Shown in pieces: positions 1 to 64,000 of a DNA stretch of 64,000 nt (the first letter of the stretch is position 1; each line of letters starts with the position of its first letter). The notes under the pieces were generated by a model that had not been told where the DNA came from, ran no database searches, and worked only from the letters and a program-made list of their open reading frames with translations. The stretch comes from Mycolicibacterium sp. MU0050. Its GTDB lineage: Bacteria; Actinomycetota; Actinomycetes; Mycobacteriales; Mycobacteriaceae. The stretch spans positions 1,426,001-1,490,000 of the forward strand of contig NZ_OY726395.1 of NCBI RefSeq assembly GCF_963378085.1. The letters run 5' to 3'. The position numbers and the translations under genes are program-made.

Positions 1-1
1 G

Positions 2-1909
2 CTGCTGCTGGATTCCGACATCCCCGAGAACGAGCACGACATGCGCGGGGTGACCGACCGGCTCTACGGCGGCGACCAGGAACACCGCATCAAGCAGGAG
101 ATCCTGGCCGGCATCGGCGGCATCCGCGCAATCCGCGCCTACACCGCGATCGAGGGACGCCCGGAGCCCGAGGTCTATCACATGAACGAGGGCCACGCCG
201 GATTCCTGGGAGTGGAACGGATCCGCGAGTACATCGCGTCGGCCGGCCTGGATTTCGACACCGCGCTGACGGTGGTGCGCTCCAGCACCGTGTTCACCAC
301 GCACACGCCCGTCCCCGCCGGTATCGACCGGTTCCCCACCGAGATGGTGCAACGCTATTTCGCCGACGACCGGCCCAATCCGCTGCTGCCGGGCGTGCCG
401 CTGGACCGGGTCATCGAGTTCGGCGTCGAAGAAGATCCGAGCAAGTTCAACATGGCGCACATGGGCCTGCGGCTGGCGCAGCGCGCCAACGGTGTCTCGC
501 TGCTGCACGGCGAGGTCAGCCGGTCGATGTTCAGCGGGCTGTGGCCCGGGTTCGACCAGGACGAGGTGCCCATCGGCTCGGTCACCAACGGCGTGCACGC
601 GCCCACCTGGGCCGCCCCGCCGTGGATCGACCTGGCTCTGGAGCTCGCCGGTGACGACTCGCTGGGCGACCCCGACACCTGGCTGCGGGTCCAGCAGGTC
701 GACGCGAGCCGGCTCTGGCAGATCCGCTGCGAACTGCGCGCGCTGCTGATCGAGGATGTGCGGGCCCGGCTGCGTCGCTCGTGGTTGGAGCGCGGGGCCA
801 CCGAGGCCGAACTCGGCTGGATCTCGGCCGCCTTCGACAAGGACGTGCTGACCATCGGGTTCGCCCGCCGGGTGCCCACCTACAAGCGGTTGACGCTGAT
901 GCTGCGCGACCCCGAGCGACTCGAGGCGTTGCTGCTCGACGAGAGCCGGCCCGTGCAGTTGATCGTCGCGGGCAAGTCGCACCCGGCCGACGACGGCGGC
1001 AAGGCGCTGATCCAGCAGGTGGTGCGCTTCGCCGACCGCCATGACGTCCGGCACCGCATCGCGTTCCTGCCCGACTACGACATGTCGATGGCGCGGCTGC
1101 TCTATTGGGGCTGCGATGTCTGGCTGAACAACCCGCTGCGCCCGTTGGAGGCGTGCGGCACCTCCGGGATGAAGAGTGCCCTCAACGGCGGGTTGAACCT
1201 CTCGATCCGCGACGGCTGGTGGGACGAGTGGTATGACGGCCAGAATGGCTGGGAGATCCCGACGGCCGCGGGCGTGGCGGACGAGGCCCGCCGCGACGAC
1301 CTGGAGGCAGCCGCCCTCTACGACCTGTTGTCCGGCTCGGTCACCCCGAGCTTCTACGACCGTGACGACGCCGGGGTTCCGGCCCGCTGGGTCGAGATGG
1401 TCCGGCACACCCTGCAGGTTCTGGGACCCAAGGTGCTGGCCTCCCGGATGGTGCGCGACTACACCGAGCAGTACTACGCGCCCGCCGCGCAGTCGTTCCG
1501 GCGCACCGCCGCGACCTCCTACGAGTCCGCCCGCGAGCTCACCGCCTACCGGGCCCGCGTCGAGGCGGCCTGGCCGCAGATCGCGATCACCGATGTGGAC
1601 GCGACCGGTCTGCCGGACACGCCGCTGTTGGGTTCGGAGCTGACCCTGACGGCGACGGTCCACCTGGCCGGTCTGCGGCCCGACGAGGTGGACGTGCAGG
1701 CCGTGCTGGGCCGCGTCGACGGCACTGATTCGTTGCTGGATCCGGTGACCGTGGCGATGACGCACACCGGTGCCGGCGAGGACGGGGAGGTGTTCACCAC
1801 CTCGGCCCCGCTGCCGGTGGCCGGCTCGGTGGGCTACACCGTGCGCGTGCTGCCGCGCCACCCGTTGCTGGCCGGCGACAACGAACTCGGGCTGGTGACG
1901 CTGGCGTGA
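2..1909 (+). CDS. glgP: Alpha-glucan (glycogen) phosphorylase, 5' end outside window
   Basis: Cytosolic GT35 enzyme that releases glucose-1-phosphate from glycogen or maltodextrin with pyridoxal phosphate. The reading frame is open from base 2, so the true start lies upstream. About 635 residues are present, against roughly 850 for the actinobacterial family. Visible landmarks are the HTPVPAG segment, the SVTNGVHAPTW substrate-site motif, the PTYKR motif, and the cofactor region CGTSGMKSALNGG near position 1160, whose lysine carries PLP. The last 100 residues form the beta-rich tail of the actinobacterial type. The stop overlaps the next start (GTGA), so the next gene is translationally coupled. 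The place before dinG matches M. tuberculosis Rv1328. Identification is firm. Confidence 0.95.
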   Translation: MLLDSDIPENEHDMRGVTDRLYGGDQEHRIKQEILAGIGGIRAIRAYTAIEGRPEPEVYHMNEGHAGFLGVERIREYIASAGLDFDTALTVVRSSTVFTTHTPVPAGIDRFPTEMVQRYFADDRPNPLLPGVPLDRVIEFGVEEDPSKFNMAHMGLRLAQRANGVSLLHGEVSRSMFSGLWPGFDQDEVPIGSVTNGVHAPTWAAPPWIDLALELAGDDSLGDPDTWLRVQQVDASRLWQIRCELRALLIEDVRARLRRSWLERGATEAELGWISAAFDKDVLTIGFARRVPTYKRLTLMLRDPERLEALLLDESRPVQLIVAGKSHPADDGGKALIQQVVRFADRHDVRHRIAFLPDYDMSMARLLYWGCDVWLNNPLRPLEACGTSGMKSALNGGLNLSIRDGWWDEWYDGQNGWEIPTAAGVADEARRDDLEAAALYDLLSGSVTPSFYDRDDAGVPARWVEMVRHTLQVLGPKVLASRMVRDYTEQYYAPAAQSFRRTAATSYESARELTAYRARVEAAWPQIAITDVDATGLPDTPLLGSELTLTATVHLAGLRPDEVDVQAVLGRVDGTDSLLDPVTVAMTHTGAGEDGEVFTTSAPLPVAGSVGYTVRVLPRHPLLAGDNELGLVTLA

Positions 1910-2754
1910 GCTCCGCGTTGACCGTCGCGTTGGACGGCGGACCGTACGGCCTGGCCATGGGACCGGACCAGCGGATGTGGGTGACGTTGGTGCACAGCGG
2001 GGAGATCGCCCGGGTCGGGGCCGACGGCGCCGTCGACGTCTTCCCGGTGGCGCCGGACGCCAAGCCGTCCAACATCGTCGCGGGCCCCGATGGCGCGCTG
2101 TGGTTCACCCGCGCCGGCGATGCGCGCATCGGGCGGGTCACCGTCGACGGTGAGCTCAGCGAGTTCGTGCTGGGCGAGGGCAGCACGCCGTTCGGGATCG
2201 CCGGCGGACCCGACGGCTGCCTGTGGTTCACCGACATGACCGCGGGCACCGTCGGCCGGATCACCACTGACGGGCAGATCTCAGTCGAGCAGGCCACCGG
2301 CGGGATGCCTTCGATGATCGTGGCGGGCCCGGACAACGCGGTGTGGTTCACCCTCAACCAGGGCAACGCGATCGGGCGACTCGAAGTCGGTGGCGCCCTC
2401 ACCGTCCGCGAGTTGCCCACCCCGGGCGCGGGCCCGGTCGGCATCACCACCACCCACGACGACGCCGTGTGGTTCACCGCGATCCTCGCCGACAAGATCG
2501 GGCGCATCCCCATGGACGAGGCCATCCAGGAACTCGACCTGCCCGGTAAGCCGCATGCGGTGGTGGCCGACCCGGCCGGCGGCGTATGGGTCAGCCTGTG
2601 GGGCAGCGACCAACTCGCCCGGGTCAGCGCCGACGGCGAGGCGGTGCTGTTCGACCTGCCGCCCGGCAGCGAACCGCACGGGATGGCCATCGGTCCGGAC
2701 GGCGCGCTGTGGGTGGCGCTGGAAAGTGGCTTCGTGCAGCGTCTTCCCAACTGA
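1906..2754 (+). CDS. Virginiamycin B lyase-like beta-propeller protein
   Basis: A 282-residue protein made of about six to seven repeats of a GPDGxLWFT-type blade (for example GPDGALWFT, GPDGCLWFT, GPDNAVWFT, GPDGALWVA). This is the signature of the Vgb/streptogramin lyase seven-bladed propeller family. Vgb enzymes linearise type B streptogramins with Mg2+, but most actinobacterial homologues have no proven substrate and many only share the fold. No signal peptide is visible, so it is probably cytosolic. It starts with GTG inside the glgP stop, which suggests one transcript with glgP. The fold is clear; lyase activity is an inference from family and is weak. Confidence 0.8.
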   Translation: MSSALTVALDGGPYGLAMGPDQRMWVTLVHSGEIARVGADGAVDVFPVAPDAKPSNIVAGPDGALWFTRAGDARIGRVTVDGELSEFVLGEGSTPFGIAGGPDGCLWFTDMTAGTVGRITTDGQISVEQATGGMPSMIVAGPDNAVWFTLNQGNAIGRLEVGGALTVRELPTPGAGPVGITTTHDDAVWFTAILADKIGRIPMDEAIQELDLPGKPHAVVADPAGGVWVSLWGSDQLARVSADGEAVLFDLPPGSEPHGMAIGPDGALWVALESGFVQRLPN

Positions 2755-2868
2755 GTGGGAGCCGCCTTTCCGAACCGGCCTGGCGAGCAGGTAAGTTCCG
2801 GAAAGAGGCGTCACGAGTCGTCGCATCGGGGCGGCGGGCCCGGCTGGACGCCCAGGGAGGGCTACATC

Positions 2869-3669
2869 GTGATCCATGGTCGACGTTTGGTCGCGGTCCT
2901 GGCGGGTCTGCTCCTGGTGTTGTCGGTCCCGCCGGCCAATGCCGAGCCCGAGCCGGCACCCGAACCCGTCGTCGACGTCGCCGCCCTGCCCGCGGACCCG
3001 GGCGAGGCGCTCGCCGATCCGGCCGCGGCCCCGGTGGATCCGGCCGCGGCGCCCGGACCGGGCGAGGGCGCCCCGCCCGTCGACGACGCCGTGATCGTCT
3101 CCGCGCCGCCCGCCACCTCCGAGGCGCCCGACGGCTGGACGCTCACCGTCGGCGCCACCGACGAGATCCTGCGCCCGATCCCCCCGCTGACCACCGCCCT
3201 CTCGTCGCGCAGCTACGAGGTGGCCGGCGTCTTCAACGGGTCGGTGAGCGGTCCGGACGACGGCGAGGAGCCGCGCGGGGTGCTCGAGGTCGGCTACCAC
3301 ATCGGCTGCGGGATCGACATGAGCACGTCCAACGGGGTGACGCTCACCGGCAGCGTCGGGATGACCCCGTCGATCGGTCTGCTGGGCATCGATTCGGCGG
3401 GAATCCTGGCCGACGGCATCGCGCCGGTGCTGTCGACCCCCATCAGCGGCGGTATCGCCGTCGGCCTCAAGCCCGGGATCATCCACATCGTCCCGGTGAC
3501 CAAGAAGGAGTACAAGGGCGCCGAGCCGTGGGTGTCGGTCAACGGTTTCCAGATCAAGATCGACGGCTGCATGGGTGAGTCGTTCATCCGCTCCTATGCG
3601 GTGCTGACCCGCTCGACCGACATGTCCGACGCCATCCAGGCCTACTACGGCACCACGAAGAAGGTGTGA
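2869..3669 (+). CDS. MspA-family porin-like exported protein
   Basis: MspA porins form octameric water-filled channels in the mycobacterial outer membrane. The GTG start is chosen because GGAGGG sits just upstream and a signal peptide follows at once (about 25 residues, GLLLVLSVPPANA cleavage region). The mature part begins with a Pro/Ala/Glu-rich stretch of about 55 residues that classical MspA lacks. It then shows MspA-like features: DGWTLTVGATDE, the GVLEVGYHIGC strand matching LELGYQIG of MspA, and a glycine-rich barrel. Two cysteines (GCGID and DGCMG) are unlike MspA. The total of 266 residues is longer than MspA (about 211). It may be a porin or a soluble or lipid-anchored relative. Family membership is likely, pore function inferred. 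Confidence 0.75.
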   Translation: MIHGRRLVAVLAGLLLVLSVPPANAEPEPAPEPVVDVAALPADPGEALADPAAAPVDPAAAPGPGEGAPPVDDAVIVSAPPATSEAPDGWTLTVGATDEILRPIPPLTTALSSRSYEVAGVFNGSVSGPDDGEEPRGVLEVGYHIGCGIDMSTSNGVTLTGSVGMTPSIGLLGIDSAGILADGIAPVLSTPISGGIAVGLKPGIIHIVPVTKKEYKGAEPWVSVNGFQIKIDGCMGESFIRSYAVLTRSTDMSDAIQAYYGTTKKV

Positions 3670-3677
3670 CGGCCCGG

Positions 3678-5123
3678 TCAGGGGAAGCGCTTCAGACAGC
3701 GGTCCTGGTCGCCGAGGACGCCGGTGCGGAAGGCGTCGATCCGGGAGAACCCGGCGGGCACGGACTCGCCGTTGACATCGCTGGCGACCAGTCCGTTGCT
3801 CAGTAATCCGGCGACCGCCTCGTCCAGATCGCCGGCGGTCAGCGCGATGGTGTCGCCCTCGGGGGTTCTCACCTGCTGGGTGAGCATCGTGGTGGCTACC
3901 CCGGTCAGGCACGCGGTGCGCAATGCGGCCTCGGCGGTGTCCAGCGCCACCCCGCCGTGGGCGTGCTGCAGCGCCATCATGTAGCGCGACACCAGTACCG
4001 AGTATGCCGAGTTGTCACCGGAAAGCGGTGCGGCCGGGTCGAATTCGGCGGGGCTGGAGCCCATCTGGGCCAACCCCGCCAGATCCACGGTGATGGTGTT
4101 GGTGGCCGGGCAGTACGACGCGGGCGGGCTCGGGCGCGCGTCCGGGCACGCCGCGGGTTCGGCCGCAAACGCCAGCCGCGGTGGCTCCGCCGGCGTGAAC
4201 TTGGCGTTGAGCGCCCCGACGAACGAGCGCACCGACTGCTCGGTCACGGGCCACTCACCGGTTTCGCCCTGCTGCAACGCGACCGGCAGTTCACCGCGCC
4301 GCTGGGCGATCTCCTTGGCGTCGATGGCCGCGCACGCCGAGGCGCCGTCGGTGAAGCCGAACTGAAATGCCGAAATGCGTTCGAACGCCGAACCGTGCTC
4401 GTCCATGTCCGCGCTGTAGACGTAGTCGTCCTCCGACAGCAGGGGATCGCGAAACGAGATCATCCCGGCGAGAAGGTTGTTCAGTCCGTCGCCGGTGCTC
4501 AGGGTGAAGCGGTCGGAGTTGTCCTCGGCGACCCACCGCATGTAGGCACCGGAGAAGCAGTCGGCCTGCTGCTCGGCGACCAGCGTCGAGGTGCCGCGCC
4601 GGTTCAACCGGGCCTGCTGTTGGACCGAATGCCCGTACTCGTGGGCCAGCACCATGGTGATCGCCATGTCGCCGTGCACCTGTCGCAGCGCGGGGAGCAA
4701 CACGGCCCGATCCCAGCCGATGGTGTTGTCGATGGGGCAGAACGCCGCGTTGACCAACCCGTAGGTGTCGCTGCCGCAGAAGACCCCCGCGTAATCCTCG
4801 GCGTCCCAGGAGATCACCGCATCGACGGGTTGGAAGCTGCGGCCGTCGAATGCCTCGGGGAAGGCGCCCTCCCAGAACTGCTCGACATCGGCGACCGATT
4901 GCCCGGCCAGCTCATCGATTTCGCCGCCGTCGGATTCGGAGACCGCGCGCCCGTCGCGGTGCACGTCCTCGCGCAGTCCGGTCGGGCCGTCCACGGCGCG
5001 CATGCCGGCCACCTTGAACGGGTCGGCGAACACCGAGACCGGGGCCCCGGAGACCGTGGTGGAACAGGCCGCCAACAGCAACGCCGCGGCACCGACCGCG
5101 AAACCCAGGCCCAGCCTCGGCAT
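3678..5123 (-). CDS. Lipoprotein neutral zinc metallopeptidase (YpfJ-like)
   Basis: Predicted membrane-anchored zinc protease of 481 residues facing the cell wall. Residues 1-20 form a lipoprotein signal ending in lipobox L17-A-A-C20. The zinc-binding HExxH motif is HEYGH at residues 161-165, in the context MVLAHEYGHSVQQQ, and a likely third ligand is E184 in EQQADCFSGAY. This arrangement matches the bacterial putative neutral zinc metallopeptidase family. The second half (about 290-481) repeats a related fold without an intact HExxH. It converges on the porin gene with only 8 bases between the stops and lies downstream of dinG past a hairpin. Substrate unknown. Confidence 0.85.
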   Translation of the reverse strand: MPRLGLGFAVGAAALLLAACSTTVSGAPVSVFADPFKVAGMRAVDGPTGLREDVHRDGRAVSESDGGEIDELAGQSVADVEQFWEGAFPEAFDGRSFQPVDAVISWDAEDYAGVFCGSDTYGLVNAAFCPIDNTIGWDRAVLLPALRQVHGDMAITMVLAHEYGHSVQQQARLNRRGTSTLVAEQQADCFSGAYMRWVAEDNSDRFTLSTGDGLNNLLAGMISFRDPLLSEDDYVYSADMDEHGSAFERISAFQFGFTDGASACAAIDAKEIAQRRGELPVALQQGETGEWPVTEQSVRSFVGALNAKFTPAEPPRLAFAAEPAACPDARPSPPASYCPATNTITVDLAGLAQMGSSPAEFDPAAPLSGDNSAYSVLVSRYMMALQHAHGGVALDTAEAALRTACLTGVATTMLTQQVRTPEGDTIALTAGDLDEAVAGLLSNGLVASDVNGESVPAGFSRIDAFRTGVLGDQDRCLKRFP

Positions 5124-5178
5124 ACTGGCGCCACCTCCCGACCCCGAGGAGCCCGCGCCCCCGCTTCGCAGTCAGACT

Positions 5179-5196
5179 AGCGGCGAGATCGCCGCT
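5179..5196 (-). terminator. Hairpin downstream of dinG
   Basis: A 7-bp GC stem (AGCGGCG / CGCCGCT) with loop AGAT directly after the dinG stop. There is no U-tract, which is normal for mycobacterial terminators. It separates dinG from the metallopeptidase gene. Confidence 0.5.
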
Positions 5197-5202
5197 CGTG
5201 GA

Positions 5203-7254
5203 TCAGTTGCCGGCCAATGTCGCGCGCAGCCGCGTCAACGCCTGGCGCACCGCGGCGGGGTCGGTGGTCGACCAGAACGGTGGCAGCGAGGCCCGCAGAT
5301 ACCCGGCGTAGCGAGCGGTGGCCATCCTCGAGTCCAGCACCGCCACCACGCCGCGGTCGTCGGCGCGGCGCAGCAACCGGCCGGCGCCCTGGGCCAACAG
5401 CAGCGCGGCATGGGAGGCCGAGACCGCCATGAAGCCGTTGCCGCCGCGCGCGGCGATCGAGCGCTGCCGCGCGGTCAGCAGCGGGTCGTCCGGCCGCGGG
5501 AACGGGATCCGGTCGATGAGGACCAGCGACAGCGACGGCCCCGGGACGTCGACGCCCTGCCACAGCGACAGCGTGCCGAACAGCGAGGTGGCCGGGTCGG
5601 CGGCGAACTGCTCGATCAACGTCGAGGTGGATTCCTCGCCCTGGCACAGCACCGGGGTTTCCAGCCGCTCGCGCATGGCCTCGGAGGCCGCGCGGGCGGC
5701 GCGCATCGAGGAGAAGAGGCCCAGGGTCCGGCCGCCGATGGCGGTGATCAACTCCTCGATCTCGGTGAGCTGTTCGCTGGACCCGGCACCGTCGCGGCCG
5801 GGTGGGGGCAGCTTCTTGGCGACGTAGAGGATGCCGGCCTTGTCGTGCTGGAACGGTGAGCCGACGTCGATCCCGCGCCACGGGGGACTTTTCGCGTCCG
5901 CGGTGTTGTCGGGTTCCTGGGTCCGCGCGCGGGTCAATCCCCACGCGGCGGCCATCGAGTCGAAGCTGCCGCCGACGGTCAGCGTCGCCGACGTCAACAC
6001 CGTGGTGGTCGTGGCGAACAGGCGCGAGCGCAGCAGGCCCGCCACCGACAGCGGCGCCACCCGCAGCACCGGGCGTACCGATCCGCGGTTGTCCTCGTGG
6101 GCCAGCCAGACGACATCGGTGCGTTCGGTCAGCGGCGGCCCGAACGATTCGAGGACGCGGGTCGCGGTGTCGGCGATGTCGCTGAGCCCGGCGACGGCCT
6201 CGGCGCGGGCCGCGGCGGCCTGGGGATCGCCCGGGGTCGGGTTGATCGCCGAGCGCGCGGCGTGCGCGGCGTCGCGCAGGGTGGTCAGATACGTGGCCAG
6301 CTCGTCGTCGAGGTGGTCGATGCGACCCGGTTCGGCGTCGTGGATCGCCGAGGTGAAGGTGGCGCCGGCGGCTTCGAGTCGGGTGGCGAGCTCCGGCCCG
6401 ATCAGCCGCGCGCTGCGCCGCTGGGCCACCGTGAGCAGTGCCGGGGTCAGTTCCCCGGTGGCGACCGCGGTGACCCGGTCGACCAGCTCGTGGGCCTCGT
6501 CGACGACCAGCAGGTCGTGCTCGGGCAGCACGGCGGCATCGGCGATGGCGTCGATGGACAGCAGCGCGTGATTGGTGACGACGACGTCGGCCAAACCGGC
6601 TGTGCCGCGAGCCTTCTCGGAGAAACAGTCGGTGCCGTAGGGGCATCGCGACACGCCGATGCATTCCCGGGCCGACACGCTGACCTGGGCCCAGGCCCGC
6701 TCGGTGACGCCGGGCTTGAGCTCGTCGCGGTCGCCGGTCTCGGTCTCCGACGACCACGCGGTGAGCCGCTGCACCTCGCGCCCGAGCGCGGTGGCCGCGA
6801 ACGGCTCGAACAGCTCGTCCTGCGCGGCCTCGGCGGCATCGGGCTCACCAGCTCCGCTGTGGATCTTGTTCAGGCACAGGTAATTTCCGCGACCTTTGAG
6901 CAGCGCAAAGCGCGGTTTGCGCGGTAGCTTCGATGCGAGTGCCTCGGCCAGGCGGGGCAGGTCGCGGTCGACGAGTTGGCGTTGCAGGGCGATGGTGGCC
7001 GTGGACACGACGACCGCACCCCGGGAGGCGTCGCGGTCCGCGGAGATGGCCGCCGCCAGCGCCGGCACCAGATACGCCAGGGATTTCCCGGTTCCGGTGC
7101 CGGCCTGCACCGCGAGGTGCTCGCCGGTGGCGAACGCGCGGGCCACCGCCTGGGCCATCTCGACCTGCCCGGCGCGCTCCGTGCCGCCGAGGGCGGCGAC
7201 CGCCTCGGCAAGGAGTTCCAGGGTGCCGGCCTGCTCGGAATCGCCGACCGTCAT
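5203..7254 (-). CDS. dinG: ATP-dependent DNA helicase DinG (Fe-S, XPD-like)
   Basis: Superfamily 2, 5'-3' helicase with an iron-sulfur cluster, involved in R-loop and G-quadruplex resolution and DNA repair. Walker A AGTGTGKS is at residues 51-58 and the DEAH box appears in VVDEAHELVD. The four cluster cysteines are visible in YLCLN, ECIG, RCPY and DCF between them. Later helicase motifs include TSATL and the C-terminal QGAGRLLR arginine-finger motif. About 683 residues, usual for the family. The ATG start is preferred to an upstream TTG that would overlap pncB. Gene order dinG-pncB on the minus strand matches M. tuberculosis Rv1329c-Rv1330c. Confidence 0.93.
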   Translation of the reverse strand: MTVGDSEQAGTLELLAEAVAALGGTERAGQVEMAQAVARAFATGEHLAVQAGTGTGKSLAYLVPALAAAISADRDASRGAVVVSTATIALQRQLVDRDLPRLAEALASKLPRKPRFALLKGRGNYLCLNKIHSGAGEPDAAEAAQDELFEPFAATALGREVQRLTAWSSETETGDRDELKPGVTERAWAQVSVSARECIGVSRCPYGTDCFSEKARGTAGLADVVVTNHALLSIDAIADAAVLPEHDLLVVDEAHELVDRVTAVATGELTPALLTVAQRRSARLIGPELATRLEAAGATFTSAIHDAEPGRIDHLDDELATYLTTLRDAAHAARSAINPTPGDPQAAAARAEAVAGLSDIADTATRVLESFGPPLTERTDVVWLAHEDNRGSVRPVLRVAPLSVAGLLRSRLFATTTTVLTSATLTVGGSFDSMAAAWGLTRARTQEPDNTADAKSPPWRGIDVGSPFQHDKAGILYVAKKLPPPGRDGAGSSEQLTEIEELITAIGGRTLGLFSSMRAARAASEAMRERLETPVLCQGEESTSTLIEQFAADPATSLFGTLSLWQGVDVPGPSLSLVLIDRIPFPRPDDPLLTARQRSIAARGGNGFMAVSASHAALLLAQGAGRLLRRADDRGVVAVLDSRMATARYAGYLRASLPPFWSTTDPAAVRQALTRLRATLAGN

Positions 7255-7264
7255 GGGCGCGGGG

Positions 7265-8551
7265 TCACGGCGCGACAAGCCGGGTCGGAATGGCCGGGTC
7301 GCCGTGGGACAGCTTGAGGCCCTCCCACGGCAGGCTGGTCAGGCCGTCGGCGACCAGTGCGCGGGCCGCGGCGATGTCGTCGGGGGCGACCCGCTGACCG
7401 CCGCGCACCAACGGCACCGTCAGCGTTCGCGCGCCTTCGGCATCGGCCGGGGGCCGCCCGGCGGGGAACACCACTTCCTCGGTGATGGTGCCGGACGGCT
7501 TGGCCAACCGAGCGGCCTGCTTGGCGCCGCCGTGGGACTGCTTGTTGCTGCTGCGTTTCGTGACCGGGCGGCCGTCGACCTCGACCAGCTTGTAGACCAT
7601 GTTGGCGGTGGGGGCGCCGGATCCGGTGACCAACGAGGTGCCCACGCCGTAGCTGTCGACCGGTTCGGCGCGCAGGGCCGCGATGGCGAACTCGTCGAGA
7701 TCTCCGGAGACCACGATGCGGGTGCCGGTGGCGCCCAGTTCGTCGAGTTGCCGGCGGACCTGGCCGGCGAGCACACCCAGGTCGCCGGAATCGATGCGCA
7801 CCGCGCCCAACTCTGTGCCGGCCGCCGCGATCGCGTTCGCCACCCCGGCCGTGACGTCGTAGGTGTCGACCAGCAGAGTGGTGCCCACCCCGAGCGCGGC
7901 CACCTGGGCGCGGAACGCGGCCGGCTCGTCCGGGCCATCGGGACCGGTGTAGAGCATGGTGAAGGCGTGCGCGCTGGTGCCCAGCGCGGGCACGGCGTAG
8001 CGGCGGCCGGCCTCCAGGTTGGAGGTGCCGTCGAACCCGGCGATGTAGGCTGCGCGCGCCGCAGCGACGGCCGCCCGCTCGTGCGTGCGACGCGAACCCA
8101 TCTCGATCAGGCGGCGCCCGGCCGCGGCGCTGACCATCCGGGCCGCTGCCGAGGCGATCGCGCTGTCGTGGTTGAAGATTGACAGCGACAGCGTCTCCAA
8201 CAGCACACACTCGGCGAAGGTGCCGTGCACCGAGAGCACGGGGGAGTCCGGGAAGTACAGCTCGCCCTCGGCGTAGCCGTCGATGTCGCCGGCGAAGCGG
8301 AAGTCCCGCAGGTAGTCGAGCGTGGCGGGGTCACAGAACTCCGCGACCGTCTCAAGTGCGGCGTCGTCAAACCTGAACTGCGCCAGGGCATCCAGAAAGC
8401 GTCCGGTGCCGGCGACCACGCCGTAGCGGCGCCCGGCGGGTAGCCGCCGGGCGAACAATTCGAAACTGGCACGGCGCTGCGCGGTGCCGTCGCGCAGCGC
8501 GGCGGACAGCATGGTGAGTTCGTATTTGTCGGTAAGCAGGGCCACCGTCAC
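7265..8551 (-). CDS. pncB: Nicotinate phosphoribosyltransferase
   Basis: Converts nicotinate and PRPP, with ATP, to nicotinate mononucleotide in NAD salvage (Preiss-Handler route). The protein opens with the family signature TVALLTDKYELTM and contains FELFARRLP, GVVAGTGR, the substrate loop around GTSAHAF and the PRPP/phosphate segment RIDSGDL. The GTG start is chosen because it gives the N-terminus seen in mycobacterial PncB1; a longer in-frame reading starts in low-complexity DNA upstream and is not credible. About 428 residues. It is divergent from clpS and followed closely by dinG. Confidence 0.92.
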   Translation of the reverse strand: MTVALLTDKYELTMLSAALRDGTAQRRASFELFARRLPAGRRYGVVAGTGRFLDALAQFRFDDAALETVAEFCDPATLDYLRDFRFAGDIDGYAEGELYFPDSPVLSVHGTFAECVLLETLSLSIFNHDSAIASAAARMVSAAAGRRLIEMGSRRTHERAAVAAARAAYIAGFDGTSNLEAGRRYAVPALGTSAHAFTMLYTGPDGPDEPAAFRAQVAALGVGTTLLVDTYDVTAGVANAIAAAGTELGAVRIDSGDLGVLAGQVRRQLDELGATGTRIVVSGDLDEFAIAALRAEPVDSYGVGTSLVTGSGAPTANMVYKLVEVDGRPVTKRSSNKQSHGGAKQAARLAKPSGTITEEVVFPAGRPPADAEGARTLTVPLVRGGQRVAPDDIAAARALVADGLTSLPWEGLKLSHGDPAIPTRLVAP

Positions 8552-8572
8552 AGGGGGCAACGTTAGCCGATC

Positions 8573-8651
8573 GACGAGCCGGGGAGGGACGAGCCGGTGA
8601 GGAGCGAGGCGATGAAGCTCCAGCCGATGGACGAGGCGGCGATGGACGAGC
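8573..8651. repeat. Short imperfect tandem repeats between pncB and clpS
   Basis: The divergent promoter region carries several spaced copies of GACGAGCC or GATGGACGAG within about 80 bases, looking like a degenerate minisatellite. The remaining 150-bp intergenic stretch holds no other clear element. Function unknown. Confidence 0.4.
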
Positions 8652-8701
8652 CGCTGGACAGTGAGTTCTTGCGGCAAATGACGCCCGCTATCCTGGGAGC
8701 C

Positions 8702-9004
8702 ATGGCTGCGTCAGCACCGACCAAGCCAGGGTCGGTTGGACAACGGCAGGACGAGTCCGTCGAGGCGACCCAGCGTCCGTGGGTGACCATCGTGTGGGAC
8801 GACCCGGTGAACCTGATGAACTACGTGACCTACATCCTGCAGAAGCTGTTCGGCTACTCCGAGCCGCACGCCACCAAGCTGATGTTGCAGGTGCATCACG
8901 AGGGCAAGGCGGTGGTGTCCTCCGGCACCCGCGAATCCATGGAAGTCGACGTCGCGAAGCTGCATGCGGCCGGCCTGTGGGCCACCATGCAGCAGGATCG
9001 CTGA
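8702..9004 (+). CDS. clpS: ATP-dependent Clp protease adaptor ClpS
   Basis: Delivers N-degron substrates to the ClpC1-ClpP protease. This is a 100-residue protein with the conserved core [15 protein letters not shown], the hydrophobic pocket region [11 protein letters not shown] and the end [10 protein letters not shown], nearly as in M. tuberculosis Rv1331. The DDPVN motif binds the N-terminal residue of the substrate. The ATG at this start gives the usual length; a longer reading upstream runs through repeats and is rejected. It heads a rightward run with the next three genes. Confidence 0.93.
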
Positions 9005-9020
9005 GGGTCGGCGAGCGCGA

Positions 9021-9602
9021 GTGCGTAAATGGAAGCGGATCGACACCGCTGACGGTCCTCGGTTCCGCTCCGCGTTGGCCCCGCACGAGGCGGCCCTGTT
9101 GCGCAATCTGGTGACCTCGATCGTCGGGATGCTCGACGACCGCCAAGCCGCGGCGCCCGCCGACGAACTCGAGCAGATCACCGGCCTGCGCACCGGTAAC
9201 TCCACCCCGCCCGAGGACGCCACCATGGCGCGGCTGCTGCCGGACTTCTTCCGGCCGCACAACGACCATCCGGCGGGGTCGGCGGCCGCCGAAAGTCTCA
9301 ACGGGGCGCTGCGCAGCCTGCACGAGCCGGAGATCATCGACGCCAAACGTGAAGCAGCGCAATGCATTCTGTCCACCTGCCCGGCCGACGGTGGCCGCTT
9401 CGAGTTGTCCGAGGACCAGGCCAACTCCTGGATCGCGGCGGTCAACGACGTCCGGCTGTCGCTGGGCGCCATGCTGGAAATCGGCCCCGACGGCCCCGAT
9501 CGGCTGCCCGCGGACCATCCGTTGTCCGGGCACCTCGACGTCTACCAGTGGCTGACCGTGCTGCAGGAGTACCTGGTGTTGGCCTTGATGGGGCAGTTCT
9601 GA
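9021..9602 (+). CDS. DUF2017 family protein
   Basis: A conserved actinobacterial protein of 193 residues (Rv1332-like), always found after clpS. It begins VRKWKRIDTADGPRF and contains the helical core HEAALLRNLVTSIVGML and LDVYQWLTVLQEYLV. No enzyme motif or membrane segment is visible. GTG start chosen from conservation of the N-terminus. Linkage with clpS suggests a role in regulated proteolysis, but nothing in the sequence proves this. Confidence 0.85.
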   Translation: MRKWKRIDTADGPRFRSALAPHEAALLRNLVTSIVGMLDDRQAAAPADELEQITGLRTGNSTPPEDATMARLLPDFFRPHNDHPAGSAAAESLNGALRSLHEPEIIDAKREAAQCILSTCPADGGRFELSEDQANSWIAAVNDVRLSLGAMLEIGPDGPDRLPADHPLSGHLDVYQWLTVLQEYLVLALMGQF

Positions 9603-10642
9603 TGGCGGCGGGGTCGATCACCGACGTGGCGGGGATCCTCGTCGGCCATCACCAACGGATCGATCCGGACGTCACGTTGGGCTCCGGTTGGGCCTGCGGC
9701 ACCACCGTGGTCCTCACCCCGCCGGGCACGGTCGGCGCGGTCGACGTGCGCGGCGGTGCGCCCGGTTCGCGCGAGACCGATCTGCTCGACCCGGCCAACA
9801 GCGTCCGCTACGTCGACGCCGTCGTCCTGACCGGCGGCAGCGCCTTCGGCCTGGCCGCGGCCGACGGCGTGATGACCTGGTTGGAGGAGAACGAGCGCGG
9901 CGTCGCGCTGGACGGCGGCCTGGTCCCGATCGTCCCGGCGGCGGTCATCTTCGACCTTCCGGTCGGCGGCTGGGGTTGCCGCCCCGACGCCGACTTCGGC
10001 TACCGGGCCGCCGCCGGCGCTGCCGCGGGCACCGCGATGGGCAACGTGGGCGCGGGCGTCGGCGCCCGCGCCGGCGTGCTCAAGGGCGGGCTGGGCAGCG
10101 CGTCGCGCACGCTCGACAATGGCACGACCGTGGGCGCGATCGTCGCGGTGAACAGCGCCGGCAACGTCTTCGACCCGCGCACCGGGCTGCCGTGGATGGC
10201 GCATCTGATCGAGGAGTTCGGGCTGCAGCGGCCGACGCCGGAGCAGATCGAGGAGTTCGCCGCGCTCGACCGCGAGGGCAGTGCGCTCAACACCACGATC
10301 GCCGTCGTCGCCACCGATGCGGCGCTCAGCCCGGCCGGCTGCCGGCGGCTGGCCACCGCCGCACACGACGGCCTGGCGCACACCATCAAGCCGGCGCACA
10401 CCCCGATCGACGGTGACACCGTGTTCGCGCTGGCGACGGGGGCGATCGAGGTGGCCCCCGATCCCAATACTCCCGCGTCGATGTCGCCGGAGACCAAGCT
10501 GGTGGCCGACCTCGGCGCGGCCGCCGCCGACGTCCTGGGCCAGGCGGTGCTGGCCGGGGTGCTCGCCGCCGAATCGCTGGCCGGCGTGCGGTCATACCGG
10601 CAGCTGTTGTCCTCGGCGTTCGGCCGCGCCGAAGGTCGCTGA
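9602..10642 (+). CDS. P1-family (DmpA/NylC-type) N-terminal nucleophile hydrolase
   Basis: Peptidase family S58/P1 enzyme that cuts itself to expose an N-terminal Ser/Thr nucleophile; known members are the aminopeptidase DmpA and the nylon oligomer hydrolase NylC. 346 residues. The self-cleavage site is N230/T231 in [11 protein letters not shown]. Other family marks are [26 protein letters not shown] and GAGVGARAG. It matches Rv1333. The start overlaps the DUF2017 stop (TGATG), so translation is coupled. Natural substrate unknown. Confidence 0.9.
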
Positions 10643-10725
10643 GCGGTCGTGGTCGCCGCCGCGGGTGGGGCGTCGGGCCGCGCCGGTAGCCTGGACGCGG
10701 CCGAAGACGCTCTGGAAGGGCAGCT

Positions 10726-11397
10726 ATGGGCATGACCGCACAGCCGGGTGCCGCGCCGCGGAAACGACCGGCGTGGAAGGTCGGCGGCGCCACGATCCTC
10801 ACCTTCGTGGCGTTGCTGTACGTCATCGAGTTGATCGACCAGTTGATCGGGCATCGGCTCGATGCCAACGGCATCCGTCCCCTGGAGACCGAGGGCCTGT
10901 GGGGCATCATCTTCTCGCCGCTGCTGCACGCCAACTGGGGGCATCTGCTGGCCAACACGGTGCCGGCCCTGGTGCTCGGGTTCCTGATGACGCTGGCCGG
11001 GATGAACCGCTTCGTCTGGGCCACCGCCATCATCTGGATCCTCGGCGGCTTCGGGACCTGGCTGATCGGCAACATGGGCGGCTGCGCGGGCCTGCCGACC
11101 GTCCACGTCGGGGCCTCGGGGCTGATCTTCGGCTGGCTCGCGTTCCTGTTGATCTTCGGCTGGTTCACCCGCAATGTCTGGGAGATCGTCATCGGCATCA
11201 CGGTGCTGGTGTTCTACGGCGGTTTGCTGTGGGGCGCGGTGCCGGTACTGGACCGCTGCGGCGGGGTGTCCTGGCAGGGGCATCTGTGCGGCGCGATCGC
11301 CGGCGTGGTGGCCGCCTATCTGTTGTCCGGCCCGGAACGCAACGCCCGGCAGCAACGCAAGCTCGACAAGTCCCGTCCGCCGTTCCCGACGTCATGA
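10726..11397 (+). CDS. Rhomboid-family intramembrane serine protease
   Basis: Membrane protease of 223 residues with six predicted membrane helices that cuts substrates within the bilayer. The catalytic Ser131 lies in GASGLIFG and the partner His186 in [11 protein letters not shown]. The [11 protein letters not shown] loop of the rhomboid core is also present. Corresponds to M. tuberculosis Rv1337. In other mycobacteria mec, cysO and cysM lie just upstream; here only 83 bases separate it from the P1 hydrolase. The stop overlaps the murI start (ATGA). Confidence 0.9.
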
Positions 11398-12230
11398 CCG
11401 ACGACGCGGCGAAACGCACGGCCCCGGTCGGTGTCTTCGACTCCGGCGTGGGCGGACTGACCGTGGCGCGGGCAATCATCGACCAGTTGCCCGACGAGGA
11501 CATGATCTACGTCGGCGACACCGGCAACGGTCCGTACGGTCCGCTGCCCCTGGCCGAGATCCGCTCGCACGCCCTGGCGATCATGGACGATCTGGTGGAT
11601 CGCGGCGTCAAGGCGTTGGTGATCGCGTGCAACACCGCGTCGTCGGCGTGCCTGCGGGACGCGCGGGAACGCTACGACGTCCCCGTCGTCGAGGTCATCC
11701 TGCCCGCGGTGCGGCGCGCGGTGGCCACCACCCGCAACGGCCGGATCGGGGTGATCGGGACACAGGCCACCGTGACCTCGCGGGCCTACCAGGACGCGTT
11801 CGCGGCGGCCCGCGACACCGAGATCACCGCCGTCGCCTGTCCGCGCTTCGTCGACTTCGTGGAACGGGGGGTGACCAGCGGGCGGCAGGTGCTCGGCCTG
11901 GCCGAGGGGTACCTGGCGCCGCTGCAACTCGCCGATGTCGACACCCTGGTTCTGGGCTGCACGCACTACCCCCTGCTGTCCGGGCTGATCCAGCTCGCCA
12001 TGGGGGACAACGTCACGCTGGTCTCCAGCGCCGAGGAGACCGCCAAGGACCTGCTGCGCGTGCTGAGCGAACAGGACCTGTTGCACCCGCACACCGATGG
12101 TTCGACGCCCACGCGACTGTTCGAAGCGACCGGTGATCCGGGGGCGTTCACCGCCCTGGCGGCCCGTTTTCTGGGGCCGGTCATCACCGGGGTGACACCG
12201 GTTCGTCGACACGTGGGGACCCGGCCGTGA
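11394..12230 (+). CDS. murI: Glutamate racemase
   Basis: Makes D-glutamate for peptidoglycan by a two-base mechanism. The two catalytic cysteines are C79 in ACNTASSA and C189 in GCTHYPLL. The N-terminal signature [13 protein letters not shown] is intact. 278 residues, normal length. Translationally coupled to the rhomboid gene. Ortholog position matches Rv1338. Confidence 0.95.
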
Positions 12231-12288
12231 CCGCACTCGCGCAAACTCGCGATGTTTTCGTCGTAGCTCCGGCGGGCATGGCAAGCTA

Positions 12289-13068
12289 GTGACTGTGCGA
12301 ATGACCGTGCTCGGCTGCTCCGGTAGCGTCAGCGGCCCGGATTCGCCCGCCTCGGGTTACCTGTTGGCCGCGCCGGACACGCCGCCGCTGGTCATCGATT
12401 TCGGAGGCGGGGTTTTGGGGGCCCTGCAGCGCTACGCGGACCCGGGCGATGTCACGGTGCTGCTCAGTCACCTGCATGCCGACCACTGTCTGGATTTGCC
12501 GGGGCTCTTCGTGTGGCGGCGTTACCACCCGAATCCTCCGGAGGGCCGGGGGTTGATGTACGGACCTCGCGACACCTGGTCGCGGCTGGCCGCCGCGAGT
12601 TCGCCGGAGGGCGGCGAACTCGACGACTTCAAGGACATCTTCGACATCCGGCATTGGACCGACGGAGAACCGGTCCGCATCGGTGGCCTGGAGGTGCTCC
12701 CGCGGTCGGTGTCGCACCCCACCGAGTCCTATGGCATGCGGTTCACCGATCCCTCGGGTGCGGTGCTGGTGTACAGCGGCGACACCGGGATCTGCGACTC
12801 CGTGGTCGAGTTGGCCCGCGACGCCGACGTCTTTCTGTGCGAGGCGTCCTGGACGCACGCCCCCGGCGAGCGGCCGCCGCACGTGCACCTGTCGGGCACG
12901 GAGGCGGGCCAGATCGCGGCGAAGGCCAACGTCGGCGAGTTGTTGCTGACGCACATCCCGCCGTGGACGTCGCGGGAGGACGTGATCAGCGAGGCCAAGG
13001 CCGAATTCGACGGGCCGGTGCGGGCCGTGGTGTGCGGCGAGAGCTTCGACGTCCGCCGCGCCCGCTGA
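12289..13068 (+). CDS. MBL-fold cyclic-nucleotide phosphodiesterase (Rv1339-like)
   Basis: Metallo-beta-lactamase fold hydrolase of 259 residues. The metal-binding motif is SHLHADHCLDLPG, and further ligands lie in YSGDTG and the C-terminal TH of LLLTHIPPW. The M. tuberculosis ortholog Rv1339 is a cAMP phosphodiesterase. Assignment rests on close similarity over the whole length (GCSGSV, FGGGVLGALQR, WTSREDVISEAKAEFDGPV). GTG start with two further in-frame candidates (GTG, ATG) within 12 bases. Relevant here because a class III adenylate cyclase is encoded 10 kb downstream. Confidence 0.88.
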   Translation: MTVRMTVLGCSGSVSGPDSPASGYLLAAPDTPPLVIDFGGGVLGALQRYADPGDVTVLLSHLHADHCLDLPGLFVWRRYHPNPPEGRGLMYGPRDTWSRLAAASSPEGGELDDFKDIFDIRHWTDGEPVRIGGLEVLPRSVSHPTESYGMRFTDPSGAVLVYSGDTGICDSVVELARDADVFLCEASWTHAPGERPPHVHLSGTEAGQIAAKANVGELLLTHIPPWTSREDVISEAKAEFDGPVRAVVCGESFDVRRAR

Positions 13069-13089
13069 CCGAACCGATAGGGTTACCGG

Positions 13090-13869
13090 GTGTCCCCTCG
13101 TGAAGACGGTCGCGCCGATGATGAGCTGCGACCGGTAACCATCACCCGCGGCTTCACCTCACATCCGGCCGGTTCGGTGTTGGTGGAGTTCGGTCAGACC
13201 CGCGTCATGTGCACCGCCTCGGTGACCCAGGGCGTCCCACGCTGGCGCAAGGGCTCCGGATTGGGCTGGCTGACCGCCGAATACGCGATGCTGCCGGCGG
13301 CCACGCACAGCCGGTCGGATCGGGAGTCGGTCAAGGGCCGCGTCGGCGGGCGCACGCAGGAGATCAGTCGCCTGGTCGGCCGCTCGCTGCGCGCCTGCAT
13401 CGACCTTCGGGCGTTGGGGGAGAACACCATCGCCATCGACTGCGACGTGTTGCAGGCCGACGGCGGCACCCGCACCGCGGCGATCACCGGCGCCTATGTC
13501 GCCCTGGCGGACGCGGTGACCTACCTCGGGGCGGCCGGTCAGCTGTCCGATCCGCGCCCGCTATCGTGTGCGATCGCCGCGGTGAGCGTCGGGGTCGTCG
13601 ACGGCCGGGTGCGCGTAGATCTGCCCTACGAGGAGGATGCGCGCGCGGAGGTGGACATGAACGTCGTCGCCACCGACACCGGCACCCTGGTCGAGATCCA
13701 GGGCACCGGCGAGGGCGCGACGTTCCCGCGGTCGACCCTGGACAAGATGCTCGACGTGGCGATGGTGTCCTGCGAGCAGTTGTTCGCCCTGCAGGCGGCG
13801 GCCTTGGAGGCGCCCTACCCGGGTGAATTACCCGAGGGACCCGCTCCGAAGAAGGCCTTCGGCAGTTAG
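13090..13869 (+). CDS. rph: Ribonuclease PH
   Basis: Phosphate-dependent 3'-5' exoribonuclease trimming tRNA 3' ends, acting as a hexameric ring. 259 residues with [34 protein letters not shown] and the RIGRSLR-like phosphate site ([11 protein letters not shown]), ending in the active aspartates around [15 protein letters not shown] start. Matches Rv1340 and is followed after 6 bases by rdgB, a usual pairing. Confidence 0.95.
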
Positions 13870-13875
13870 CCCCCG

Positions 13876-14475
13876 ATGGCCCGGATCCTGGTAGCCAGCC
13901 GCAACGCGAAGAAGCTGGCGGAACTGCAGCGGGTGCTCGACGGCGCCGGCGTGTCCGGCCTGCAGTTGCTCTCGTTGGCCGATGTGCCGCCGTATGACGA
14001 GGCGCCCGAAACTGGGGCCACCTTCGAGGAGAACGCGCTGGCCAAGGCACGTGACGGCTTCGAGGCCACCGGAATCCCTTGTGTCGCAGACGATTCGGGT
14101 GTCACCGTGGCGGCCCTCAACGGCATGCCGGGGGTACTCTCGGCGCGGTGGGCCGGCGCCCACGGGGACGACGAGGCCAATTACCGTCTGCTGCTCGCGC
14201 AGTTGGCCGATGTGCCCGACGAGCGTCGGGGCGCGGCGTTCGTCTCGGCGTGCGCGCTGGTCGACGGCAGCAACGAGACCGTGGTGCGCGGCGAGTGGCC
14301 GGGCACCATTGCGCGCGCCCCGCGCGGGCTCGGCGGTTTCGGCTACGACCCGATCTTCATTCCGGAGGGATCGTCGCGCTCGGCCGCCGAATTGAGTCCC
14401 GCCGAGAAGGACGCGGCCTCCCACCGCGGGCGCGCGTTGACCCTGCTGGTGCCGGCGCTGCGCGCGCTGGTCTGA
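13876..14475 (+). CDS. rdgB: dITP/XTP pyrophosphatase (HAM1/RdgB)
   Basis: House-cleaning nucleotide pyrophosphatase that removes ITP, dITP and XTP. 199 residues, with the substrate-binding SRNAKKLAELQ at the start, ETGATFEENALAKA, ADDSGVTVAALNG, and the GFGYDPIF motif. Matches Rv1341. The convergent acyltransferase gene has its in-frame stop 133 bases inside this gene's 3' end. Confidence 0.94.
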   Translation: MARILVASRNAKKLAELQRVLDGAGVSGLQLLSLADVPPYDEAPETGATFEENALAKARDGFEATGIPCVADDSGVTVAALNGMPGVLSARWAGAHGDDEANYRLLLAQLADVPDERRGAAFVSACALVDGSNETVVRGEWPGTIARAPRGLGGFGYDPIFIPEGSSRSAAELSPAEKDAASHRGRALTLLVPALRALV

Positions 14476-15623
14476 GTGAGTCGCCGCAGCAGCCAGGCCA
14501 ACGGCACGCTGAGGGCCAGCGTGGTGAGCATCAAGCCGGCCGTCGACCCGGTGAACACCGGCCAGTCCAGTACCACGTGCATGGCGACCGCCATCACCGC
14601 GACGTGCACCAGGAAGATCTCGTAGGAGATCTCGCCGAGCCACACCATCGGCCGGGTGCTCAGCACGCGGCTGAACCAGCTGCGATCCCCCGATGCCAGC
14701 GGCGCCAGCAACAGCACCGCGACCACGGCGTACAACGTGGCCTTGGCCAGCGGCTGGGACAGCTGCTGCTCGGTCAGCGCGGTGCCGCCCGCGATGGGGG
14801 AGCAGACCAACAGGAACGCCGGCACCGCCAGCGTCAGCGTCGTCGCGGCGCGCACCCGCACGCCCATGGCCTGGAGGACCGCCAGCATCATGCCGCCGGC
14901 GAAGGGGGCCAGGTGGGCGGGCAGCCACATGCCCGCGGAGTTCGGCAACCAGTCGCCGGCGTAGTGCGCGATCAGCCACAGCGGCCCGACCGCGGCCAGC
15001 GCCGCCAGGCCGGCCAGCAGCAGCCCGGGCCGCCAGCGGCCGCCGCAGAGCACCGTGAGCAATGCGTAGGCCAGCGCCGGAAGCACCGCATAGAACGCGA
15101 CCTCCACGGCCAGGCTCCACATTTGCGACAGGCCCGGATGCAGCAGCGTGACGAGGAAGTTGTCGGTGTAGATCTGGGTCAAGGTCAGGTGGCGCACCAG
15201 TCCGGACCAGCTTTGCCCGGGGTTGGGGCCGGGAGTGAACACCGTGTACAGGGCGAACACCGCCAGCACCGTGACGAGGTAGGCGGGCAGGATGCGGCGG
15301 ACCCGGCTCCGGGCGTAGCGACGCAGCCGGGGTTTGTCGGTGCGCTCGTCGCGGGCGTGCCGGACCCAGGGGCGAAACAACAGGAAGCCGGAGAGGGCGA
15401 AGAAGATCGGGACCCCGATCTCCAGCCGGGCGTAGACGTTGCCCAGGAAGGTGTCCGTGAGCCGGCCGGTGGCGAACGCGGCGTGGGTGGCCACCACCAG
15501 CAGGGCGGCAACGGCGCGCAGGCCGGTCAGTGAATCGAGGTGAGCGGACAGCCGATCCGGCGCGCGCAGACCCGCACCGGCGGGGTCGCTGGTGCGTGCG
15601 GATCTGGGCGGTTCGACCGACAC
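14343..15623 (-). CDS. Acyltransferase 3 family membrane protein
   Basis: Integral membrane O-acyltransferase (OafA/YrhL type) with about ten membrane helices, likely acylating a cell-wall glycan or lipid. The N-terminus shows the family motif SLTGLRAVAALLVVATHA, with the catalytic histidine in THA, followed by IFFALSGFLLFRPWV and R-rich loop RRYARSRVRRILPAYL. GTG start chosen just before this domain in the gap to the divergent MFS gene. The fold ends near LSVPLAWLLRR, but the frame runs on for about 45 residues antisense to rdgB, giving a 133-base overlap. It is absent at this site in M. tuberculosis. Confidence 0.85.
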   Translation of the reverse strand: MSVEPPRSARTSDPAGAGLRAPDRLSAHLDSLTGLRAVAALLVVATHAAFATGRLTDTFLGNVYARLEIGVPIFFALSGFLLFRPWVRHARDERTDKPRLRRYARSRVRRILPAYLVTVLAVFALYTVFTPGPNPGQSWSGLVRHLTLTQIYTDNFLVTLLHPGLSQMWSLAVEVAFYAVLPALAYALLTVLCGGRWRPGLLLAGLAALAAVGPLWLIAHYAGDWLPNSAGMWLPAHLAPFAGGMMLAVLQAMGVRVRAATTLTLAVPAFLLVCSPIAGGTALTEQQLSQPLAKATLYAVVAVLLLAPLASGDRSWFSRVLSTRPMVWLGEISYEIFLVHVAVMAVAMHVVLDWPVFTGSTAGLMLTTLALSVPLAWLLRRLTQTSARSAGTSRVNARPRWEAASFSAGLNSAAERDDPSGMKIGS

Positions 15624-15680
15624 CGCATCGAGTCTAGCCAGAATTTGAATAGATGACCTAAGTGTGTAACCTGGGCGGTC

Positions 15681-17147
15681 ATGCGCCGGTCCCCAGACTC
15701 TGCCCGTGTCGGGCACCCGAGAGTCTTGATCTTCGCGCTGTGCGCCTCCGGTGTGAGCGTCTCCCTGATGCAGACGCTGATCATCCCGGTGCTCCCGGAA
15801 CTGCCGATGCTGCTCAACGCCAGCGCCGCCGACACGTCCTGGGCGATCACCGCCACCCTGCTCACCGCGGCCGTGGCGACACCGGTGTTCGGCCGACTCG
15901 GCGACATGTACGGGACCAGGCGGATCCTGATCGCCTGCGCGCTGTTCTTGATCGCCGGTTCCCTGCTGGCGGCGGTCACCACGTCGCTGTTGCCACTGAT
16001 CATCGGGCGGGGGCTGCAAGGCTTCGGCATTCCGATCATCCCGTTGGGTATCAGCGTGATGAGGTCCTGCGTCTCGCCCGACAGAGTGGGCGCGGCCATG
16101 GGAATGATGAGCGCCTCGCTGGGTGTCGGCGGCGCGCTGGGTCTGCCGATGGCCGCCGCGATCGCGCAGTTCTGGGACTGGCACGTGTTGTTCTGGTTTG
16201 CCACCGGGCTCGGGGTGGCCGCGTTGCTGCTCTTCGTTTTCCTGGTGCCGCGGTTGCCGCCCCGCTCCGCGGACCGCTTCGACCCGTTGGGCACGGTCCT
16301 GCTCGCTGGGGGCTTGGTGACCCTGCTGCTGCCGATCTCCAAGGGCGCGGTCTGGGGCTGGACGTCGACGCTGACGCTCGTGCTGTTCGGGTCCTCGGTG
16401 GTGATCTTCGCGATCTTCACCGTGTGTCAGTTGCGGATGTCCTCGCCGATCGTGGATCTGCGCACCACCGTGCGGCGCCCAGTGCTCACCACCAACCTTG
16501 CCTCGATCGGCGTCGGCATGTCGCTGTTCGGCATGTCGTTGATTGCCCCGCAGATACTGGAGCTGCCCGCCGAGACCGGATACGGCCTGGGGCAGACGAT
16601 GCTGCAGACCGGTCTGTGGATGGCGCCCGGCGGCGTGGCCATGATGCTCACCTCGCCGGTCGCGGCCCGGGTGGCCGCCCGCCGTGGGTACAAGTTCACC
16701 CTGGTGCTGGGCTGCACCATCATCGCCGCGGCCTACCTGGCGGGGCTGCAGCTGCTCAGCAGCCCGCCGCGGCTGGTGGTGTTCAGCGTGCTGATCAGCA
16801 TCGGCGTCGGGTTCGCGTTCTCGTCGATGCCCGCGCTGATCAACGCCGCGGTACCCATGTCGGAGACGGCCGCCGCCAACGGCATCAACTCGCTGGCGCG
16901 GGCGCTGGGAACGTCCATCTCCAGCGCCGTGGTGGGGGCGGTTCTCTCGGGCATGACGATGACGTTCGCGGGACACGAGGTGCCGACGTTGGCGGCCTTC
17001 CACACCGCGCTCATCGTGGCGGCCGCCGCGGCCGGCCTGGCGGCGCTGCTGGCGCTGTTGATCCCGACGCCCCCGCTGCCGGGCAGCGCCGAGGCCGACG
17101 ACGGGACGGACGCCGAGTTGGTGACCGGCGGCGCGGCCCGGACCTAG
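15681..17147 (+). CDS. MFS transporter (drug:H+ antiporter-2 type)
   Basis: Proton-driven exporter of the major facilitator superfamily, 488 residues, with about 12 to 14 hydrophobic segments. The loop motif GRLGDMYGTRR between helices 2 and 3 and GRGLQGFGIPIIPLG in helix 5 are MFS marks. It is divergent from the acyltransferase across a 57-base gap that is AT-rich for this genome and must hold both promoters. Substrate unknown; pairing with an acyltransferase hints at export of an acylated product, which is only inference. Confidence 0.85.
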   Translation: MRRSPDSARVGHPRVLIFALCASGVSVSLMQTLIIPVLPELPMLLNASAADTSWAITATLLTAAVATPVFGRLGDMYGTRRILIACALFLIAGSLLAAVTTSLLPLIIGRGLQGFGIPIIPLGISVMRSCVSPDRVGAAMGMMSASLGVGGALGLPMAAAIAQFWDWHVLFWFATGLGVAALLLFVFLVPRLPPRSADRFDPLGTVLLAGGLVTLLLPISKGAVWGWTSTLTLVLFGSSVVIFAIFTVCQLRMSSPIVDLRTTVRRPVLTTNLASIGVGMSLFGMSLIAPQILELPAETGYGLGQTMLQTGLWMAPGGVAMMLTSPVAARVAARRGYKFTLVLGCTIIAAAYLAGLQLLSSPPRLVVFSVLISIGVGFAFSSMPALINAAVPMSETAAANGINSLARALGTSISSAVVGAVLSGMTMTFAGHEVPTLAAFHTALIVAAAAAGLAALLALLIPTPPLPGSAEADDGTDAELVTGGAART

Positions 17148-17509
17148 ATGCCGAACTGGGCCTTGAGCTTCTTGGTCTGGAAGTGCTCGACGATGATGCC
17201 GACCAGCGGCACGGTCCCGGCGAGCAGGACGCCGATGGTCTTGCCGATGGGCCAGCGCACCTTGACCGCGAGGTTCGCGGTGCACAACAGGTAGATGAAG
17301 TAGACCCAGCCGTGGATGGGCGCGATCAGATCCATCCAGCCGGGCAGATCCTCAACCCGCAGAACGTATTTCACGATCATCTCGTAGGTGAGCGCGATCA
17401 GCCAGATGCCCGTGGCCCACGCCAGGATGCGGTACCACTTGAGCGCCTTGACGATCGTCTCGATCGGTGCGGCGCCGGCGGGGATCGATGGCGACTCGGG
17501 GGCGGTCAT
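17144..17509 (-). CDS. DUF3817 integral membrane protein
   Basis: Small membrane protein of 121 residues (Rv1342c-like) with three predicted helices: YRILAWATGIWLIALTYEM, the HGWVYFIYLLCTANLAV region, and TIGVLLAGTVPLVGIIVEH. The HGWVYFIYL and EHFQTKK motifs are typical of DUF3817. Its start overlaps the stop of the upstream gene (ATGA) and its stop overlaps that of the MFS gene by 4 bases. Role unknown. Confidence 0.85.
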   Translation of the reverse strand: MTAPESPSIPAGAAPIETIVKALKWYRILAWATGIWLIALTYEMIVKYVLRVEDLPGWMDLIAPIHGWVYFIYLLCTANLAVKVRWPIGKTIGVLLAGTVPLVGIIVEHFQTKKLKAQFGI

Positions 17510-17901
17510 GCGGTGGTCCTGTCCTGTCTGTCGTCGTCGGCGAGTTCGCCGTCGTGGTGGGCCAATTCGGCCAGATACGCGTTGTATTCCCGCAGCACGG
17601 GGTCGTCGTCGTCGTCCGCGGCGGCCTTCGGGCGCTCGGGCAACAGATCCGCCGGGATCTCCCGGGGCGCGGCGTCCTCGTCGGGCTGCGGCGGGGCCTC
17701 CTCGAGGCGGATGAACTTGCGATAGGCGATGACGCAGAACGCGGCGAAGAACGGCCACTGCATGGCGTAGCCGAGGTTCTGGAAGGTGCCCGAGGTGGAC
17801 TCGTAGCGGGTCCACTGCCACCAGGACAGCGCCAGGCAGGCGCCGGCGGCGACGGCGACCAGCGCGACGAGCGCCCATCTCCGACGCCGTGTAGTGGACA
17901 T
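17506..17901 (-). CDS. LprD-like small membrane or lipoprotein
   Basis: 131 residues, matching the position and layout of M. tuberculosis Rv1343c (LprD). A basic start (STTRRRR) is followed by a hydrophobic segment with AGAC, a possible lipobox at residues 19-22, then a WWQWTRYES motif and a second hydrophobic helix (MQWPFFAAFCVIAY). The remaining tail is acidic and Pro-rich. It is either a lipoprotein or a two-helix membrane protein. Co-transcribed with the DUF3817 gene. Function unknown. Confidence 0.75.
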   Translation of the reverse strand: MSTTRRRRWALVALVAVAAGACLALSWWQWTRYESTSGTFQNLGYAMQWPFFAAFCVIAYRKFIRLEEAPPQPDEDAAPREIPADLLPERPKAAADDDDDPVLREYNAYLAELAHHDGELADDDRQDRTTA

Positions 17902-17971
17902 ACCTCGAAGGTACCGCCTAGCAGGGCCTAGGCAGGAATCGAGGGCGCGCGAACGGTACGATCAGCGCCAT

Positions 17972-18058
17972 GCGGGCGTGATGAAATTGGCAAACATGCC
18001 GGCTTTAGGTGCCGGTGCTCGAGAGAGTTTGTGGGTTCGAGTCCCACCGCCCGCACCA
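17972..18058 (+). tRNA. tRNA-Leu (anticodon UAG)
   Basis: An 87-base cloverleaf with encoded CCA. Acceptor GCGGGCG pairs with CGCCCGC, the anticodon stem CCGGC/GCCGG encloses loop TTTAGGT (anticodon TAG, reading CUN codons), a long variable arm follows, and the T arm is GTGGGTTCGAGTCCCAC. The long variable arm is diagnostic for leucine. Confidence 0.93.
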
Positions 18059-18063
18059 CCGGC

Positions 18064-20439
18064 TCAGATCATTTCCTTCTTGGTCAACCAGCGCATGATG
18101 GGCCAACCGGCAAACACCGGCAGCCAGCAGGTCAGGATGCGATAGAGCAGCACCGCCGGGACCGCGACGCCGGCGGGCACCCCGAACGCCGCCAGGCCGC
18201 CGATCAGCGCGGCCTCGACCGCCCCGACGCCGCCGGGGGTCGGCGCCGCGGAGGCCAGCGTGCCGCCGATCATGGTGACCACGGTGATCGTGACGAACGA
18301 CACGTTGCCGCCGAACGCCTCGACGCTGGCCCACAGTGCCAGAGCCGAACCGAGAGTCGTTCCGGCGCAACCGAGGACGATCAGCCCGAAGCGCTTGGGT
18401 TCCTTGGCCAGCTCGATTAGATCGTTGCCCGTTTCCTTGAGGCGGGGCCGCACCTCGGTCCCGAGCCACCGGCGCAGTTTGGGTACCACCAGGAAGGTGC
18501 CCACCAGGCCCAACGCCAGGCCCGCGATCAGATACAGCACCGGCGCCGACGGGACGAAGTGCGACAGATCCGCGGTGGCGCCGGCCACCGCGGAGAACAG
18601 GATCAGCAGCGACACGTGCACGATCACCTGCACCGACTGCTGCAGCGCGACGGCGGTGGTGGCGCGCACCACCCCCAGGCCACCCTTCTGCAGGAACCGG
18701 GTCGACAGCGCCAGGCCGCCCACCCCGGCCGGGGTGGTGGTGGCCGCAAAGGTGTTGGCCACCTGCATGATGGTCAGGTTGCGGTAGCTGACGGCGCCGT
18801 CGGCGCAGGCCCACAGGGCCGCAGCGGCACCCAGATAGCGCAGCGCGGAGACCGCCAGGCCCAGCAGCGCCCACGACCAGTTCGCCGAGCGGAGTTCGGA
18901 GAAGAAGGTCGGCACGGTGCTGATGAACGGGTAGGCGACATAGACCAGCGCTACCAGCAGCACCAGCTGGATGACCTGGCTGCGGGTGAAGCGGGTGATG
19001 GTCTCGGGCTGGATCTGGTCGGCTCCGGTCTGCCGCTTGACCTCGTCGCGCGCCGCGGTCAACACGGCGCCGGGGTCGTCGAACGAGTCGCGCAGCCGCG
19101 CGGGCATGGCTGACTTGGTCAGCCGCCGCGACGCCGTCAGCACCTCGTCCTTGCCGAACACCTCGATGGCGGCCTGCACCGCGGCCTCCGCGCCGTAGAG
19201 CCGGGTGGTGCTCGCCAGCAGCTGCGCGATGTCGGCCTGCAGTTGCACGTCGGTGGCGCCGTACTCGGAGTGCGCGAACCCGCCGAAGAGCACCGCGCCG
19301 TCGTCGACGGTGATCTCCTTGCTGCGCAGGTCGCCGTGGGCGATCTGGTTGCGGTGCAGCACCGCGAGCGCCTCCCACACCCGCTCCACGGGTGTCTCCT
19401 CGAAGACATCGTGCAGCGCGGACCCGCGCGCCGGCGTGCGGGCGAACATCGTCCAACCGCGGTCCAGCGGCGCCACCGACATCTCGGTGGTGTTGGCGAC
19501 GCAGAGATCGCCGATCGCGATGGTCATCAGGCCGCGGTGTTCGACGGCCCGCCGCATCGATGGCTGCAGGGGCGCGGTCTCGCTGGTGCGCAGCCGTAGC
19601 TTGCGCCAGAACTGCCGCAATGCGCCGCCGCTGCGTTGGTTGGGGCCATACAGCTCGACCAGGACGGTGGAGGCCGGTTCCACCGACAACGCCGAGAGCA
19701 CCAGCGGCCCCGGGCCGGCCGGGCGCACCACCGTCAGCGCCGAGGTGGTGAACCCGCGGCGGGCCAGCGCGCGCACCGCGCCGTCGAGCGGGACCTCCAG
19801 GGCGGGCGTGCCGACCACCAGCACCACCAGCGCCCCGACGAACCAGCCCACCGCCAGGCCCAGCAGCGAGCGGGCCGGGACCACCGCGCTGATCACCAGG
19901 TGGATCGGCACGAACGCCAGCAGCAGCGTCCACCACCACCGCCGCCACCGCGCCGGCAGGCCCGGGCCGGACACCGTCAGCATCGCGGCCAGCATGGCGA
20001 TCCAGCGCGGGTCGTCGAGGAACTGCGACAGGACGGTGTCGAGCCGGTCGGTGAGATCGAAGTGCCAGGTGGGGGCGGCGATGCCGTTGCCGCTGATCGA
20101 GAGCGCGAGCCCGGCGATCAGACCCGCGGCGACATAGGCCCCGAGTAGCTTCCACTGCCGCGCGGCGATCAGGCCGATCAGGATGACGAACGGCAGCGCC
20201 AGGATGGCCACGCCGTAGGCCAGATAGACGAGGTTGGACTGGGTGGGTGTCAGCACGCCGACGATCTCGGAGATGGACTTCTCGAGTGCCACCCACTCGT
20301 AGCGGGTGATCAGCGAGCTGGTGATGACGATGGCCAAGAACACCGTGGCCAGGATCAGCCGAATGATGTCGTTGGTCCGCCTGCCCAACGGTTGCAGCAG
20401 GCGGCCCGAAACGGTGATCTCGCGCCCGTCAACCCGCAT
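18064..20439 (-). CDS. TIGR00374/UPF0104 flippase-like membrane protein with kinase-like middle domain
   Basis: 791 residues in three parts. The N-terminal third (about 25-260) has six or more membrane helices. The middle (about 290-400) is kinase-like: QIAHGDLRSKEITVDDGAVLFGGFA resembles the HxDL...N catalytic loop and DFG segment, but N and D positions are altered (S-K-E, F-G-G), so it may be a pseudokinase. The last third (about 440-785) is the lysylphosphatidylglycerol synthase transmembrane domain seen in lipid flippases and glycolipid transporters. It probably moves or modifies a lipid-linked glycan. Its stop lies 6 bases beyond the tRNA-Leu gene on the opposite strand. Substrate unknown. 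Confidence 0.8.
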   Translation of the reverse strand: MRVDGREITVSGRLLQPLGRRTNDIIRLILATVFLAIVITSSLITRYEWVALEKSISEIVGVLTPTQSNLVYLAYGVAILALPFVILIGLIAARQWKLLGAYVAAGLIAGLALSISGNGIAAPTWHFDLTDRLDTVLSQFLDDPRWIAMLAAMLTVSGPGLPARWRRWWWTLLLAFVPIHLVISAVVPARSLLGLAVGWFVGALVVLVVGTPALEVPLDGAVRALARRGFTTSALTVVRPAGPGPLVLSALSVEPASTVLVELYGPNQRSGGALRQFWRKLRLRTSETAPLQPSMRRAVEHRGLMTIAIGDLCVANTTEMSVAPLDRGWTMFARTPARGSALHDVFEETPVERVWEALAVLHRNQIAHGDLRSKEITVDDGAVLFGGFAHSEYGATDVQLQADIAQLLASTTRLYGAEAAVQAAIEVFGKDEVLTASRRLTKSAMPARLRDSFDDPGAVLTAARDEVKRQTGADQIQPETITRFTRSQVIQLVLLVALVYVAYPFISTVPTFFSELRSANWSWALLGLAVSALRYLGAAAALWACADGAVSYRNLTIMQVANTFAATTTPAGVGGLALSTRFLQKGGLGVVRATTAVALQQSVQVIVHVSLLILFSAVAGATADLSHFVPSAPVLYLIAGLALGLVGTFLVVPKLRRWLGTEVRPRLKETGNDLIELAKEPKRFGLIVLGCAGTTLGSALALWASVEAFGGNVSFVTITVVTMIGGTLASAAPTPGGVGAVEAALIGGLAAFGVPAGVAVPAVLLYRILTCWLPVFAGWPIMRWLTKKEMI

Positions 20440-20539
20440 GTCTGCGAGATCCTACGGTGCCATTGCGGCTTGGTCGGGTAAGCGGGTTTGAGTCGCGCCC
20501 CGGGTGGGAATCATCCTCGCGCCAGACTTGCCTCGGGAA

Positions 20540-20570
20540 CGGCCCGGTCCCTGTACAAGGGACCGGGTCG
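20540..20570 (-). terminator. Strong hairpin downstream of tetR
   Basis: Ten perfect base pairs (CCCGGTCCCT / AGGGACCGGG) around a five-base loop, extendable to 13 pairs with one G-T. It lies between the end of the TetR gene and the start of the membrane protein gene, both leftward. The other 140 bases of the gap show nothing beyond the promoter that must be there. Confidence 0.65.
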
Positions 20571-20616
20571 TTCGATATTCACCCGGCCCCGCGCCCGCTG
20601 CCGAACACCGCGCTGA

Positions 20617-21345
20617 TCAGCTGGAATCCTCGTCGACGACGGAGGCGGCGATCACCCGGTCGATGTCGGTCGGCGCGGGGATCTCGGCGCCGTCGGTGGC
20701 CTCGGAACCGACCAGGGCGTCGAGCACCCCGTCGGCCAGGTCGAGCACGCCCTGGGTGGCGTACGGCATTTCCGCGGTATCGGCCATCGTGAGTTGGATG
20801 GACACGATGCCGTGCAGACTGGTCCACAGCGTGTAGGCCAGTTGATGCAGCGGCAGGGCGAACGGATGACCGGCCTGCGCGCACTCCCGCAGCACCCGGC
20901 GCAGCGGGCCCGTCACCTGTCGTGCCGGGTGTCGGCCCAACTGCGCGGGATCGCCCACCGGCTGCCGCACCTGATACATCAGCCGGTAGCGGCCGGGGTT
21001 CTCCAGCGCGAACAGGCAGTAGGCGTGCAACTGCGCGCGCAATCGGTCCCGTGGCCCGGCGTCTCCGGCGGCCTGGTCGGCCGCGCGCATGACCTCGGCC
21101 AGCTGGGTGTACTTGTCGGCCAGCGCCGCCCAGACCAGTTGGGACTTGTCGGCGAAATGCAGGTAGATGCTCGGTGCGGCGACGCCGACCTCCTGGGCCA
21201 CGGCGCGCATCGTCAGCTTTTCGTCGCTGCCCGACTCGTCGAGCAGCCGATTGACCGCGGCGAGGATCTCGTCGCGCAGCTGGTCGCCGTGCCCGCGGCG
21301 GCTCCGGGGCCGGCCGGTGCGTCGAGTCGGTGCGTTGCGCTGCAC
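20617..21345 (-). CDS. TetR-family transcriptional regulator
   Basis: 242 residues. The helix-turn-helix is at about 40-75 (LTMRAVAQEVGVAAPSIYLHFADKSQL), after a basic N-terminal arm (GRPRSRRG). The ligand-binding half is divergent, so the inducer cannot be guessed. It is divergent from the dehydrogenase-decarboxylase fusion gene, and a perfect palindrome lies between them, so it likely represses both. Confidence 0.88.
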   Translation of the reverse strand: MQRNAPTRRTGRPRSRRGHGDQLRDEILAAVNRLLDESGSDEKLTMRAVAQEVGVAAPSIYLHFADKSQLVWAALADKYTQLAEVMRAADQAAGDAGPRDRLRAQLHAYCLFALENPGRYRLMYQVRQPVGDPAQLGRHPARQVTGPLRRVLRECAQAGHPFALPLHQLAYTLWTSLHGIVSIQLTMADTAEMPYATQGVLDLADGVLDALVGSEATDGAEIPAPTDIDRVIAASVVDEDSS

Positions 21346-21413
21346 AGTTCACCTCCGGGTGTGCGGGGAATCACCAGGCCAAAGGCCCCTTCGGGGTCTA
21401 TAGCCGGGCTAAG

Positions 21414-21428
21414 CTTCAGTTAACTGAA
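21414..21428. promoter_or_regulatory. Palindromic operator TTCAGTT-T-AACTGAA
   Basis: A perfect 7-bp inverted repeat around a central T, in the gap between the TetR gene and the divergent fusion gene, about 30 bases before the fusion start. Size and place are typical of a TetR-family operator. I saw no second copy elsewhere in the window. Confidence 0.65.
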
Positions 21429-21457
21429 CGTTGTTAGCTTATGTGATGGAGGTCCCA

Positions 21458-22786
21458 ATGACTGCCAATGCCGAGGAGATGGTGTCGCCGCCGGTGGGCA
21501 CCGACGTCGACGCCTCCGCGCTCGGGGCGCCCGAGGGTGCCGAGGCGCCGGCCGGGGGGATCGCCCCGCGCGCCGGCGTCATCGGCCTCGGCATGATCGG
21601 CGGCGGGGTGGCGGTGAGCCTGGAGTCCCGCGGCCGGATCCCGGTGGTCTACGACATCCGTGCCGAGGCGGCCGAGGACCTCGGGCTCGCGCTGGCCGCA
21701 CCGACGCCCGCCGAGGTCGCCGCGGTCAGCGACGTCGTGCTGATCGCGGTCGTCGACGCGACCCAGGTGCGCGAGGTGCTGCGCGGCACCGACGGAGTGC
21801 TCGCCGGCGCCCGGCCGGGCCTGGTGGTCGCGCTGCTGTCGACCCTGGCGGTCCCCGAGGTGCTCGACCTGGCCGAGGAGTGCCGGCCCTACGGCGTCAC
21901 CGTGCTGGACTGCGGTGTCACCCCGGGTGACCAGGCCGCCACCAACGGCATGGTGGCCATGGTGGGCGGCGACGACGACAGCGTGCGCCGGGCGATGCCG
22001 GTGCTTTCCGACTTCGCGAAGAAGGTGGTGCACTGCGGCCCGCTGGGTGCGGGCATGGCCACCAAGATCGCGCGCAATGTCCTGACCTACGGCTCCTGGC
22101 GGGCCGCGCACGAGGCCGCCGAGTTGGCTCAGGCCGCCGGCGTGGACCCGCGGATGCTCGTCGAGGTGGTCGAGGAGGCCGACCCCCAGGGCGCGACGAC
22201 GCTGGCCTGGTTGCGCAACCGCGTCAACTCACCGGAGCTCGCCGCCGAGGCCGGCCCGCAGGTGCTGCGGCTGATGGACAAGGACCTGGCGGCCGCCCGC
22301 GAGCTGGCGGCCGACCGCGGGGTCGAGGTGCCCTTGGTGGAGGTCGCCCGTAACAAGGCGGCCGACACGCTCGGCGTGGTCGAGGAGCAGCCGTCGGCGG
22401 ACCGGACCGAACGCGGCCTGCAGACCATGGACAAGGTCTACGGCACCGGGCTCGCCGCGCACATGCCCGAGGAGCGCAGCCCCGCGCTGGCCATGACCGT
22501 CGACCATCTGTTCGGTGAGATTTGGTCGCGGCCGGGGCTGTCGCTGCGCGACCGGCGGCTGGTGGTGCTCGGCGCCACGGCGATGCTGGGCCGCGCGGAC
22601 CTGATCGAGGTGCAGGTGCGGGGCGCGCTGATCAACGGCGAACTCACCGAGGATGAGCTGGAAGAGATCGTCCTGCAGCTGCACTACTACGCCGGCTGGG
22701 GCAACGGGACGGCCGTGCAGGCGGGCGTGGACGCGGCGCTGGAGAGCTGGCAGGGCGGGTTCGTCGCGCCCAACGACGGTCAGTGA
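21458..22786 (+). CDS. Fusion: beta-hydroxyacid dehydrogenase-like domain + carboxymuconolactone decarboxylase domain
   Basis: 442 residues. Residues about 38-310 form a 6-phosphogluconate/3-hydroxyisobutyrate dehydrogenase-like NAD(P) domain (VIGLGMIGGG at 41-50; catalytic Lys in AGMATKIARNVLTYGS). The usual substrate motif SGG is TPG here (DCGVTPGDQAA), so the substrate may differ. Residues about 320-435 form a carboxymuconolactone decarboxylase-like domain (RRLVVLGATAMLG, ELTEDELEEIVLQLHYYAG). ATG start chosen because GGAGGT lies 5 bases upstream. Controlled by the divergent TetR. The same two domains occur as separate genes 1.5 kb downstream. Confidence 0.85.
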   Translation: MTANAEEMVSPPVGTDVDASALGAPEGAEAPAGGIAPRAGVIGLGMIGGGVAVSLESRGRIPVVYDIRAEAAEDLGLALAAPTPAEVAAVSDVVLIAVVDATQVREVLRGTDGVLAGARPGLVVALLSTLAVPEVLDLAEECRPYGVTVLDCGVTPGDQAATNGMVAMVGGDDDSVRRAMPVLSDFAKKVVHCGPLGAGMATKIARNVLTYGSWRAAHEAAELAQAAGVDPRMLVEVVEEADPQGATTLAWLRNRVNSPELAAEAGPQVLRLMDKDLAAARELAADRGVEVPLVEVARNKAADTLGVVEEQPSADRTERGLQTMDKVYGTGLAAHMPEERSPALAMTVDHLFGEIWSRPGLSLRDRRLVVLGATAMLGRADLIEVQVRGALINGELTEDELEEIVLQLHYYAGWGNGTAVQAGVDAALESWQGGFVAPNDGQ

Positions 22787-24300
22787 CCGGCGGGCTGGTA
22801 CATCACCGTCGGGGCGCTGCGGCCGCGTAGCACTTCGTCGCCGACGTGCTGCCAGCGGCGGCGCTCGGTCTCGGCGCAGGACTCGAGCACCGCGGCCGAG
22901 CACAGCACCCGCGCCGGGCTGATCTTGGCCCGGTCGGCCAGCCGCGCCGCCTCGTTCACCGGGTCGCCGATGACGGTGTACTCGAACCGGAACTCGGCGC
23001 CGACGAAGCCGGCGAAGACCCGGCCGGCCGAGACGCCGATGCCGAAGTCCAAGTCCGGCAGGGCATGCAGCCGGGTGGCCAGGTCGCGCGCCGTCGCCGC
23101 GGCGTCGGTGGCCGGGTCCTCGGCGGGTGCCGGTGCGCCGAACACCACCAGGGCGGCGTCGCCCTGGAACTTGTTGATGAAGCCGCGTCGCTGGTCGACG
23201 ACGGCGACCACGGCGCGGTAGAACCGGTCGAGCACATCGGCCACCGCCGCCGGCTCCCGGTTGGCCGCGAACTGGGTGAACCCGGTCAGGTCGACGAACA
23301 ACACCGACACCTCGCGGACGTCGCGGTACAACGCCTCGTTCTGGTCGACCAGGACCCGCACTACCTCGTCGCCGACATGGCGGCCGAAAAGATCACGCAA
23401 CCGGTCGCGCTCCCGAAGCCCCGCCACCATCCGGTTGAATCCGCTTTGCAGCAGCCCGATCTCGGAGCGTTCGTAGACATCGACGCGACGGCGGATGTCG
23501 CCCCGCTCGACGTCGGCCATGGCCTCGACGACCTCGCGGACCGGGTCGGAGATCGAGCGGGAGACCAGCACCATGCCGCGCAGCCCCCACACCACCGCCA
23601 CCCCGCACAGCACCAGAACCGGGATCTCGACCGACGAGGTCTGGCCGATGATCCACCCGCGCGAACGGATCAGGATCAGCAGTGCCACCCCGACGCTGGG
23701 CAACGCGCAACACAGCACCCACATCATGAGCAGTCGCGCGATCACCCCGGGCGCGTTGTCCGCGGTGTCGAGGCGCTCCCCGTAGGGATCGGCGGCGGCG
23801 CTGAGCGGGTGCAACGTGCGCACCGTGAGCAGCAGCGCGGTGCACACCGCGGCGGTGGCGCCGAAGAAGACCGCGGGACCCACCAGCACCGTCACGGTGA
23901 ACGCGTCGCGCAGGTTGGCCAGCACGACGGCCGCTCCACTGGCCGTCCAGACCGCCACCAACAACAGCGACCCCCGATGCGCGATGCGCAGCGCCGTTCG
24001 CCGTTGCGCCGGCGTGGGGGTGTCACCCGCGACGTACCAGCGCAGGCTCGGCAAGACGTTGCTCAGACTGCCCACGGTCACCGCGACCAGCGCCGCCACG
24101 GCCAGCGCGATGATCAGGCCGGTGCTGGCGTCGGTGAAGGGCGGCTGGTTCTCGTCGAGGGTTTCGCGCCGCAGCGCGGTCATCACCAGGACCACTTCGG
24201 TGACTGCGAGCAGGTGCGCCAACGCGACGCCCGCGGCGTAGCGCAGCGCGAGTTCGGTCGCGCTCGCGGGCGGCTCAGGGCTGGCGGTCACGGCCGTCAA
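22780..24300 (-). CDS. Class III adenylate cyclase with membrane and HAMP domains
   Basis: 506 residues, like the Rv1318c/Rv1319c/Rv1320c/Rv3645 group. Six membrane helices (about 20-245) lead into a HAMP segment (about 240-300) and a cyclase domain (about 325-500). Metal aspartates D337 (LFVDLTGFT) and D381 (FQGDAALVVFG), adenine-specifying K377 and D446, and transition-state N449 and R453 (GDPVNEAAR) are all present, so it should make cAMP. It converges on the fusion gene with a 7-base overlap and its 5' end overlaps the upstream dehydrogenase gene by 26 bases, so it is probably in that operon. Confidence 0.92.
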   Translation of the reverse strand: MTAVTASPEPPASATELALRYAAGVALAHLLAVTEVVLVMTALRRETLDENQPPFTDASTGLIIALAVAALVAVTVGSLSNVLPSLRWYVAGDTPTPAQRRTALRIAHRGSLLLVAVWTASGAAVVLANLRDAFTVTVLVGPAVFFGATAAVCTALLLTVRTLHPLSAAADPYGERLDTADNAPGVIARLLMMWVLCCALPSVGVALLILIRSRGWIIGQTSSVEIPVLVLCGVAVVWGLRGMVLVSRSISDPVREVVEAMADVERGDIRRRVDVYERSEIGLLQSGFNRMVAGLRERDRLRDLFGRHVGDEVVRVLVDQNEALYRDVREVSVLFVDLTGFTQFAANREPAAVADVLDRFYRAVVAVVDQRRGFINKFQGDAALVVFGAPAPAEDPATDAAATARDLATRLHALPDLDFGIGVSAGRVFAGFVGAEFRFEYTVIGDPVNEAARLADRAKISPARVLCSAAVLESCAETERRRWQHVGDEVLRGRSAPTVMYQPAGH

Positions 24301-25180
24301 CGATCACGCCCGCGGCGGCCTCGAGCGGCTTGATCACCGAGGTGAAGTCCGAGTCGGCGCCCTCCTCGGCCAGGGTGTGTTCCCAGCGCCGGGCAATCTC
24401 CTCGGCGATCTCGACCGGCACCCCGAGCGCGCGGGCCTCCTCGAGGTAGAGCCGAACGTCCTTGACCATCAGCGCGGTGGCGAAGCCGTAGTCGAACGTG
24501 CGGGGCAACACCGCCCGCGGGAACTTGTCCCGGCTGGCGTGGGTGCCACCGGAACTCGCGTTGAGGACGTCGATCATGACGGCCGGGTCCAGTCCGGCGC
24601 GCACCCCCATCACCATCGCCTCGGCGGTGGCGGCCAGGGCCGTCGCCGCCAGCAGGTTGTTGACCAGCTTCATGGTTTGCGCGGCACCCGCGGCGTCCCC
24701 GACGAACACCGGCCGGCCGAGCACGCGAAGAACGGGCTCGACGGCCTCGAAGTCGGCCCGCGGTCCCGACGCCATCATGGCCAGTGTGCCCTGCTCCGCG
24801 CCCTGCACGCCGCCGCTGACCGGGCAGTCCAGTGCCGCGATGCCGCGCGCCGCCAACCGCTCGTGGATGCGCTGGGCGGTCGGGCTGCCCACGGTCGACA
24901 GATCGACGAACCGGGCGACGCGATCGCCGGCGCCGACCGACTCGGCCACTTCCTCGGAGGCGCGCGGGGTGGGCAGGCTCGCCAACACCGTGGCGGCCCG
25001 GCCGGCGACGTCTCCGGGACCGGCTGCGGCGCGCGCCCCCGCGCCGACCGCGGCGGCGACCACCTCGGCGCGGGTGTCGAACACCGTGACCGGATATCCG
25101 GCGGCCAGCAGTCGTCCCACCATGGGGAAACCCATGTGGCCCAGGCCGATGAAGCCCACCTCGGCGTGCGGGGCGCTCAC
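24275..25180 (-). CDS. 3-hydroxyisobutyrate dehydrogenase-family oxidoreductase
   Basis: Beta-hydroxyacid dehydrogenase, 301 residues. NAD(P)-binding GFIGLGHMGFPMVG at the N-terminus, substrate motif DCPVSGGVQGAEQG with S122-G-G, and catalytic K171 in TMKLVNNLLAATALA are all intact. It would oxidise a beta-hydroxyacid such as 3-hydroxyisobutyrate, or reduce tartronate semialdehyde. The start overlaps the stop of the decarboxylase gene upstream by 4 bases. Confidence 0.88.
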   Translation of the reverse strand: MSAPHAEVGFIGLGHMGFPMVGRLLAAGYPVTVFDTRAEVVAAAVGAGARAAAGPGDVAGRAATVLASLPTPRASEEVAESVGAGDRVARFVDLSTVGSPTAQRIHERLAARGIAALDCPVSGGVQGAEQGTLAMMASGPRADFEAVEPVLRVLGRPVFVGDAAGAAQTMKLVNNLLAATALAATAEAMVMGVRAGLDPAVMIDVLNASSGGTHASRDKFPRAVLPRTFDYGFATALMVKDVRLYLEEARALGVPVEIAEEIARRWEHTLAEEGADSDFTSVIKPLEAAAGVIVDGRDRQP

Positions 25181-25557
25181 TGGGCGTCGATCTCGTCGAA
25201 CACCTCGCGGGCGATGCGGAAGCTGTCGACGGCTGCGGGCACCCCGGCGTAGACGGCGACCTGGAGAAAGACCTCACGGATCTCCTCGCGGCTGACGCCA
25301 TTGTTCAGCGCGCCGCGCAGGTGGGTGCGCAGTTCCTGCGGACGGTTCAGGACCGCGATCATCGCCAGGTTCAGCATGCTGCGGGTGGCCAGCGGCAACT
25401 CTTCGCGCCCCCAGACCGCGCCCCAGCAGTACTCGGTGACGAGGTCCTGCAGCGGGCGGGAGAAGTCGTCGGCGTTCGCCGTTGCGTTCTCCACGTAGGC
25501 GCGGCCCAGCACGGCGCTGCGGATCCGCTTACCGCGGGCGTAGGTGTCGTCGTCCAT
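25177..25557 (-). CDS. Carboxymuconolactone decarboxylase-family protein
   Basis: 126 residues of a single CMD domain. It has YARGKRIRSAVLG at the start, then LPLATRSMLNLAMIAVLNRPQEL and VSREEIREVFLQVAVYAG, like the beta-oxoadipate pathway decarboxylases PcaC. The reactive CxxC of the AhpD subgroup is absent. First gene of a leftward operon with the dehydrogenase and the adenylate cyclase. Substrate unknown. Confidence 0.85.
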   Translation of the reverse strand: MDDDTYARGKRIRSAVLGRAYVENATANADDFSRPLQDLVTEYCWGAVWGREELPLATRSMLNLAMIAVLNRPQELRTHLRGALNNGVSREEIREVFLQVAVYAGVPAAVDSFRIAREVFDEIDAQ

Positions 25558-25584
25558 GGGCGCCTCTCCTCGGGGCCGGGGGAG

Positions 25585-25605
25585 CGCTCTCCTAAATGGA
25601 GAGCG
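25585..25605 (-). terminator. Hairpin after the SDR gene
   Basis: Perfect 8-bp stem CGCTCTCC / GGAGAGCG with loop TAAAT, directly after the SDR stop and before the leftward decarboxylase gene. It could end the SDR transcript or attenuate read-through. Confidence 0.55.
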
Positions 25606-25611
25606 GTGTTT

Positions 25612-26478
25612 TCACCGCTGGGGTTCGGCGGCGTCCAGGAACAGGTCCGGGATGGGGTTGTCGCCGCCGCCGTAGCGGGACAGGTCGCTGACGCCGGCCT
25701 CGGTGAGCACCTCGGCGTCGATGAAGCAGCCTCCCGTGACGTCGGCGGCCGGGCGCGACAGGATCGCGACCGCGGCATCGCCCATGATCTCCGGGCTGCG
25801 CGACGACGCCGCGAGCTCGGTGCCGGCGGCCAGCGAGGTGACCGCCGCGGTGGCGATGTAGGTCTCGGGCCACAGGCAGCTGAAGCCGATGCCCGCCTGG
25901 CCGTCGGCGGCGCGGTACTCCTCGGCCCACCCCAGCGACAGCAGCGTCATGCCGTACTTGGACAGCGTGTAGGACGGGTGCACACCCAGCCAGTAGGGGC
26001 TCATGTTCAGCGGCGGCGCGATGGTCAGCACGTGCGGGTCGGCGGACTTGCGCAGATGCGGCAGACACGCCTTGGTCAGCAGAAATGTGCCGCGCACGTT
26101 GATGTCCATCATCAGGTCGAACTTCTTGGCGGGCAGCTCGTGGGTGGGATCGGTGGAGATGGCGCTGGCGTTGTTCACGCAGATATCGATGCCGCCGAAC
26201 TGCGCCACCGCGGTGTCGACCAGGCGCTGCACGTCCTCTTCCTTGCGCACGTCGCCGATGACGGGGACGGCCTTGCCGCCGGCCGCCTCGATCTCGGCCG
26301 CCGCCGTGTAGATGGTGCCGGCCAGCTTCGGATGGGGCTCGGCGGTCTTGGCCAACAGCACCACGTTGGCGCCGTGGCGGGCCGCGGCCACCGCGATGGC
26401 CAGGCCGATCCCGCGGCTGGCCCCCGAGATGACGAGCGTGCGGTCGCGCAGGGCGGCGGCGTCGGAACTGTTGGTCAT
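25612..26478 (-). CDS. Short-chain dehydrogenase (HSDL2-like)
   Basis: 288 residues with TLVISGASRGIG cofactor motif, NNASAIS, and the active-site tyrosine and lysine in SYTLSKYG. The long substrate loop (THELPAKKFDLMMDINVRGTF) and the SFLWPET-like region resemble hydroxysteroid dehydrogenase-like protein 2. Start chosen at the ATG preceded by GGGAGA. Divergent from the mutase operon across about 100 bases. Confidence 0.85.
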   Translation of the reverse strand: MTNSSDAAALRDRTLVISGASRGIGLAIAVAAARHGANVVLLAKTAEPHPKLAGTIYTAAAEIEAAGGKAVPVIGDVRKEEDVQRLVDTAVAQFGGIDICVNNASAISTDPTHELPAKKFDLMMDINVRGTFLLTKACLPHLRKSADPHVLTIAPPLNMSPYWLGVHPSYTLSKYGMTLLSLGWAEEYRAADGQAGIGFSCLWPETYIATAAVTSLAAGTELAASSRSPEIMGDAAVAILSRPAADVTGGCFIDAEVLTEAGVSDLSRYGGGDNPIPDLFLDAAEPQR

Positions 26479-26499
26479 GTCTCTCCCTTGCTCATTTGC

Positions 26500-26539
26500 A
26501 ACGTACGATATTGGCATTCTCTTTTTTTGGAAGTACGTT
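26500..26539. promoter_or_regulatory. Divergent promoter with inverted repeat AACGTAC...GTACGTT
   Basis: The 101-base gap between the SDR and the mutase genes is unusually AT-rich, with a run of seven T. It holds AACGTAC (26500-26506) and its inverted copy GTACGTT (26533-26539), 26 bases apart. This may be a regulator site distinct from the palindromes further on. Confidence 0.4.
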
Positions 26540-26579
26540 ATCGGAACCTGATCGATAATCTATCCACGACTGGAGCGCG

Positions 26580-28157
26580 ATGGATTACACAGCCTCGACC
26601 TCATCCGGGATCCCGGTGGAACCGGTCTACGGTCCCACCGACCCGCCGGCCGATCCGCCCGCGCCGGGCGAGTACCCCTTCACCCGGGGCAACTTCGCGT
26701 CCGGGTACCGCGGGCGACTGTGGACCTTCCGGCAGTACTCCGGCTTCGGCACCGCCGAGGAATCCAACCGCCGCTACCGCTACCTGCTCGACCAGGGCGG
26801 CACCGGGTTGTCGGTCGCGCTCGACCTGCCCACCCAGTGCGGATACGACTCCGACGACGCCGAGTACGGCGAGGAGGTCGGCCGGGTCGGCGTCGCCGTC
26901 GACACCCTGGCCGACGCCGAGGTCCTCTTTGATGGCATCCCGCTGGACAAGATCAGCACCAGCTTCACCATCAACGGCACCGCGGCCATCCTGCTGGCCT
27001 TCTACGTCGCGGCCGCCGAGAAGGCCGGCGTGCCCCGGGAGAAGCTGACCGGCACCATCCAGAACGACATCCTCAAGGAATACGCCTCGCGCGGCACCTG
27101 GATCTGGCCGCCCGAGCCGTCGCTGCGCCTGATCGCCGACACCATCGAGTTCTGCGCCGCCGAGGTGCCGCGGTTCAACGCCATCTCGGTGGCCGGCGCG
27201 CACTTCCGCGACGCGGGCGCCAACGCCGTGCAGGAGATGGCCTTCACCCTGGCCGACGGTGTGACCTACTGCGACACCGTCATCGAGCGCGGCCGGATGA
27301 GCATCGACAAGTTCGCGCCGCAGATCTCGTTCTTCTTCTACACCCACGGCGACTTCTTCGAGGAGATCGCCAAGTACCGCGCCGGCCGGCGGCGCTGGGC
27401 CACGATCGTGCGGGAGCGCTACGGGGCGAGCACCGACAAGGCGTCGATGTTCCGCTTCGGCTGCGTGTCCGGCGGCGCCTCGCTGTATGCCCCGCAGGCC
27501 CAGAACAACCTGGTGCGGGTGGCGTACGAGGCGATGGCCTCGGTGCTCGGCGGGGTGCAGTCGATGTTCACCGCGGCTTGGGACGAACCGTTCGCCCTGC
27601 CCAGCGAGGAATCCGCGACGCTGGCCCTGCGCACGCAGCAGATCCTGGCGTATGAAACCGGGGTGACGCGGGTCGCCGACCCGCTGGGCGGCTCGTACTT
27701 CGTCGAGGCCCTCACCGACGACACCGAGGCCAAGATCATCGAGATCATGGCGGACCTGGAGAACCACGGCGGCATGGTGCGCGCCATCGAGGACGGCTAC
27801 CTGCAGGGTCTGATCGCCGACGAGGCGTACAAGGTCCACCAGGAGGTCGAATCCGGTGTGCGGCCGGTCGTCGGGGTGAACAAGTTCGTCTCCGACGAGC
27901 CGCCACCGGACATCTCCACCTACGAACTCGACGCCGAGGGCCGCGAGCTGCAGCTCAAGCGGTTGGCTCGGGTCAAGGCGGAGCGCGACAGCGACGACGT
28001 CGCAGCCAAGTTGGCCGCGCTCTCGCGTGCCGCCGAGGGGACCGACAACCTGATGCATGCCCTGATCGATTGCGCCAACGCCTATTGCACCGTCGGAGAG
28101 ATGGTTTCGGCGCTCAAGGCGGTCTGGGGCGAATTCCAACAACCGGTGGTGTTCTAG
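26580..28157 (+). CDS. B12-dependent acyl-CoA mutase, large (catalytic) subunit
   Basis: Radical enzyme of the methylmalonyl-CoA mutase family that moves a thioester group between neighbouring carbons. 525 residues hold only the substrate-binding TIM barrel; the B12 domain is the next gene. That split is as in isobutyryl- and 2-hydroxyisobutyryl-CoA mutases. Conserved parts are YPFTRGNFASGYRGR, RQYSGFGTAEESN, the catalytic histidine H208 in AGAHFRDAG and VADPLGGSYFVE. Specificity positions by alignment from memory: Tyr53 (RQYSGFG), Ala80, Arg171 (ASRGTW). These match carboxylate-recognising methylmalonyl/ethylmalonyl-CoA mutases rather than the Phe/Ile plus Gln of the other two. Substrate unproven. 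Confidence 0.9.
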   Translation: MDYTASTSSGIPVEPVYGPTDPPADPPAPGEYPFTRGNFASGYRGRLWTFRQYSGFGTAEESNRRYRYLLDQGGTGLSVALDLPTQCGYDSDDAEYGEEVGRVGVAVDTLADAEVLFDGIPLDKISTSFTINGTAAILLAFYVAAAEKAGVPREKLTGTIQNDILKEYASRGTWIWPPEPSLRLIADTIEFCAAEVPRFNAISVAGAHFRDAGANAVQEMAFTLADGVTYCDTVIERGRMSIDKFAPQISFFFYTHGDFFEEIAKYRAGRRRWATIVRERYGASTDKASMFRFGCVSGGASLYAPQAQNNLVRVAYEAMASVLGGVQSMFTAAWDEPFALPSEESATLALRTQQILAYETGVTRVADPLGGSYFVEALTDDTEAKIIEIMADLENHGGMVRAIEDGYLQGLIADEAYKVHQEVESGVRPVVGVNKFVSDEPPPDISTYELDAEGRELQLKRLARVKAERDSDDVAAKLAALSRAAEGTDNLMHALIDCANAYCTVGEMVSALKAVWGEFQQPVVF

Positions 28158-28592
28158 ATGACTGACGTTTCAACCAACCCGGCGCGCATTCTGGTCGCCA
28201 AGCCCGGCCTCGACGGCCACGACCGCGGCGCCAAGATCGTCGCGCGCACCCTGCGGGACGCGGGGTTCGAGGTGATCTACACCGGAATCCGGCAGCGGAT
28301 CGAGGACATCGTGTCCATCGCGGTACAGGAAGACGTTGCGGTGGTGGGACTTTCGATTCTCTCCGGTGCCCACCTGGCGCTCACGGCGCGGGTGGTGAGT
28401 GCGCTGCGCGAGGCGGACGCCGGGGACATTGCCGTCGTCGTCGGCGGCACCATCCCGCAGGGTGACGTGCAGAAGGTGCTCGACGCCGGAGCCGCCGCGG
28501 TGTTCCCGACGGGCACGCCGCTGGACGTGCTGGTCCGTGACGTCCGTGCGCTGACCGGGACGCCGGTCGCCGCCGAGGGGAGTGCGAGCTGA
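28158..28592 (+). CDS. B12-dependent acyl-CoA mutase, small (cobalamin-binding) subunit
   Basis: 144 residues forming the Rossmann-like cobalamin domain. The cobalt-ligating motif DxHxxG is D19-G-H21-D-R-G24, followed by the SxL motif in VVGLSILSGAHL and GG in VVVGGTIPQGD. It directly follows the large subunit stop, so both are made together. With the MeaB chaperone encoded 8 kb away the holoenzyme set is complete. Confidence 0.93.
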   Translation: MTDVSTNPARILVAKPGLDGHDRGAKIVARTLRDAGFEVIYTGIRQRIEDIVSIAVQEDVAVVGLSILSGAHLALTARVVSALREADAGDIAVVVGGTIPQGDVQKVLDAGAAAVFPTGTPLDVLVRDVRALTGTPVAAEGSAS

Positions 28593-29548
28593 TGCGACTG
28601 GGCGTGATGATCGGTGCCGAGCGGGGCGACATGACCCGCAAGGTCACCAAGCTGCTGGCCGATATCGAGTGGGCCGAATCCGCGGGCCTGGACACGGCTT
28701 GGATGCCACAGGTGCCCGACGACTTCGACTGTCTGACCATGGTGTCGCTGATGGGCTCGCGGACCTCCCGGATCGAGCTCGGCACCGCGGTGGTGCCGCT
28801 GCAGGCTCAACATCCGATTGCCCTTGCCCGGCAGGCGCTTTCGGTGCACGCCGGGGCCGGTGGCCGGTTGGCGCTGGGCGTGGGGCCGTCGCACCACTGG
28901 ATCATCGAGGACATGCTCGGCCTGCCCTATGAGAAGCCGGCCGCCTATACCCGCGACTACCTCGAGGTGCTCAACGCGGCGCTGAGCGGGCCCGGCCCGG
29001 TGGACGTCGAGAACGACACCTTCACGGTGCACAACCCGACCGCGCTGGGCGCCGAGCCCCGGTTGCCGGTGCTCGTCGCGGCACTCGGACCGGTCATGCT
29101 GCAGATCGCCGGCGAACTGGCCGACGGCACCGTGCTGTGGATGGCCGACGAGCGCGCCATCGGCGACCACATCGCCCCCCGCATCAACAAAGCCGCCGAG
29201 AACGCCGGCCGGCCGGCGCCGCGTGTCGTCGCGGGCATCCCGGTGTGCCTGTGCGCGAACTCCGAGATCGACGCCGCCAAGGCGCGGGCCAATCGGATCC
29301 TGGCCGAGGCCGAGACGTCGCCGAACTATCAGCGACTGCTCGACCGGGGCGATGCCCGCGACGTCGGCGATCTGTGTGCCGCCGGCGACGAGGAGGCAAT
29401 CCTGGCCCGCTTCAAGCAGTTTGCCGATGCCGGGGTGACCGATCTGTCGGTGCGGCTGCTGCCGATCGGGGAGACCCGCGACGAGCTGGTGGCCTCCAAG
29501 TACCGCACCCGCGAGGTGATCGCCGAGCTCGCCAAAGCCGTCCGATGA
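28592..29548 (+). CDS. LLM-class (F420-type) oxidoreductase
   Basis: Luciferase-like TIM-barrel protein of 318 residues. Marks are RIELGTAVVPLQAQHPIALARQ and LALGVGPSHHWIIEDMLG, typical of mycobacterial F420-dependent members. It lacks extra domains and would reduce or oxidise an unsaturated or alcohol intermediate. Starts in the stop of the B12 subunit gene (TGATG) and its own stop overlaps the CoA-transferase start (ATGA), so it belongs to the mutase operon. A paralogue of the same type is at 47852. Confidence 0.85.
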   Translation: MRLGVMIGAERGDMTRKVTKLLADIEWAESAGLDTAWMPQVPDDFDCLTMVSLMGSRTSRIELGTAVVPLQAQHPIALARQALSVHAGAGGRLALGVGPSHHWIIEDMLGLPYEKPAAYTRDYLEVLNAALSGPGPVDVENDTFTVHNPTALGAEPRLPVLVAALGPVMLQIAGELADGTVLWMADERAIGDHIAPRINKAAENAGRPAPRVVAGIPVCLCANSEIDAAKARANRILAEAETSPNYQRLLDRGDARDVGDLCAAGDEEAILARFKQFADAGVTDLSVRLLPIGETRDELVASKYRTREVIAELAKAVR

Positions 29549-30606
29549 GCTCGGTGCCCGGCCCGCTCTCGGGCATCCGGGTGCTCGAGGTCGGCACCAT
29601 GCTGGCGGGTCCGTACGCCACGATGATGCTGGCGGACCTCGGCGCCGAGGTGATCAAGATCGAGCCGCCCGCCGGCGACATCTCCCGGCAGGTCAGCGAC
29701 AGCTACTTCGCCAGCCTCAACCGGGGCAAGCGCAGCGTGTGCCTGGAGCTCGGGACCGAGGAGGGCCAACGGCGGCTCGGCGAGTTGGTGGCCGAATCCC
29801 ATGCGCTGCTGGTGAATCTGAAGCCGTCGGCGATCCAGAAGCTCGGCCTGACGTACGAGGCGCTGCGGCGGCACAACGACAAGATCGTCTGCGTCGCGCT
29901 GACCGGCTTCGGGCTCTACGGCGGGGACGATCCGGCGTTCGACTACGTCGTGCAGGCCGCCACCGGCATCGCCGCGCTGACCGGCGACCCCGACGGCCCA
30001 CCCGTTCTGCCGGGCTACTCGTCGGCGGACAATTCCACCGGCTTGACCGCGGCCCTGGGGCTCTTGGCGCAGATCGTCTCGGGGCGCGGGGGCCAGATCG
30101 ACGTGTCGCTGCGCGACGTGATGCTCTCGCAGCTGAACTATCACGCCTCGGCGTATCTGAACAACGGCGTGCAGCCGCAGCGGCGGGCCGGCGGTGCACA
30201 TTCGTTCTACGTTCCCGCGCAGCTGTTCCCGACCGCCGAGGGGCACCTCGCGTTGTTCATCACCCACGACGGGTTCTGGCGGTCGTTCGCCACCGAGGCG
30301 GGTCTCACTGCCGGGGCGCAACTTCCGTTCGCGACGATGGCCGAGCGCGCGGAGCGCCGCGACGAGGTGCTGACGCTGGTGTCGGAGGCGTTGGCCGGCG
30401 ACACCGCCCGGAACTGGGAGGCGCGGCTCAAGCCGCTGGGGATTCCCGCGGCCGCCGTGCGCTCGCTGCCGGAGGCGCTGGACGCGCTGCCGGAGATGGT
30501 GGTGACGGCCGGGCCGTATCGCCTGGTGGCCAGCTCGGTGCGGATCGACGGCTACGAGCCCGACTACCGCCCGCCGCCGGCCCTCGGCGAGTACGCCGAA
30601 TCCTAG
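29545..30606 (+). CDS. Family III CoA-transferase (CaiB/BaiF)
   Basis: 353 residues; transfers CoA between acids through an aspartyl mixed anhydride. GIRVLEVGTMLAGPYATMMLADLGAEVIKIE and SLNRGKRSV are the family opening. The likely catalytic residue is D162 in SSADNSTG, and GGQIDVSLRDVMLS follows. Last gene of the mutase operon. It could load CoA on the mutase substrate or an upstream acid without ATP. Confidence 0.9.
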   Translation: MSSVPGPLSGIRVLEVGTMLAGPYATMMLADLGAEVIKIEPPAGDISRQVSDSYFASLNRGKRSVCLELGTEEGQRRLGELVAESHALLVNLKPSAIQKLGLTYEALRRHNDKIVCVALTGFGLYGGDDPAFDYVVQAATGIAALTGDPDGPPVLPGYSSADNSTGLTAALGLLAQIVSGRGGQIDVSLRDVMLSQLNYHASAYLNNGVQPQRRAGGAHSFYVPAQLFPTAEGHLALFITHDGFWRSFATEAGLTAGAQLPFATMAERAERRDEVLTLVSEALAGDTARNWEARLKPLGIPAAAVRSLPEALDALPEMVVTAGPYRLVASSVRIDGYEPDYRPPPALGEYAES

Positions 30607-30615
30607 CCCCAGCGC

Positions 30616-30680
30616 GCCCAGACTCACCTTTCGGCCGAAAAGGTCGAGTAACTTCCGGCGCAACGTCGATCTCGGCGCGG
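30616..30680. repeat. Intergenic repeat, copy 1
   Basis: About 65 bases strongly similar to 63608-63672: both run from GCCCARACTCACCTTT through ACTTCCGGC and CAACGTCGA. Each copy has a palindrome near its start; here CCTTTCGGCCGAAAAGG, which may end the mutase operon transcript. I find no gene in this 105-base gap. Confidence 0.6.
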
Positions 30681-30711
30681 GGGTCGAGCCCCCGCGGGTG
30701 CGCGGGGTGGG

Positions 30712-31041
30712 TCAGCAGTCGTAGTCGACGACGACGGGCCCGTCGGGGGTGCCCTGGCAGGTCAGCACGTAGCCCTCTTCGACCTCGTCGTCGTCGAGAG
30801 CGTCGTTGACCCGCATGGTCGCGGTGCCGGAGGTCAGCTTCGCCATGCAGGTGCCGCAGTTGCCCGCCTCGCAGGAGAACGGCGGGGTCATGCCGGCCCG
30901 GCGGGCGGCCTCCAGGATGGTCTCGCCCTCCCGCAGCGGCACCTGGGCCGTCTTGCCGTCGAGCTGGACCGTCACGCCGCCCTGGTCGTCGCTCGCGGAC
31001 GACGGAGTGGTCTCGGTGTCGCTGGACATCTGAACTGTCAT
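30712..31041 (-). CDS. Plant-type [2Fe-2S] ferredoxin
   Basis: 109 residues. Cluster cysteines C57, C62, C65 and C95 fit CX4CX2CX29C (FSCEAGNCGTCMAKL ... YVLTCQG). An acidic Ser/Thr-rich N-terminal tail precedes the fold. It resembles the ferredoxin domain at the end of KshB-type reductases but stands alone. ATG start; a GTG one codon earlier is also possible. Palindrome A lies 53 bases upstream, shared with the acyl-CoA synthetase. Co-regulation with the Rieske oxygenase at 60.5-61.9 kb makes it a likely electron donor for that enzyme. Confidence 0.9.
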   Translation of the reverse strand: MTVQMSSDTETTPSSASDDQGGVTVQLDGKTAQVPLREGETILEAARRAGMTPPFSCEAGNCGTCMAKLTSGTATMRVNDALDDDEVEEGYVLTCQGTPDGPVVVDYDC

Positions 31042-31094
31042 CACCCCATCCTCGGGCCTGGGTTTTCGGACTGGTACGTGTATTCTACCCCAAC

Positions 31095-31109
31095 GAGAAT
31101 AGTATTCTC
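31095..31109. promoter_or_regulatory. Palindrome A operator, site 1
   Basis: GAGAATAGTATTCTC, a perfect 7-bp inverted repeat around G, between the divergent ferredoxin and acyl-CoA synthetase genes. A further TATTCT at 31081 faces AGAATA, so the site may be extended. One of four copies of the same motif in promoter regions here. Confidence 0.8.
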
Positions 31110-31217
31110 ATACCGCGATAGCATCTTCTCGAGTCTGCCAGGTCAGACGCCTGCGGCCGCAGTGGGCCGCCGGGTCGGAAGGTGACGCTGACAAGTACGA
31201 GCCGGCGAGGAGGACCG

Positions 31218-32624
31218 ATGCCCGATCCGGTCGTTCTCGCCTTCGAGGAGCGTACCTATCGTCGTTCGGAGCTCGCCGCCCTGACCGACGGCCTGGCCGC
31301 CGAGCTGGCGCACCGGGGCGTGCGCGCGGGCCAGCGGGTGGCGCTGATGTCCTCGAACCGCCCCGAGTTCGTCGTCGCCCTGTTCGCGGTGTGGCAGCTG
31401 GGCGCCTCGGTGGTGCTCATCAGCCCGGCCTGGAAGAACGCCGAGGTGGCCGCGGCCCTGGCGCTCACCGAGCCACAGCACGCGCTCGGTGATCAACCCG
31501 TGCTGACCGAGCGGATGCCGATGCGGCATCTCGATGAGCCGATCGTCCCGGGCGCCTCGCCCTCGGTGTCCACCCCGGCCGCCGAGGCCGAGGCGGTGCT
31601 GGTGTTCAGCTCCGGCACCACCGGCCTGCCAAAGGCCGTGCGCCACACCCACGGATCGTTTCGGACCGCGGTCACGCATTGGAAGACCGTGCTGGACCTC
31701 GGCGAGCGGGATCGGCTGCAGATCGTCACCCCGCCGTCGCACATCCTGGGGCTGCTCAACATCGTCACGGTGCTCGAGGCCGGCGGGTGGCTGCGGCTGC
31801 ACCGGCGCTTCGACGTCGAGACGATGCTGCGCCACATCGAGTCCGATCGCATCACCGTCGAGATGGCGGTGGCGCCAATAGCGTTGGCCATTGCCTCGCA
31901 TCCCGGGTTGGAATCGTTCGACCTGTCCTCGCTGCGCTACATCATGTGGTGCGCCACGCCGGTGACGGTGAGCGTGGCCGAGGCCGTGACCCGTCGCACC
32001 GGTGTCGGCTGGACCACCGCCTACGGTGCCAGCGAACTGCCGGTGCTGACCTGCAACGACCTGCGTGACGGCCCCCTGGACACCGTCGGCCGCGCCGCAC
32101 CCGGCGTGCGGTTGCGGGTGGTCTCGCTCGACGACGGCACCCCGCTGTCCGTCGGCGAGACCGGTGAGATTCAGGCGCAATCGGATTCGCTGATGACGGG
32201 CTACCTGCCGGCCGAGGAGACCCGGAGCGCCATGCACGACGGCTGGTACCGCACCGGCGACGTCGGCTTCCTCGACGAGCGCGGCTATCTGCGGATCACC
32301 GACCGCGCCAAGGAGATGATCAAGGTGCGGGGCTTCCAGGTCGCCCCCGCCGAGGTCGAAGCGGTGTTGCACGGCCACCCGGCGGTCAGTGATTGCGCGG
32401 TGTTCGGCGTCCCGCATCCGGCGGACGGCGAGGCCGTGGTCGCCGCCGTCGCCAGCACCCAGGGTGTGTCGGCCGACGAGTTGATCTCGTTGGTCGGCGA
32501 CACGCTGGCGTCCTACAAACGTCCCACCGAAATTGTTTTCGTGCCAGAGATTCCGCGCCTGCCCTCCGGCAAGGTGCTGCGTCGCGTGCTGAAGGAGCGC
32601 CATGGATGTACGTCTGACAACTGA
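31218..32624 (+). CDS. Acyl-CoA synthetase (AMP-forming)
   Basis: 468 residues of the ANL superfamily; activates a carboxylic acid to its CoA thioester with ATP. The P-loop is VFSSGTTGLPKAVRHTH, the A5 motif YGASELP, the A7 region WYRTGDVGFLDERG and the A10 lysine LPSGKVLRR. ATG start preceded by GAGGAGGA. Shorter than most FadD proteins because the N-terminal part is compact. First gene of the operon to 35380 and its 3' end overlaps the next start by 23 bases. Confidence 0.9.
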   Translation: MPDPVVLAFEERTYRRSELAALTDGLAAELAHRGVRAGQRVALMSSNRPEFVVALFAVWQLGASVVLISPAWKNAEVAAALALTEPQHALGDQPVLTERMPMRHLDEPIVPGASPSVSTPAAEAEAVLVFSSGTTGLPKAVRHTHGSFRTAVTHWKTVLDLGERDRLQIVTPPSHILGLLNIVTVLEAGGWLRLHRRFDVETMLRHIESDRITVEMAVAPIALAIASHPGLESFDLSSLRYIMWCATPVTVSVAEAVTRRTGVGWTTAYGASELPVLTCNDLRDGPLDTVGRAAPGVRLRVVSLDDGTPLSVGETGEIQAQSDSLMTGYLPAEETRSAMHDGWYRTGDVGFLDERGYLRITDRAKEMIKVRGFQVAPAEVEAVLHGHPAVSDCAVFGVPHPADGEAVVAAVASTQGVSADELISLVGDTLASYKRPTEIVFVPEIPRLPSGKVLRRVLKERHGCTSDN

Positions 32625-33507
32625 GCAACAGCAGCTGCGCGATGCGGCCGCCAAGCTCGCCGACGACCTCGGACCGGGATCGGTCGCCGAGCTGGACGAC
32701 GACGGGCGAATCACCCGCCTGGACAAGCAGATCGCCGTCACCGGGTGGCGTTCGCTGCGGTCCGACGAGGCGTCGGGAGTCGAGGTGGCGCTCGTCGCCG
32801 AGGAGTTCGGCCGCGGTCTGGTGGACGCGCCGTTCCTGGGCCCGGTGCTGGCCGACGACCTGGCCCGGCACATCGACGGGACCGACGCCACGGCCGCGAC
32901 GGTGGCGGTCGACGGCCAGGCCGTCGACGCCCGCGGCAGTGCGCGGGCGCTGGTCCTGGACGGTACGGCGGTGCAGGGCGCGGAGATCACCGGTGCCGCG
33001 TCCACCGCGGACCTGACCCGCACCCGCGCCACGCTGGGGGCGGCCGAGTCGTTGGGCTCGGTGACCGACGAGGACGCGCAGCGCTGGTACGCGCTTGCCC
33101 TCGTCGGCACCGCGGCCGACCTGGTCGGCGTGTCCCGGGGCGCCCTCAACCTGGCCGTCGAGTACGCGAAGATCCGTGAGCAGTACGGCAATACGATCGG
33201 CTCCTACCAGGCCGTCGCGCACCTGCTGGCCGAGAGCCTGACGCTCACCGAGGGCTCGGTGAGCGTGCTGCGGCATGCCGCGTGGGCCGTCGACGAACTG
33301 CCCGCCGCCGAGGCGGTGCGCGCGGCCAAGGTGGCCAAGCTGTACTGCGCGCGGACCGCCCGCACCGTCTGCGAGACCTCGATCCAGGTGCACGGCGGGA
33401 TCGGCAACACCTGGGAGTGCCTGGCGCATGTGTACCTGCGCCGCGCGCTCATCTCAACCGAATTGTGGCCCGTCAAGTGGGAGGACATCGACCTTGGACT
33501 TTCGTGA
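32602..33507 (+). CDS. Acyl-CoA dehydrogenase, short partner subunit
   Basis: 301 residues. The middle domain is reduced, but the C-terminal helical bundle is kept (AVEYAKIREQYGNTIGSYQAVAHLLAE; SIQVHGGIGNTWE). Such short, degenerate subunits in mycobacteria pair with a full-length partner in alpha2beta2 enzymes such as ChsE1-ChsE2 of cholesterol breakdown. The next gene overlaps by 14 bases and is the natural partner. Confidence 0.9.
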   Translation: MDVRLTTEQQQLRDAAAKLADDLGPGSVAELDDDGRITRLDKQIAVTGWRSLRSDEASGVEVALVAEEFGRGLVDAPFLGPVLADDLARHIDGTDATAATVAVDGQAVDARGSARALVLDGTAVQGAEITGAASTADLTRTRATLGAAESLGSVTDEDAQRWYALALVGTAADLVGVSRGALNLAVEYAKIREQYGNTIGSYQAVAHLLAESLTLTEGSVSVLRHAAWAVDELPAAEAVRAAKVAKLYCARTARTVCETSIQVHGGIGNTWECLAHVYLRRALISTELWPVKWEDIDLGLS

Positions 33508-34585
33508 TTCCACCGAGGAAGCGGCGTTCCGGCAGCGCCTTCGTGACTGGTTGGCCGTGCACGCCAAGGAGTTTCCGACCTCCGGCGACGAGTACTGGGC
33601 CAAGGCCGGTGAGTGGCACCGCGCCCTGTACGAGGGCGGGTTCTTCGGTCTGTCGTGGCCCAAGGAATACGGCGGCCAGGAGTTGCCACCGGTCTACGAC
33701 GTCATCCTCGACGAGGAACTGGCGCGCGCGGGCGCCCCGGCACGGCCCAGTCTGGGCTACCTGGTGGTCGGGCTCGGGCACCACGGCAGCAAGGAGATCC
33801 AGCAGCGCTTCCTGCCCGGCATGATCAACGGCACCGAGCGCTGGTGCCAGGGCTTCTCCGAACCCGGTGCCGGCTCCGACCTGGCGTCGCTGACCACCAC
33901 CGCCGTGCTCGACGAGGCGGGCGAGAATTACATCATCAACGGGCACAAGATCTGGACCAGCTACTCCGACGTCGCCGACTGGTGTCTGGTGCTGGCCCGG
34001 ACCGACCCGGAAGCCAAACGGCACCGCGGGATTTCGGCGTTCATCTGCTCCATGCATCAGCCGGGCATCGAGCAGCGCCCGCTGCAGATGATCAGCGGCG
34101 TCACCAAGGAGTTCGGACAGGTCAGCTTCGACAACGTGAAGGTGCCCGTCGAGAACATGGTGGGCGCACCGGGCGAGGGCTGGCCACTGGCGATGACGGT
34201 CGTCAGCCACGAGCGCGAACCCTCCACCCTGGGTTTCGCCGCCCGCTACGACAAGCTGGTGCGGTCGCTGGTCAAGCGCACCGAAAGCCCGTCGGAGGAA
34301 CTGGTGTGGGCGGCGGTCGAGGTGGAGATGCTCACCCACCACGTCCGGCGCCGGCTCTCCGAACAACTCGACGGTCTGTCGCACGGGCCGAACGGGTCCA
34401 TCGACAAGCTGCTGATGACCTGGGTCGAGCAGACCGTCGGGCATGCGGCGCTCGACGTCGCCGGCACCGGGGACGAGGAGATGCTGGGCGCCTACATGTA
34501 CAGCCGCGCGCAGAGCGTCATGGGCGGTACGTCGCAGATCCAGAAGAACATCATTGCCTCACGAATCCTGGGCCTGGGCGTCTGA
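33494..34585 (+). CDS. Acyl-CoA dehydrogenase, full-length partner subunit
   Basis: 363 residues with N-terminal, middle (CQGFSEPGAGSDLASLTT, NGHKIWTS) and C-terminal (GGTSQIQKNIIASRILGL) domains intact for FAD and substrate binding. TTG start chosen because it gives LDFRDSTEEAAFR, the normal N-terminus. Forms a heteromer with the preceding short subunit; such pairs dehydrogenate bulky or ring-bearing acyl-CoAs. Confidence 0.9.
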   Translation: MDFRDSTEEAAFRQRLRDWLAVHAKEFPTSGDEYWAKAGEWHRALYEGGFFGLSWPKEYGGQELPPVYDVILDEELARAGAPARPSLGYLVVGLGHHGSKEIQQRFLPGMINGTERWCQGFSEPGAGSDLASLTTTAVLDEAGENYIINGHKIWTSYSDVADWCLVLARTDPEAKRHRGISAFICSMHQPGIEQRPLQMISGVTKEFGQVSFDNVKVPVENMVGAPGEGWPLAMTVVSHEREPSTLGFAARYDKLVRSLVKRTESPSEELVWAAVEVEMLTHHVRRRLSEQLDGLSHGPNGSIDKLLMTWVEQTVGHAALDVAGTGDEEMLGAYMYSRAQSVMGGTSQIQKNIIASRILGLGV

Positions 34586-34615
34586 CGGCGCACGCCCGAC
34601 AAGAAGGGACTTCAA

Positions 34616-35380
34616 ATGTACGGAATGCCAGACGAAATCGACGTCCAGGCGGACGGCCCGCTGCGCATCATCACGCTGAACCGCCCGGAGGCGCTCAACG
34701 CCGTCAACGACGCGCTGCACGTCGGGCTCGCCTCCCTGTGGGAGGCGCTCAACGAGGATGCCGACGCGCGGGTGGCGGTGCTGACCGGAGCGGGGCGCGC
34801 GTTTTCCGCCGGCGGCGACTTCAACTACCTCGACGAGCTGCGGCGCGATGAGGCGTTGCGCACCAAGACCATCAAGCACGGCCGCGACCTGGTGATCGGA
34901 ATGATCCGCTGCCGCATTCCCGTCATCGCCGCCGTCAACGGTCCGGCGGTGGGGCTGGGCTGCAGCCTGGCCGGGATGTCGGACATCGTCTACATGGCCG
35001 AGACCGCGCACTTCGCCGACCCACACGTGCAGATCGGCCTGGTCGCCGCAGACGGCGGTCCGTTGGTCTGGCCGAGCCAGATCAGTTTCCTGCAGGCCAA
35101 GGAATTCGCGCTGACCGCAACGAAGATCACGGCGCAGCGCGCGCTGGAGTTGGGGATGGCCAACCACGTGGTCGCCGATCCGGTGGCCGAGGCCATCGCC
35201 TGCGCGAAGAAGATCCTGGAGCTGCCGCAGCAGGCCGTCGAGGCCACCAAGCGCCTGATGAACATCCAGCTCGAGCGGTCGGTGATGGCGTCGCTGGACT
35301 ACGCGAACCTCTCGGAGTACGTGTCGTTCGGGACCGCGGACTTCAACCGGATCGTCGACGGACTCATCGCCAAGAAGTAG
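34616..35380 (+). CDS. Enoyl-CoA hydratase/isomerase family protein
   Basis: Crotonase-fold protein of 254 residues. Oxyanion-hole segments are AGRAFSAGGDFNYLD and NGPAVGLGCSLAGMSD. The usual catalytic glutamates are not both obvious (PHVQIGLVAADGG), so hydration, isomerisation or ring opening are all possible. Preceded by AAGAAGGGA. Last gene of the synthetase-ACAD-hydratase operon, which ends at a very strong hairpin. Confidence 0.88.
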   Translation: MYGMPDEIDVQADGPLRIITLNRPEALNAVNDALHVGLASLWEALNEDADARVAVLTGAGRAFSAGGDFNYLDELRRDEALRTKTIKHGRDLVIGMIRCRIPVIAAVNGPAVGLGCSLAGMSDIVYMAETAHFADPHVQIGLVAADGGPLVWPSQISFLQAKEFALTATKITAQRALELGMANHVVADPVAEAIACAKKILELPQQAVEATKRLMNIQLERSVMASLDYANLSEYVSFGTADFNRIVDGLIAKK

Positions 35381-35383
35381 TGA

Positions 35384-35428
35384 TTTCGGCGTGATCTGCC
35401 ACGCTGACCGTGGCAGATCACGCCGAAA
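35384..35428. terminator. Strong bidirectional terminator
   Basis: A perfect 20-bp stem with a CTGAC loop between two convergent genes, starting with T-rich and ending with A-rich bases so it can act in both directions. The best hairpin in the window. Confidence 0.9.
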
Positions 35429-35435
35429 CCGCAGG

Positions 35436-36200
35436 CTACTTGGGCGGGAAGCGTAGCGCGCCGTCCAAACGGATCACCTCACCATTGAGGTAGTCGTTCT
35501 CGACGATCGACGCCGCGAGCTGTCCGTACTCGACCGAGCGGCCCATCCGCTTGGGGAACGGCACCTGAGGACCCCAGTAGGCCTCCAGCTGATCGGCGGC
35601 CTGACCGTAGGCGGGGGTGTTGATGGTCCCCGGCGCGATGGTGACCACCCGGATGCCCAACGGCGAAAGATCGCGTGCGGCAACCAATGTCATCCCGATG
35701 ACGCCGCCCTTGGCGGCCGAGTAGGGGACCTGGCCGATCTGGCCCTCGTACCCGGCCACCGACGCGGTGTTGATGATGACGCCGCGCTGTCCCTCCTCGA
35801 GCGGTTCCTGCTTGGCGATCGCGGCGGCAGACAGCCGCATCACGTTGAACACCGCCGTCAGGTAGAACTCGATGGTGGTCTTGAATCCGTCGAGGCTCAG
35901 CGGGCTGCCGTCCTTGCCGACCAGGCGACCGCCGGTCGCCGGCCCGCCGTGGGTATCGACCGAAATGCGCAGCGGCCCCAGGGCTTCCGCCTCCGCCAGC
36001 GCGGCCAGCACGCTGTCCTCGCTGGTCGCGTCGGTGCGAACGTAGCGGACGCCCAGTTCGGACTCCAGTGCCTTGCCCTTGTCGTCGGCCATGTCGGCGA
36101 CCACCACTTTGGCGCCGGCGCCGTGCAACCGACGGACGGTGGCTTCGCCGAGGCCGCCGGCACCACCTACGACAATCGCCGAGCTTCCCGCGATGTGCAT
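35436..36200 (-). CDS. Short-chain dehydrogenase (3-hydroxyacyl-CoA dehydrogenase type II-like)
   Basis: 254 residues. Cofactor motif VVGGAGGLGEA, active-site tyrosine and lysine in VPYSAAKGGVIGM, and NTASVAGYEGQIGQ as in HSD17B10-like 3-hydroxyacyl-CoA dehydrogenases. It would carry out the third step of beta-oxidation on the hydratase product. Divergent from meaB across palindrome A. Confidence 0.88.
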   Translation of the reverse strand: MHIAGSSAIVVGGAGGLGEATVRRLHGAGAKVVVADMADDKGKALESELGVRYVRTDATSEDSVLAALAEAEALGPLRISVDTHGGPATGGRLVGKDGSPLSLDGFKTTIEFYLTAVFNVMRLSAAAIAKQEPLEEGQRGVIINTASVAGYEGQIGQVPYSAAKGGVIGMTLVAARDLSPLGIRVVTIAPGTINTPAYGQAADQLEAYWGPQVPFPKRMGRSVEYGQLAASIVENDYLNGEVIRLDGALRFPPK

Positions 36201-36238
36201 GCTGTATTCCCTTCCTGCAATTCAGGCTCTCAGATCGA

Positions 36239-36253
36239 GAGAATACTATTCTC
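36239..36253. promoter_or_regulatory. Palindrome A operator, site 2
   Basis: GAGAATACTATTCTC, perfect inverted repeat between the divergent SDR and meaB genes. Confidence 0.8.
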
Positions 36254-36295
36254 CTAGGATCGAGGGCGACCCTCCAGTGCAAGGACAGATAATCG

Positions 36296-37201
36296 ATGGT
36301 TGTGACCCGAGAGCTTCCCGACACCGCCGAGTTGATCAGGTCGGCCCGAGCGGGCTCCATCCGCGCCGCCGGCCGGCTACTGAGCCTGGTCGAGGGCCCG
36401 CGTCGAGCCGAGACGCTGGCCGTGCTCGACGAGTTCGAGTCGGCGCCCGCGCGCGTCGTCGGCATCACCGGCCCACCCGGCGCCGGCAAGTCGACGACGG
36501 TCGGGGCGCTGGTCGGGGCGTACCGGGAGCGCGGGGTGCGCGTCGCGGTGTTGGCCGTCGACCCGTCCTCGCCCTACAGCGGCGGGGCGCTACTGGGTGA
36601 CCGAATCCGGATGGTGGCGCACATCAACGACCCGGAGGTACTGATCAGGTCGATCGCCAGCCGCGGGCATCTGGGCGGGCTGGCGGCGGTGGTCCCGGCG
36701 GCGATCCGCCTGCTGGCCGCGCTCGACTACGGCCTGATCTTCTTGGAGAGCGTCGGGGTGGGCCAGTCGGAGGTCGAGATCTCGGCGGTGGCCGACCCCA
36801 CGGTGGTCATCCTGAACCCGGGGGCCGGTGACGCCATCCAGGCCGCGAAGGCGGGGCTGCTGGAAGTGGCCGATTTGGTGGTGGTCAACAAGGCCGACCG
36901 GGACGGCGCCGACCAGACGGTGCGGGATCTGCACGCCGAGACGGGCGCGCCGATCTTGAAACTCGTTGCTGCGCAGGGGGAGGGCCTGCCCGAGCTGGTG
37001 GAGGCCATCGAGGCGCATCATCGCGCGGACACGGCGGAGCGCAGAACAGCCCGGGCGCGTGCGCAGATCCTCTCACTCGCGCAGACGCGCCTGCAGCGCC
37101 ATCCCGACCTGGCCCGGCTGGCCGCGGCGGTTGCGGACGGCAGCACCGACGCGTATTCGGCGGCCGACGCGCTGGCCGGTCTGCACGAGCGGCGGGGCTG
37201 A
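36296..37201 (+). CDS. meaB: MeaB-type G-protein chaperone of B12 mutase
   Basis: 301 residues. SIMIBI-class GTPase (MeaB/ArgK/MMAA) that loads adenosylcobalamin into acyl-CoA mutases and protects them from inactivation. Walker A GPPGAGKST at 59-67, VLAVDPSSPYSGGALLGDRIRM, the base-recognition motif NKAD, and a helical tail. Its presence next to a palindrome A site ties the mutase to regulon A although the mutase operon itself lacks the palindrome. A cell's general methylmalonyl-CoA mutase normally has its own MeaB, so this is likely a dedicated copy. Confidence 0.92.
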   Translation: MVVTRELPDTAELIRSARAGSIRAAGRLLSLVEGPRRAETLAVLDEFESAPARVVGITGPPGAGKSTTVGALVGAYRERGVRVAVLAVDPSSPYSGGALLGDRIRMVAHINDPEVLIRSIASRGHLGGLAAVVPAAIRLLAALDYGLIFLESVGVGQSEVEISAVADPTVVILNPGAGDAIQAAKAGLLEVADLVVVNKADRDGADQTVRDLHAETGAPILKLVAAQGEGLPELVEAIEAHHRADTAERRTARARAQILSLAQTRLQRHPDLARLAAAVADGSTDAYSAADALAGLHERRG

Positions 37202-37342
37202 CGGCGCCGCGGAAATTTCTCGATCCCTTTTCGGCGTGTCGCCGACTGCGGTCAGCGAGACGCTGTCTGGTCGACTAAATGGAGACCTGGGCCACATTCC
37301 GCGTAAGCGTGGTTCTGGGCCACCGAGAACGTGGTTCCGGAG

Positions 37343-37996
37343 TTAGCTGGCGGCGAAGCCGTGGGCGCAGAACGCCCAGACTTCCTCGGCCGAGATGGGG
37401 TTGATGGTCTCGTCGTCGGCGGGGGCGCTGGACTGCGCGGTGAACATCACCGTCTGCATCGTCATGGCCGCCATCCGCCGCGCGTTGACGCCGCTGCGCA
37501 ACCGGCCCGCCGCCTCGGCGGTTTCCATCAGCTCGGTGAACAACGCGATCAGCGGCGCGTGGGCCACCCGCACCTCGTTGGGGTGCGAGACCAGCAACTG
37601 CGGCGCGAAGTCGGTGAACAGCGGGCGCTTGGCACTGGGGTCCGGGCGAGACAGCTCGAAGAGCAGCTCGATTGCCACTCTGAGCTGGTCCAATGGGTCG
37701 GCCTGACCGGAGGTGGCGGCGCGGATCTGGTCGGCCGCGCGGCTCAGCGCATCTTCGAAGAGCGCCAGCAGTAGTTCGTGCTTACCGTCGAATTGCAGAT
37801 AGAAGCTGCGCAGTGACTGCCGCGAGCGGTCCACGACCTCCTGGACCGTGAAGTCGGTGCTGCCCTTTTCGGTGATGATCGCCTGGGCGGCGTCGAGGAA
37901 GCGCTGCACGCGCTGGGCGGCCCGCAACTTGGCGGTCTTGATGGACCGCTCGACGGCACGCTGCTTCCACGCGGGCTCTTCGCTGGGACTGCTCAT
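37343..37996 (-). CDS. TetR-family regulator, candidate for palindrome A
   Basis: 217 residues. A basic helix (RSIKTAKLRAAQRVQRFLDAAQ) leads into the helix-turn-helix FTVQEVVDRSRQSLRSFYLQF, then a ligand-binding domain. The start is uncertain: an ATG 39 bases upstream is also in frame. It is divergent from an acyl-CoA dehydrogenase operon with one palindrome A in the gap, the classic autoregulated TetR layout. Acyl-CoA or a pathway intermediate would be the expected ligand. The 141-base gap to meaB holds nothing I can name. Confidence 0.87.
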   Translation of the reverse strand: MSSPSEEPAWKQRAVERSIKTAKLRAAQRVQRFLDAAQAIITEKGSTDFTVQEVVDRSRQSLRSFYLQFDGKHELLLALFEDALSRAADQIRAATSGQADPLDQLRVAIELLFELSRPDPSAKRPLFTDFAPQLLVSHPNEVRVAHAPLIALFTELMETAEAAGRLRSGVNARRMAAMTMQTVMFTAQSSAPADDETINPISAEEVWAFCAHGFAAS

Positions 37997-38108
37997 CGGG
38001 CTAGCGACCTGCGGCCCTGTGGAAAGTGCATGCATGAACTGTACCGGACGAACTACCCATGATGGGGCCTCGTGGCACCGGTTTATGAGATTCTTACTCG
38101 CAGTTGTG

Positions 38109-38123
38109 GAGAATGCTATTCTC
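38109..38123. promoter_or_regulatory. Palindrome A operator, site 3
   Basis: GAGAATGCTATTCTC, inverted repeat GAGAAT/ATTCTC between the TetR gene and the divergent acyl-CoA dehydrogenase pair. This is the site that ties the regulator to the motif. Confidence 0.8.
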
Positions 38124-38176
38124 CGACTGCGCGAAAGCATTCGCGACACCCGAACTTTTACGAGGAAGGCGCGCCC

Positions 38177-39193
38177 ATGCTGCTGGAGCTGAATTCCGAC
38201 CAGCGGTTATGGCGCGACACCGTGCGCGACGCGTTGGCCAAGGAGTGCCCGGCGTCCCTGGTGCGCGCCATTGCCGAGGGGGACGGCGACCGGGATCCCT
38301 CCGCACCGCTGTGGAAATCGTATGTGGCCAACGGCTGGACCGAACTCACCGACGTCGAAGAGACGGTCGAGTTGGGCCTGCTGGTCGAGGAACTCGGTCG
38401 GGCCACCGACCCGACGCCATACCTGGCCACCCTGACCCAGTTCAACCCGCTGGCGCCGGAGGCCGTCGACCCCAAGTTGTCCGGGGCGGCCGTCTACGAC
38501 GGGGTGACCGCGGCGCGCGTCGCCGACGGCTGGGAGTTGGACGGCACCGCGCGCCACGTGCTCGACGGCGATCGCGCCGAGCGCATTGCGGTGTCGACGC
38601 CGGCTGGGGTGTTCGTCGTCGGCGCCGACAAGTTCTCGGCCCGTCGTGTCCCCGTTTTCGACCCGGTGTTGCATGTGGCAGAGGTGACCTTCGACCGGGT
38701 GCGGGTGGCGCCCGGCGACCGCGTGGTGGCCGCCCACACCGACCACGCGGCCAGGGCCAAGGACGTGGCGCTCACGGGTCTGGCGCTGACCATGGTCGGC
38801 GCCTGCCAGCGGGTGCTGGACATGGTCCTCGAGCACGTGGGTTCGCGACAGCAGTTCGGCGTCCTCATCGGTTCCTTTCAGGCGGTGCAACACAAGGCCG
38901 CCGATATGCACGTCGCGATCGAACGGGCCCGCGCCCTGTCCTACTTCGCGGCGTTGACCATCGCCGCCGACGACCCGCGCCGGCGGCTGGCCGCGGCCAT
39001 GGCCAAGGCTTCGGCCGGTGAATGCCAGTCCCTGGTGTTCAAGCACGGCATCCAGTTGTTCGGCGCCATGGGCTTCACCTGGGAGAACGACGTGCAGTTC
39101 GCCCTCAAGCGGGCCAAGGCCGGTGAGCTGTTGCTCGGCGGTGCGGCCGAGCACCGCGCCGTGGTCGCCGACATGACCCTCGCGGAGGCCTGA
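38177..39193 (+). CDS. Acyl-CoA dehydrogenase, short partner subunit
   Basis: 338 residues. Weakly conserved N-terminal half, then the ACAD C-terminal bundle (GSRQQFGVLIGSFQAVQHKAADMH; HGIQLFGAMGFTWENDVQ). ATG start follows GAGGAAGG. Ends 3 bases before the full-length partner. Second heteromeric acyl-CoA dehydrogenase pair of the window. Confidence 0.9.
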   Translation: MLLELNSDQRLWRDTVRDALAKECPASLVRAIAEGDGDRDPSAPLWKSYVANGWTELTDVEETVELGLLVEELGRATDPTPYLATLTQFNPLAPEAVDPKLSGAAVYDGVTAARVADGWELDGTARHVLDGDRAERIAVSTPAGVFVVGADKFSARRVPVFDPVLHVAEVTFDRVRVAPGDRVVAAHTDHAARAKDVALTGLALTMVGACQRVLDMVLEHVGSRQQFGVLIGSFQAVQHKAADMHVAIERARALSYFAALTIAADDPRRRLAAAMAKASAGECQSLVFKHGIQLFGAMGFTWENDVQFALKRAKAGELLLGGAAEHRAVVADMTLAEA

Positions 39194-39196
39194 GCC

Positions 39197-40372
39197 ATGC
39201 AACTGACCTTCGACGACGACGTCGAGGCCTTCCGTTCCGAGTTCATCGCCTTCCTCGACGAACACCTGCCCGACCCGGCGACCACCACCGTGCGCTCCAC
39301 ATCCACGGCCGACGTTCCGGACTGGGCGCGGCAGTGGCAGCGGGTGATGTTCGACCACGGCTGGCTGCTGCCCGGCAACCCGCCGGAGTTCGGCGGCCGC
39401 AACGCCAACATCCTGCAGCAGTACGTCTACCGGGATGAGTTGTCACGGCGGCGCATCTACCAGAGCTTCAACCCGCAGGGCGTCGGCATCATCGCGGCCT
39501 CGCTGCTGTCCTTCGGCACCGACGAGCAGAAGCACAAGTGGGCGGTGCCGATCCTGCGCGCGGAGATCACCGCGGCGCTGGGCATGAGCGAACCCAATGC
39601 GGGTTCCGACCTGGCCTCGCTGCGCACCACTGCGATCCGCGACGGCGACGACTTCGTGGTCAACGGCCAGAAGGTCTGGACCTCGGGTGCGCACGACGCC
39701 GACGTGATCCTGGCCTTCGTGCGCACCGATCCCGATGCGCCCAAGCACAAGGGCATCAGCGTGCTGGTGGTTCCCACCGACACGCCCGGCGTGGCGTGCC
39801 GGCCGTTCGCATCCATCTGCGGCCGTGAGGATCTCGACTTCAACGAGGTCTTCTTCACTGATGCACGGGTGCCGGTGGAGAACCTGGTCGGCCCGCTCAA
39901 CGAGGGCTGGAAGGTGGCCAACGGCTCGCTGGGGCACGAGCGCACCCTGCTGTGGCTTAGCTATGCCGACTGGATGGAGCAGTTGATCGCCGACTTCCGG
40001 CCGACCACCGCGCTCGACCGGGACAACTACGCCACGCTGTACATGGACGCCCAGGCGCTGCGCCTGATGGGGTCGGTGGCCGTGGCGCGGGAGGCCCGCG
40101 GGGAGCAGGACGTTGCGGCGCTGTCGGTGCTCAAGCTGTTCGGCTCCGAGGCGTTCCAGGATGCCGTGGGCAATGCCCTGGAGGCAGCGGGCTCGGCGGG
40201 GCTGACCCATCCGATGACCACCGCGCCGTTTGCGCCCTTCGGCGAGGACGCCCCGACGACCAGCTGGTTCGAGCGGTACGCGCGCAGCTTCGGCGGCACC
40301 ATTGCCGGCGGCACCTCGGAGATTCAGCGCAGCATCATCGCCCAGCGGGTGCTGGGACTGCCCCGGGCCTGA
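39197..40372 (+). CDS. Acyl-CoA dehydrogenase, full-length partner subunit
   Basis: 391 residues with all three ACAD domains: GMSEPNAGSDLASLRTT, VVNGQKVWTSGAH, GGTIAGGTSEIQRSIIAQRVLGL. Co-transcribed with the short subunit. The IS30 element begins 10 bases after its stop, so any original downstream gene or terminator of this operon may have been cut off. Confidence 0.92.
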   Translation: MQLTFDDDVEAFRSEFIAFLDEHLPDPATTTVRSTSTADVPDWARQWQRVMFDHGWLLPGNPPEFGGRNANILQQYVYRDELSRRRIYQSFNPQGVGIIAASLLSFGTDEQKHKWAVPILRAEITAALGMSEPNAGSDLASLRTTAIRDGDDFVVNGQKVWTSGAHDADVILAFVRTDPDAPKHKGISVLVVPTDTPGVACRPFASICGREDLDFNEVFFTDARVPVENLVGPLNEGWKVANGSLGHERTLLWLSYADWMEQLIADFRPTTALDRDNYATLYMDAQALRLMGSVAVAREARGEQDVAALSVLKLFGSEAFQDAVGNALEAAGSAGLTHPMTTAPFAPFGEDAPTTSWFERYARSFGGTIAGGTSEIQRSIIAQRVLGLPRA

Positions 40373-40381
40373 CGGCTGTCG

Positions 40382-40442
40382 CCGCGAGCGGCCATCTGGG
40401 TACAGGTTTCGACGCCTGGGTTCAAGGGGTGGATGCAACAGC
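40382..40442. repeat. IS30 left inverted repeat
   Basis: Imperfect inverted match to the right end. Best blocks: GCGAGCGGCCATC at the tip, GGTACAG, and GGTGGATGCAACAGC at the inner end. Confidence 0.85.
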
Positions 40443-40461
40443 CTCTAGCTGAGGGGTTCAG

Positions 40462-41718
40462 ATGGGGCTGCCGGAGTTAGCGCGTGTGGAAAGCCGGTTT
40501 TGGGAACTAATTCGTGATGGGCTCTCGCCGCGAGATGCCGGCAAGGCTGTCGGCGTGTCGGGGCACACTGGTTATCGCTGGTTTGCTGATGTTGGAGGTG
40601 TGAAACCACCTCCGCGTGATGACGGGCCTCGGAAAAAGCCTCGGTTGAGCTTCGAAGAACGTGAGGAGATCGCGTTAGGCATCGCTGCAGGGGAATCGAT
40701 GTGCAGCATCGCGCGTCGACTCAAGCGGGCACCATCGACGATCTCGCGTGAAATCAAGAACAACAGCAAGCCTGGCCGCAACCGTTACCGCAGCCGATAC
40801 CAGTTCGGGGCGAGGTGGCATGGCGGTCACGAGCAATGTCCGCGCTATCGTGCCAGCAGCGCTCATGCACGTAGTCAGCGTCGGGCTCGCCGAGCCAAGC
40901 CGGGCAAGCTGGCGACCAACCGGCGTTTACATGCTGAGGTGCAGACTCGGTTGGAAGATGATCAGCACAGTCCTGAGCAGATCGCTCGACGGCTGCAGAT
41001 CGACTTCCCTGACGATCCGGAGATGCGGGTGTCCCACGAGACCATCTATCAGGCGATTTATGTTCAGGGCAAGGGGAATTTGCGCCGCGAGTTGCATACC
41101 TGTCTGCGGACCGGACGGGCGTTGCGTAAGCCTCAGCGCCGCCCCGATGAGCGCCGCGGGAAACTGCGGGACATCGTCAGTATCAGCGAGCGGCCGCCGG
41201 AGGTCGAAGACCGGGCTGTCCCCGGACACTGGGAGGGAGATCTGATCCTGGGCAGCGTCGCATCGGCGTCGGCAATCGGGACGGTGGTAGAACGCACCAC
41301 TCGTTTCACTATGCTGCTGCACCTGCCCGACCGGCATACCGCAGAAGCCGTCCAGGAAGCGATCGTAACCAAAATGGCCCAGCTCCCGACGATCCTGCGC
41401 AAGACTCTGACCTGGGACCGAGGCCACGAAATGGCCAACCACGCCGCCATCGCGACCGCCGCGGAGCTGGACATCTACTTCTGCGATCCGCACTCGCCCT
41501 GGCAGCGCGGCACCAACGAAAACACCAATGGTCTGCTACGCCAGTACTTTGCCAAAAGTACTGACTTGTCGGTCTTTCCCGCTGACTACCTCGACTACGT
41601 CGCGGCCAAACTCAACAACCGGCCACGGAAAACCCTGCGCTGGAAAACCCCCGCCGAAGCCCTCGACGAATTACTGTCGAACCCGTTCAAATCGCCCGCT
41701 GTTGCATCCACCGCTTGA
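40462..41718 (+). CDS. IS30-family transposase
   Basis: 418 residues. N-terminal helix-turn-helix (LSPRDAGKAVGVSGHTGYRWF) and a second one typical of IS30 (LSFEEREEIALGIAAGESMCSIARRLKRAPSTISREI). The DDE catalytic residues lie in HWEGDLI, TWDRGHE and RGTNENTNGLLRQYF. No frameshift or stop, so the element may be active. The stop lies inside the right inverted repeat. Confidence 0.95.
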   Translation: MGLPELARVESRFWELIRDGLSPRDAGKAVGVSGHTGYRWFADVGGVKPPPRDDGPRKKPRLSFEEREEIALGIAAGESMCSIARRLKRAPSTISREIKNNSKPGRNRYRSRYQFGARWHGGHEQCPRYRASSAHARSQRRARRAKPGKLATNRRLHAEVQTRLEDDQHSPEQIARRLQIDFPDDPEMRVSHETIYQAIYVQGKGNLRRELHTCLRTGRALRKPQRRPDERRGKLRDIVSISERPPEVEDRAVPGHWEGDLILGSVASASAIGTVVERTTRFTMLLHLPDRHTAEAVQEAIVTKMAQLPTILRKTLTWDRGHEMANHAAIATAAELDIYFCDPHSPWQRGTNENTNGLLRQYFAKSTDLSVFPADYLDYVAAKLNNRPRKTLRWKTPAEALDELLSNPFKSPAVASTA

Positions 41719-41757
41719 AACCGCCACGAATTTCTGTACCAGGATGGCCGCTCGCGG
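41698..41757. repeat. IS30 right inverted repeat
   Basis: Partner of the left repeat. It ends 20 bases before the palindrome B site in front of the GMC gene. Confidence 0.85.
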
Positions 41758-41776
41758 TATTTGCGACCCGCACATG

Positions 41777-41792
41777 TCGTACAGTCGTACAG
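41777..41792. promoter_or_regulatory. Palindrome B operator, site 1 (partial)
   Basis: TCGTACAGTCGTACAG: the right half CGTACAG is perfect and GTAC of the left half is kept; it can also be read as a direct repeat of TCGTACAG. It ends one base before the GMC start codon and there is no ribosome-binding site, so the GMC mRNA may be leaderless. Confidence 0.6.
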
Positions 41793-41793
41793 C

Positions 41794-43401
41794 ATGAGGC
41801 AGGGGTCGTTCGACTACATCATCCTGGGGGCCGGGTCTGCGGGATGCGTTCTGGCCAATCGGCTCTCGGCCGATCCGGGCGTGCGGGTGCTGCTGATCGA
41901 GGCCGGGGGTGTCGACCGCAGCCCGTTCTTCCGCATCCCTAAGGGTGCGGGCATGCTGTTCGAGAACGAGAAGCACGTGTGGCACTACGAGACCCAGCCG
42001 TTCGGTCCGGTCCCGCACGTCGAGCAGTGGCTCCGGGGCAAGGTCCTGGGTGGCTCCAGTTCCATCAACGGGCTGGTCTACAACCGCGGCAACCGGGCCG
42101 ACTACGACGGGCTCGAGCGCCTGGGCAACAAGGGCTGGGGTTGGGATGAGATGCTGCCGATCTTCAAGGGCTTCGAGGACAGCGGCTTCGGCCCGTCGCC
42201 GACCCGCGGAGTCGGTGGGCCGCTGCACATCTCGGTCCCGCGCGACCCCGATCCGCTGTGCGAGGAGATGGTGGCCGCCGGCGCCGCGATCGGCTTGACC
42301 CGCGTGCAGGACCTCAACGAATCCGACGACGAGCGCATCGGCTTCACCACGTCGAACATCAAGGACGGTCGTCGGGTCAGTGCGGCGACCGCGTTCCTCA
42401 AGCCCGCTCGTCGCCGGCCCAACCTCACCGTCGTCACCCGCACGATCGCCCAGCGGGTGCTGTTCGAGAACGGGCGGGCCGTCGGCGTGGAGGTCACGCA
42501 CAAGGGCCGTACCTCGGAGGTGCGCACCACCGGGGAGGTGATCCTATCCCTCGGCGGCCTGAACACTCCGAAGCTGCTGCAACTCTCGGGGGTGGGTCCC
42601 CGCGAAGTGCTCGCCGGCGCGGGTGTGGCCGTGTACCTGGAGCGGGAGAATGTGGGCCGAAAGCTCCGCGAACACCGTTGCGCCGCCATGCGTTTCCGCC
42701 TGAACGAGGATCTCGGCTACAACAAGAAGCTGTCCGGCAGCATGGCGCAGGCGGCCTCCGGCATGAAGTACCTGGCGACCCGGAAGGGGCCGTTGGCCGC
42801 CCCGGCCTTCGACATCGTCGCATTCCTGAAGACGGATCCCGCTCTGGACCGGCCCGACGCCCAGGTGATGATGGGGCCCTGGACGATTCCGACCTACAAC
42901 ACGGGGGACCCGGTCGCCATCGAACGGCAGGCCGGCGCCTCCTGTCTGGGGATGGTGTTGCGCCCGACGGCGACCGGCTCCCTCGAGATCACCTCGAGCG
43001 ATCCCGACGCCACGGTGCGGATCGACCCGAACTACTTGGGAACCGCCGACGACCGGGCGGCGACCGCCAACCTGCTGCGCAAGATGCGCAGCATCTTCGA
43101 ACAGTCGCCGTTGGCCGAGCGGATCAGCCACGAGACATATCCGGGTCCCGATGTCCGCAGCGATGAGGAGCTGGTCGACGCCGCACTCGACGGCGGCTAC
43201 TGCGGGTACCACGCGACAGGCACCTGCGCCATGGGGCCGGACGACGCCGACGTGGTCGACAGCCGGTTGCGCGTGCGAGGGATCGATGGCCTGCGCGTGG
43301 TGGACTGCTCGATCATGCCGACCATGGTGGCAGGCAATCTGAACGGGCCGATGATGGCAATGGCCTGGCGCGCCGCCGATTTCATCATCGGCGACCGCTG
43401 A
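41794..43401 (+). CDS. GMC-family FAD oxidoreductase
   Basis: Glucose-methanol-choline family flavoprotein of 535 residues that oxidises an alcohol. FAD-binding FDYIILGAGSAGCVLANRLS at the start, VLGGSSSINGLVYNRG, LSGVGPREVL, and the active-site histidine in GYHATGTCAMG; the end is MVAGNLNGPMMAMAWRAAD. ATG start is fixed by the N-terminal Rossmann motif only five residues in. Closest general type is choline dehydrogenase-like. First gene of the palindrome B island. Confidence 0.9.
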   Translation: MRQGSFDYIILGAGSAGCVLANRLSADPGVRVLLIEAGGVDRSPFFRIPKGAGMLFENEKHVWHYETQPFGPVPHVEQWLRGKVLGGSSSINGLVYNRGNRADYDGLERLGNKGWGWDEMLPIFKGFEDSGFGPSPTRGVGGPLHISVPRDPDPLCEEMVAAGAAIGLTRVQDLNESDDERIGFTTSNIKDGRRVSAATAFLKPARRRPNLTVVTRTIAQRVLFENGRAVGVEVTHKGRTSEVRTTGEVILSLGGLNTPKLLQLSGVGPREVLAGAGVAVYLERENVGRKLREHRCAAMRFRLNEDLGYNKKLSGSMAQAASGMKYLATRKGPLAAPAFDIVAFLKTDPALDRPDAQVMMGPWTIPTYNTGDPVAIERQAGASCLGMVLRPTATGSLEITSSDPDATVRIDPNYLGTADDRAATANLLRKMRSIFEQSPLAERISHETYPGPDVRSDEELVDAALDGGYCGYHATGTCAMGPDDADVVDSRLRVRGIDGLRVVDCSIMPTMVAGNLNGPMMAMAWRAADFIIGDR

Positions 43402-43410
43402 CCGCCCCGT

Positions 43411-44600
43411 TCAGCCGACTACGGCGGGCATGCTGTCCCAGCCGCGCACCGTCGAGGTTCGTGACCGGGTGGCGCGGGTGAGGTCCACCTCCCACTTCGG
43501 GAACCGCTTGAGCACCTCTTCGAGGGCGACCCGGCCCTCCAGTCGCGCCAGCGGCGCCCCCAGGCAGAAGTGCGCCCCCGACCGAAGGTCAGGTGCGATC
43601 CCGCCTTGCGGTGGATGTCGAACGTGTCGGGGTCGGTGAACTGGCGCTCGTCGCGGTTGGCGGAGGCCAGCATGATCAGCAGCGCGCTGCCCGCGGGCAC
43701 GGTCTGGTCGTGGAACCGCACATCCTCGGTGGCGACATAGCGGGCGACGTGCGGTCCGGGCGGTTCGTAGCGCAGCAGCTCTTCGATGGCGCCGGGCACC
43801 CGGGACGGGTCGTCGACCAGCTGTCGCCGCTGATCGGGATGTTCGGCGAGTACCTTGCCCATCCAGCCGAACAATCGGCCGGTGGTCTCCACGCCCGCTC
43901 CGGCGATGACCGCGAGGAAGATCAGTAGCTCCTCGGTGCGCAGCTTGCGCAGCGTGCCGGTCTCGTCGGTGAACTCCACGGTGAGCAGTTCGGTGATCAG
44001 GTCGTCGGACGGGTTCTTCTTGCGCCACGCGACGTAGTCGGTGAACATGTCGCCGTCGAAGTAGTGGTCCTTGTTGACCGGTAGCGGTTCGCCGGGTTTG
44101 TTCCGCAACGCCGCGTGGGCCTGCGCTCGGACGGAGGGTTGGTCGGCGTCGGGGATGCCCACCAGCATCCCGATGGTCCGCATCGGCAGTTCGGCGCCCA
44201 GATCGCGGACGAAATCGAACTCGTCCGCGCCGACGAACGGGTCCAGGCAGGACACGCAGAACGCGCGGACCTTGTCTTCGAGCGCACGCATCTTCTTGGG
44301 CATGAACATCCGACCGACCAGCGCGCGGTGGATGGTGTGCAGCGGCGGATCCTCGTTGATGAAAACGCCGGGCGGCATCACCGGGTCGGCCTTGACGACC
44401 TCGAGGATGTCACCCTTCGCGGAGCTCAGCCGGTGCGGATCACGCAGGGCCGCATCGACATCGGCGTAGCGGCTGATGCCCCAGAAGTCATGGCGCTCGT
44501 TGTAGTAGAGCGGCTGCTCGTCACGCAACCGGCGGTAGGTCGGGTACGGGTCGAGATCGATGTCGACGTCCCAGGGGTCGTAGTAGAGGTCCACGTCCAC
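43411..44600 (-). pseudogene. Cytochrome P450, frameshifted in the haem-binding loop
   Basis: A bacterial class I P450, clearly a paralogue of the gene at 52221-53417 (both begin with YDPxDVxIDxDPYPTYRRLRDE). GTG start. The frame is good to HLTFGRG, with AGVETT in helix I and ExxR, then shifts to RTSAWG. In the next frame the expected end is intact: [26 protein letters not shown] ... [12 protein letters not shown], stopping at 43411. One extra G in the G5 run at 43575-43579 would restore the protein. So it is either a recent inactivation that removes the haem cysteine or a homopolymer sequencing error. Confidence 0.88.
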
Positions 44601-44631
44601 TCCTTGGTTGGCTGAGGCGCTCGGCCCGGTA

Positions 44632-44647
44632 CTGTACGAGCGTACAG
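44632..44647. promoter_or_regulatory. Palindrome B operator, site 2
   Basis: CTGTACGAGCGTACAG, perfect 7-bp inverted repeat, between the P450 and the divergent SDR gene; best copy of the motif. Confidence 0.8.
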
Positions 44648-44683
44648 CAGCCGTCGCGCTCTTGTTTCTGTGCCGGGCGTTGG

Positions 44684-44699
44684 CTATACATATGTACAG
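44684..44699. promoter_or_regulatory. Palindrome B operator, site 3
   Basis: CTATACATATGTACAG, same motif with one mismatch between halves, 36 bases after site 2 in the same gap. Two sites may serve the two divergent promoters separately. Confidence 0.7.
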
Positions 44700-44731
44700 C
44701 GCCCACCGCGCGACGAGAGGGAGTGCACAAC

Positions 44732-45475
44732 GTGAGTCGAGTAGCGGTAGTGACCGGCGGCGGGTCCGGCATGGGACGCTCCATCGCGCTGCGGCTCGCC
44801 ACCGACGGACACCGGGTCGCGCTGCTCGACATCGACGGCGAGGCGGCCGCGAAGGTGGCGGCCGAGGCTCAGGCCGGCGGCGGGCAGGCCATCGGCGTCC
44901 GGCTGGACGTCGCCGACGAGGACGCGGTGGCCGCCGCCTTCGAGCGGGTGCGCGGGGATTTCGGCCCGGTGGGGATCCTGGTCACCAGCGCGGCGATCTC
45001 CGGGTTCACCCGGGTGGACAAGATCACCCTGGCCGAATGGAACCGCTATCTGGCGGTCAACCTCACCGGGACATTCCTGTGCGTGCGGGCCGCGCTGTCG
45101 GACATGGTGCCCGCTGGTTGGGGCCGCATCGTCACCATCTCGTCAGCGGCCGGCCAGCGGGGCGCCGGCCGACAGGCGCACTACAGCGCCACCAAAGGCG
45201 GCGTGATCGCGATGACGAAGTCGATCGCCATCGATTACGCGGCCAAGGGCATCACCGCAAACACGGTGCCGCCCTTCGTGATCGACACGCCCATGCTGCG
45301 CCAACAGCAGGAGGCCGGCAAGCTCCCGCCGGAGGAATACCTGATGCAAGCGATCCCCGCCGGCCGCCTGGGCTCCGGCGACGACGTCGCGGAGCTGTGT
45401 TCGTACCTCTGTTCCGAGGGCGCGGGCTACGTGACCGGCCAGGTGATCGGGGTCAACGGCGGCGCGGTGCTCTAG
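44732..45475 (+). CDS. Short-chain dehydrogenase/reductase
   Basis: 247 residues with VVTGGGSGMGRS, the YSATKGG active-site motif and the C-terminal GYVTGQVIGVNGG. Classical FabG-like SDR acting on an alcohol or ketone, perhaps after the P450 step. GTG start chosen for spacing to GAGAGGGAG; another GTG lies 9 bases upstream. Confidence 0.87.
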   Translation: MSRVAVVTGGGSGMGRSIALRLATDGHRVALLDIDGEAAAKVAAEAQAGGGQAIGVRLDVADEDAVAAAFERVRGDFGPVGILVTSAAISGFTRVDKITLAEWNRYLAVNLTGTFLCVRAALSDMVPAGWGRIVTISSAAGQRGAGRQAHYSATKGGVIAMTKSIAIDYAAKGITANTVPPFVIDTPMLRQQQEAGKLPPEEYLMQAIPAGRLGSGDDVAELCSYLCSEGAGYVTGQVIGVNGGAVL

Positions 45476-45530
45476 CGCCGGGCCCATCCGAGGAACAAGC
45501 GTCGCGGCGAAGAATTCAGGAGGAGTGCCG

Positions 45531-45575
45531 ATGAAAGTCCGAGTGGACAGCACCCGATGCCAGGGGCACAAGTGA
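45531..45575 (+). pseudogene. Remnant of a P450-type [3Fe-4S] ferredoxin gene
   Basis: A perfect ribosome-binding site (AGGAGG) precedes ATG and 14 codons reading MKVRVDSTRCQGHK, then stop. The start is that of mycobacterial P450 ferredoxins, which go on with CxGHGxC. Only the first cluster cysteine remains. The stop overlaps the P450 start (GTGA), so a deletion seems to have joined the ferredoxin's first codons to the P450 gene. Confidence 0.7.
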
Positions 45576-46936
45576 GCGCGCCGGACCATCCCCCGCACAT
45601 CGCGGCGGCCAAGCATTACCACTTCGACCGACATCATCCGGACTACCGCGAAAAGTTCCTCGCCATCACCCAGGAGATGCACCAGCAGTGCCCGTTGGCA
45701 TGGACCGACACCTACGACGGGCACTGGGTGGCCGCCGGCGGCGACGAGGTCTTCGAGCTCGCCCGCTGCCCACACGTCTCCAACGACCACGACGTCAACA
45801 ACGAGCGACGCGGCTACAAGGGCATCTCCATCCCGACGATGATGGAGGCGGAGAACTTCCGCGGCGGCATGCTGGAGATGGACGGCCCCGAGCATCGCTA
45901 CTACCGCACCGCGCTGAACCCGTACCTGTCACCGGCTGCGGTCAAGCGCTGGGTGCCCTTCATCGACGAGGTGGTCCGCGCCAGCATCGACGAGCACATC
46001 GAAACCGGCCGAATCGATTTCGTCGACGACCTCGCCAACGTGGTGCCGGCCGTGCTCACCCTGGCCATGCTCGGCGTCCCCCTCAAGAAGTGGACGTTGT
46101 ACAACGAGCCCGCGCATGCGTCGGTCTACACCGCCCCGGATTCGCCCGACGCGCCCCGCGTGCTGGAGCTCTACCTGGCGATGGGCATGGACCTGTTCGC
46201 CAATCTCGTTGAGATCCGCGACAATCCGCGACCGGGAATCATCGACGCGCTGGCCAAATTGCGCATCGAGGGCGAGGCCCCGCCGGACATCGAACTGATC
46301 GGCATGCTCAACCTGCTCATCGGCGGCGGATTCGACACCACCACGGCGCTGACCGCACACGCCCTGGAGTGGCTGTCGGAACACCCCGACCAGCGCGAAC
46401 GGCTCAGCCGGGAGCGCGACACCCTGCTCAACCCCGCCACCGAGGAGTTCCTGCGGTACTTCACCCCCGCCCCGGGGGATGCCCGGACCATCTCCGACGA
46501 CATCGAGATCGCCGGGACGGCCCTCAAGGAGGGCGACCGCCTGTGGTTGTCCTGGGCGATGGCCAACCGCGACCCCGCGCTGTTCACCAAACCCAATGAG
46601 ATCGATCTGGAACGCAAAGGCAACCGGCACTTCAGCTTCGGTCTCGGTGTGCACCGCTGCATCGGTTCCAATGTGGCGCGCACGGTGTTCAAATCCATGC
46701 TGACGGCCGTGCTCGACCGGATGCCGGACTACCAGTGCCTGGCCGAGGGGACCGTGCACTACGACAGCATCGGCGTGATCCAGGGCATGCGTCATCTCCC
46801 GGCGTCGTTCACCCCGGGGAAACGCCTGGGGCCCGGTCTCGAGGAGACGCTGGCCAATCTGCAACGAGCGTGCGACGAGCACGGTTTGGCTCGACCCATC
46901 ACCGAACACCGTGCGGCCGCTCGCCTCTCGGGCTGA
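45572..46936 (+). CDS. Cytochrome P450
   Basis: 454 residues from the GTG start. Helix I oxygen-binding GGGFDTTT (about 251-258), ExxR at 292-295 (EEFLR), haem loop FSFGLGVHRCIG with Cys363. An alternative ATG 15 bases upstream lies in the ferredoxin remnant and is less likely. Longer than the other two P450s of the island and from a different subfamily. It needs a ferredoxin, yet the only one beside it is broken. Confidence 0.9.
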   Translation: MSAPDHPPHIAAAKHYHFDRHHPDYREKFLAITQEMHQQCPLAWTDTYDGHWVAAGGDEVFELARCPHVSNDHDVNNERRGYKGISIPTMMEAENFRGGMLEMDGPEHRYYRTALNPYLSPAAVKRWVPFIDEVVRASIDEHIETGRIDFVDDLANVVPAVLTLAMLGVPLKKWTLYNEPAHASVYTAPDSPDAPRVLELYLAMGMDLFANLVEIRDNPRPGIIDALAKLRIEGEAPPDIELIGMLNLLIGGGFDTTTALTAHALEWLSEHPDQRERLSRERDTLLNPATEEFLRYFTPAPGDARTISDDIEIAGTALKEGDRLWLSWAMANRDPALFTKPNEIDLERKGNRHFSFGLGVHRCIGSNVARTVFKSMLTAVLDRMPDYQCLAEGTVHYDSIGVIQGMRHLPASFTPGKRLGPGLEETLANLQRACDEHGLARPITEHRAAARLSG

Positions 46937-46965
46937 GCACCCACCCACCGCGTAGGAAGGACATC

Positions 46966-47829
<864 letters not shown>

Positions 47830-47851
47830 CGGACCCGAAGGAGTTGGCGCG

Positions 47852-48784
47852 GTGCGCATCGGACTGACCGGCGGCGGGACCTCAGTGGATTCGATGGTGC
47901 GCCAGGCGCAGCAGGCCGAGGCCGACGGCTTCGCCTCGCTCTGGTACGCCAGCGCGGTCGCCGGGGACCCGTTGGTGGCCATGGCCTTTGCCGGCAGGTC
48001 CACCACCTCGATCGAGTTGGGCACCGCGGTCCTGCAGACCTATCCGTGTCACCCGCTGCTGCAGGCCAACCGCACCGTGGCCGCGGCCAACGCGATGGGG
48101 CGGCCCGGACTCACGTTGGGGCTGGGCCCGTCGCACCGGCCGATCGTCGAAGACGTCCTGGGCCTGTCCTACGACCGGCCGGCCCGCCACACCGAGGAGT
48201 ACGTGCGCATCGTCACCGCACTCCTGCGAGACGGCAACGCCGACTTCGACGGGGCCGATTGGACCACCCACAGTGCCGGTCGAATGGCGGCCGCTGAGCA
48301 CGCCGTTCCCGTTCTGCTGGCCGCGCTTTCGCCGCGGATGCTGCGCGTGGCGGGGAGTCACGCCGACGGCGTCATCCTGTGGCTGGCGTCGGCCGCGGCC
48401 CTCGAGCGGTCGATCATGCCGGTACTGAGCGCGGCCGCCGACGCCGCGGGCCGACCCGCGCCGCGGGTGGTGGCCGGTCTGCCGGTCGCGGTCCACAATG
48501 ACCGGGCCGAGGCCGAGGCGGCGGTGGCGGCCACGGCCACCGGCTACGGCGCCATGCCGAACTTCGAACAGATCGTCGCCACGGGCGGCGGTTCGTCGGC
48601 GGCCGATGTCGCGATCATCGGCGACGAGGCATCGGTGCAGCGGCAGCTGGAGCGCCTGATAACCGCCGGAGCCACCGACATCTGGGCCCAGCCCGTCGCC
48701 GTCGGAGCCGATCGCGAGCAACGCCGGTCCTCGCTGCGGCGCACCCGCGCGCTGTTGAGTGCGCTGGCGCGGCAACCGGATTAG
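47852..48784 (+). CDS. LLM-class (F420-type) oxidoreductase
   Basis: 310 residues, luciferase-like barrel: TSIELGTAVLQTYPCHPLLQAN and LTLGLGPSHRPIVEDVLGLSY, like the gene at 28592. GTG start after GAAGGAG. Probably reduces or oxidises an island intermediate with F420. End of the SDR-P450-SDR-LLM run. Confidence 0.85.
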   Translation: MRIGLTGGGTSVDSMVRQAQQAEADGFASLWYASAVAGDPLVAMAFAGRSTTSIELGTAVLQTYPCHPLLQANRTVAAANAMGRPGLTLGLGPSHRPIVEDVLGLSYDRPARHTEEYVRIVTALLRDGNADFDGADWTTHSAGRMAAAEHAVPVLLAALSPRMLRVAGSHADGVILWLASAAALERSIMPVLSAAADAAGRPAPRVVAGLPVAVHNDRAEAEAAVAATATGYGAMPNFEQIVATGGGSSAADVAIIGDEASVQRQLERLITAGATDIWAQPVAVGADREQRRSSLRRTRALLSALARQPD

Positions 48785-48794
48785 CCGCGCGGAC

Positions 48795-49520
48795 TCATTT
48801 GTCGGGCCGGGCGCCGGCGCCGTAGACGATGTCGGCTCGGGCGGTGTCCCACCGGTTGTGGAACACGACGTCGGCGGCCGGGCGGCGCCGCACCGGCCCG
48901 TGCCGACCGCGCGGCCAGCCGACGACCACGTGACCGGCCAGCACCCAGTCCTCAGGCACGCCGGTGGCCGCGCGCAGCGTCTGTTCGCCTTGGTAGGCGG
49001 CCCAACTGGTGAAGCAAGCGCCCAATCCCTGAGCGCGGGCGGCGAGGTAGAAGTTCTGCATCGCCGGATAGATGGAGCCGGCCTGTAGGTACTCCGAGGC
49101 GAACTCGTTCTTGAACGCCGCGAACAGCACGGAGGTGTGTTCGCCTGCGCGGTCGTGCAATTCATAGGTGGCCCGGTTGTTGCGGGCGGCGCGGCTGGTG
49201 TCGTCGTCGGCGGGCCGGCTCATCCCGTAGATCGACTCGATGGTGCGCAGCGCCGCCTGCGCGGCCTCGGCGACGGCCGCGCGTTGCTCGGGCGCCTCGA
49301 GCACGATGAACCGCCACAGTTGGGCGTTGGCCCCGTTGGGCGCCCACGTGGCGGCCTCGAGGCAGCGGCCGAGGGTCTCCTCGTCGACGGGGCGATCGGT
49401 GAAGCGGCGGATCGACCGCGCGGTGGACAGCACTTCCCAGACGTCGTTGGTCGGTTGTGGCATCTCCTCGGTGTACTCCACCGCAGCGCCGTTGTCGAGT
49501 ACCGGCCGCATTTCGCGCAC
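48795..49520 (-). CDS. Nitroreductase-family flavoprotein
   Basis: FMN enzyme of up to 241 residues: STARSIRRFTDRPVDEETL, AATWAPNGANAQLWRF, ARAQGLGACFTSWAAYQGE. The start is uncertain; in-frame ATGs at 49511 and 49463 would give shorter proteins and the latter matches the usual N-terminus. Divergent from the next SDR across a palindrome B site. Nitro substrates are not implied; the family also covers ene and quinone reductions. Confidence 0.85.
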   Translation of the reverse strand: MREMRPVLDNGAAVEYTEEMPQPTNDVWEVLSTARSIRRFTDRPVDEETLGRCLEAATWAPNGANAQLWRFIVLEAPEQRAAVAEAAQAALRTIESIYGMSRPADDDTSRAARNNRATYELHDRAGEHTSVLFAAFKNEFASEYLQAGSIYPAMQNFYLAARAQGLGACFTSWAAYQGEQTLRAATGVPEDWVLAGHVVVGWPRGRHGPVRRRPAADVVFHNRWDTARADIVYGAGARPDK

Positions 49521-49558
49521 CGAGTCTCGGACAAGGGGGTTGTGTCACCCGTCGTGTG

Positions 49559-49574
49559 CTGTACAGTCGTATTG
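49559..49574. promoter_or_regulatory. Palindrome B operator, site 4
   Basis: CTGTACAGTCGTATTG, an imperfect copy with five of seven paired positions, between the nitroreductase and SDR genes. Confidence 0.6.
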
Positions 49575-49610
49575 CATTCGACGTGCGGTGTCGACCGAGA
49601 GGAATAATCA

Positions 49611-50384
49611 GTGGTGAACGACAAGTTCGCAATGGACGGCCGAGTCGCCGTGATCACCGGCGGGGGAACAGGTATCGGCCGGGCCTCGGCGCTGGTGTTG
49701 GCCGAGCGTGGTGCCGACATCGTGCTCGCTGGCCGCCGCGAGGAACCGTTGAAGGCCACTGCGCACGAGATCGAGGCCCTCGGCCGGCGGGCGCTGACCG
49801 TCCCCACCGACGTCACCTCAGCCGAGGAGTGCCAGGCGCTGGTGGACGCCACGGTCTCCGAATTCGGCCGGATCGACGTGCTGCTGAACAACGCGGGCGG
49901 CGGCGAGACCAAGTCGCTGATGAAGTGGACCGACGAGGAGTGGCATCAGGTCCTGGACCTGAACCTCTCCAGCGCCTGGTACCTGTCGCGTGCCGCGGCG
50001 AAGCCGATGATCGCGCAGGGGCGCGGCTCGATCGTCAACATCTCTTCGGGGGCCAGCCTGCTCGCCATGCCGCAGGCCGCGATCTACGGGGCGGCCAAGG
50101 CCGGTCTGAACAACCTGACCGGCTCGATGGCCGCAGCGTGGACCCGGAAGGGTGTGCGGGTCAACTGCATCGCGTGCGGCGCGGTGCGCACCCCCGGGCT
50201 GGAGGCCGACGCGGCCCGGCAGGGGTTCGACATCGACATGATCGGACAGACCAACGGATCCGGCCGCATCGCCGACCCGGAGGAGATCGGCTACGGCGTG
50301 CTGTTCTTCGCCTCGGACGCATCCAGCTACTGCTCGGGTCAGACGCTGTACATCCACGGCGGCCCCGGCCCGGCCGGCGTCTGA
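49611..50384 (+). CDS. Short-chain dehydrogenase/reductase
   Basis: 257 residues: VITGGGTGIGRAS, NNAGGGETKSLM, AIYGAAKAGLNNLTG, SYCSGQTLYIHGG. Classical SDR close to acetoin or 7-alpha-hydroxysteroid dehydrogenase-like proteins. GTG start. Heads a run with the VOC, NTF2-like and second SDR genes. Confidence 0.86.
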   Translation: MVNDKFAMDGRVAVITGGGTGIGRASALVLAERGADIVLAGRREEPLKATAHEIEALGRRALTVPTDVTSAEECQALVDATVSEFGRIDVLLNNAGGGETKSLMKWTDEEWHQVLDLNLSSAWYLSRAAAKPMIAQGRGSIVNISSGASLLAMPQAAIYGAAKAGLNNLTGSMAAAWTRKGVRVNCIACGAVRTPGLEADAARQGFDIDMIGQTNGSGRIADPEEIGYGVLFFASDASSYCSGQTLYIHGGPGPAGV

Positions 50385-50405
50385 ACCGGAACGGCGGAAA
50401 CTGAC

Positions 50406-50840
50406 ATGAGTGTGAGCCACATCGGACTTCGGGTCCGCGACCTCGAGAAGTCCCAGGCCTTCTACGAAGCCCTGGGCTTCGTCGAAGCCAACCGGCTGAC
50501 CGTGCCGGACAAGGTGGCCGGCGGCCTGCTCGGGTTGGCGGCACCGATCGGCTTCGAGGCGATCTATCTGCGCAAGGACGACTTCGTTCTGCAGCTTCTG
50601 ACCTTCACCGGCTATCCGGCACCCGAGGAGGCCCAGCGGAACATGGTCAACGGCGGCCTGACCCATCTGTCGCTCGCGGTGGACGACGTTGCCGCGACGA
50701 TGGCGGCCGCGCGGGCCGCCGGCGCAACAGTGGTCGCCGAACCGCCCGGCGGCTACGCGTGCATGATCCGCGACCCCGAGGGCCAGCTGATCGAGCTCAT
50801 CCACGCCAGCGTCCGCCCCGTTCCCCGGCAAGCCACCTGA
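50406..50840 (+). CDS. VOC-family (glyoxalase/dioxygenase fold) protein
   Basis: 144 residues: SHIGLRVRDLEKSQAFYEALGF at the start, THLSLAVDDVAATMAAARAAG, and RDPEGQLIELIH at the end. The metal ligands His5, the His of THLS and the last Glu are kept, so it is likely an active lyase, isomerase or epimerase. Substrate unknown. Confidence 0.85.
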   Translation: MSVSHIGLRVRDLEKSQAFYEALGFVEANRLTVPDKVAGGLLGLAAPIGFEAIYLRKDDFVLQLLTFTGYPAPEEAQRNMVNGGLTHLSLAVDDVAATMAAARAAGATVVAEPPGGYACMIRDPEGQLIELIHASVRPVPRQAT

Positions 50841-50871
50841 CCCCAGAACCCCGACGAAGTAAGGATTTTCG

Positions 50872-51429
50872 ATGAGCAACGACGATGAACTCAAGCAGCT
50901 GCGCGAGCGGGTGCAGTACCTCGAGGACCGCGCGGCGATTCTCGACTGCGTGATGAACCAAGCGCGTGGTCACGACCGTCACGACGCGGAACTGATGGCC
51001 AGCGTGTACTTCGAGGACGGGATCGACGAGCACGGCCCCACCGTCAAGACCGGTCCGGAGTACGGCGCCTGGGCCAACAGCGTGCACGAGATGGTGTTCG
51101 AGGATCACCTGCACAACATCACCTCGCACACCTGCGAGATCAACGGGGACGAGGCGCACGCCGAGAGCTATGTCATGGGCGCCATGCGGGCCAAGGGCGG
51201 CAAGGTTGTCTCGCTGATGGGCGGGCGCTACCTGGACCGGCTGGAACGCCGCGACGGGGTGTGGAAGATCGCGCTGCGCCGGTGCACCATCGAGTGGATG
51301 ATGAACGGCGACTCCTCGATGCTGGCCTCCGGCGCGGTCAAGGGCTTCATCAAGGGCACCTGGGACCGCACCGATCCCTCCTACACCCGGCCGCTCCAGT
51401 TCGACAGCGAGCCGGTCAGCCGTTGGTGA
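50872..51429 (+). CDS. SnoaL/NTF2-fold protein (gamma-BHAD-like)
   Basis: 185 residues with YLEDRAAILDCVMNQARGHDRHDAELMASVYFEDG, the opening of the SnoaL-like NTF2 family used in polyketide, steroid and hydroxylated-aromatic pathways as isomerase or hydratase. It has the conserved HDRHD and WKIALRRCTIEWM parts. Stop overlaps the next start (TGATG). Confidence 0.8.
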   Translation: MSNDDELKQLRERVQYLEDRAAILDCVMNQARGHDRHDAELMASVYFEDGIDEHGPTVKTGPEYGAWANSVHEMVFEDHLHNITSHTCEINGDEAHAESYVMGAMRAKGGKVVSLMGGRYLDRLERRDGVWKIALRRCTIEWMMNGDSSMLASGAVKGFIKGTWDRTDPSYTRPLQFDSEPVSRW

Positions 51430-52211
51430 TGAACCTTGCCCACAAGGTCGCCCTGATCACCGGCGGCGGATCGGGCATCGGCCGCGCGAGCGCACAGCGG
51501 CTCGCCGCCGAGGGGATGCGGGTGTGCGTACTGGACATCGACCGGGGCGCGGCCGAGGAGGTGGCCGGGTCGCTCGGCGGGTTGGGCCTGCAGTGCGACA
51601 TGTCGGATCCGGAACAGGTGGACCGCGCGGTCGCCACGTGCCTCGCCGAACTCGGCAGCGTGGACCTCGCCTTCCTCAACGCCGGCATCACCATCGAATG
51701 GTCCGGCGACATCGGCGCGCTCGATCTGGCCCAATATCGCAAGTCGTTGGGGGTCAACGTCGACGGGGTGGTGTTCGGCGCCCGTGCTGCCGTGCGCGCC
51801 ATGCGCGCCCGCGGCGAACCCGGCGAGGGCGTCATCCTGGCGACCGCGTCGCTGGCCGGCATCCTGCCCTGGCATCCGGACGCCGTCTATTCCCTGGGTA
51901 AGCACGCGGTGGTGGGCTTCATGCGGTCGATCGCGCCCAACCTCGCCGCCGAAGGGATCGCCGTGCACACCATCTGCCCCGGCATCACCGAGACCGGAGT
52001 GCTCGGCGATCGCCGCGCGCTGGTCGAGGGCATCGGGGTCCCGGTGATGGAACCCGAACACGTGGCCGAGGCGGTCCTGACCGCTGTCGCGGCGGGGGTG
52101 GCGGCGACCGGTTCGTGTTGGGTGTCCCAGCACGGAAAGCCGGCCTGGCCCATGGAATTCGCCGCGCTCGAGTCCCGCGACACCCGCCTCAACGTGCCCG
52201 TGCGGCGGTAG
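51429..52211 (+). CDS. Short-chain dehydrogenase/reductase
   Basis: 260 residues: ALITGGGSGIGRASAQRLA, NAGITIEWSGDIG, VYSLGKHAVVGFMRS with Tyr and Lys. Translationally coupled to the NTF2-like gene. It converges on a P450 gene 9 bases away. Confidence 0.85.
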   Translation: MNLAHKVALITGGGSGIGRASAQRLAAEGMRVCVLDIDRGAAEEVAGSLGGLGLQCDMSDPEQVDRAVATCLAELGSVDLAFLNAGITIEWSGDIGALDLAQYRKSLGVNVDGVVFGARAAVRAMRARGEPGEGVILATASLAGILPWHPDAVYSLGKHAVVGFMRSIAPNLAAEGIAVHTICPGITETGVLGDRRALVEGIGVPVMEPEHVAEAVLTAVAAGVAATGSCWVSQHGKPAWPMEFAALESRDTRLNVPVRR

Positions 52212-52220
52212 GCGCCGGCC

Positions 52221-53417
52221 TCAGCCGACGACCGTCGGCATGCTGTCCCAGCCGCGCACCGTGGCCGTCGGCGCGCGAACCGCGTTGTCCATGTCGACGG
52301 TCCAGTCGGGCCAGCGCTTCAGGATTTCCTCGAGCGCCACGCGTCCCTCGAGGCGGGCCAGCGAGGCGCCGAGGCAGAAGTGGGTGCCGCGGCCGAACGT
52401 CAGGTGGTTGGCGTTGCGGTGGATGTCGAACCGGTCGGGGTCGTCGAACTTGCGCTCGTCCCGATTGGCCGCGCCGGCCATCAGCAGCAGCGCGCTGCCG
52501 GCCGGGATGGTCTGCCCGTGGTACTCGACGTCGTTGGCGACGTAGCGCGCGATGTGGTGGACCGGGGGCTCGAAGCGCAGGATCTCCTCGAGCGCGGCCG
52601 GGATCAGGCTCGGATCGGCGGCCAGTTCCCGGCGTTGGTCGGGATGTTCGCCCAGCAGCTTGCCCAGCCAGCCGAACAGCCGCCCCACGGTCTCGGTGCC
52701 GGCATTGGCAATCACCCCGAGGAATACCAGCAATTCTTCGTCTCTGAGTCGGCGACGGGTGCCGGTGACGTCGTCGAACTCGACATTGAGCAGTTCGGTG
52801 ACAAGGTCGTCGGACGGGTTCTCGGAGCGCCACTGCACGTAGTCGCGGAACATGTTGCCGTTGAAATAGTTGTCCTTGCTGACCTTCAGCGGCCGGCCCG
52901 GTTCGTTGCGCAACCTGCGACCGGCAATCGAGCGGACATCGCGTTGCAGCGAATCGGGCATCCCGACCAGCATCCCGATCACCCGCATCGGCATCTCGGC
53001 GCCGAGGTCCAGCGTGAAGTCGAAGCGGTCTCCATCGGTCAACGGGTCCAGGCAGGCCGCGCAGAACGCGCGCACCTGCTCCTCGATGGCCCGAATCTTC
53101 TTCGGAGTGAAGGCTCGGGACACCAGGAGCCGGTGCACGGTGTGCAGCGGCGGGTCTTCGTTGATGAAGACACCCTCGGGCATCTTGGGTTCGGCCTTGA
53201 CGACTTCCAGGATGTCGCCCTTGGCGTTGCTCAGATTCGCCACGTCACGGAGTCCGGACTCGACGTCGGCGAACCGGCTCAAGCCCCAGAAGTCGAACTT
53301 CTCGTTGTAGTACACCGGGGCTTCGTCACGCAGTCGCCGGTAGGTGGGGTAGGGGTCCACGTCGATCTCGACGTCGTAGGGGTCATAGGCGAGCTGCGTG
53401 TCGTCTGCGGCGTGCAT
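52221..53417 (-). CDS. Cytochrome P450 (intact paralogue of the frameshifted gene)
   Basis: 398 residues. Helix I AGTETV near 239-244, ExxR E278-R281, haem loop HLTFGRGTHFCLG with Cys348. ATG start after AGGAGC; an upstream in-frame start adds 13 residues and is less likely. Strongly similar throughout to the gene at 43411-44600, so one arose from the other. Divergent from an LLM gene across palindrome B. Confidence 0.92.
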   Translation of the reverse strand: MHAADDTQLAYDPYDVEIDVDPYPTYRRLRDEAPVYYNEKFDFWGLSRFADVESGLRDVANLSNAKGDILEVVKAEPKMPEGVFINEDPPLHTVHRLLVSRAFTPKKIRAIEEQVRAFCAACLDPLTDGDRFDFTLDLGAEMPMRVIGMLVGMPDSLQRDVRSIAGRRLRNEPGRPLKVSKDNYFNGNMFRDYVQWRSENPSDDLVTELLNVEFDDVTGTRRRLRDEELLVFLGVIANAGTETVGRLFGWLGKLLGEHPDQRRELAADPSLIPAALEEILRFEPPVHHIARYVANDVEYHGQTIPAGSALLLMAGAANRDERKFDDPDRFDIHRNANHLTFGRGTHFCLGASLARLEGRVALEEILKRWPDWTVDMDNAVRAPTATVRGWDSMPTVVG

Positions 53418-53457
53418 CCTGCTCCTAAGCCTTTGCGCCAGTTCGTGACCTGGCATG

Positions 53458-53473
53458 CAGTACGATCGTACAG
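53458..53473. promoter_or_regulatory. Palindrome B operator, site 5
   Basis: CAGTACGATCGTACAG, with a perfect GTACGATCGTAC core, between the P450 and LLM genes. Confidence 0.72.
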
Positions 53474-53502
53474 CACGCGATCGTGGAGCTGAAGGAGCGG
53501 CG

Positions 53503-54357
53503 ATGGATCTGGGTTACGTCTCGTTGAACACCCCCGATGACATCGCGCCGGACGTGCTGGGTGCGGAGCTGGAGGCGCGGGGCTTCGAGTCGCTGTGGGT
53601 GGGGGAGCACCCGCAGGTGCCCGTCGCGTCGAGCACCGGGCTGCCGCGCCGATTGGTCGCCGCGCAGAAGCAGATGTGGGACCCGCTGTTGGCGTTGACG
53701 TTGGCGGCCGGAGCCACCGAGAAACTTCGGTTGGGCACCGCTGTCGCGCTTCCGCTGGAGCGTGAATTATTCACGCTCGCAAAACAAGTCGCCACCCTGG
53801 ATCGGATCAGTCGGGGTCGGTTGTTGTTCGGGGTCGGCGTCGGGGTGCGCGCCGAACTCGAGGCGGCGACCCGGGCCGTCGCCTGGCCGCAGCGCTACCG
53901 CGCGCTCGACGACATGGTGGCGGCACTCGACGCGCTGTGGACGCAGGACGAATCGACGCACCACGGCGAATTCTTCGACTTCGAGCCGGTGTGGTCGTAT
54001 CCCAAGCCGCACCAGCGGCCGCGTCCGCCGCTGCTGACCGCGGCCACCGGACCCAAGGCGCTGCGGTCGTGCCTGAGGTGGGCGGACGGCTGGCTGCCCG
54101 GCGATGCGGCCCTCGGCGACGTGCCGGGCGCCCTGGCGCGGTTCCGGGACCTCGCGCACGACGCGGGACGCGATCCCGCGACGTTGGATCTGACCATCAT
54201 GGTGTGGGGTGAGCCCACCCCGGAGGCGTTGGCCGGTTACCGCGAGCTGGGCTTCAACCGCGCCGTGCTGGGCGGTGGTCGCCGCGACAGCACCGATCCG
54301 ACGGCCACGCTGCCGTTCCTCGACCGCTGTGCCGCCATGATCGAGCAGTTGGGCTGA
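53503..54357 (+). CDS. LLM-class (F420-type) oxidoreductase
   Basis: 284 residues: LGYVSLNTPDDIAPDVLG at the start, LRLGTAVALPLERELFTLAKQVATLDRISRGRLLFGVGVGV, and YRALDDMVAALDALW. Typical of Rv0791c/Rv2161c-like LLM proteins. ATG after GAAGGAG. Converges on the TetR gene. Confidence 0.86.
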   Translation: MDLGYVSLNTPDDIAPDVLGAELEARGFESLWVGEHPQVPVASSTGLPRRLVAAQKQMWDPLLALTLAAGATEKLRLGTAVALPLERELFTLAKQVATLDRISRGRLLFGVGVGVRAELEAATRAVAWPQRYRALDDMVAALDALWTQDESTHHGEFFDFEPVWSYPKPHQRPRPPLLTAATGPKALRSCLRWADGWLPGDAALGDVPGALARFRDLAHDAGRDPATLDLTIMVWGEPTPEALAGYRELGFNRAVLGGGRRDSTDPTATLPFLDRCAAMIEQLG

Positions 54358-54366
54358 AAACCGCGG

Positions 54367-54993
54367 TCAGGACCGCCGTGCGGCCTGGGTCTTGGGTGCC
54401 GACGACGGTGTGTCGGCGACCGAGTCCAGGTACTTCTCGAACGCCGTGGTGACCTCGCGGTGCGCCGTCTTGACGCCGACACCCTCTTCGAGGCTCAGGA
54501 ATTTCGGTATGCCCGACATCAGCAGCTGCAACGCGGGCAGCGACAACTCGCCGAGTCGGGCGTCCTTGCCGTACTTCGCCACCAGCGCGTCCACCTGAAC
54601 CTTGCGCATCCGCTTGGTCACCTTGGCGATTTCGGCCTGGATGGACTTCCGATGATTGCCCAGCGCCATGAACTCGGTCATCAGCGCGCCGGTGGCCTCG
54701 CGCTGGTTGTAGCTCCACAGGGTGCGCAATGGGTCGTCGGGGTGCTCCCGCAGGATCTTCGTCAGGTACTCGAGGTTCTTCTCGGCGTAGCGACGGATCG
54801 CCGAGAGGAAGATGTCGTCGAGCGTGGGGAAGTAGTACTGCACCAGGCTGGGCGTGACCCCGGCCTCCGAGGCCAGGGTGCGGTAGCTGATGCTGGCGTA
54901 GCCCTTGGCGAGCAGCAGCCGCTCCACGCAGTCGAGCAGGGCGTCCCGCGTCTTGGACGTCTCGGCGCCGACGCGCCGCGGTGAAGCTGCCAT
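54367..54993 (-). CDS. TetR-family regulator, candidate for palindrome B
   Basis: 208 residues: helix-turn-helix ISYRTLASEAGVTPSLVQYYFPTLDDIFL at about 35-63, then a helical ligand domain. Divergent from an LLM monooxygenase gene with a palindrome B in the gap, the usual TetR autoregulatory layout. It is the only regulator gene inside the island. Confidence 0.88.
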   Translation of the reverse strand: MAASPRRVGAETSKTRDALLDCVERLLLAKGYASISYRTLASEAGVTPSLVQYYFPTLDDIFLSAIRRYAEKNLEYLTKILREHPDDPLRTLWSYNQREATGALMTEFMALGNHRKSIQAEIAKVTKRMRKVQVDALVAKYGKDARLGELSLPALQLLMSGIPKFLSLEEGVGVKTAHREVTTAFEKYLDSVADTPSSAPKTQAARRS

Positions 54994-55078
54994 AACTCCC
55001 TCGCTGGGTCGAAGAACGCCTACATCTTGTCACGCCGGTCCCGCCGCGCCTCAACCCTTGACCCGCCGCCGCGCGATG

Positions 55079-55094
55079 CTGTACGCATGTATAG
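55079..55094. promoter_or_regulatory. Palindrome B operator, site 6
   Basis: CTGTACGCATGTATAG, inverted repeat with two mismatches, between the TetR gene and the divergent LLM monooxygenase gene. Confidence 0.7.
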
Positions 55095-55143
55095 CACGGC
55101 CAGGGCGATGCGGAACTCGGCCGATACACACGGAGGATGCCCG

Positions 55144-56514
55144 GTGCCCAAACGAATGATCTTCACGCTGCTGGTGATGAATTCCGTCGGCCACAATTTT
55201 CACGGCGGGTGGCGGCATCCGGAGGCGCGCAACCGCGAGTTCAAGACCTTCGACATGTGGGTGGACCTCGCGAAGAAGGCCGAGCGAGCACGCTTCGATG
55301 CGTTCTTCTTCACCGATCTGCTCGGCGCGCAGGGCGAGCACAACGGCTCCCGCGACGTGGTGTTCGAACAGGCGATGAACGTGCCGATCGGTGACTGCAC
55401 AATGTTGCTTCCCGTGCTCGCGCGCGAAACCTCCGACATCGGCCTGATGTACACCAGTTCGGTGATCCAGCAGCACCCGTTCGCCTTCGCCCGACAGGTG
55501 TCCACGCTGGATCACCTCAGCAACGGCCGGGTGGGCTGGAACATCGTGACGTCGGCCAACGAGCGGGCGTTCGCCAACTTCGGCGTTCCCGGCGGCCTCA
55601 CGCATGACCAGCGCTACGAGTGGGCGCAGGAGTACGTCGACGTCACCTACAAGCTGTGGGAGGCGTCGTGGGATCTCGGCGCCGTCGTCGACGACCCGGC
55701 CCGCGGCGTCTACACCGATCCGACCAAGGTGCACGACATCAACCACATCGGTGAGCGCTACCGGGTCGAGGGCTACAACCTGATGGAACCCTCCCCGCAG
55801 CGCACCCCGCTGTTGGCGCAGGCCGGTGGATCCCCGGTCGGGTTGGACTTCGCCAGTCGACACGCCGAGGTGATGTTCCTGTCGGCCTTCACCCCGGAAG
55901 CCATTGCCGAGCAGGTGAAGACGGTCCGTGGGCTGGCGCGCTCACATGGCCGCCAGGACGAGGACATCCTGTTCCTGCAGGGTCTGATGTTTGTCGTCGG
56001 CTCTACCGACGAAGAGGCCAACCGGAAGTGGATGGAACTGGAGGAGTGGCGATCTCAGGAGGCGCAGGCCGCCTACTTCGCCAGTCTCAGCGGCATGGAC
56101 CTCGGGCAGTACGACGCGGACACTCCGCTGGCGGACATCGTCGAGACGATGCCGGGCATCCGTGGCGCCTTCCTGTCCTTGATCAACGCGTGGCCGCCGG
56201 GCAGCAAGCCGACCATCCGGGACTTCCTGAGCACGATGTCATTACCGCAGATGGTGGTCGGCTCGCCAGAGACCATCGCGACCCGGCTGCTGGAATTTCA
56301 GGCGGCCGGCTCGGACGGCGTGCAGGTGATGAACATGCTGATGCCGCAGAGTTACGACGAATTCTTCGAGCACGTCGTCCCGGTGTTGCAGGACAAGGGC
56401 CTGATCCAGACCGAGTATCGTCCGGGAACGTTGCGGCAGAAGATCTTCGATACCGATCGGCCGCATATTTCCGAGCGGCACCCGGCCCACCGCTACCGCG
56501 GCATGTTCTGTTGA
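55144..56514 (+). CDS. Flavin-dependent monooxygenase, NtaA/SnaA/DszA type
   Basis: 456 residues, the larger LLM subgroup that uses FMNH2 (nitrilotriacetate, dibenzothiophene sulfone and alkanesulfonate monooxygenases). MNSVGHNFHGGWRHPEA, RARFDAFFFTDLLGAQGEHNG, TSSVIQQHPFAFARQVSTLDHLSNGR, GWNIVTSANERAFANFG are typical. GTG start chosen for the GGAGGA 8 bases upstream; an ATG four codons on is possible. No reductase gene is near. It could open a C-C, C-N or C-S bond by insertion of oxygen. Confidence 0.9.
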   Translation: MPKRMIFTLLVMNSVGHNFHGGWRHPEARNREFKTFDMWVDLAKKAERARFDAFFFTDLLGAQGEHNGSRDVVFEQAMNVPIGDCTMLLPVLARETSDIGLMYTSSVIQQHPFAFARQVSTLDHLSNGRVGWNIVTSANERAFANFGVPGGLTHDQRYEWAQEYVDVTYKLWEASWDLGAVVDDPARGVYTDPTKVHDINHIGERYRVEGYNLMEPSPQRTPLLAQAGGSPVGLDFASRHAEVMFLSAFTPEAIAEQVKTVRGLARSHGRQDEDILFLQGLMFVVGSTDEEANRKWMELEEWRSQEAQAAYFASLSGMDLGQYDADTPLADIVETMPGIRGAFLSLINAWPPGSKPTIRDFLSTMSLPQMVVGSPETIATRLLEFQAAGSDGVQVMNMLMPQSYDEFFEHVVPVLQDKGLIQTEYRPGTLRQKIFDTDRPHISERHPAHRYRGMFC

Positions 56515-56534
56515 TTCCGCGCCCGATCCCAGCG

Positions 56535-56590
56535 CGCGCGGCCAGCTAGGAACACATTCCCGCGGAAATCTGTACCTGAGTGGCCGCGCG
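56535..56590. terminator. Long-loop hairpin between convergent operons
   Basis: CGCGCGGCCA (56535-56544) pairs with TGGCCGCGCG (56581-56590) across 36 bases, in the gap between the monooxygenase and the Rieske operon ends. The right arm (CTGTACC...TGGCCGC) looks faintly like the IS30 tip, but no second end exists nearby. Confidence 0.4.
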
Positions 56591-56601
56591 TCGGAGAGGA
56601 A

Positions 56602-57405
56602 TTACAGCTGGGCCAGCCGGGGGACCGATCCGCGCGCCCGCAGCCCGGCCCCGGCCCTCCGAGTGAGTTCCCTTGAGCTGCCGAGCAACCCGTCGAGCAC
56701 CAGCGCGCGCTTCACGTGCACATGCAGGTCGTGCTCCTCGGTGAACCCGATTCCGCCGAGCACCTGCTGGCAGTGCTTGGCGGCGGTCAGCGCGGCCTTG
56801 CCTGCCGCGGCCTTGGCCAGTAGTGCGGTCAGGTCGGGGTTGTCGGTGCCGGGCAGCGTCAGCGTCGCCTCGGCGCCCTCGATGGCCACCAGGGTTTCGG
56901 CCAACCGGTGTCGGACCGCCTGGAAGGACGCGATGGGCTTGCCGAACTGCACCCGGTCCAGCGCATGCTGGCGGGCCAGGGCCAACATCGCCCGGGCGGA
57001 CCCGACCAGCCACCAGCCCACGGCGAGGCGCGCCTCGGCGAGCCGGATCGGGTAACCCTCTTCCTCGCGGCGCAGCGGCAGTCCGCCCAGGGCCGCAGCG
57101 TCGCCCTCGGCACCGCGCTCCCACACCACCCAGGTGTTGCCGGCGTAGGGCAGCGGCAGCTCCACGTCGGCGCCGACCTCGTTGCCGGTCGCGTGGAGCA
57201 CCACGTCCACCAGAACCGAAGCGTGCGAGCCGGTTTCGCCCAACAGGCGAAACACCAGGGGGACCGCGGACTCCGCGGCCTCGGACAGCATCTCGGCCCA
57301 GCCCATCTCGGTCAGGGCGGCATCGAGGGCGGGGCCGGACGCGGACAGCATGGTCTTGCGGAGGGAGGCCTCGAGCATGTCGAGCGACTCTTTGTCCACG
57401 ATCAC
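56602..57405 (-). CDS. Acyl-CoA dehydrogenase, short partner subunit
   Basis: 267 residues. The N-terminal half is degenerate; the C-terminal bundle is kept (ALDRVQFGKPIASFQAVRHRLAETL; AKHCQQVLGGIGFTEEHDLH). GTG start overlaps the stop of the full-length partner (GTGA). Third heteromeric pair in the window; last gene of the Rieske operon. Confidence 0.9.
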   Translation of the reverse strand: MIVDKESLDMLEASLRKTMLSASGPALDAALTEMGWAEMLSEAAESAVPLVFRLLGETGSHASVLVDVVLHATGNEVGADVELPLPYAGNTWVVWERGAEGDAAALGGLPLRREEEGYPIRLAEARLAVGWWLVGSARAMLALARQHALDRVQFGKPIASFQAVRHRLAETLVAIEGAEATLTLPGTDNPDLTALLAKAAAGKAALTAAKHCQQVLGGIGFTEEHDLHVHVKRALVLDGLLGSSRELTRRAGAGLRARGSVPRLAQL

Positions 57406-58526
57406 TCCTTCCCGAGGTCCAGCAGCCGACGCGCGATGATGTTGCGCTGCACCTCGCCGGTGCCGCCGTAGATGGTGGCGGCGCGCGAGTATAGGTACTC
57501 GGTGCGCCAGTCGGTGTCATCGAGCTCGATGACACCCGGCAACAAATTGTGCACCGTGTCGTAGAGCTGTTGTTCCGCGCCGGCCAACAACACCTTGTCG
57601 ATCGAGGTGTCCGGGCCCAGCTTCTGGCCCTCGGCGAGGCGATGCTGGGTGGCCCGCGACCGGCAGCGCAACGTGTGCAAGGCCAGATAGGCGTCGCCCA
57701 TCTCCGCGTCGATGACCTGCCCCTGCCGCTTGACCTCGTCGACAAGTGCGTCGAAGCGCGAGTACAGGTAGGCGATGCGCTGCCAGAAGCAGGTCGAGCG
57801 TTCGTAGGGCAGCAGGTCCATCGCCAGCTGCCAGCCGTCGCCGGGTTCACCCAGCATCCGGCTGTCGTCGACCACCACGTCGTCGAAGTAGACCTCGCAG
57901 AACTCGTCGACGTCGTGCATGGTCCGCAGCGGCCGCACGGTGACACCCGGGGTGTCCAGATCGACGAAGAAGGCGGTGATGGCCTGATGACTCGGGGTGT
58001 CCGGACCGCCGGTGCGGGTGAGCAGGACACACCGCGTGGCGTACTGGGCGAAGCTGGTCCACACCTTCTGGCCGTTGATGACCCAGCTGTCTCCGCGCCG
58101 CTCGGCCCGGGTGCTCAGCGATGCCAGATCGCTGCCGGCGCCTGGTTCCGAGAAGCCCTGACACCAGGATTCCTGGCCGGACAACAACTTCGGGACCATC
58201 TCGGCGGCCAGCTCCGGGCGGGCGTAGTCGATCATCGTCGGGGTCAGCACCTCGAGCATCGAGTACGGCCCGGGATGGTCGAGGCGACGCCCGACGATCT
58301 CCTCGCCGACGATCGCCCGCAGGATGTCCGGACCGCCGAGCCCGCCGGCGGATTCCGGCCAGCCGTACCGCATCCAGCCCGCGTCGTACAGGGCCTTGAG
58401 CACGCGCAGGTGCTGCGCCTGATGCGCGTCCAGGCTGTCGTCCCCGGGCGGGGCGCTCAGGTCGTTCTCGTCCAGCCAGGCGCGCAGCGCGGTCCGGAAC
58501 GCGGCGGGTTCGTGCAGTTCGGTCAT
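57402..58526 (-). CDS. Acyl-CoA dehydrogenase, full-length partner subunit
   Basis: 374 residues with CQGFSEPGAGSDLASLST, VINGQKVWTSFAQYA, and GGTGEVQRNIIARRLLDLG. ATG start gives MTELHEPAAFR; the longer frame upstream overlaps the NTF2 gene and is rejected. The ATG overlaps that gene's stop by 4 bases. Confidence 0.92.
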   Translation of the reverse strand: MTELHEPAAFRTALRAWLDENDLSAPPGDDSLDAHQAQHLRVLKALYDAGWMRYGWPESAGGLGGPDILRAIVGEEIVGRRLDHPGPYSMLEVLTPTMIDYARPELAAEMVPKLLSGQESWCQGFSEPGAGSDLASLSTRAERRGDSWVINGQKVWTSFAQYATRCVLLTRTGGPDTPSHQAITAFFVDLDTPGVTVRPLRTMHDVDEFCEVYFDDVVVDDSRMLGEPGDGWQLAMDLLPYERSTCFWQRIAYLYSRFDALVDEVKRQGQVIDAEMGDAYLALHTLRCRSRATQHRLAEGQKLGPDTSIDKVLLAGAEQQLYDTVHNLLPGVIELDDTDWRTEYLYSRAATIYGGTGEVQRNIIARRLLDLGKE

Positions 58527-58969
58527 CCGGCTTCGGGCCTGCCGATCGCGTGCGGCCGGCCGTGGTCGTGGTCGCCGCTGCGCCGGATGAAGGTCATGGC
58601 GCGGGTCTTCAGTCGCCAGCCGTCCGGGGTGCGCTCGTAGGTGTCGCGGTAGTAGCCGATGCGCATGTCGTGCTTGGAGTGCTCGATGAAACACAGCGGC
58701 TGGGTGCCGGTGGCGGTGTCGGCGCCCTCGACCAGGTCGACCAGCGCGGTGCCCGTCATGAACAGTCCCTTGGGCGCGGCGTCGACGAGGACGGGGAAGC
58801 GGTTCAGTGTGTAGGTCTCGCCGAACGCGCTGTAGGTGCCGTCCGGGGTGAAAACACTGGTGAGACCCTCGATGTCACCCTGGGTGATGGTGACCGCGTA
58901 CTTGGCGAGCACCTGTTGGATCTCGATCAGATCCTCGGTGCGGGTCGGCTTGTCAGTTGGCTGAGTCAT
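58523..58969 (-). CDS. SnoaL/NTF2-fold protein
   Basis: 148 residues: EDLIEIQQVLAKYAVTITQGDIEGLTSVFTPDGTYSAFG, then RDTYERTPDGWRLKTRAM. NTF2-like fold, as in ring-hydroxylating dioxygenase beta subunits and ketosteroid isomerases. Sitting in a Rieske operon it might be the beta subunit, but the alpha subunit here belongs to a type that may need none; an isomerase is equally possible. Overlaps the amidohydrolase end by 17 bases. Confidence 0.82.
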   Translation of the reverse strand: MTQPTDKPTRTEDLIEIQQVLAKYAVTITQGDIEGLTSVFTPDGTYSAFGETYTLNRFPVLVDAAPKGLFMTGTALVDLVEGADTATGTQPLCFIEHSKHDMRIGYYRDTYERTPDGWRLKTRAMTFIRRSGDHDHGRPHAIGRPEAG

Positions 58970-60182
58970 TGCGGAAGACCTTACCTCCCTTCATTACAAA
59001 GTTCACATTCCGTGTAACGGTGATGTCGGCCAGGGGATCGCCGGGCACGGCGATGATGTCCGCCAGCAGTCCCTCGGCCAACCGGCCCCGGTCGGTGACG
59101 TTGATCAGATCGGCGGCCACCACGGTGGCGGCACGCAGCACCGCGGCCGGCGGCAGGCCCCATTCCACCAACGTGACCAGCTCGTCGGCGTTCTTGCCGT
59201 GCGGAATCGCGGGGGCGTCGGTGCCGACGGCGATCTTGACGCCGGCCTCGTAGGCCGCCTTGATGGAGGTGCGCGCCTTCGGGAACATCTCGGCGGCCTT
59301 GTCCTGCAGCACCTTCGGCGCCTTGGACACATCCATCGCCTCGGCCAGCCGCCGGGTGCTCACCAAAAACCGATCGTTGTCCACCAGCATCTGGATGGCC
59401 TCGTCGTCCATCAGGAAGCCGTGCTCGATGCAGTCGATCCCGCAGGCCACGGCGTGCTTGACGGCCTCGGCGCCGTGGGTGTGCGCGGCCACGCGCAGCC
59501 CGCGCCGGTGCGCCTCGTCGACGATGACCCGCAGCTCCTCGTCCGAATAGTGTTGCGCGCCGGCCTCTCCGGTCAGCGACATCACCCCACCGGAGCAGCA
59601 CACCTTGATGAGCTGCGCGCCGTGCTTGATCTGGTAGCGCACCGCCTTGCGGATCTCGTCGACCCCGTTGGCGATGCCCTCCTCGATGGTGAGCTCGAGC
59701 ACGCCGGGCATGAAGGCAGCAAACATCGTCGGATCCAGGTGCCCGCCGGTCGGCGTGATCGCGTGGCCGGCGGGCACCACCCGGGGGCCGTCGATCAGGC
59801 CGGCGTCGATCGCCCGGCCGAGCGCGACGTCCAGGAGGTATCCGCCGGTCTTGACGAACAACCCGAGGTTGCGCACCGTGGTGAAGCCCGCGCGCAGCGT
59901 GCGGCGGGCGTTGCCGACGGCGCGCAACACCCGGGTCGGCGGGTCGTCCTGCACCTGGGACAGGCCGGGGTTTTCGCCCCGGCCGCCCATCAGCAGGTTG
60001 ACCTCCATGTCCATCAGGCCCGGCAGCAGGATCGAGTCGCCGAGATCGATGACCTGATCCTCGGGGCCCGTCGGCCCGTCGCCGATCCCGACGATCCGAT
60101 CGCCGTCGACACGGACGACGCCGGGGCGAATGATCTCCCCGGCATCGACGTCGAGCAGTCCGGCCGCTTTGAGGGTGAGCAC
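58953..60182 (-). CDS. Amidohydrolase-superfamily protein with altered metal site
   Basis: About 409 residues of the imidazolonepropionase/Xaa-Pro dipeptidase-like branch: beta-sandwich N-terminus (DGDRIVGIGDG), PTGGHLDPTMFAAF, KVCCSGGVMSLTGE, the HTHG and CIEHGFLMDD metal histidines, and VGTDAPAIPHG. The first metal motif, normally HxH after PGLxDM, is MEVNL here, so two ligands are missing. The rest of the site is kept. GTG start; the codons before it are not conserved-looking. It may use one metal or act as a lyase or isomerase. Confidence 0.82.
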   Translation of the reverse strand: MLTLKAAGLLDVDAGEIIRPGVVRVDGDRIVGIGDGPTGPEDQVIDLGDSILLPGLMDMEVNLLMGGRGENPGLSQVQDDPPTRVLRAVGNARRTLRAGFTTVRNLGLFVKTGGYLLDVALGRAIDAGLIDGPRVVPAGHAITPTGGHLDPTMFAAFMPGVLELTIEEGIANGVDEIRKAVRYQIKHGAQLIKVCCSGGVMSLTGEAGAQHYSDEELRVIVDEAHRRGLRVAAHTHGAEAVKHAVACGIDCIEHGFLMDDEAIQMLVDNDRFLVSTRRLAEAMDVSKAPKVLQDKAAEMFPKARTSIKAAYEAGVKIAVGTDAPAIPHGKNADELVTLVEWGLPPAAVLRAATVVAADLINVTDRGRLAEGLLADIIAVPGDPLADITVTRNVNFVMKGGKVFRNDSAN

Positions 60183-60184
60183 CC

Positions 60185-60538
60185 TTAGACCACCGGCTCC
60201 CGGATGAGCTCGACCCACGCCGCACCGCTGTCGAGCACGCGCGGCTGCTTCCAGACCTCCACCGGGAAGCTCACCATCACCACCGACTGCATCAGGTGCA
60301 TCAGCCGCTTGGCCTGATCCGGCATGTCATGCAGCGGGAAGCGGGCGTCGAGGTAGACCATGACCTCCTCGAGGCGCTCCATCCCGGCGTCGTAGAGCTC
60401 CTGCATTTCCTCCATGCTGGATTCCAGCCGCTTGGCGTAGCGCTCCGGCTCGGTGGCCAGGATCCAGTCGCTGAACCGCTCCAGATCGGCGAATTCAGCC
60501 GGCAGCAAGGACTCGCCGGCTCCGTTGTTCTCAGACAT
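60185..60538 (-). CDS. Small conserved protein of the Rieske operon
   Basis: 117 residues, acidic and helical, with no known motif that I recognise: EFADLERFSDWILATEPERYAKR and EEMQELYDAGMERLEEVMVYLD. It overlaps the Rieske gene by 8 bases and lies 2 bases before the amidohydrolase start, so it is likely a partner or assembly subunit of the oxygenase. No membrane or signal segment. Confidence 0.75.
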   Translation of the reverse strand: MSENNGAGESLLPAEFADLERFSDWILATEPERYAKRLESSMEEMQELYDAGMERLEEVMVYLDARFPLHDMPDQAKRLMHLMQSVVMVSFPVEVWKQPRVLDSGAAWVELIREPVV

Positions 60539-61859
60539 GTGCGCTGTCCTTCACATTCCCGTTGGTCTTGGCTGCCTCGGCGGCGGCCTGTTCTGCCTTG
60601 TACTTGTCGACGTACTTGTGCGCGGTGTGGTGCAGGTGCCGCAGCAGGATTTCCTGGTCGCAGAGCGGGAATTCGGTGACCGCCCGCGTCCCGATCTGGG
60701 TCTGCGTGGCCTCCAGGGTGTTGGCGTCCTGCAGGGCGTACTCCTTGAACGTCACCGCGGCCAGTTCCTGGCTCAACCGCTGGCGGGTGTTCTTCGGCGG
60801 GACGAAGTACAGGTTCGCCTCGAAGATGTGGGTGTCCACACCGGTCGGCCAGTAGTTGTAGGTGAGGTACCAGCCCGGCACCCACAACAGCAGCGTGAAG
60901 TTCGGGAAGAACTCGAAAGAGTCCTGGCCCCAGGTCTTTTGCCGGGCCGGGTTGACCGCCGGCGGCAGCTCGTCGGGCAGGATGCCCTTGATGTCCGGGC
61001 GGTCCCACGGACCGAACAGCCCGCTGTGCAGCACCCGCTCGATAGGCTTGACCATGTTGAGGTCCTTGGGCGGGCTCATGCCACCCCAGGACGAGATCAT
61101 CGAATGCTGGTCCTTGATGTCGTAGTGCAGCGCCTCGAACCCGACCTTGGCCAGCTTCTCGGCCTCTTCCTTGGTCGCCTGCTTCATGTGCAGGATCGGC
61201 GCGTGGTAGAACTCGACGAAGGCGTCGATGAACAGCTTCCAGTTCGCCTTGATCTCGGAGCGGTAGCTGTAGACCTCGGTCATCTCGTGGAACGGGTAGC
61301 CCTTCAACCCCTGGCCGAACTCACCCAGGTAGTCCTCGAGCGGCTCGGCGTCGTCGTCGAAGTTGACGAAGATGAAGCCTTCCCAGACCTCGCACCGCAC
61401 CGACTTCAGCGGGTAGTCCGCCTTGTCGACGTCGAAGAACTCGTCCTCCTGCTGGATGAACGTCAGTTCGCCGTTCAACGCATAGCGCCAGGCGTGGTAC
61501 TTGCAGGTGAACTGCCGGCAGCTGCCGGAGGTCTCCTCGCCGGGGTAGTCGTTCCACACCAGCTTGTTGCCGCGGTGCCGGCACAGGTTGTAGAACGCCC
61601 GGATCTGGCCGTCCTTGTCCTTGTTGATGATGATCGACGTGCCGGGGCCCACCGACGGCATCTCGCGGGTGAAGTAGCTACCGGTCTTCGGCAGTCGCTC
61701 GACGCGACCGACGTGCAGCCATAGCTTGCGGAAGATGGCCTGCTGCTCGAGCTTCCAGTGTTCCGGATCGATGGAGTCGGTGTAGTCGACCGGGGCGGTG
61801 CCAAGCTCCGGCCAGTTCTCGGTCCAGCTGCCTACAGCCGGTTTGGGGAAGAACGCCAT
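60531..61859 (-). CDS. Rieske non-haem iron oxygenase, alpha subunit
   Basis: 442 residues. Rieske [2Fe-2S] ligands C93, H95, C119 and H122 (NLCRHRG ... FTCKYHAW). The mononuclear iron site is in NWKLFIDAFVEFYHAPILH, with H219 and H224 and the electron-bridging acidic residue E216 just before. Activates O2 to hydroxylate or cleave a substrate; needs a ferredoxin and a reductase, not encoded next to it. The start overlaps the stop of a 42-residue leader ORF (TGATG). Palindrome A lies 152 bases upstream. Confidence 0.94.
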   Translation of the reverse strand: MAFFPKPAVGSWTENWPELGTAPVDYTDSIDPEHWKLEQQAIFRKLWLHVGRVERLPKTGSYFTREMPSVGPGTSIIINKDKDGQIRAFYNLCRHRGNKLVWNDYPGEETSGSCRQFTCKYHAWRYALNGELTFIQQEDEFFDVDKADYPLKSVRCEVWEGFIFVNFDDDAEPLEDYLGEFGQGLKGYPFHEMTEVYSYRSEIKANWKLFIDAFVEFYHAPILHMKQATKEEAEKLAKVGFEALHYDIKDQHSMISSWGGMSPPKDLNMVKPIERVLHSGLFGPWDRPDIKGILPDELPPAVNPARQKTWGQDSFEFFPNFTLLLWVPGWYLTYNYWPTGVDTHIFEANLYFVPPKNTRQRLSQELAAVTFKEYALQDANTLEATQTQIGTRAVTEFPLCDQEILLRHLHHTAHKYVDKYKAEQAAAEAAKTNGNVKDSAHV

Positions 61860-61987
61860 CAGTGGATCTCCTGTTCTCTACGACGCTCGGTGCCGTGTTG
61901 GGTGCTGGGCGGGTGGCCCGCGGGCTGGGCGGTGGGTGGCCCGGAATCAGGCGGCGACGCCGCGACGTGCTGGCTGGGCGGTGTCAT
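61859..61987 (-). CDS. Candidate 42-residue leader ORF coupled to the Rieske gene
   Basis: Found by reading the 5' leader of the Rieske gene. ATG preceded at 8 bases by GAGGAGA, 42 codons, and a TGA that shares a base with the Rieske ATG. The peptide is Pro-, Ser- and His-rich (MTPPSQHVAASPPDSG at the start) with a basic end (ERRREQEIH), and resembles no family I know. It may be a real small protein or a leader that controls Rieske translation. The Rieske ribosome-binding site (AGGAG) lies inside it. Confidence 0.5.
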   Translation of the reverse strand: MTPPSQHVAASPPDSGPPTAQPAGHPPSTQHGTERRREQEIH

Positions 61988-62010
61988 CTGACCGGTCTCC
62001 TCTCGCTCAC

Positions 62011-62025
62011 GAGAATCATATTCTC
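62011..62025. promoter_or_regulatory. Palindrome A operator, site 4
   Basis: GAGAATCATATTCTC, inverted repeat GAGAAT/ATTCTC, 24 bases before the leader ORF of the Rieske operon. It is 24 kb from the nearest other copy. The rest of the 436-base gap (61860-62295) holds the leader ORF and the promoter listed next. Confidence 0.8.
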
Positions 62026-62164
62026 ATATCCGGATAACAGATTTCCATGAACTTCGCGTTTGGTCAACGTCGGGTGCCCTCGGCGGGTCCGCGGCGGCAA
62101 CTCGCTTCGGCTCGTCGACCTGCGGATTCGAGGCCGCGGCAGCGGCGGAGCTGCGGTTCGGATG

Positions 62165-62193
62165 TTGATTCTCGATTAGTGAGAAGCTAGTTT
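62165..62193 (+). promoter_or_regulatory. Putative promoter of the amidohydrolase gene
   Basis: TTGATT and TAGTTT hexamers 17 bases apart in an AT-rich patch, 100 bases before the start codon. A TTCTC-N7-GAGAA inverted repeat (62169-62185) overlaps the spacer; its halves are those of palindrome A in the opposite order. Confidence 0.45.
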
Positions 62194-62295
62194 CCTAGTT
62201 GTGAGAACGCGCGCAGCCCAGCGCGTCAGCCTCTGTCGTGGCCGCCCGACGAGACGACGGACCGGGATCGGGTGCCCTAGCTGGAAGGAAGCGCC

Positions 62296-63594
62296 ATGCA
62301 CAAGGACGACATGATTTTGATTTCGGTGGATGATCACATCATTGAGCCGCCGGATATGTTCAAGAATCATTTGCCGGCGAAGTATGTCGATGAGGCGCCG
62401 CGGTTGGTGCATAACGCTGATGGCTCGGATACCTGGCAGTTTCGGGATGTGGTGATTCCGAATGTGGCGCTCAATGCGGTGGCGGGCCGGCCCAAGGAGG
62501 AGTACGGGCTGGAGCCGCAGGGTCTTGATGAGATTCGGCCCGGGTGTTATGACGCTGCGGAGCGGGTCAAGGACATGAGTGCCGGTGGGGTGTTGGCGAC
62601 GATGAATTTTCCGTCGTTTCCCGGGTTCGCCGCGCGGTTGTTCGCCACCGATGATGACGAGTTTTCGATGGCGTTGGTGCGGGCGTACAACGATTGGCAT
62701 ATCGATGAGTGGTGCGGGTCGCATCCGGGGCGGTTCATTCCGATGGCGATTCCGGCGATCTGGAATCCGCAGTTGTGTGCCCAGGAGATTCGGCGGGTGG
62801 CCGACAAGGGTGTGCATTCGTTGACGTTCACCGAGAATCCTTCGACGTTGGGGTATCCGTCGTTTCATGACCTGGAGTACTGGCGGCCGGTGTGGGAGGC
62901 GCTGGTCGATACCGAGACGGTGATGAATGTGCACATCGGGTCGTCGGGGAAGTTGGCGATCACCGCCCCGGATGCGCCGATGGACGTGATGATCACGTTG
63001 CAGCCGATGAACATCGTGCAGGCCGCCGCGGATTTGTTGTGGTCGGCGCCGATCAAGGAGTTCCCGACGCTCAAGATCGCGCTCAGTGAGGGCGGCACGG
63101 GCTGGATTCCGTATTTCCTGGATCGGGTGGACCGGACCTTCGAGATGCATTCGACCTGGACGCATCAGGATTTCGGGGGCAAGTTGCCCTCGGAGGTGTT
63201 CCGGGAGCATTTCATGACGTGTTTCATCTCCGATCCGGTTGGGGTGAAGAACCGGCATCTGATCGGGGTGGACAACATCTGCTGGGAGATGGACTATCCG
63301 CATTCGGATTCGATGTGGCCCGGGGCGCCCGAGGAGTTGTGGGCGGTGTTCGACACCTACGAAGTCAGCGACGAGGAGATCAACAAGATTACCCACGAGA
63401 ACGCCATGCGGCTCTACCAGTTCGACCCGTTCGCCCACATCCCCAAGGACCAGGCCACCGTCGGGGCGCTGCGCAAATCCGTCGAGGGCCACGACGTGTC
63501 GATCCGGGCACTGTCGCACGAGCGGGACCCCAACACCAGCAGCGGCATGGACGCCCTGACCGCCGCCGCCCAAGCCAACTCCTCAGCCCGCTAA
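62296..63594 (+). CDS. Amidohydrolase 2-family metal-dependent hydrolase/decarboxylase
   Basis: 432 residues of the ACMSD/gamma-resorcylate decarboxylase branch. Metal site parts: SVDDHIIEPPDMF (D-x-H instead of HxH), NVHIGSSG, and the last aspartate in WEMDYPHSDS. ATG after GGAAGGAAG. The first 340 codons use many T-ending codons (GAT, TTT, TTG, GGG) whereas the last 90 return to the C-ending style of neighbours, so the gene looks like a mosaic. Such proteins hydrolyse or decarboxylate ring-cleavage products. Substrate unknown. Confidence 0.88.
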   Translation: MHKDDMILISVDDHIIEPPDMFKNHLPAKYVDEAPRLVHNADGSDTWQFRDVVIPNVALNAVAGRPKEEYGLEPQGLDEIRPGCYDAAERVKDMSAGGVLATMNFPSFPGFAARLFATDDDEFSMALVRAYNDWHIDEWCGSHPGRFIPMAIPAIWNPQLCAQEIRRVADKGVHSLTFTENPSTLGYPSFHDLEYWRPVWEALVDTETVMNVHIGSSGKLAITAPDAPMDVMITLQPMNIVQAAADLLWSAPIKEFPTLKIALSEGGTGWIPYFLDRVDRTFEMHSTWTHQDFGGKLPSEVFREHFMTCFISDPVGVKNRHLIGVDNICWEMDYPHSDSMWPGAPEELWAVFDTYEVSDEEINKITHENAMRLYQFDPFAHIPKDQATVGALRKSVEGHDVSIRALSHERDPNTSSGMDALTAAAQANSSAR

Positions 63595-63604
63595 CCCCCA
63601 CTGC

Positions 63605-63630
63605 GTGGCCCAAACTCACCTTTGGGCCAC
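63605..63630 (+). terminator. Terminator hairpin after the amidohydrolase
   Basis: Perfect 10-bp stem GTGGCCCAAA / TTTGGGCCAC with a 6-base loop, followed by AAAG. It lies at the start of repeat copy 2. Confidence 0.7.
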
Positions 63631-63672
63631 AAAGTACGAGAAACTTCCGGCACAACGTCGACCTCGACGCGC
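63608..63672. repeat. Intergenic repeat, copy 2
   Basis: Second copy of the 65-base repeat at 30616-30680, about 11 differences by eye. Lies between the amidohydrolase and the next acyl-CoA dehydrogenase gene. Confidence 0.6.
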
Positions 63673-63712
63673 GGCCGGGACCGAATACGACGAGAACGTG
63701 AGGACGCACCCA

Positions 63713-64000
63713 ATGTCTGGCGGAATGAGCTTCGAGCTGACCGAGGACCAGCAGCTGATCCGGAAATCGGTCGCCGAGTTGGCGTCGAAGTTCGACGACC
63801 ACTACTGGATGACCAAGGACCAGGAGCACGAGTTTCCGCAGGAGTTCTACGACGCCATCGCCAAGGGCGGCTGGCTCGGGATGACCATCCCGGAGCAGTA
63901 CGGCGGCCACGGTCTGGGGATCACCGAGGCCACCATCCTCGCCGAGGAGGTGGCCCGCTCGGGCGGTGCGATGAACGCCGCCAGCGCCATCCACCTGTCG
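63713..64000 (+). CDS. Acyl-CoA dehydrogenase, 3' end outside window
   Basis: The first 96 codons of an ACAD: FELTEDQQLIRKSVAELASKF, then MTIPEQYGGHGLGITEATILAEEVARSGG, the N-terminal helical domain. ATG start preceded by GAGGA at a fair distance. The gene continues past the window. Confidence 0.9.
   Translation, partial: MSGGMSFELTEDQQLIRKSVAELASKFDDHYWMTKDQEHEFPQEFYDAIAKGGWLGMTIPEQYGGHGLGITEATILAEEVARSGGAMNAASAIHLS

Follow-up and report, generated by a model that had tools for sequence, protein, structure and literature searches.

A candidate TetR-family regulator and palindromic operator for a conserved catabolic island in mycobacteria and their relatives

In a 64,000-bp window of Mycolicibacterium sp. 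MU0050 (bases 1426001-1490000 of contig 1; genome 5.22 Mb) and the DNA beside it, we found that copies of the palindrome GAGAAT-N3-ATTCTC cluster between divergent genes, share a preferred spacing, are conserved in relatives and are inherited together with a gene for a TetR-family protein, here called TetR-A (37343 to 37996, minus strand; the start is possibly further upstream). From sequence comparisons, we consider it probable (roughly 0.8) that TetR-A is the regulator reading this operator, and we propose that it is a repressor. Positions of up to five digits refer to the window and seven-digit positions to the contig.

The earlier note had described four copies of the 15-mer GAGAATNNTATTCTC, at 31095, 36239, 38109 and 62011, and a scan of the window recovered all four with no mismatch. 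At up to three mismatches, with both strands counted, the window held 14 matches, compared to a mean of 2.3 and a maximum of 8 after shuffling. The part conserved in relatives is GAGAAT-N3-ATTCTC, which is the true form of the palindrome; the fixed T in the earlier consensus falls outside the signal, and the copies at 38109 and 62011 mismatch there on the other strand. The genome-wide scan suggested as a check, with GAGAATNNTATTCTC at up to one mismatch, gave seven places, all within 1457095-1565355, and none for the reversed control. Perfect GAGAAT-N3-ATTCTC sites numbered five genome-wide, all within one 108-kb stretch, compared to 0.027 per genome expected from base composition (P about 1e-10). 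Allowing one mismatch gave 13 places, nine in the 108-kb stretch and four elsewhere, and allowing two gave 60 places, compared to 5 for the control; 15 of these 60, including the nine strong ones, were located between 1452507 and 1565355, the one at 1459923 being intragenic. Among sites with up to one mismatch in a 178-kb region, nine had a centre of three bases, one of two and none of one, four or five. At 1553115, near the site at 1552996, both arms are intact around a centre of two bases, GAGAATGGATTCTC.

The nine strong sites make up eight intergenic regions, each separating divergent predicted genes, and five of these regions contain a perfect site. Four perfect sites are in the window: site 1 (31095 to 31109) between the ferredoxin gene and the FadD operon, 72 and 116 bp from the predicted starts; site 2 (36239 to 36253) between the SDR and MeaB genes, 45 and 50 bp from the predicted starts; site 3 (38109 to 38123) between tetR-A and an ACAD pair; and site 4 (62011 to 62025) between the Rieske operon and the DitZ-like operon. 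Gene starts are approximate, because the genes were called with our own codon-usage script. Outside the window are the fifth perfect site, at 1565341, and the one-mismatch sites at 1508875 and 1508962 (in the same region), 1529011 and 1552996. The placement described earlier, between divergent genes or in front of an operon, was thus confirmed, with all four copies in divergent intergenic regions, and the extent of four sites over 31 kb proved too small, the system covering eight intergenic regions over 108 kb. Many matches inside genes had been named as evidence against such a regulon; none of the 219 sites (up to one mismatch) in 80 loci of relatives was inside a predicted gene, a site being scored as intragenic only when 60 bp or more separated it from either end of the gene. 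The four one-mismatch sites outside the island were also inspected as regulon members. Of these, one falls in a predicted gene, another at converging 3' ends and a third between two tandem genes; the fourth lacks any called gene within 600 bp. All four were set aside as probable chance matches.

That the TetR gene at 37343 encodes the regulator had also been suggested earlier, and TetR-A emerged as the best candidate. The best-scoring 80 of at least 549 loci were taken, and these are therefore the closer relatives; they came from Mycobacterium, Mycolicibacterium, Nocardia, one Rhodococcus and one MAG labelled Acidobacteria. The palindrome was present within 200 bp upstream of TetR-A in all 80 (73 perfect, 7 with one mismatch), beginning 101 bp before the TetR-A match in 48 of them, and in the upstream alignments its arms reached 1.96 bits, compared to 0.26 and 0.85 in the flanks. 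Sites were also kept at other genes in the relatives' loci. All 16 loci with an SDR ortholog have one there, 52 of the 53 with a DitZ-like ortholog have one no more than 400 bp 5' of it, and the FadD gene has one in 8/8 and MeaB in 8/17. A site directly at the Rieske gene was found in 4 of 66, a low figure that is partly explained by another gene preceding the Rieske gene in relatives. The contig labelled Acidobacteria (L016), which carries a TetR 86% identical to TetR-A and a perfect site, is possibly a misbinned mycobacterial contig.

Across 201 genomes of the family, TetR-A (E <=1e-60) was found in 46, and 45 of these had a perfect site (224 sites in total; the exception is G095), compared to 11 of the 155 genomes without TetR-A, with one site each (Fisher P 4e-33, not corrected for phylogeny). 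Because these genomes share ancestry and the island moves as a unit, this co-occurrence is strong but circumstantial evidence. It could also be that another regulator of the island reads the palindrome and that TetR-A is merely one of its targets, the most plausible such regulator being TetR-B (contig 1494823). TetR-B co-occurs nearly as well: it was found (E <=1e-50) in 38 of the 201 genomes, every one of which also holds TetR-A and a perfect site, and 18 of the 163 genomes without it had a perfect site. TetR-C (contig 1563888) was present in 33 genomes, 32 of these with TetR-A. Co-occurrence alone therefore cannot single out TetR-A; what singles it out is the site in its own promoter, together with seven TetR-A genomes that have no TetR-B match at E <=1e-50 and nevertheless keep perfect sites (G030 has six, G118 four). 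Furthermore, the palindrome is absent upstream of TetR-B and TetR-C in the studied genome, no site was found in the single genome that holds TetR-C and lacks TetR-A (G105), and the TetR at 54367 is confined to 7 genomes. Upstream of TetR-B (L008:5540-5823) we instead noted by eye a different inverted repeat, AACCTACT-N12-AGTAGGTT, possibly a second operator of the island. Control of the palindrome by TetR-B or another island regulator is, on this evidence, unlikely. A second transposase-like gene (DDE_3) of the island is located directly behind TetR-B (L008:6967-8067).

More improbable still is a scheme in which TetR-A acts as an activator, or in which several paralogous TetR proteins with overlapping targets read the palindrome. 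The TetR family does include activators such as FasR, and some genomes have two or three TetR-A paralogs, with 3 matches and 14 perfect sites in G171, but the studied genome gave one TetR-A match only (E <=1e-60), and the conserved site in tetR-A promoters would, as judged by eye, overlap the -35 region ahead of a conserved TACAAT, which suits repression. For TetR-A itself, NCBIfam gave only matches below cut-off, and no plasmid homologs were found at 1e-5. Its predicted model had a mean pLDDT of 79.4, and the closest of the folds listed were Rv0078, RolR and EthR2, with FadR-type and KstR chains lower; these modelled fold neighbours do not identify a ligand.

A Pfam scan of 80 proteins of the region supported the earlier view that the sites belong to a CoA-dependent catabolic regulon. 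Around site 1 are a [2Fe-2S] ferredoxin gene (30712 to 31029, minus strand; PF00111) and, on the plus strand (31182 to 35380), genes for an acyl-CoA synthetase, an ACAD pair (a short ACAD at 32602-33507 and a full-length one at 33494-34585) and an enoyl-CoA hydratase. Site 2 separates an SDR gene (35436 to 36200, minus strand) from that of a MeaB-type GTPase (36296 to 37201, plus strand), the second full MeaB of the genome, which scored 237.9 bits compared to a TIGR00750 cut-off of 240.75. Behind site 3 is an ACAD pair on the plus strand (38177 to 40372; genes at 38177-39193 and 39197-40372), and directly 3' of this pair is an integrase-core transposase gene (PF13936, PF00665; 40462-41718), whose position probably breaks up that transcription unit. 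P450, SDR, luciferase-like, nitroreductase and SnoaL-like genes occupy 43419-56514, between sites 3 and 4, and no palindrome was found there at up to three mismatches. The Rieske operon (56602 to 61859, minus strand) encodes a Rieske oxygenase alpha subunit (60531-61859) with only distant named relatives, an Amidohydro_1 protein (58953-60182), a SnoaL-like protein (58523-58969), an ACAD pair (57402-58526 and 56602-57405) and a 117-aa protein with no Pfam match. On the other side of site 4, the gene at 62296 to 63594 (plus strand), for a PF04909 protein nearest DitZ, is the first of an operon that extends past the window and also contains genes for ACADs, a CoA-transferase and a thiolase. The genes behind sites beyond the window encode PF04909 proteins, a Rieske ferredoxin, ACADs, SDRs, hydratases, CoA-transferases and ligases. 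An Mce operon, with aldehyde dehydrogenase and CoA-transferase genes ahead of the Mce genes, is found only behind two two-mismatch sites (1512912 and 1513074), and its membership in the regulon is therefore weaker.

A possible further member is a mutase operon on the plus strand beside site 1. It encodes the large subunit of a B12-dependent acyl-CoA mutase, the second in the genome (26580 to 28157), a small B12-binding mutase subunit (28158 to 28592; TIGR00640, above cut-off), and an F420-type LLM oxidoreductase with a class III CoA-transferase (28592 to 30606). The canonical mutase/MeaB set is found at 2657660-2662553, and the second operon would supply a partner for the MeaB of the regulon. 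The mutase was found in 35 of the 201 genomes, all 35 with TetR-A. As in 2-hydroxyisobutyryl-CoA and methylmalonyl-CoA mutases, the B12 subunit is separate and a MeaB is encoded within the island. The nearest structure of the large subunit is 4r3u (2-hydroxyisobutyryl-CoA mutase; 509 bits). We take an Ile at the RQ-I-AGFG position to mark the large subunit of 2-hydroxyisobutyryl-CoA mutase, and the alignment placed a Tyr there. At the two aligned positions the protein has Tyr and Arg as in methylmalonyl-CoA mutase, whereas 4r3u has Ile and Gln; given the match at these two residues, we would guess at a dicarboxylyl-CoA substrate.

Whether TetR-A also controls the mutase operon is uncertain. 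A block with TATTGGCATTCTC at 26500-26570, GRTATTGGCATTCTCWTTTT-TGCAAGTA-GTATCCA, is kept upstream of the mutase and far better conserved than its flanks in all 30 fetched relatives (of 35 matches). It includes a weak two-mismatch site (26507 to 26521), and the 13-mer TATTGGCATTCTC, which includes one perfect palindrome half-site, has exact copies in the genome only in the mutase promoter and beside the perfect site at 1565341; copies with one mismatch are at 1529013 and at the unrelated positions 4881295 and 5117791. By eye, the block fits a -35 TTGGCA, a spacing of 17 bp and TANNNT, so that it resembles a -35/-10 promoter whose spacer carries an ATTCTC half-site. A sigma-54 promoter was also considered and dropped, as the GG-GC spacing did not fit. 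The block may thus be a weak TetR-A operator or a separate promoter element.

Five island proteins, nominally 'amidohydrolases', have the PF04909 fold. The protein encoded at 62296 (predicted model with a mean pLDDT of 65.5) has DitZ of Rhodococcus rhodochrous as its nearest structure, followed by PtmU3. It compares best with DitZ and with the amidohydrolase-related dinuclear oxygenases PtmU3, AibH2 and SfbO, with just 41% identity to DitZ, on which our literature search found no paper. For AibH2, six metal ligands (D-x-H, H, E, D-x2-H) are described (PMC7782822). This ligand set is complete in four of the five PF04909 proteins and, in the alignment of the 62296 protein, in each of the 11 sequences, and the 62296 protein is, by this comparison, likely a dinuclear oxygenase. 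The fifth protein (1507712-1508827) departs from the set at three positions. It belongs to an operon (1506065-1508827) with two adjacent PF04909 genes, one with complete and one with altered ligands, beside a Rieske ferredoxin, a gene order that resembles AibH1H2-AibG; a small Rieske protein (C-x-H...C-x2-H) near PF04909 genes was found for this operon only. The plasmid neighbourhoods of four of the 25 listed matches to the 62296 protein (Sphingopyxis, Massilia, Rhodococcus rhodochrous and Mycobacterium branderi) contained SDR, CoA-transferase, P450 and ACAD genes in varying mixes, with no pathway named.

Paired ACADs, P450s, a Rieske oxygenase, the Mce operon and the five 'amidohydrolases' together suggest that a polycyclic isoprenoid acid, diterpenoid- or steroid-like, is broken down by O2- and CoA-dependent steps, an assignment of substrate class that we hold tentatively and put somewhat below even. 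One island ACAD is nearest Tcur3483 and 4x28, which we take to be steroid-catabolism proteins, and a FadD3-family ligase passed its cut-off (754 compared to 657 bits); NCBIfam gave nothing at 1e-50 for three island P450s. The same operator and regulator could serve for simpler alicyclic, branched or aliphatic dicarboxylic acids, a reading that we put clearly short of even odds. Some ACAD, SDR and ligase matches are to pimeloyl-CoA and cyclohexanecarboxylate enzymes, below NCBIfam cut-offs, and the mutase seems, from its aligned residues, suited to a small dicarboxylyl-CoA. The PF04909 oxygenase AibH2 is described as acting on a small amino acid (PMC7782822). However, DitZ, PtmU3, Tcur3483, 4x28, the FadD3 family and the Mce operon indicate large ring substrates, and small dicarboxylates could be late products of a polycyclic substrate.

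One close comparison is KstR, the TetR of mycobacterial cholesterol catabolism, conserved in Mycobacterium, Rhodococcus and Nocardia, which likewise combines a palindrome in its own and divergent promoters with a large catabolic island of ACADs, ligases and Mce import (PMC1995591). Its operator, TnnAACnnGTTnnA, has a two-base centre and other arms than GAGAAT-N3-ATTCTC; in the 178-kb region the KstR core matched once, at 1467677, and at none of the eight intergenic regions, and KstR chains were absent from the top PDB sequences and folds listed for TetR-A. KstR2, likewise a TetR, controls a small regulon from operators between divergent genes (PMC3068626). Its operator, AnCAAGnnCTTGnT, also differs, with no exact and five one-mismatch matches in the 178-kb region. 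Both operators were rejected as an explanation of the sites, being absent at these promoters. By gene classes the island can be likened to the dit clusters of Pseudomonas and Paraburkholderia for abietane diterpenoids, which comprise a Rieske oxygenase, P450s and CoA-linked genes, and the same sources list Mycobacterium strains as resin-acid degraders (PMC6891630, PMC10710418). The earlier statement that no described regulon matches still stands: the literature searched did not contain the 15-mer in six spellings, the KstR and KstR2 consensus sequences differ, and no paper was recognised as describing this regulon.

As for an autoregulated TetR catabolic regulon, a TetR-family protein and a conserved palindrome in its own promoter were both found. 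A TetR-A dimer would bind GAGAAT-N3-ATTCTC and repress tetR-A itself as well as the divergent promoters in the eight intergenic regions over 108 kb, and a pathway intermediate, either an acid or a CoA thioester, would free it from the DNA; by analogy with KstR, such repression relieved by a pathway intermediate is likely. Under this scheme, products of the controlled genes would take up a diterpenoid- or steroid-like polycyclic isoprenoid acid, activate it and oxidise it in the form of CoA thioesters, the ring chemistry falling to O2-dependent oxygenases. More speculatively, and well short of even odds, this may be a third KstR-like system of the Mycobacteriales, in which one TetR and operator would control the breakdown of polycyclic isoprenoids by several amidohydrolase-fold dinuclear oxygenases, P450s and a Rieske oxygenase, and in which a two-subunit B12 mutase specific to the pathway would, with a MeaB of its own, deal with branched dicarboxylyl-CoA remnants. 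For this catabolic island of mycobacteria and their relatives, which is large, conserved and so far uncharacterised, the analysis yields a candidate regulator together with an operator and a defined set of genes, and, as an inducing compound should lift the repressor, the substrate is directly testable. If true, the proposal would bring together in a single pathway an orphan B12 mutase and several dinuclear oxygenases about which little is known.
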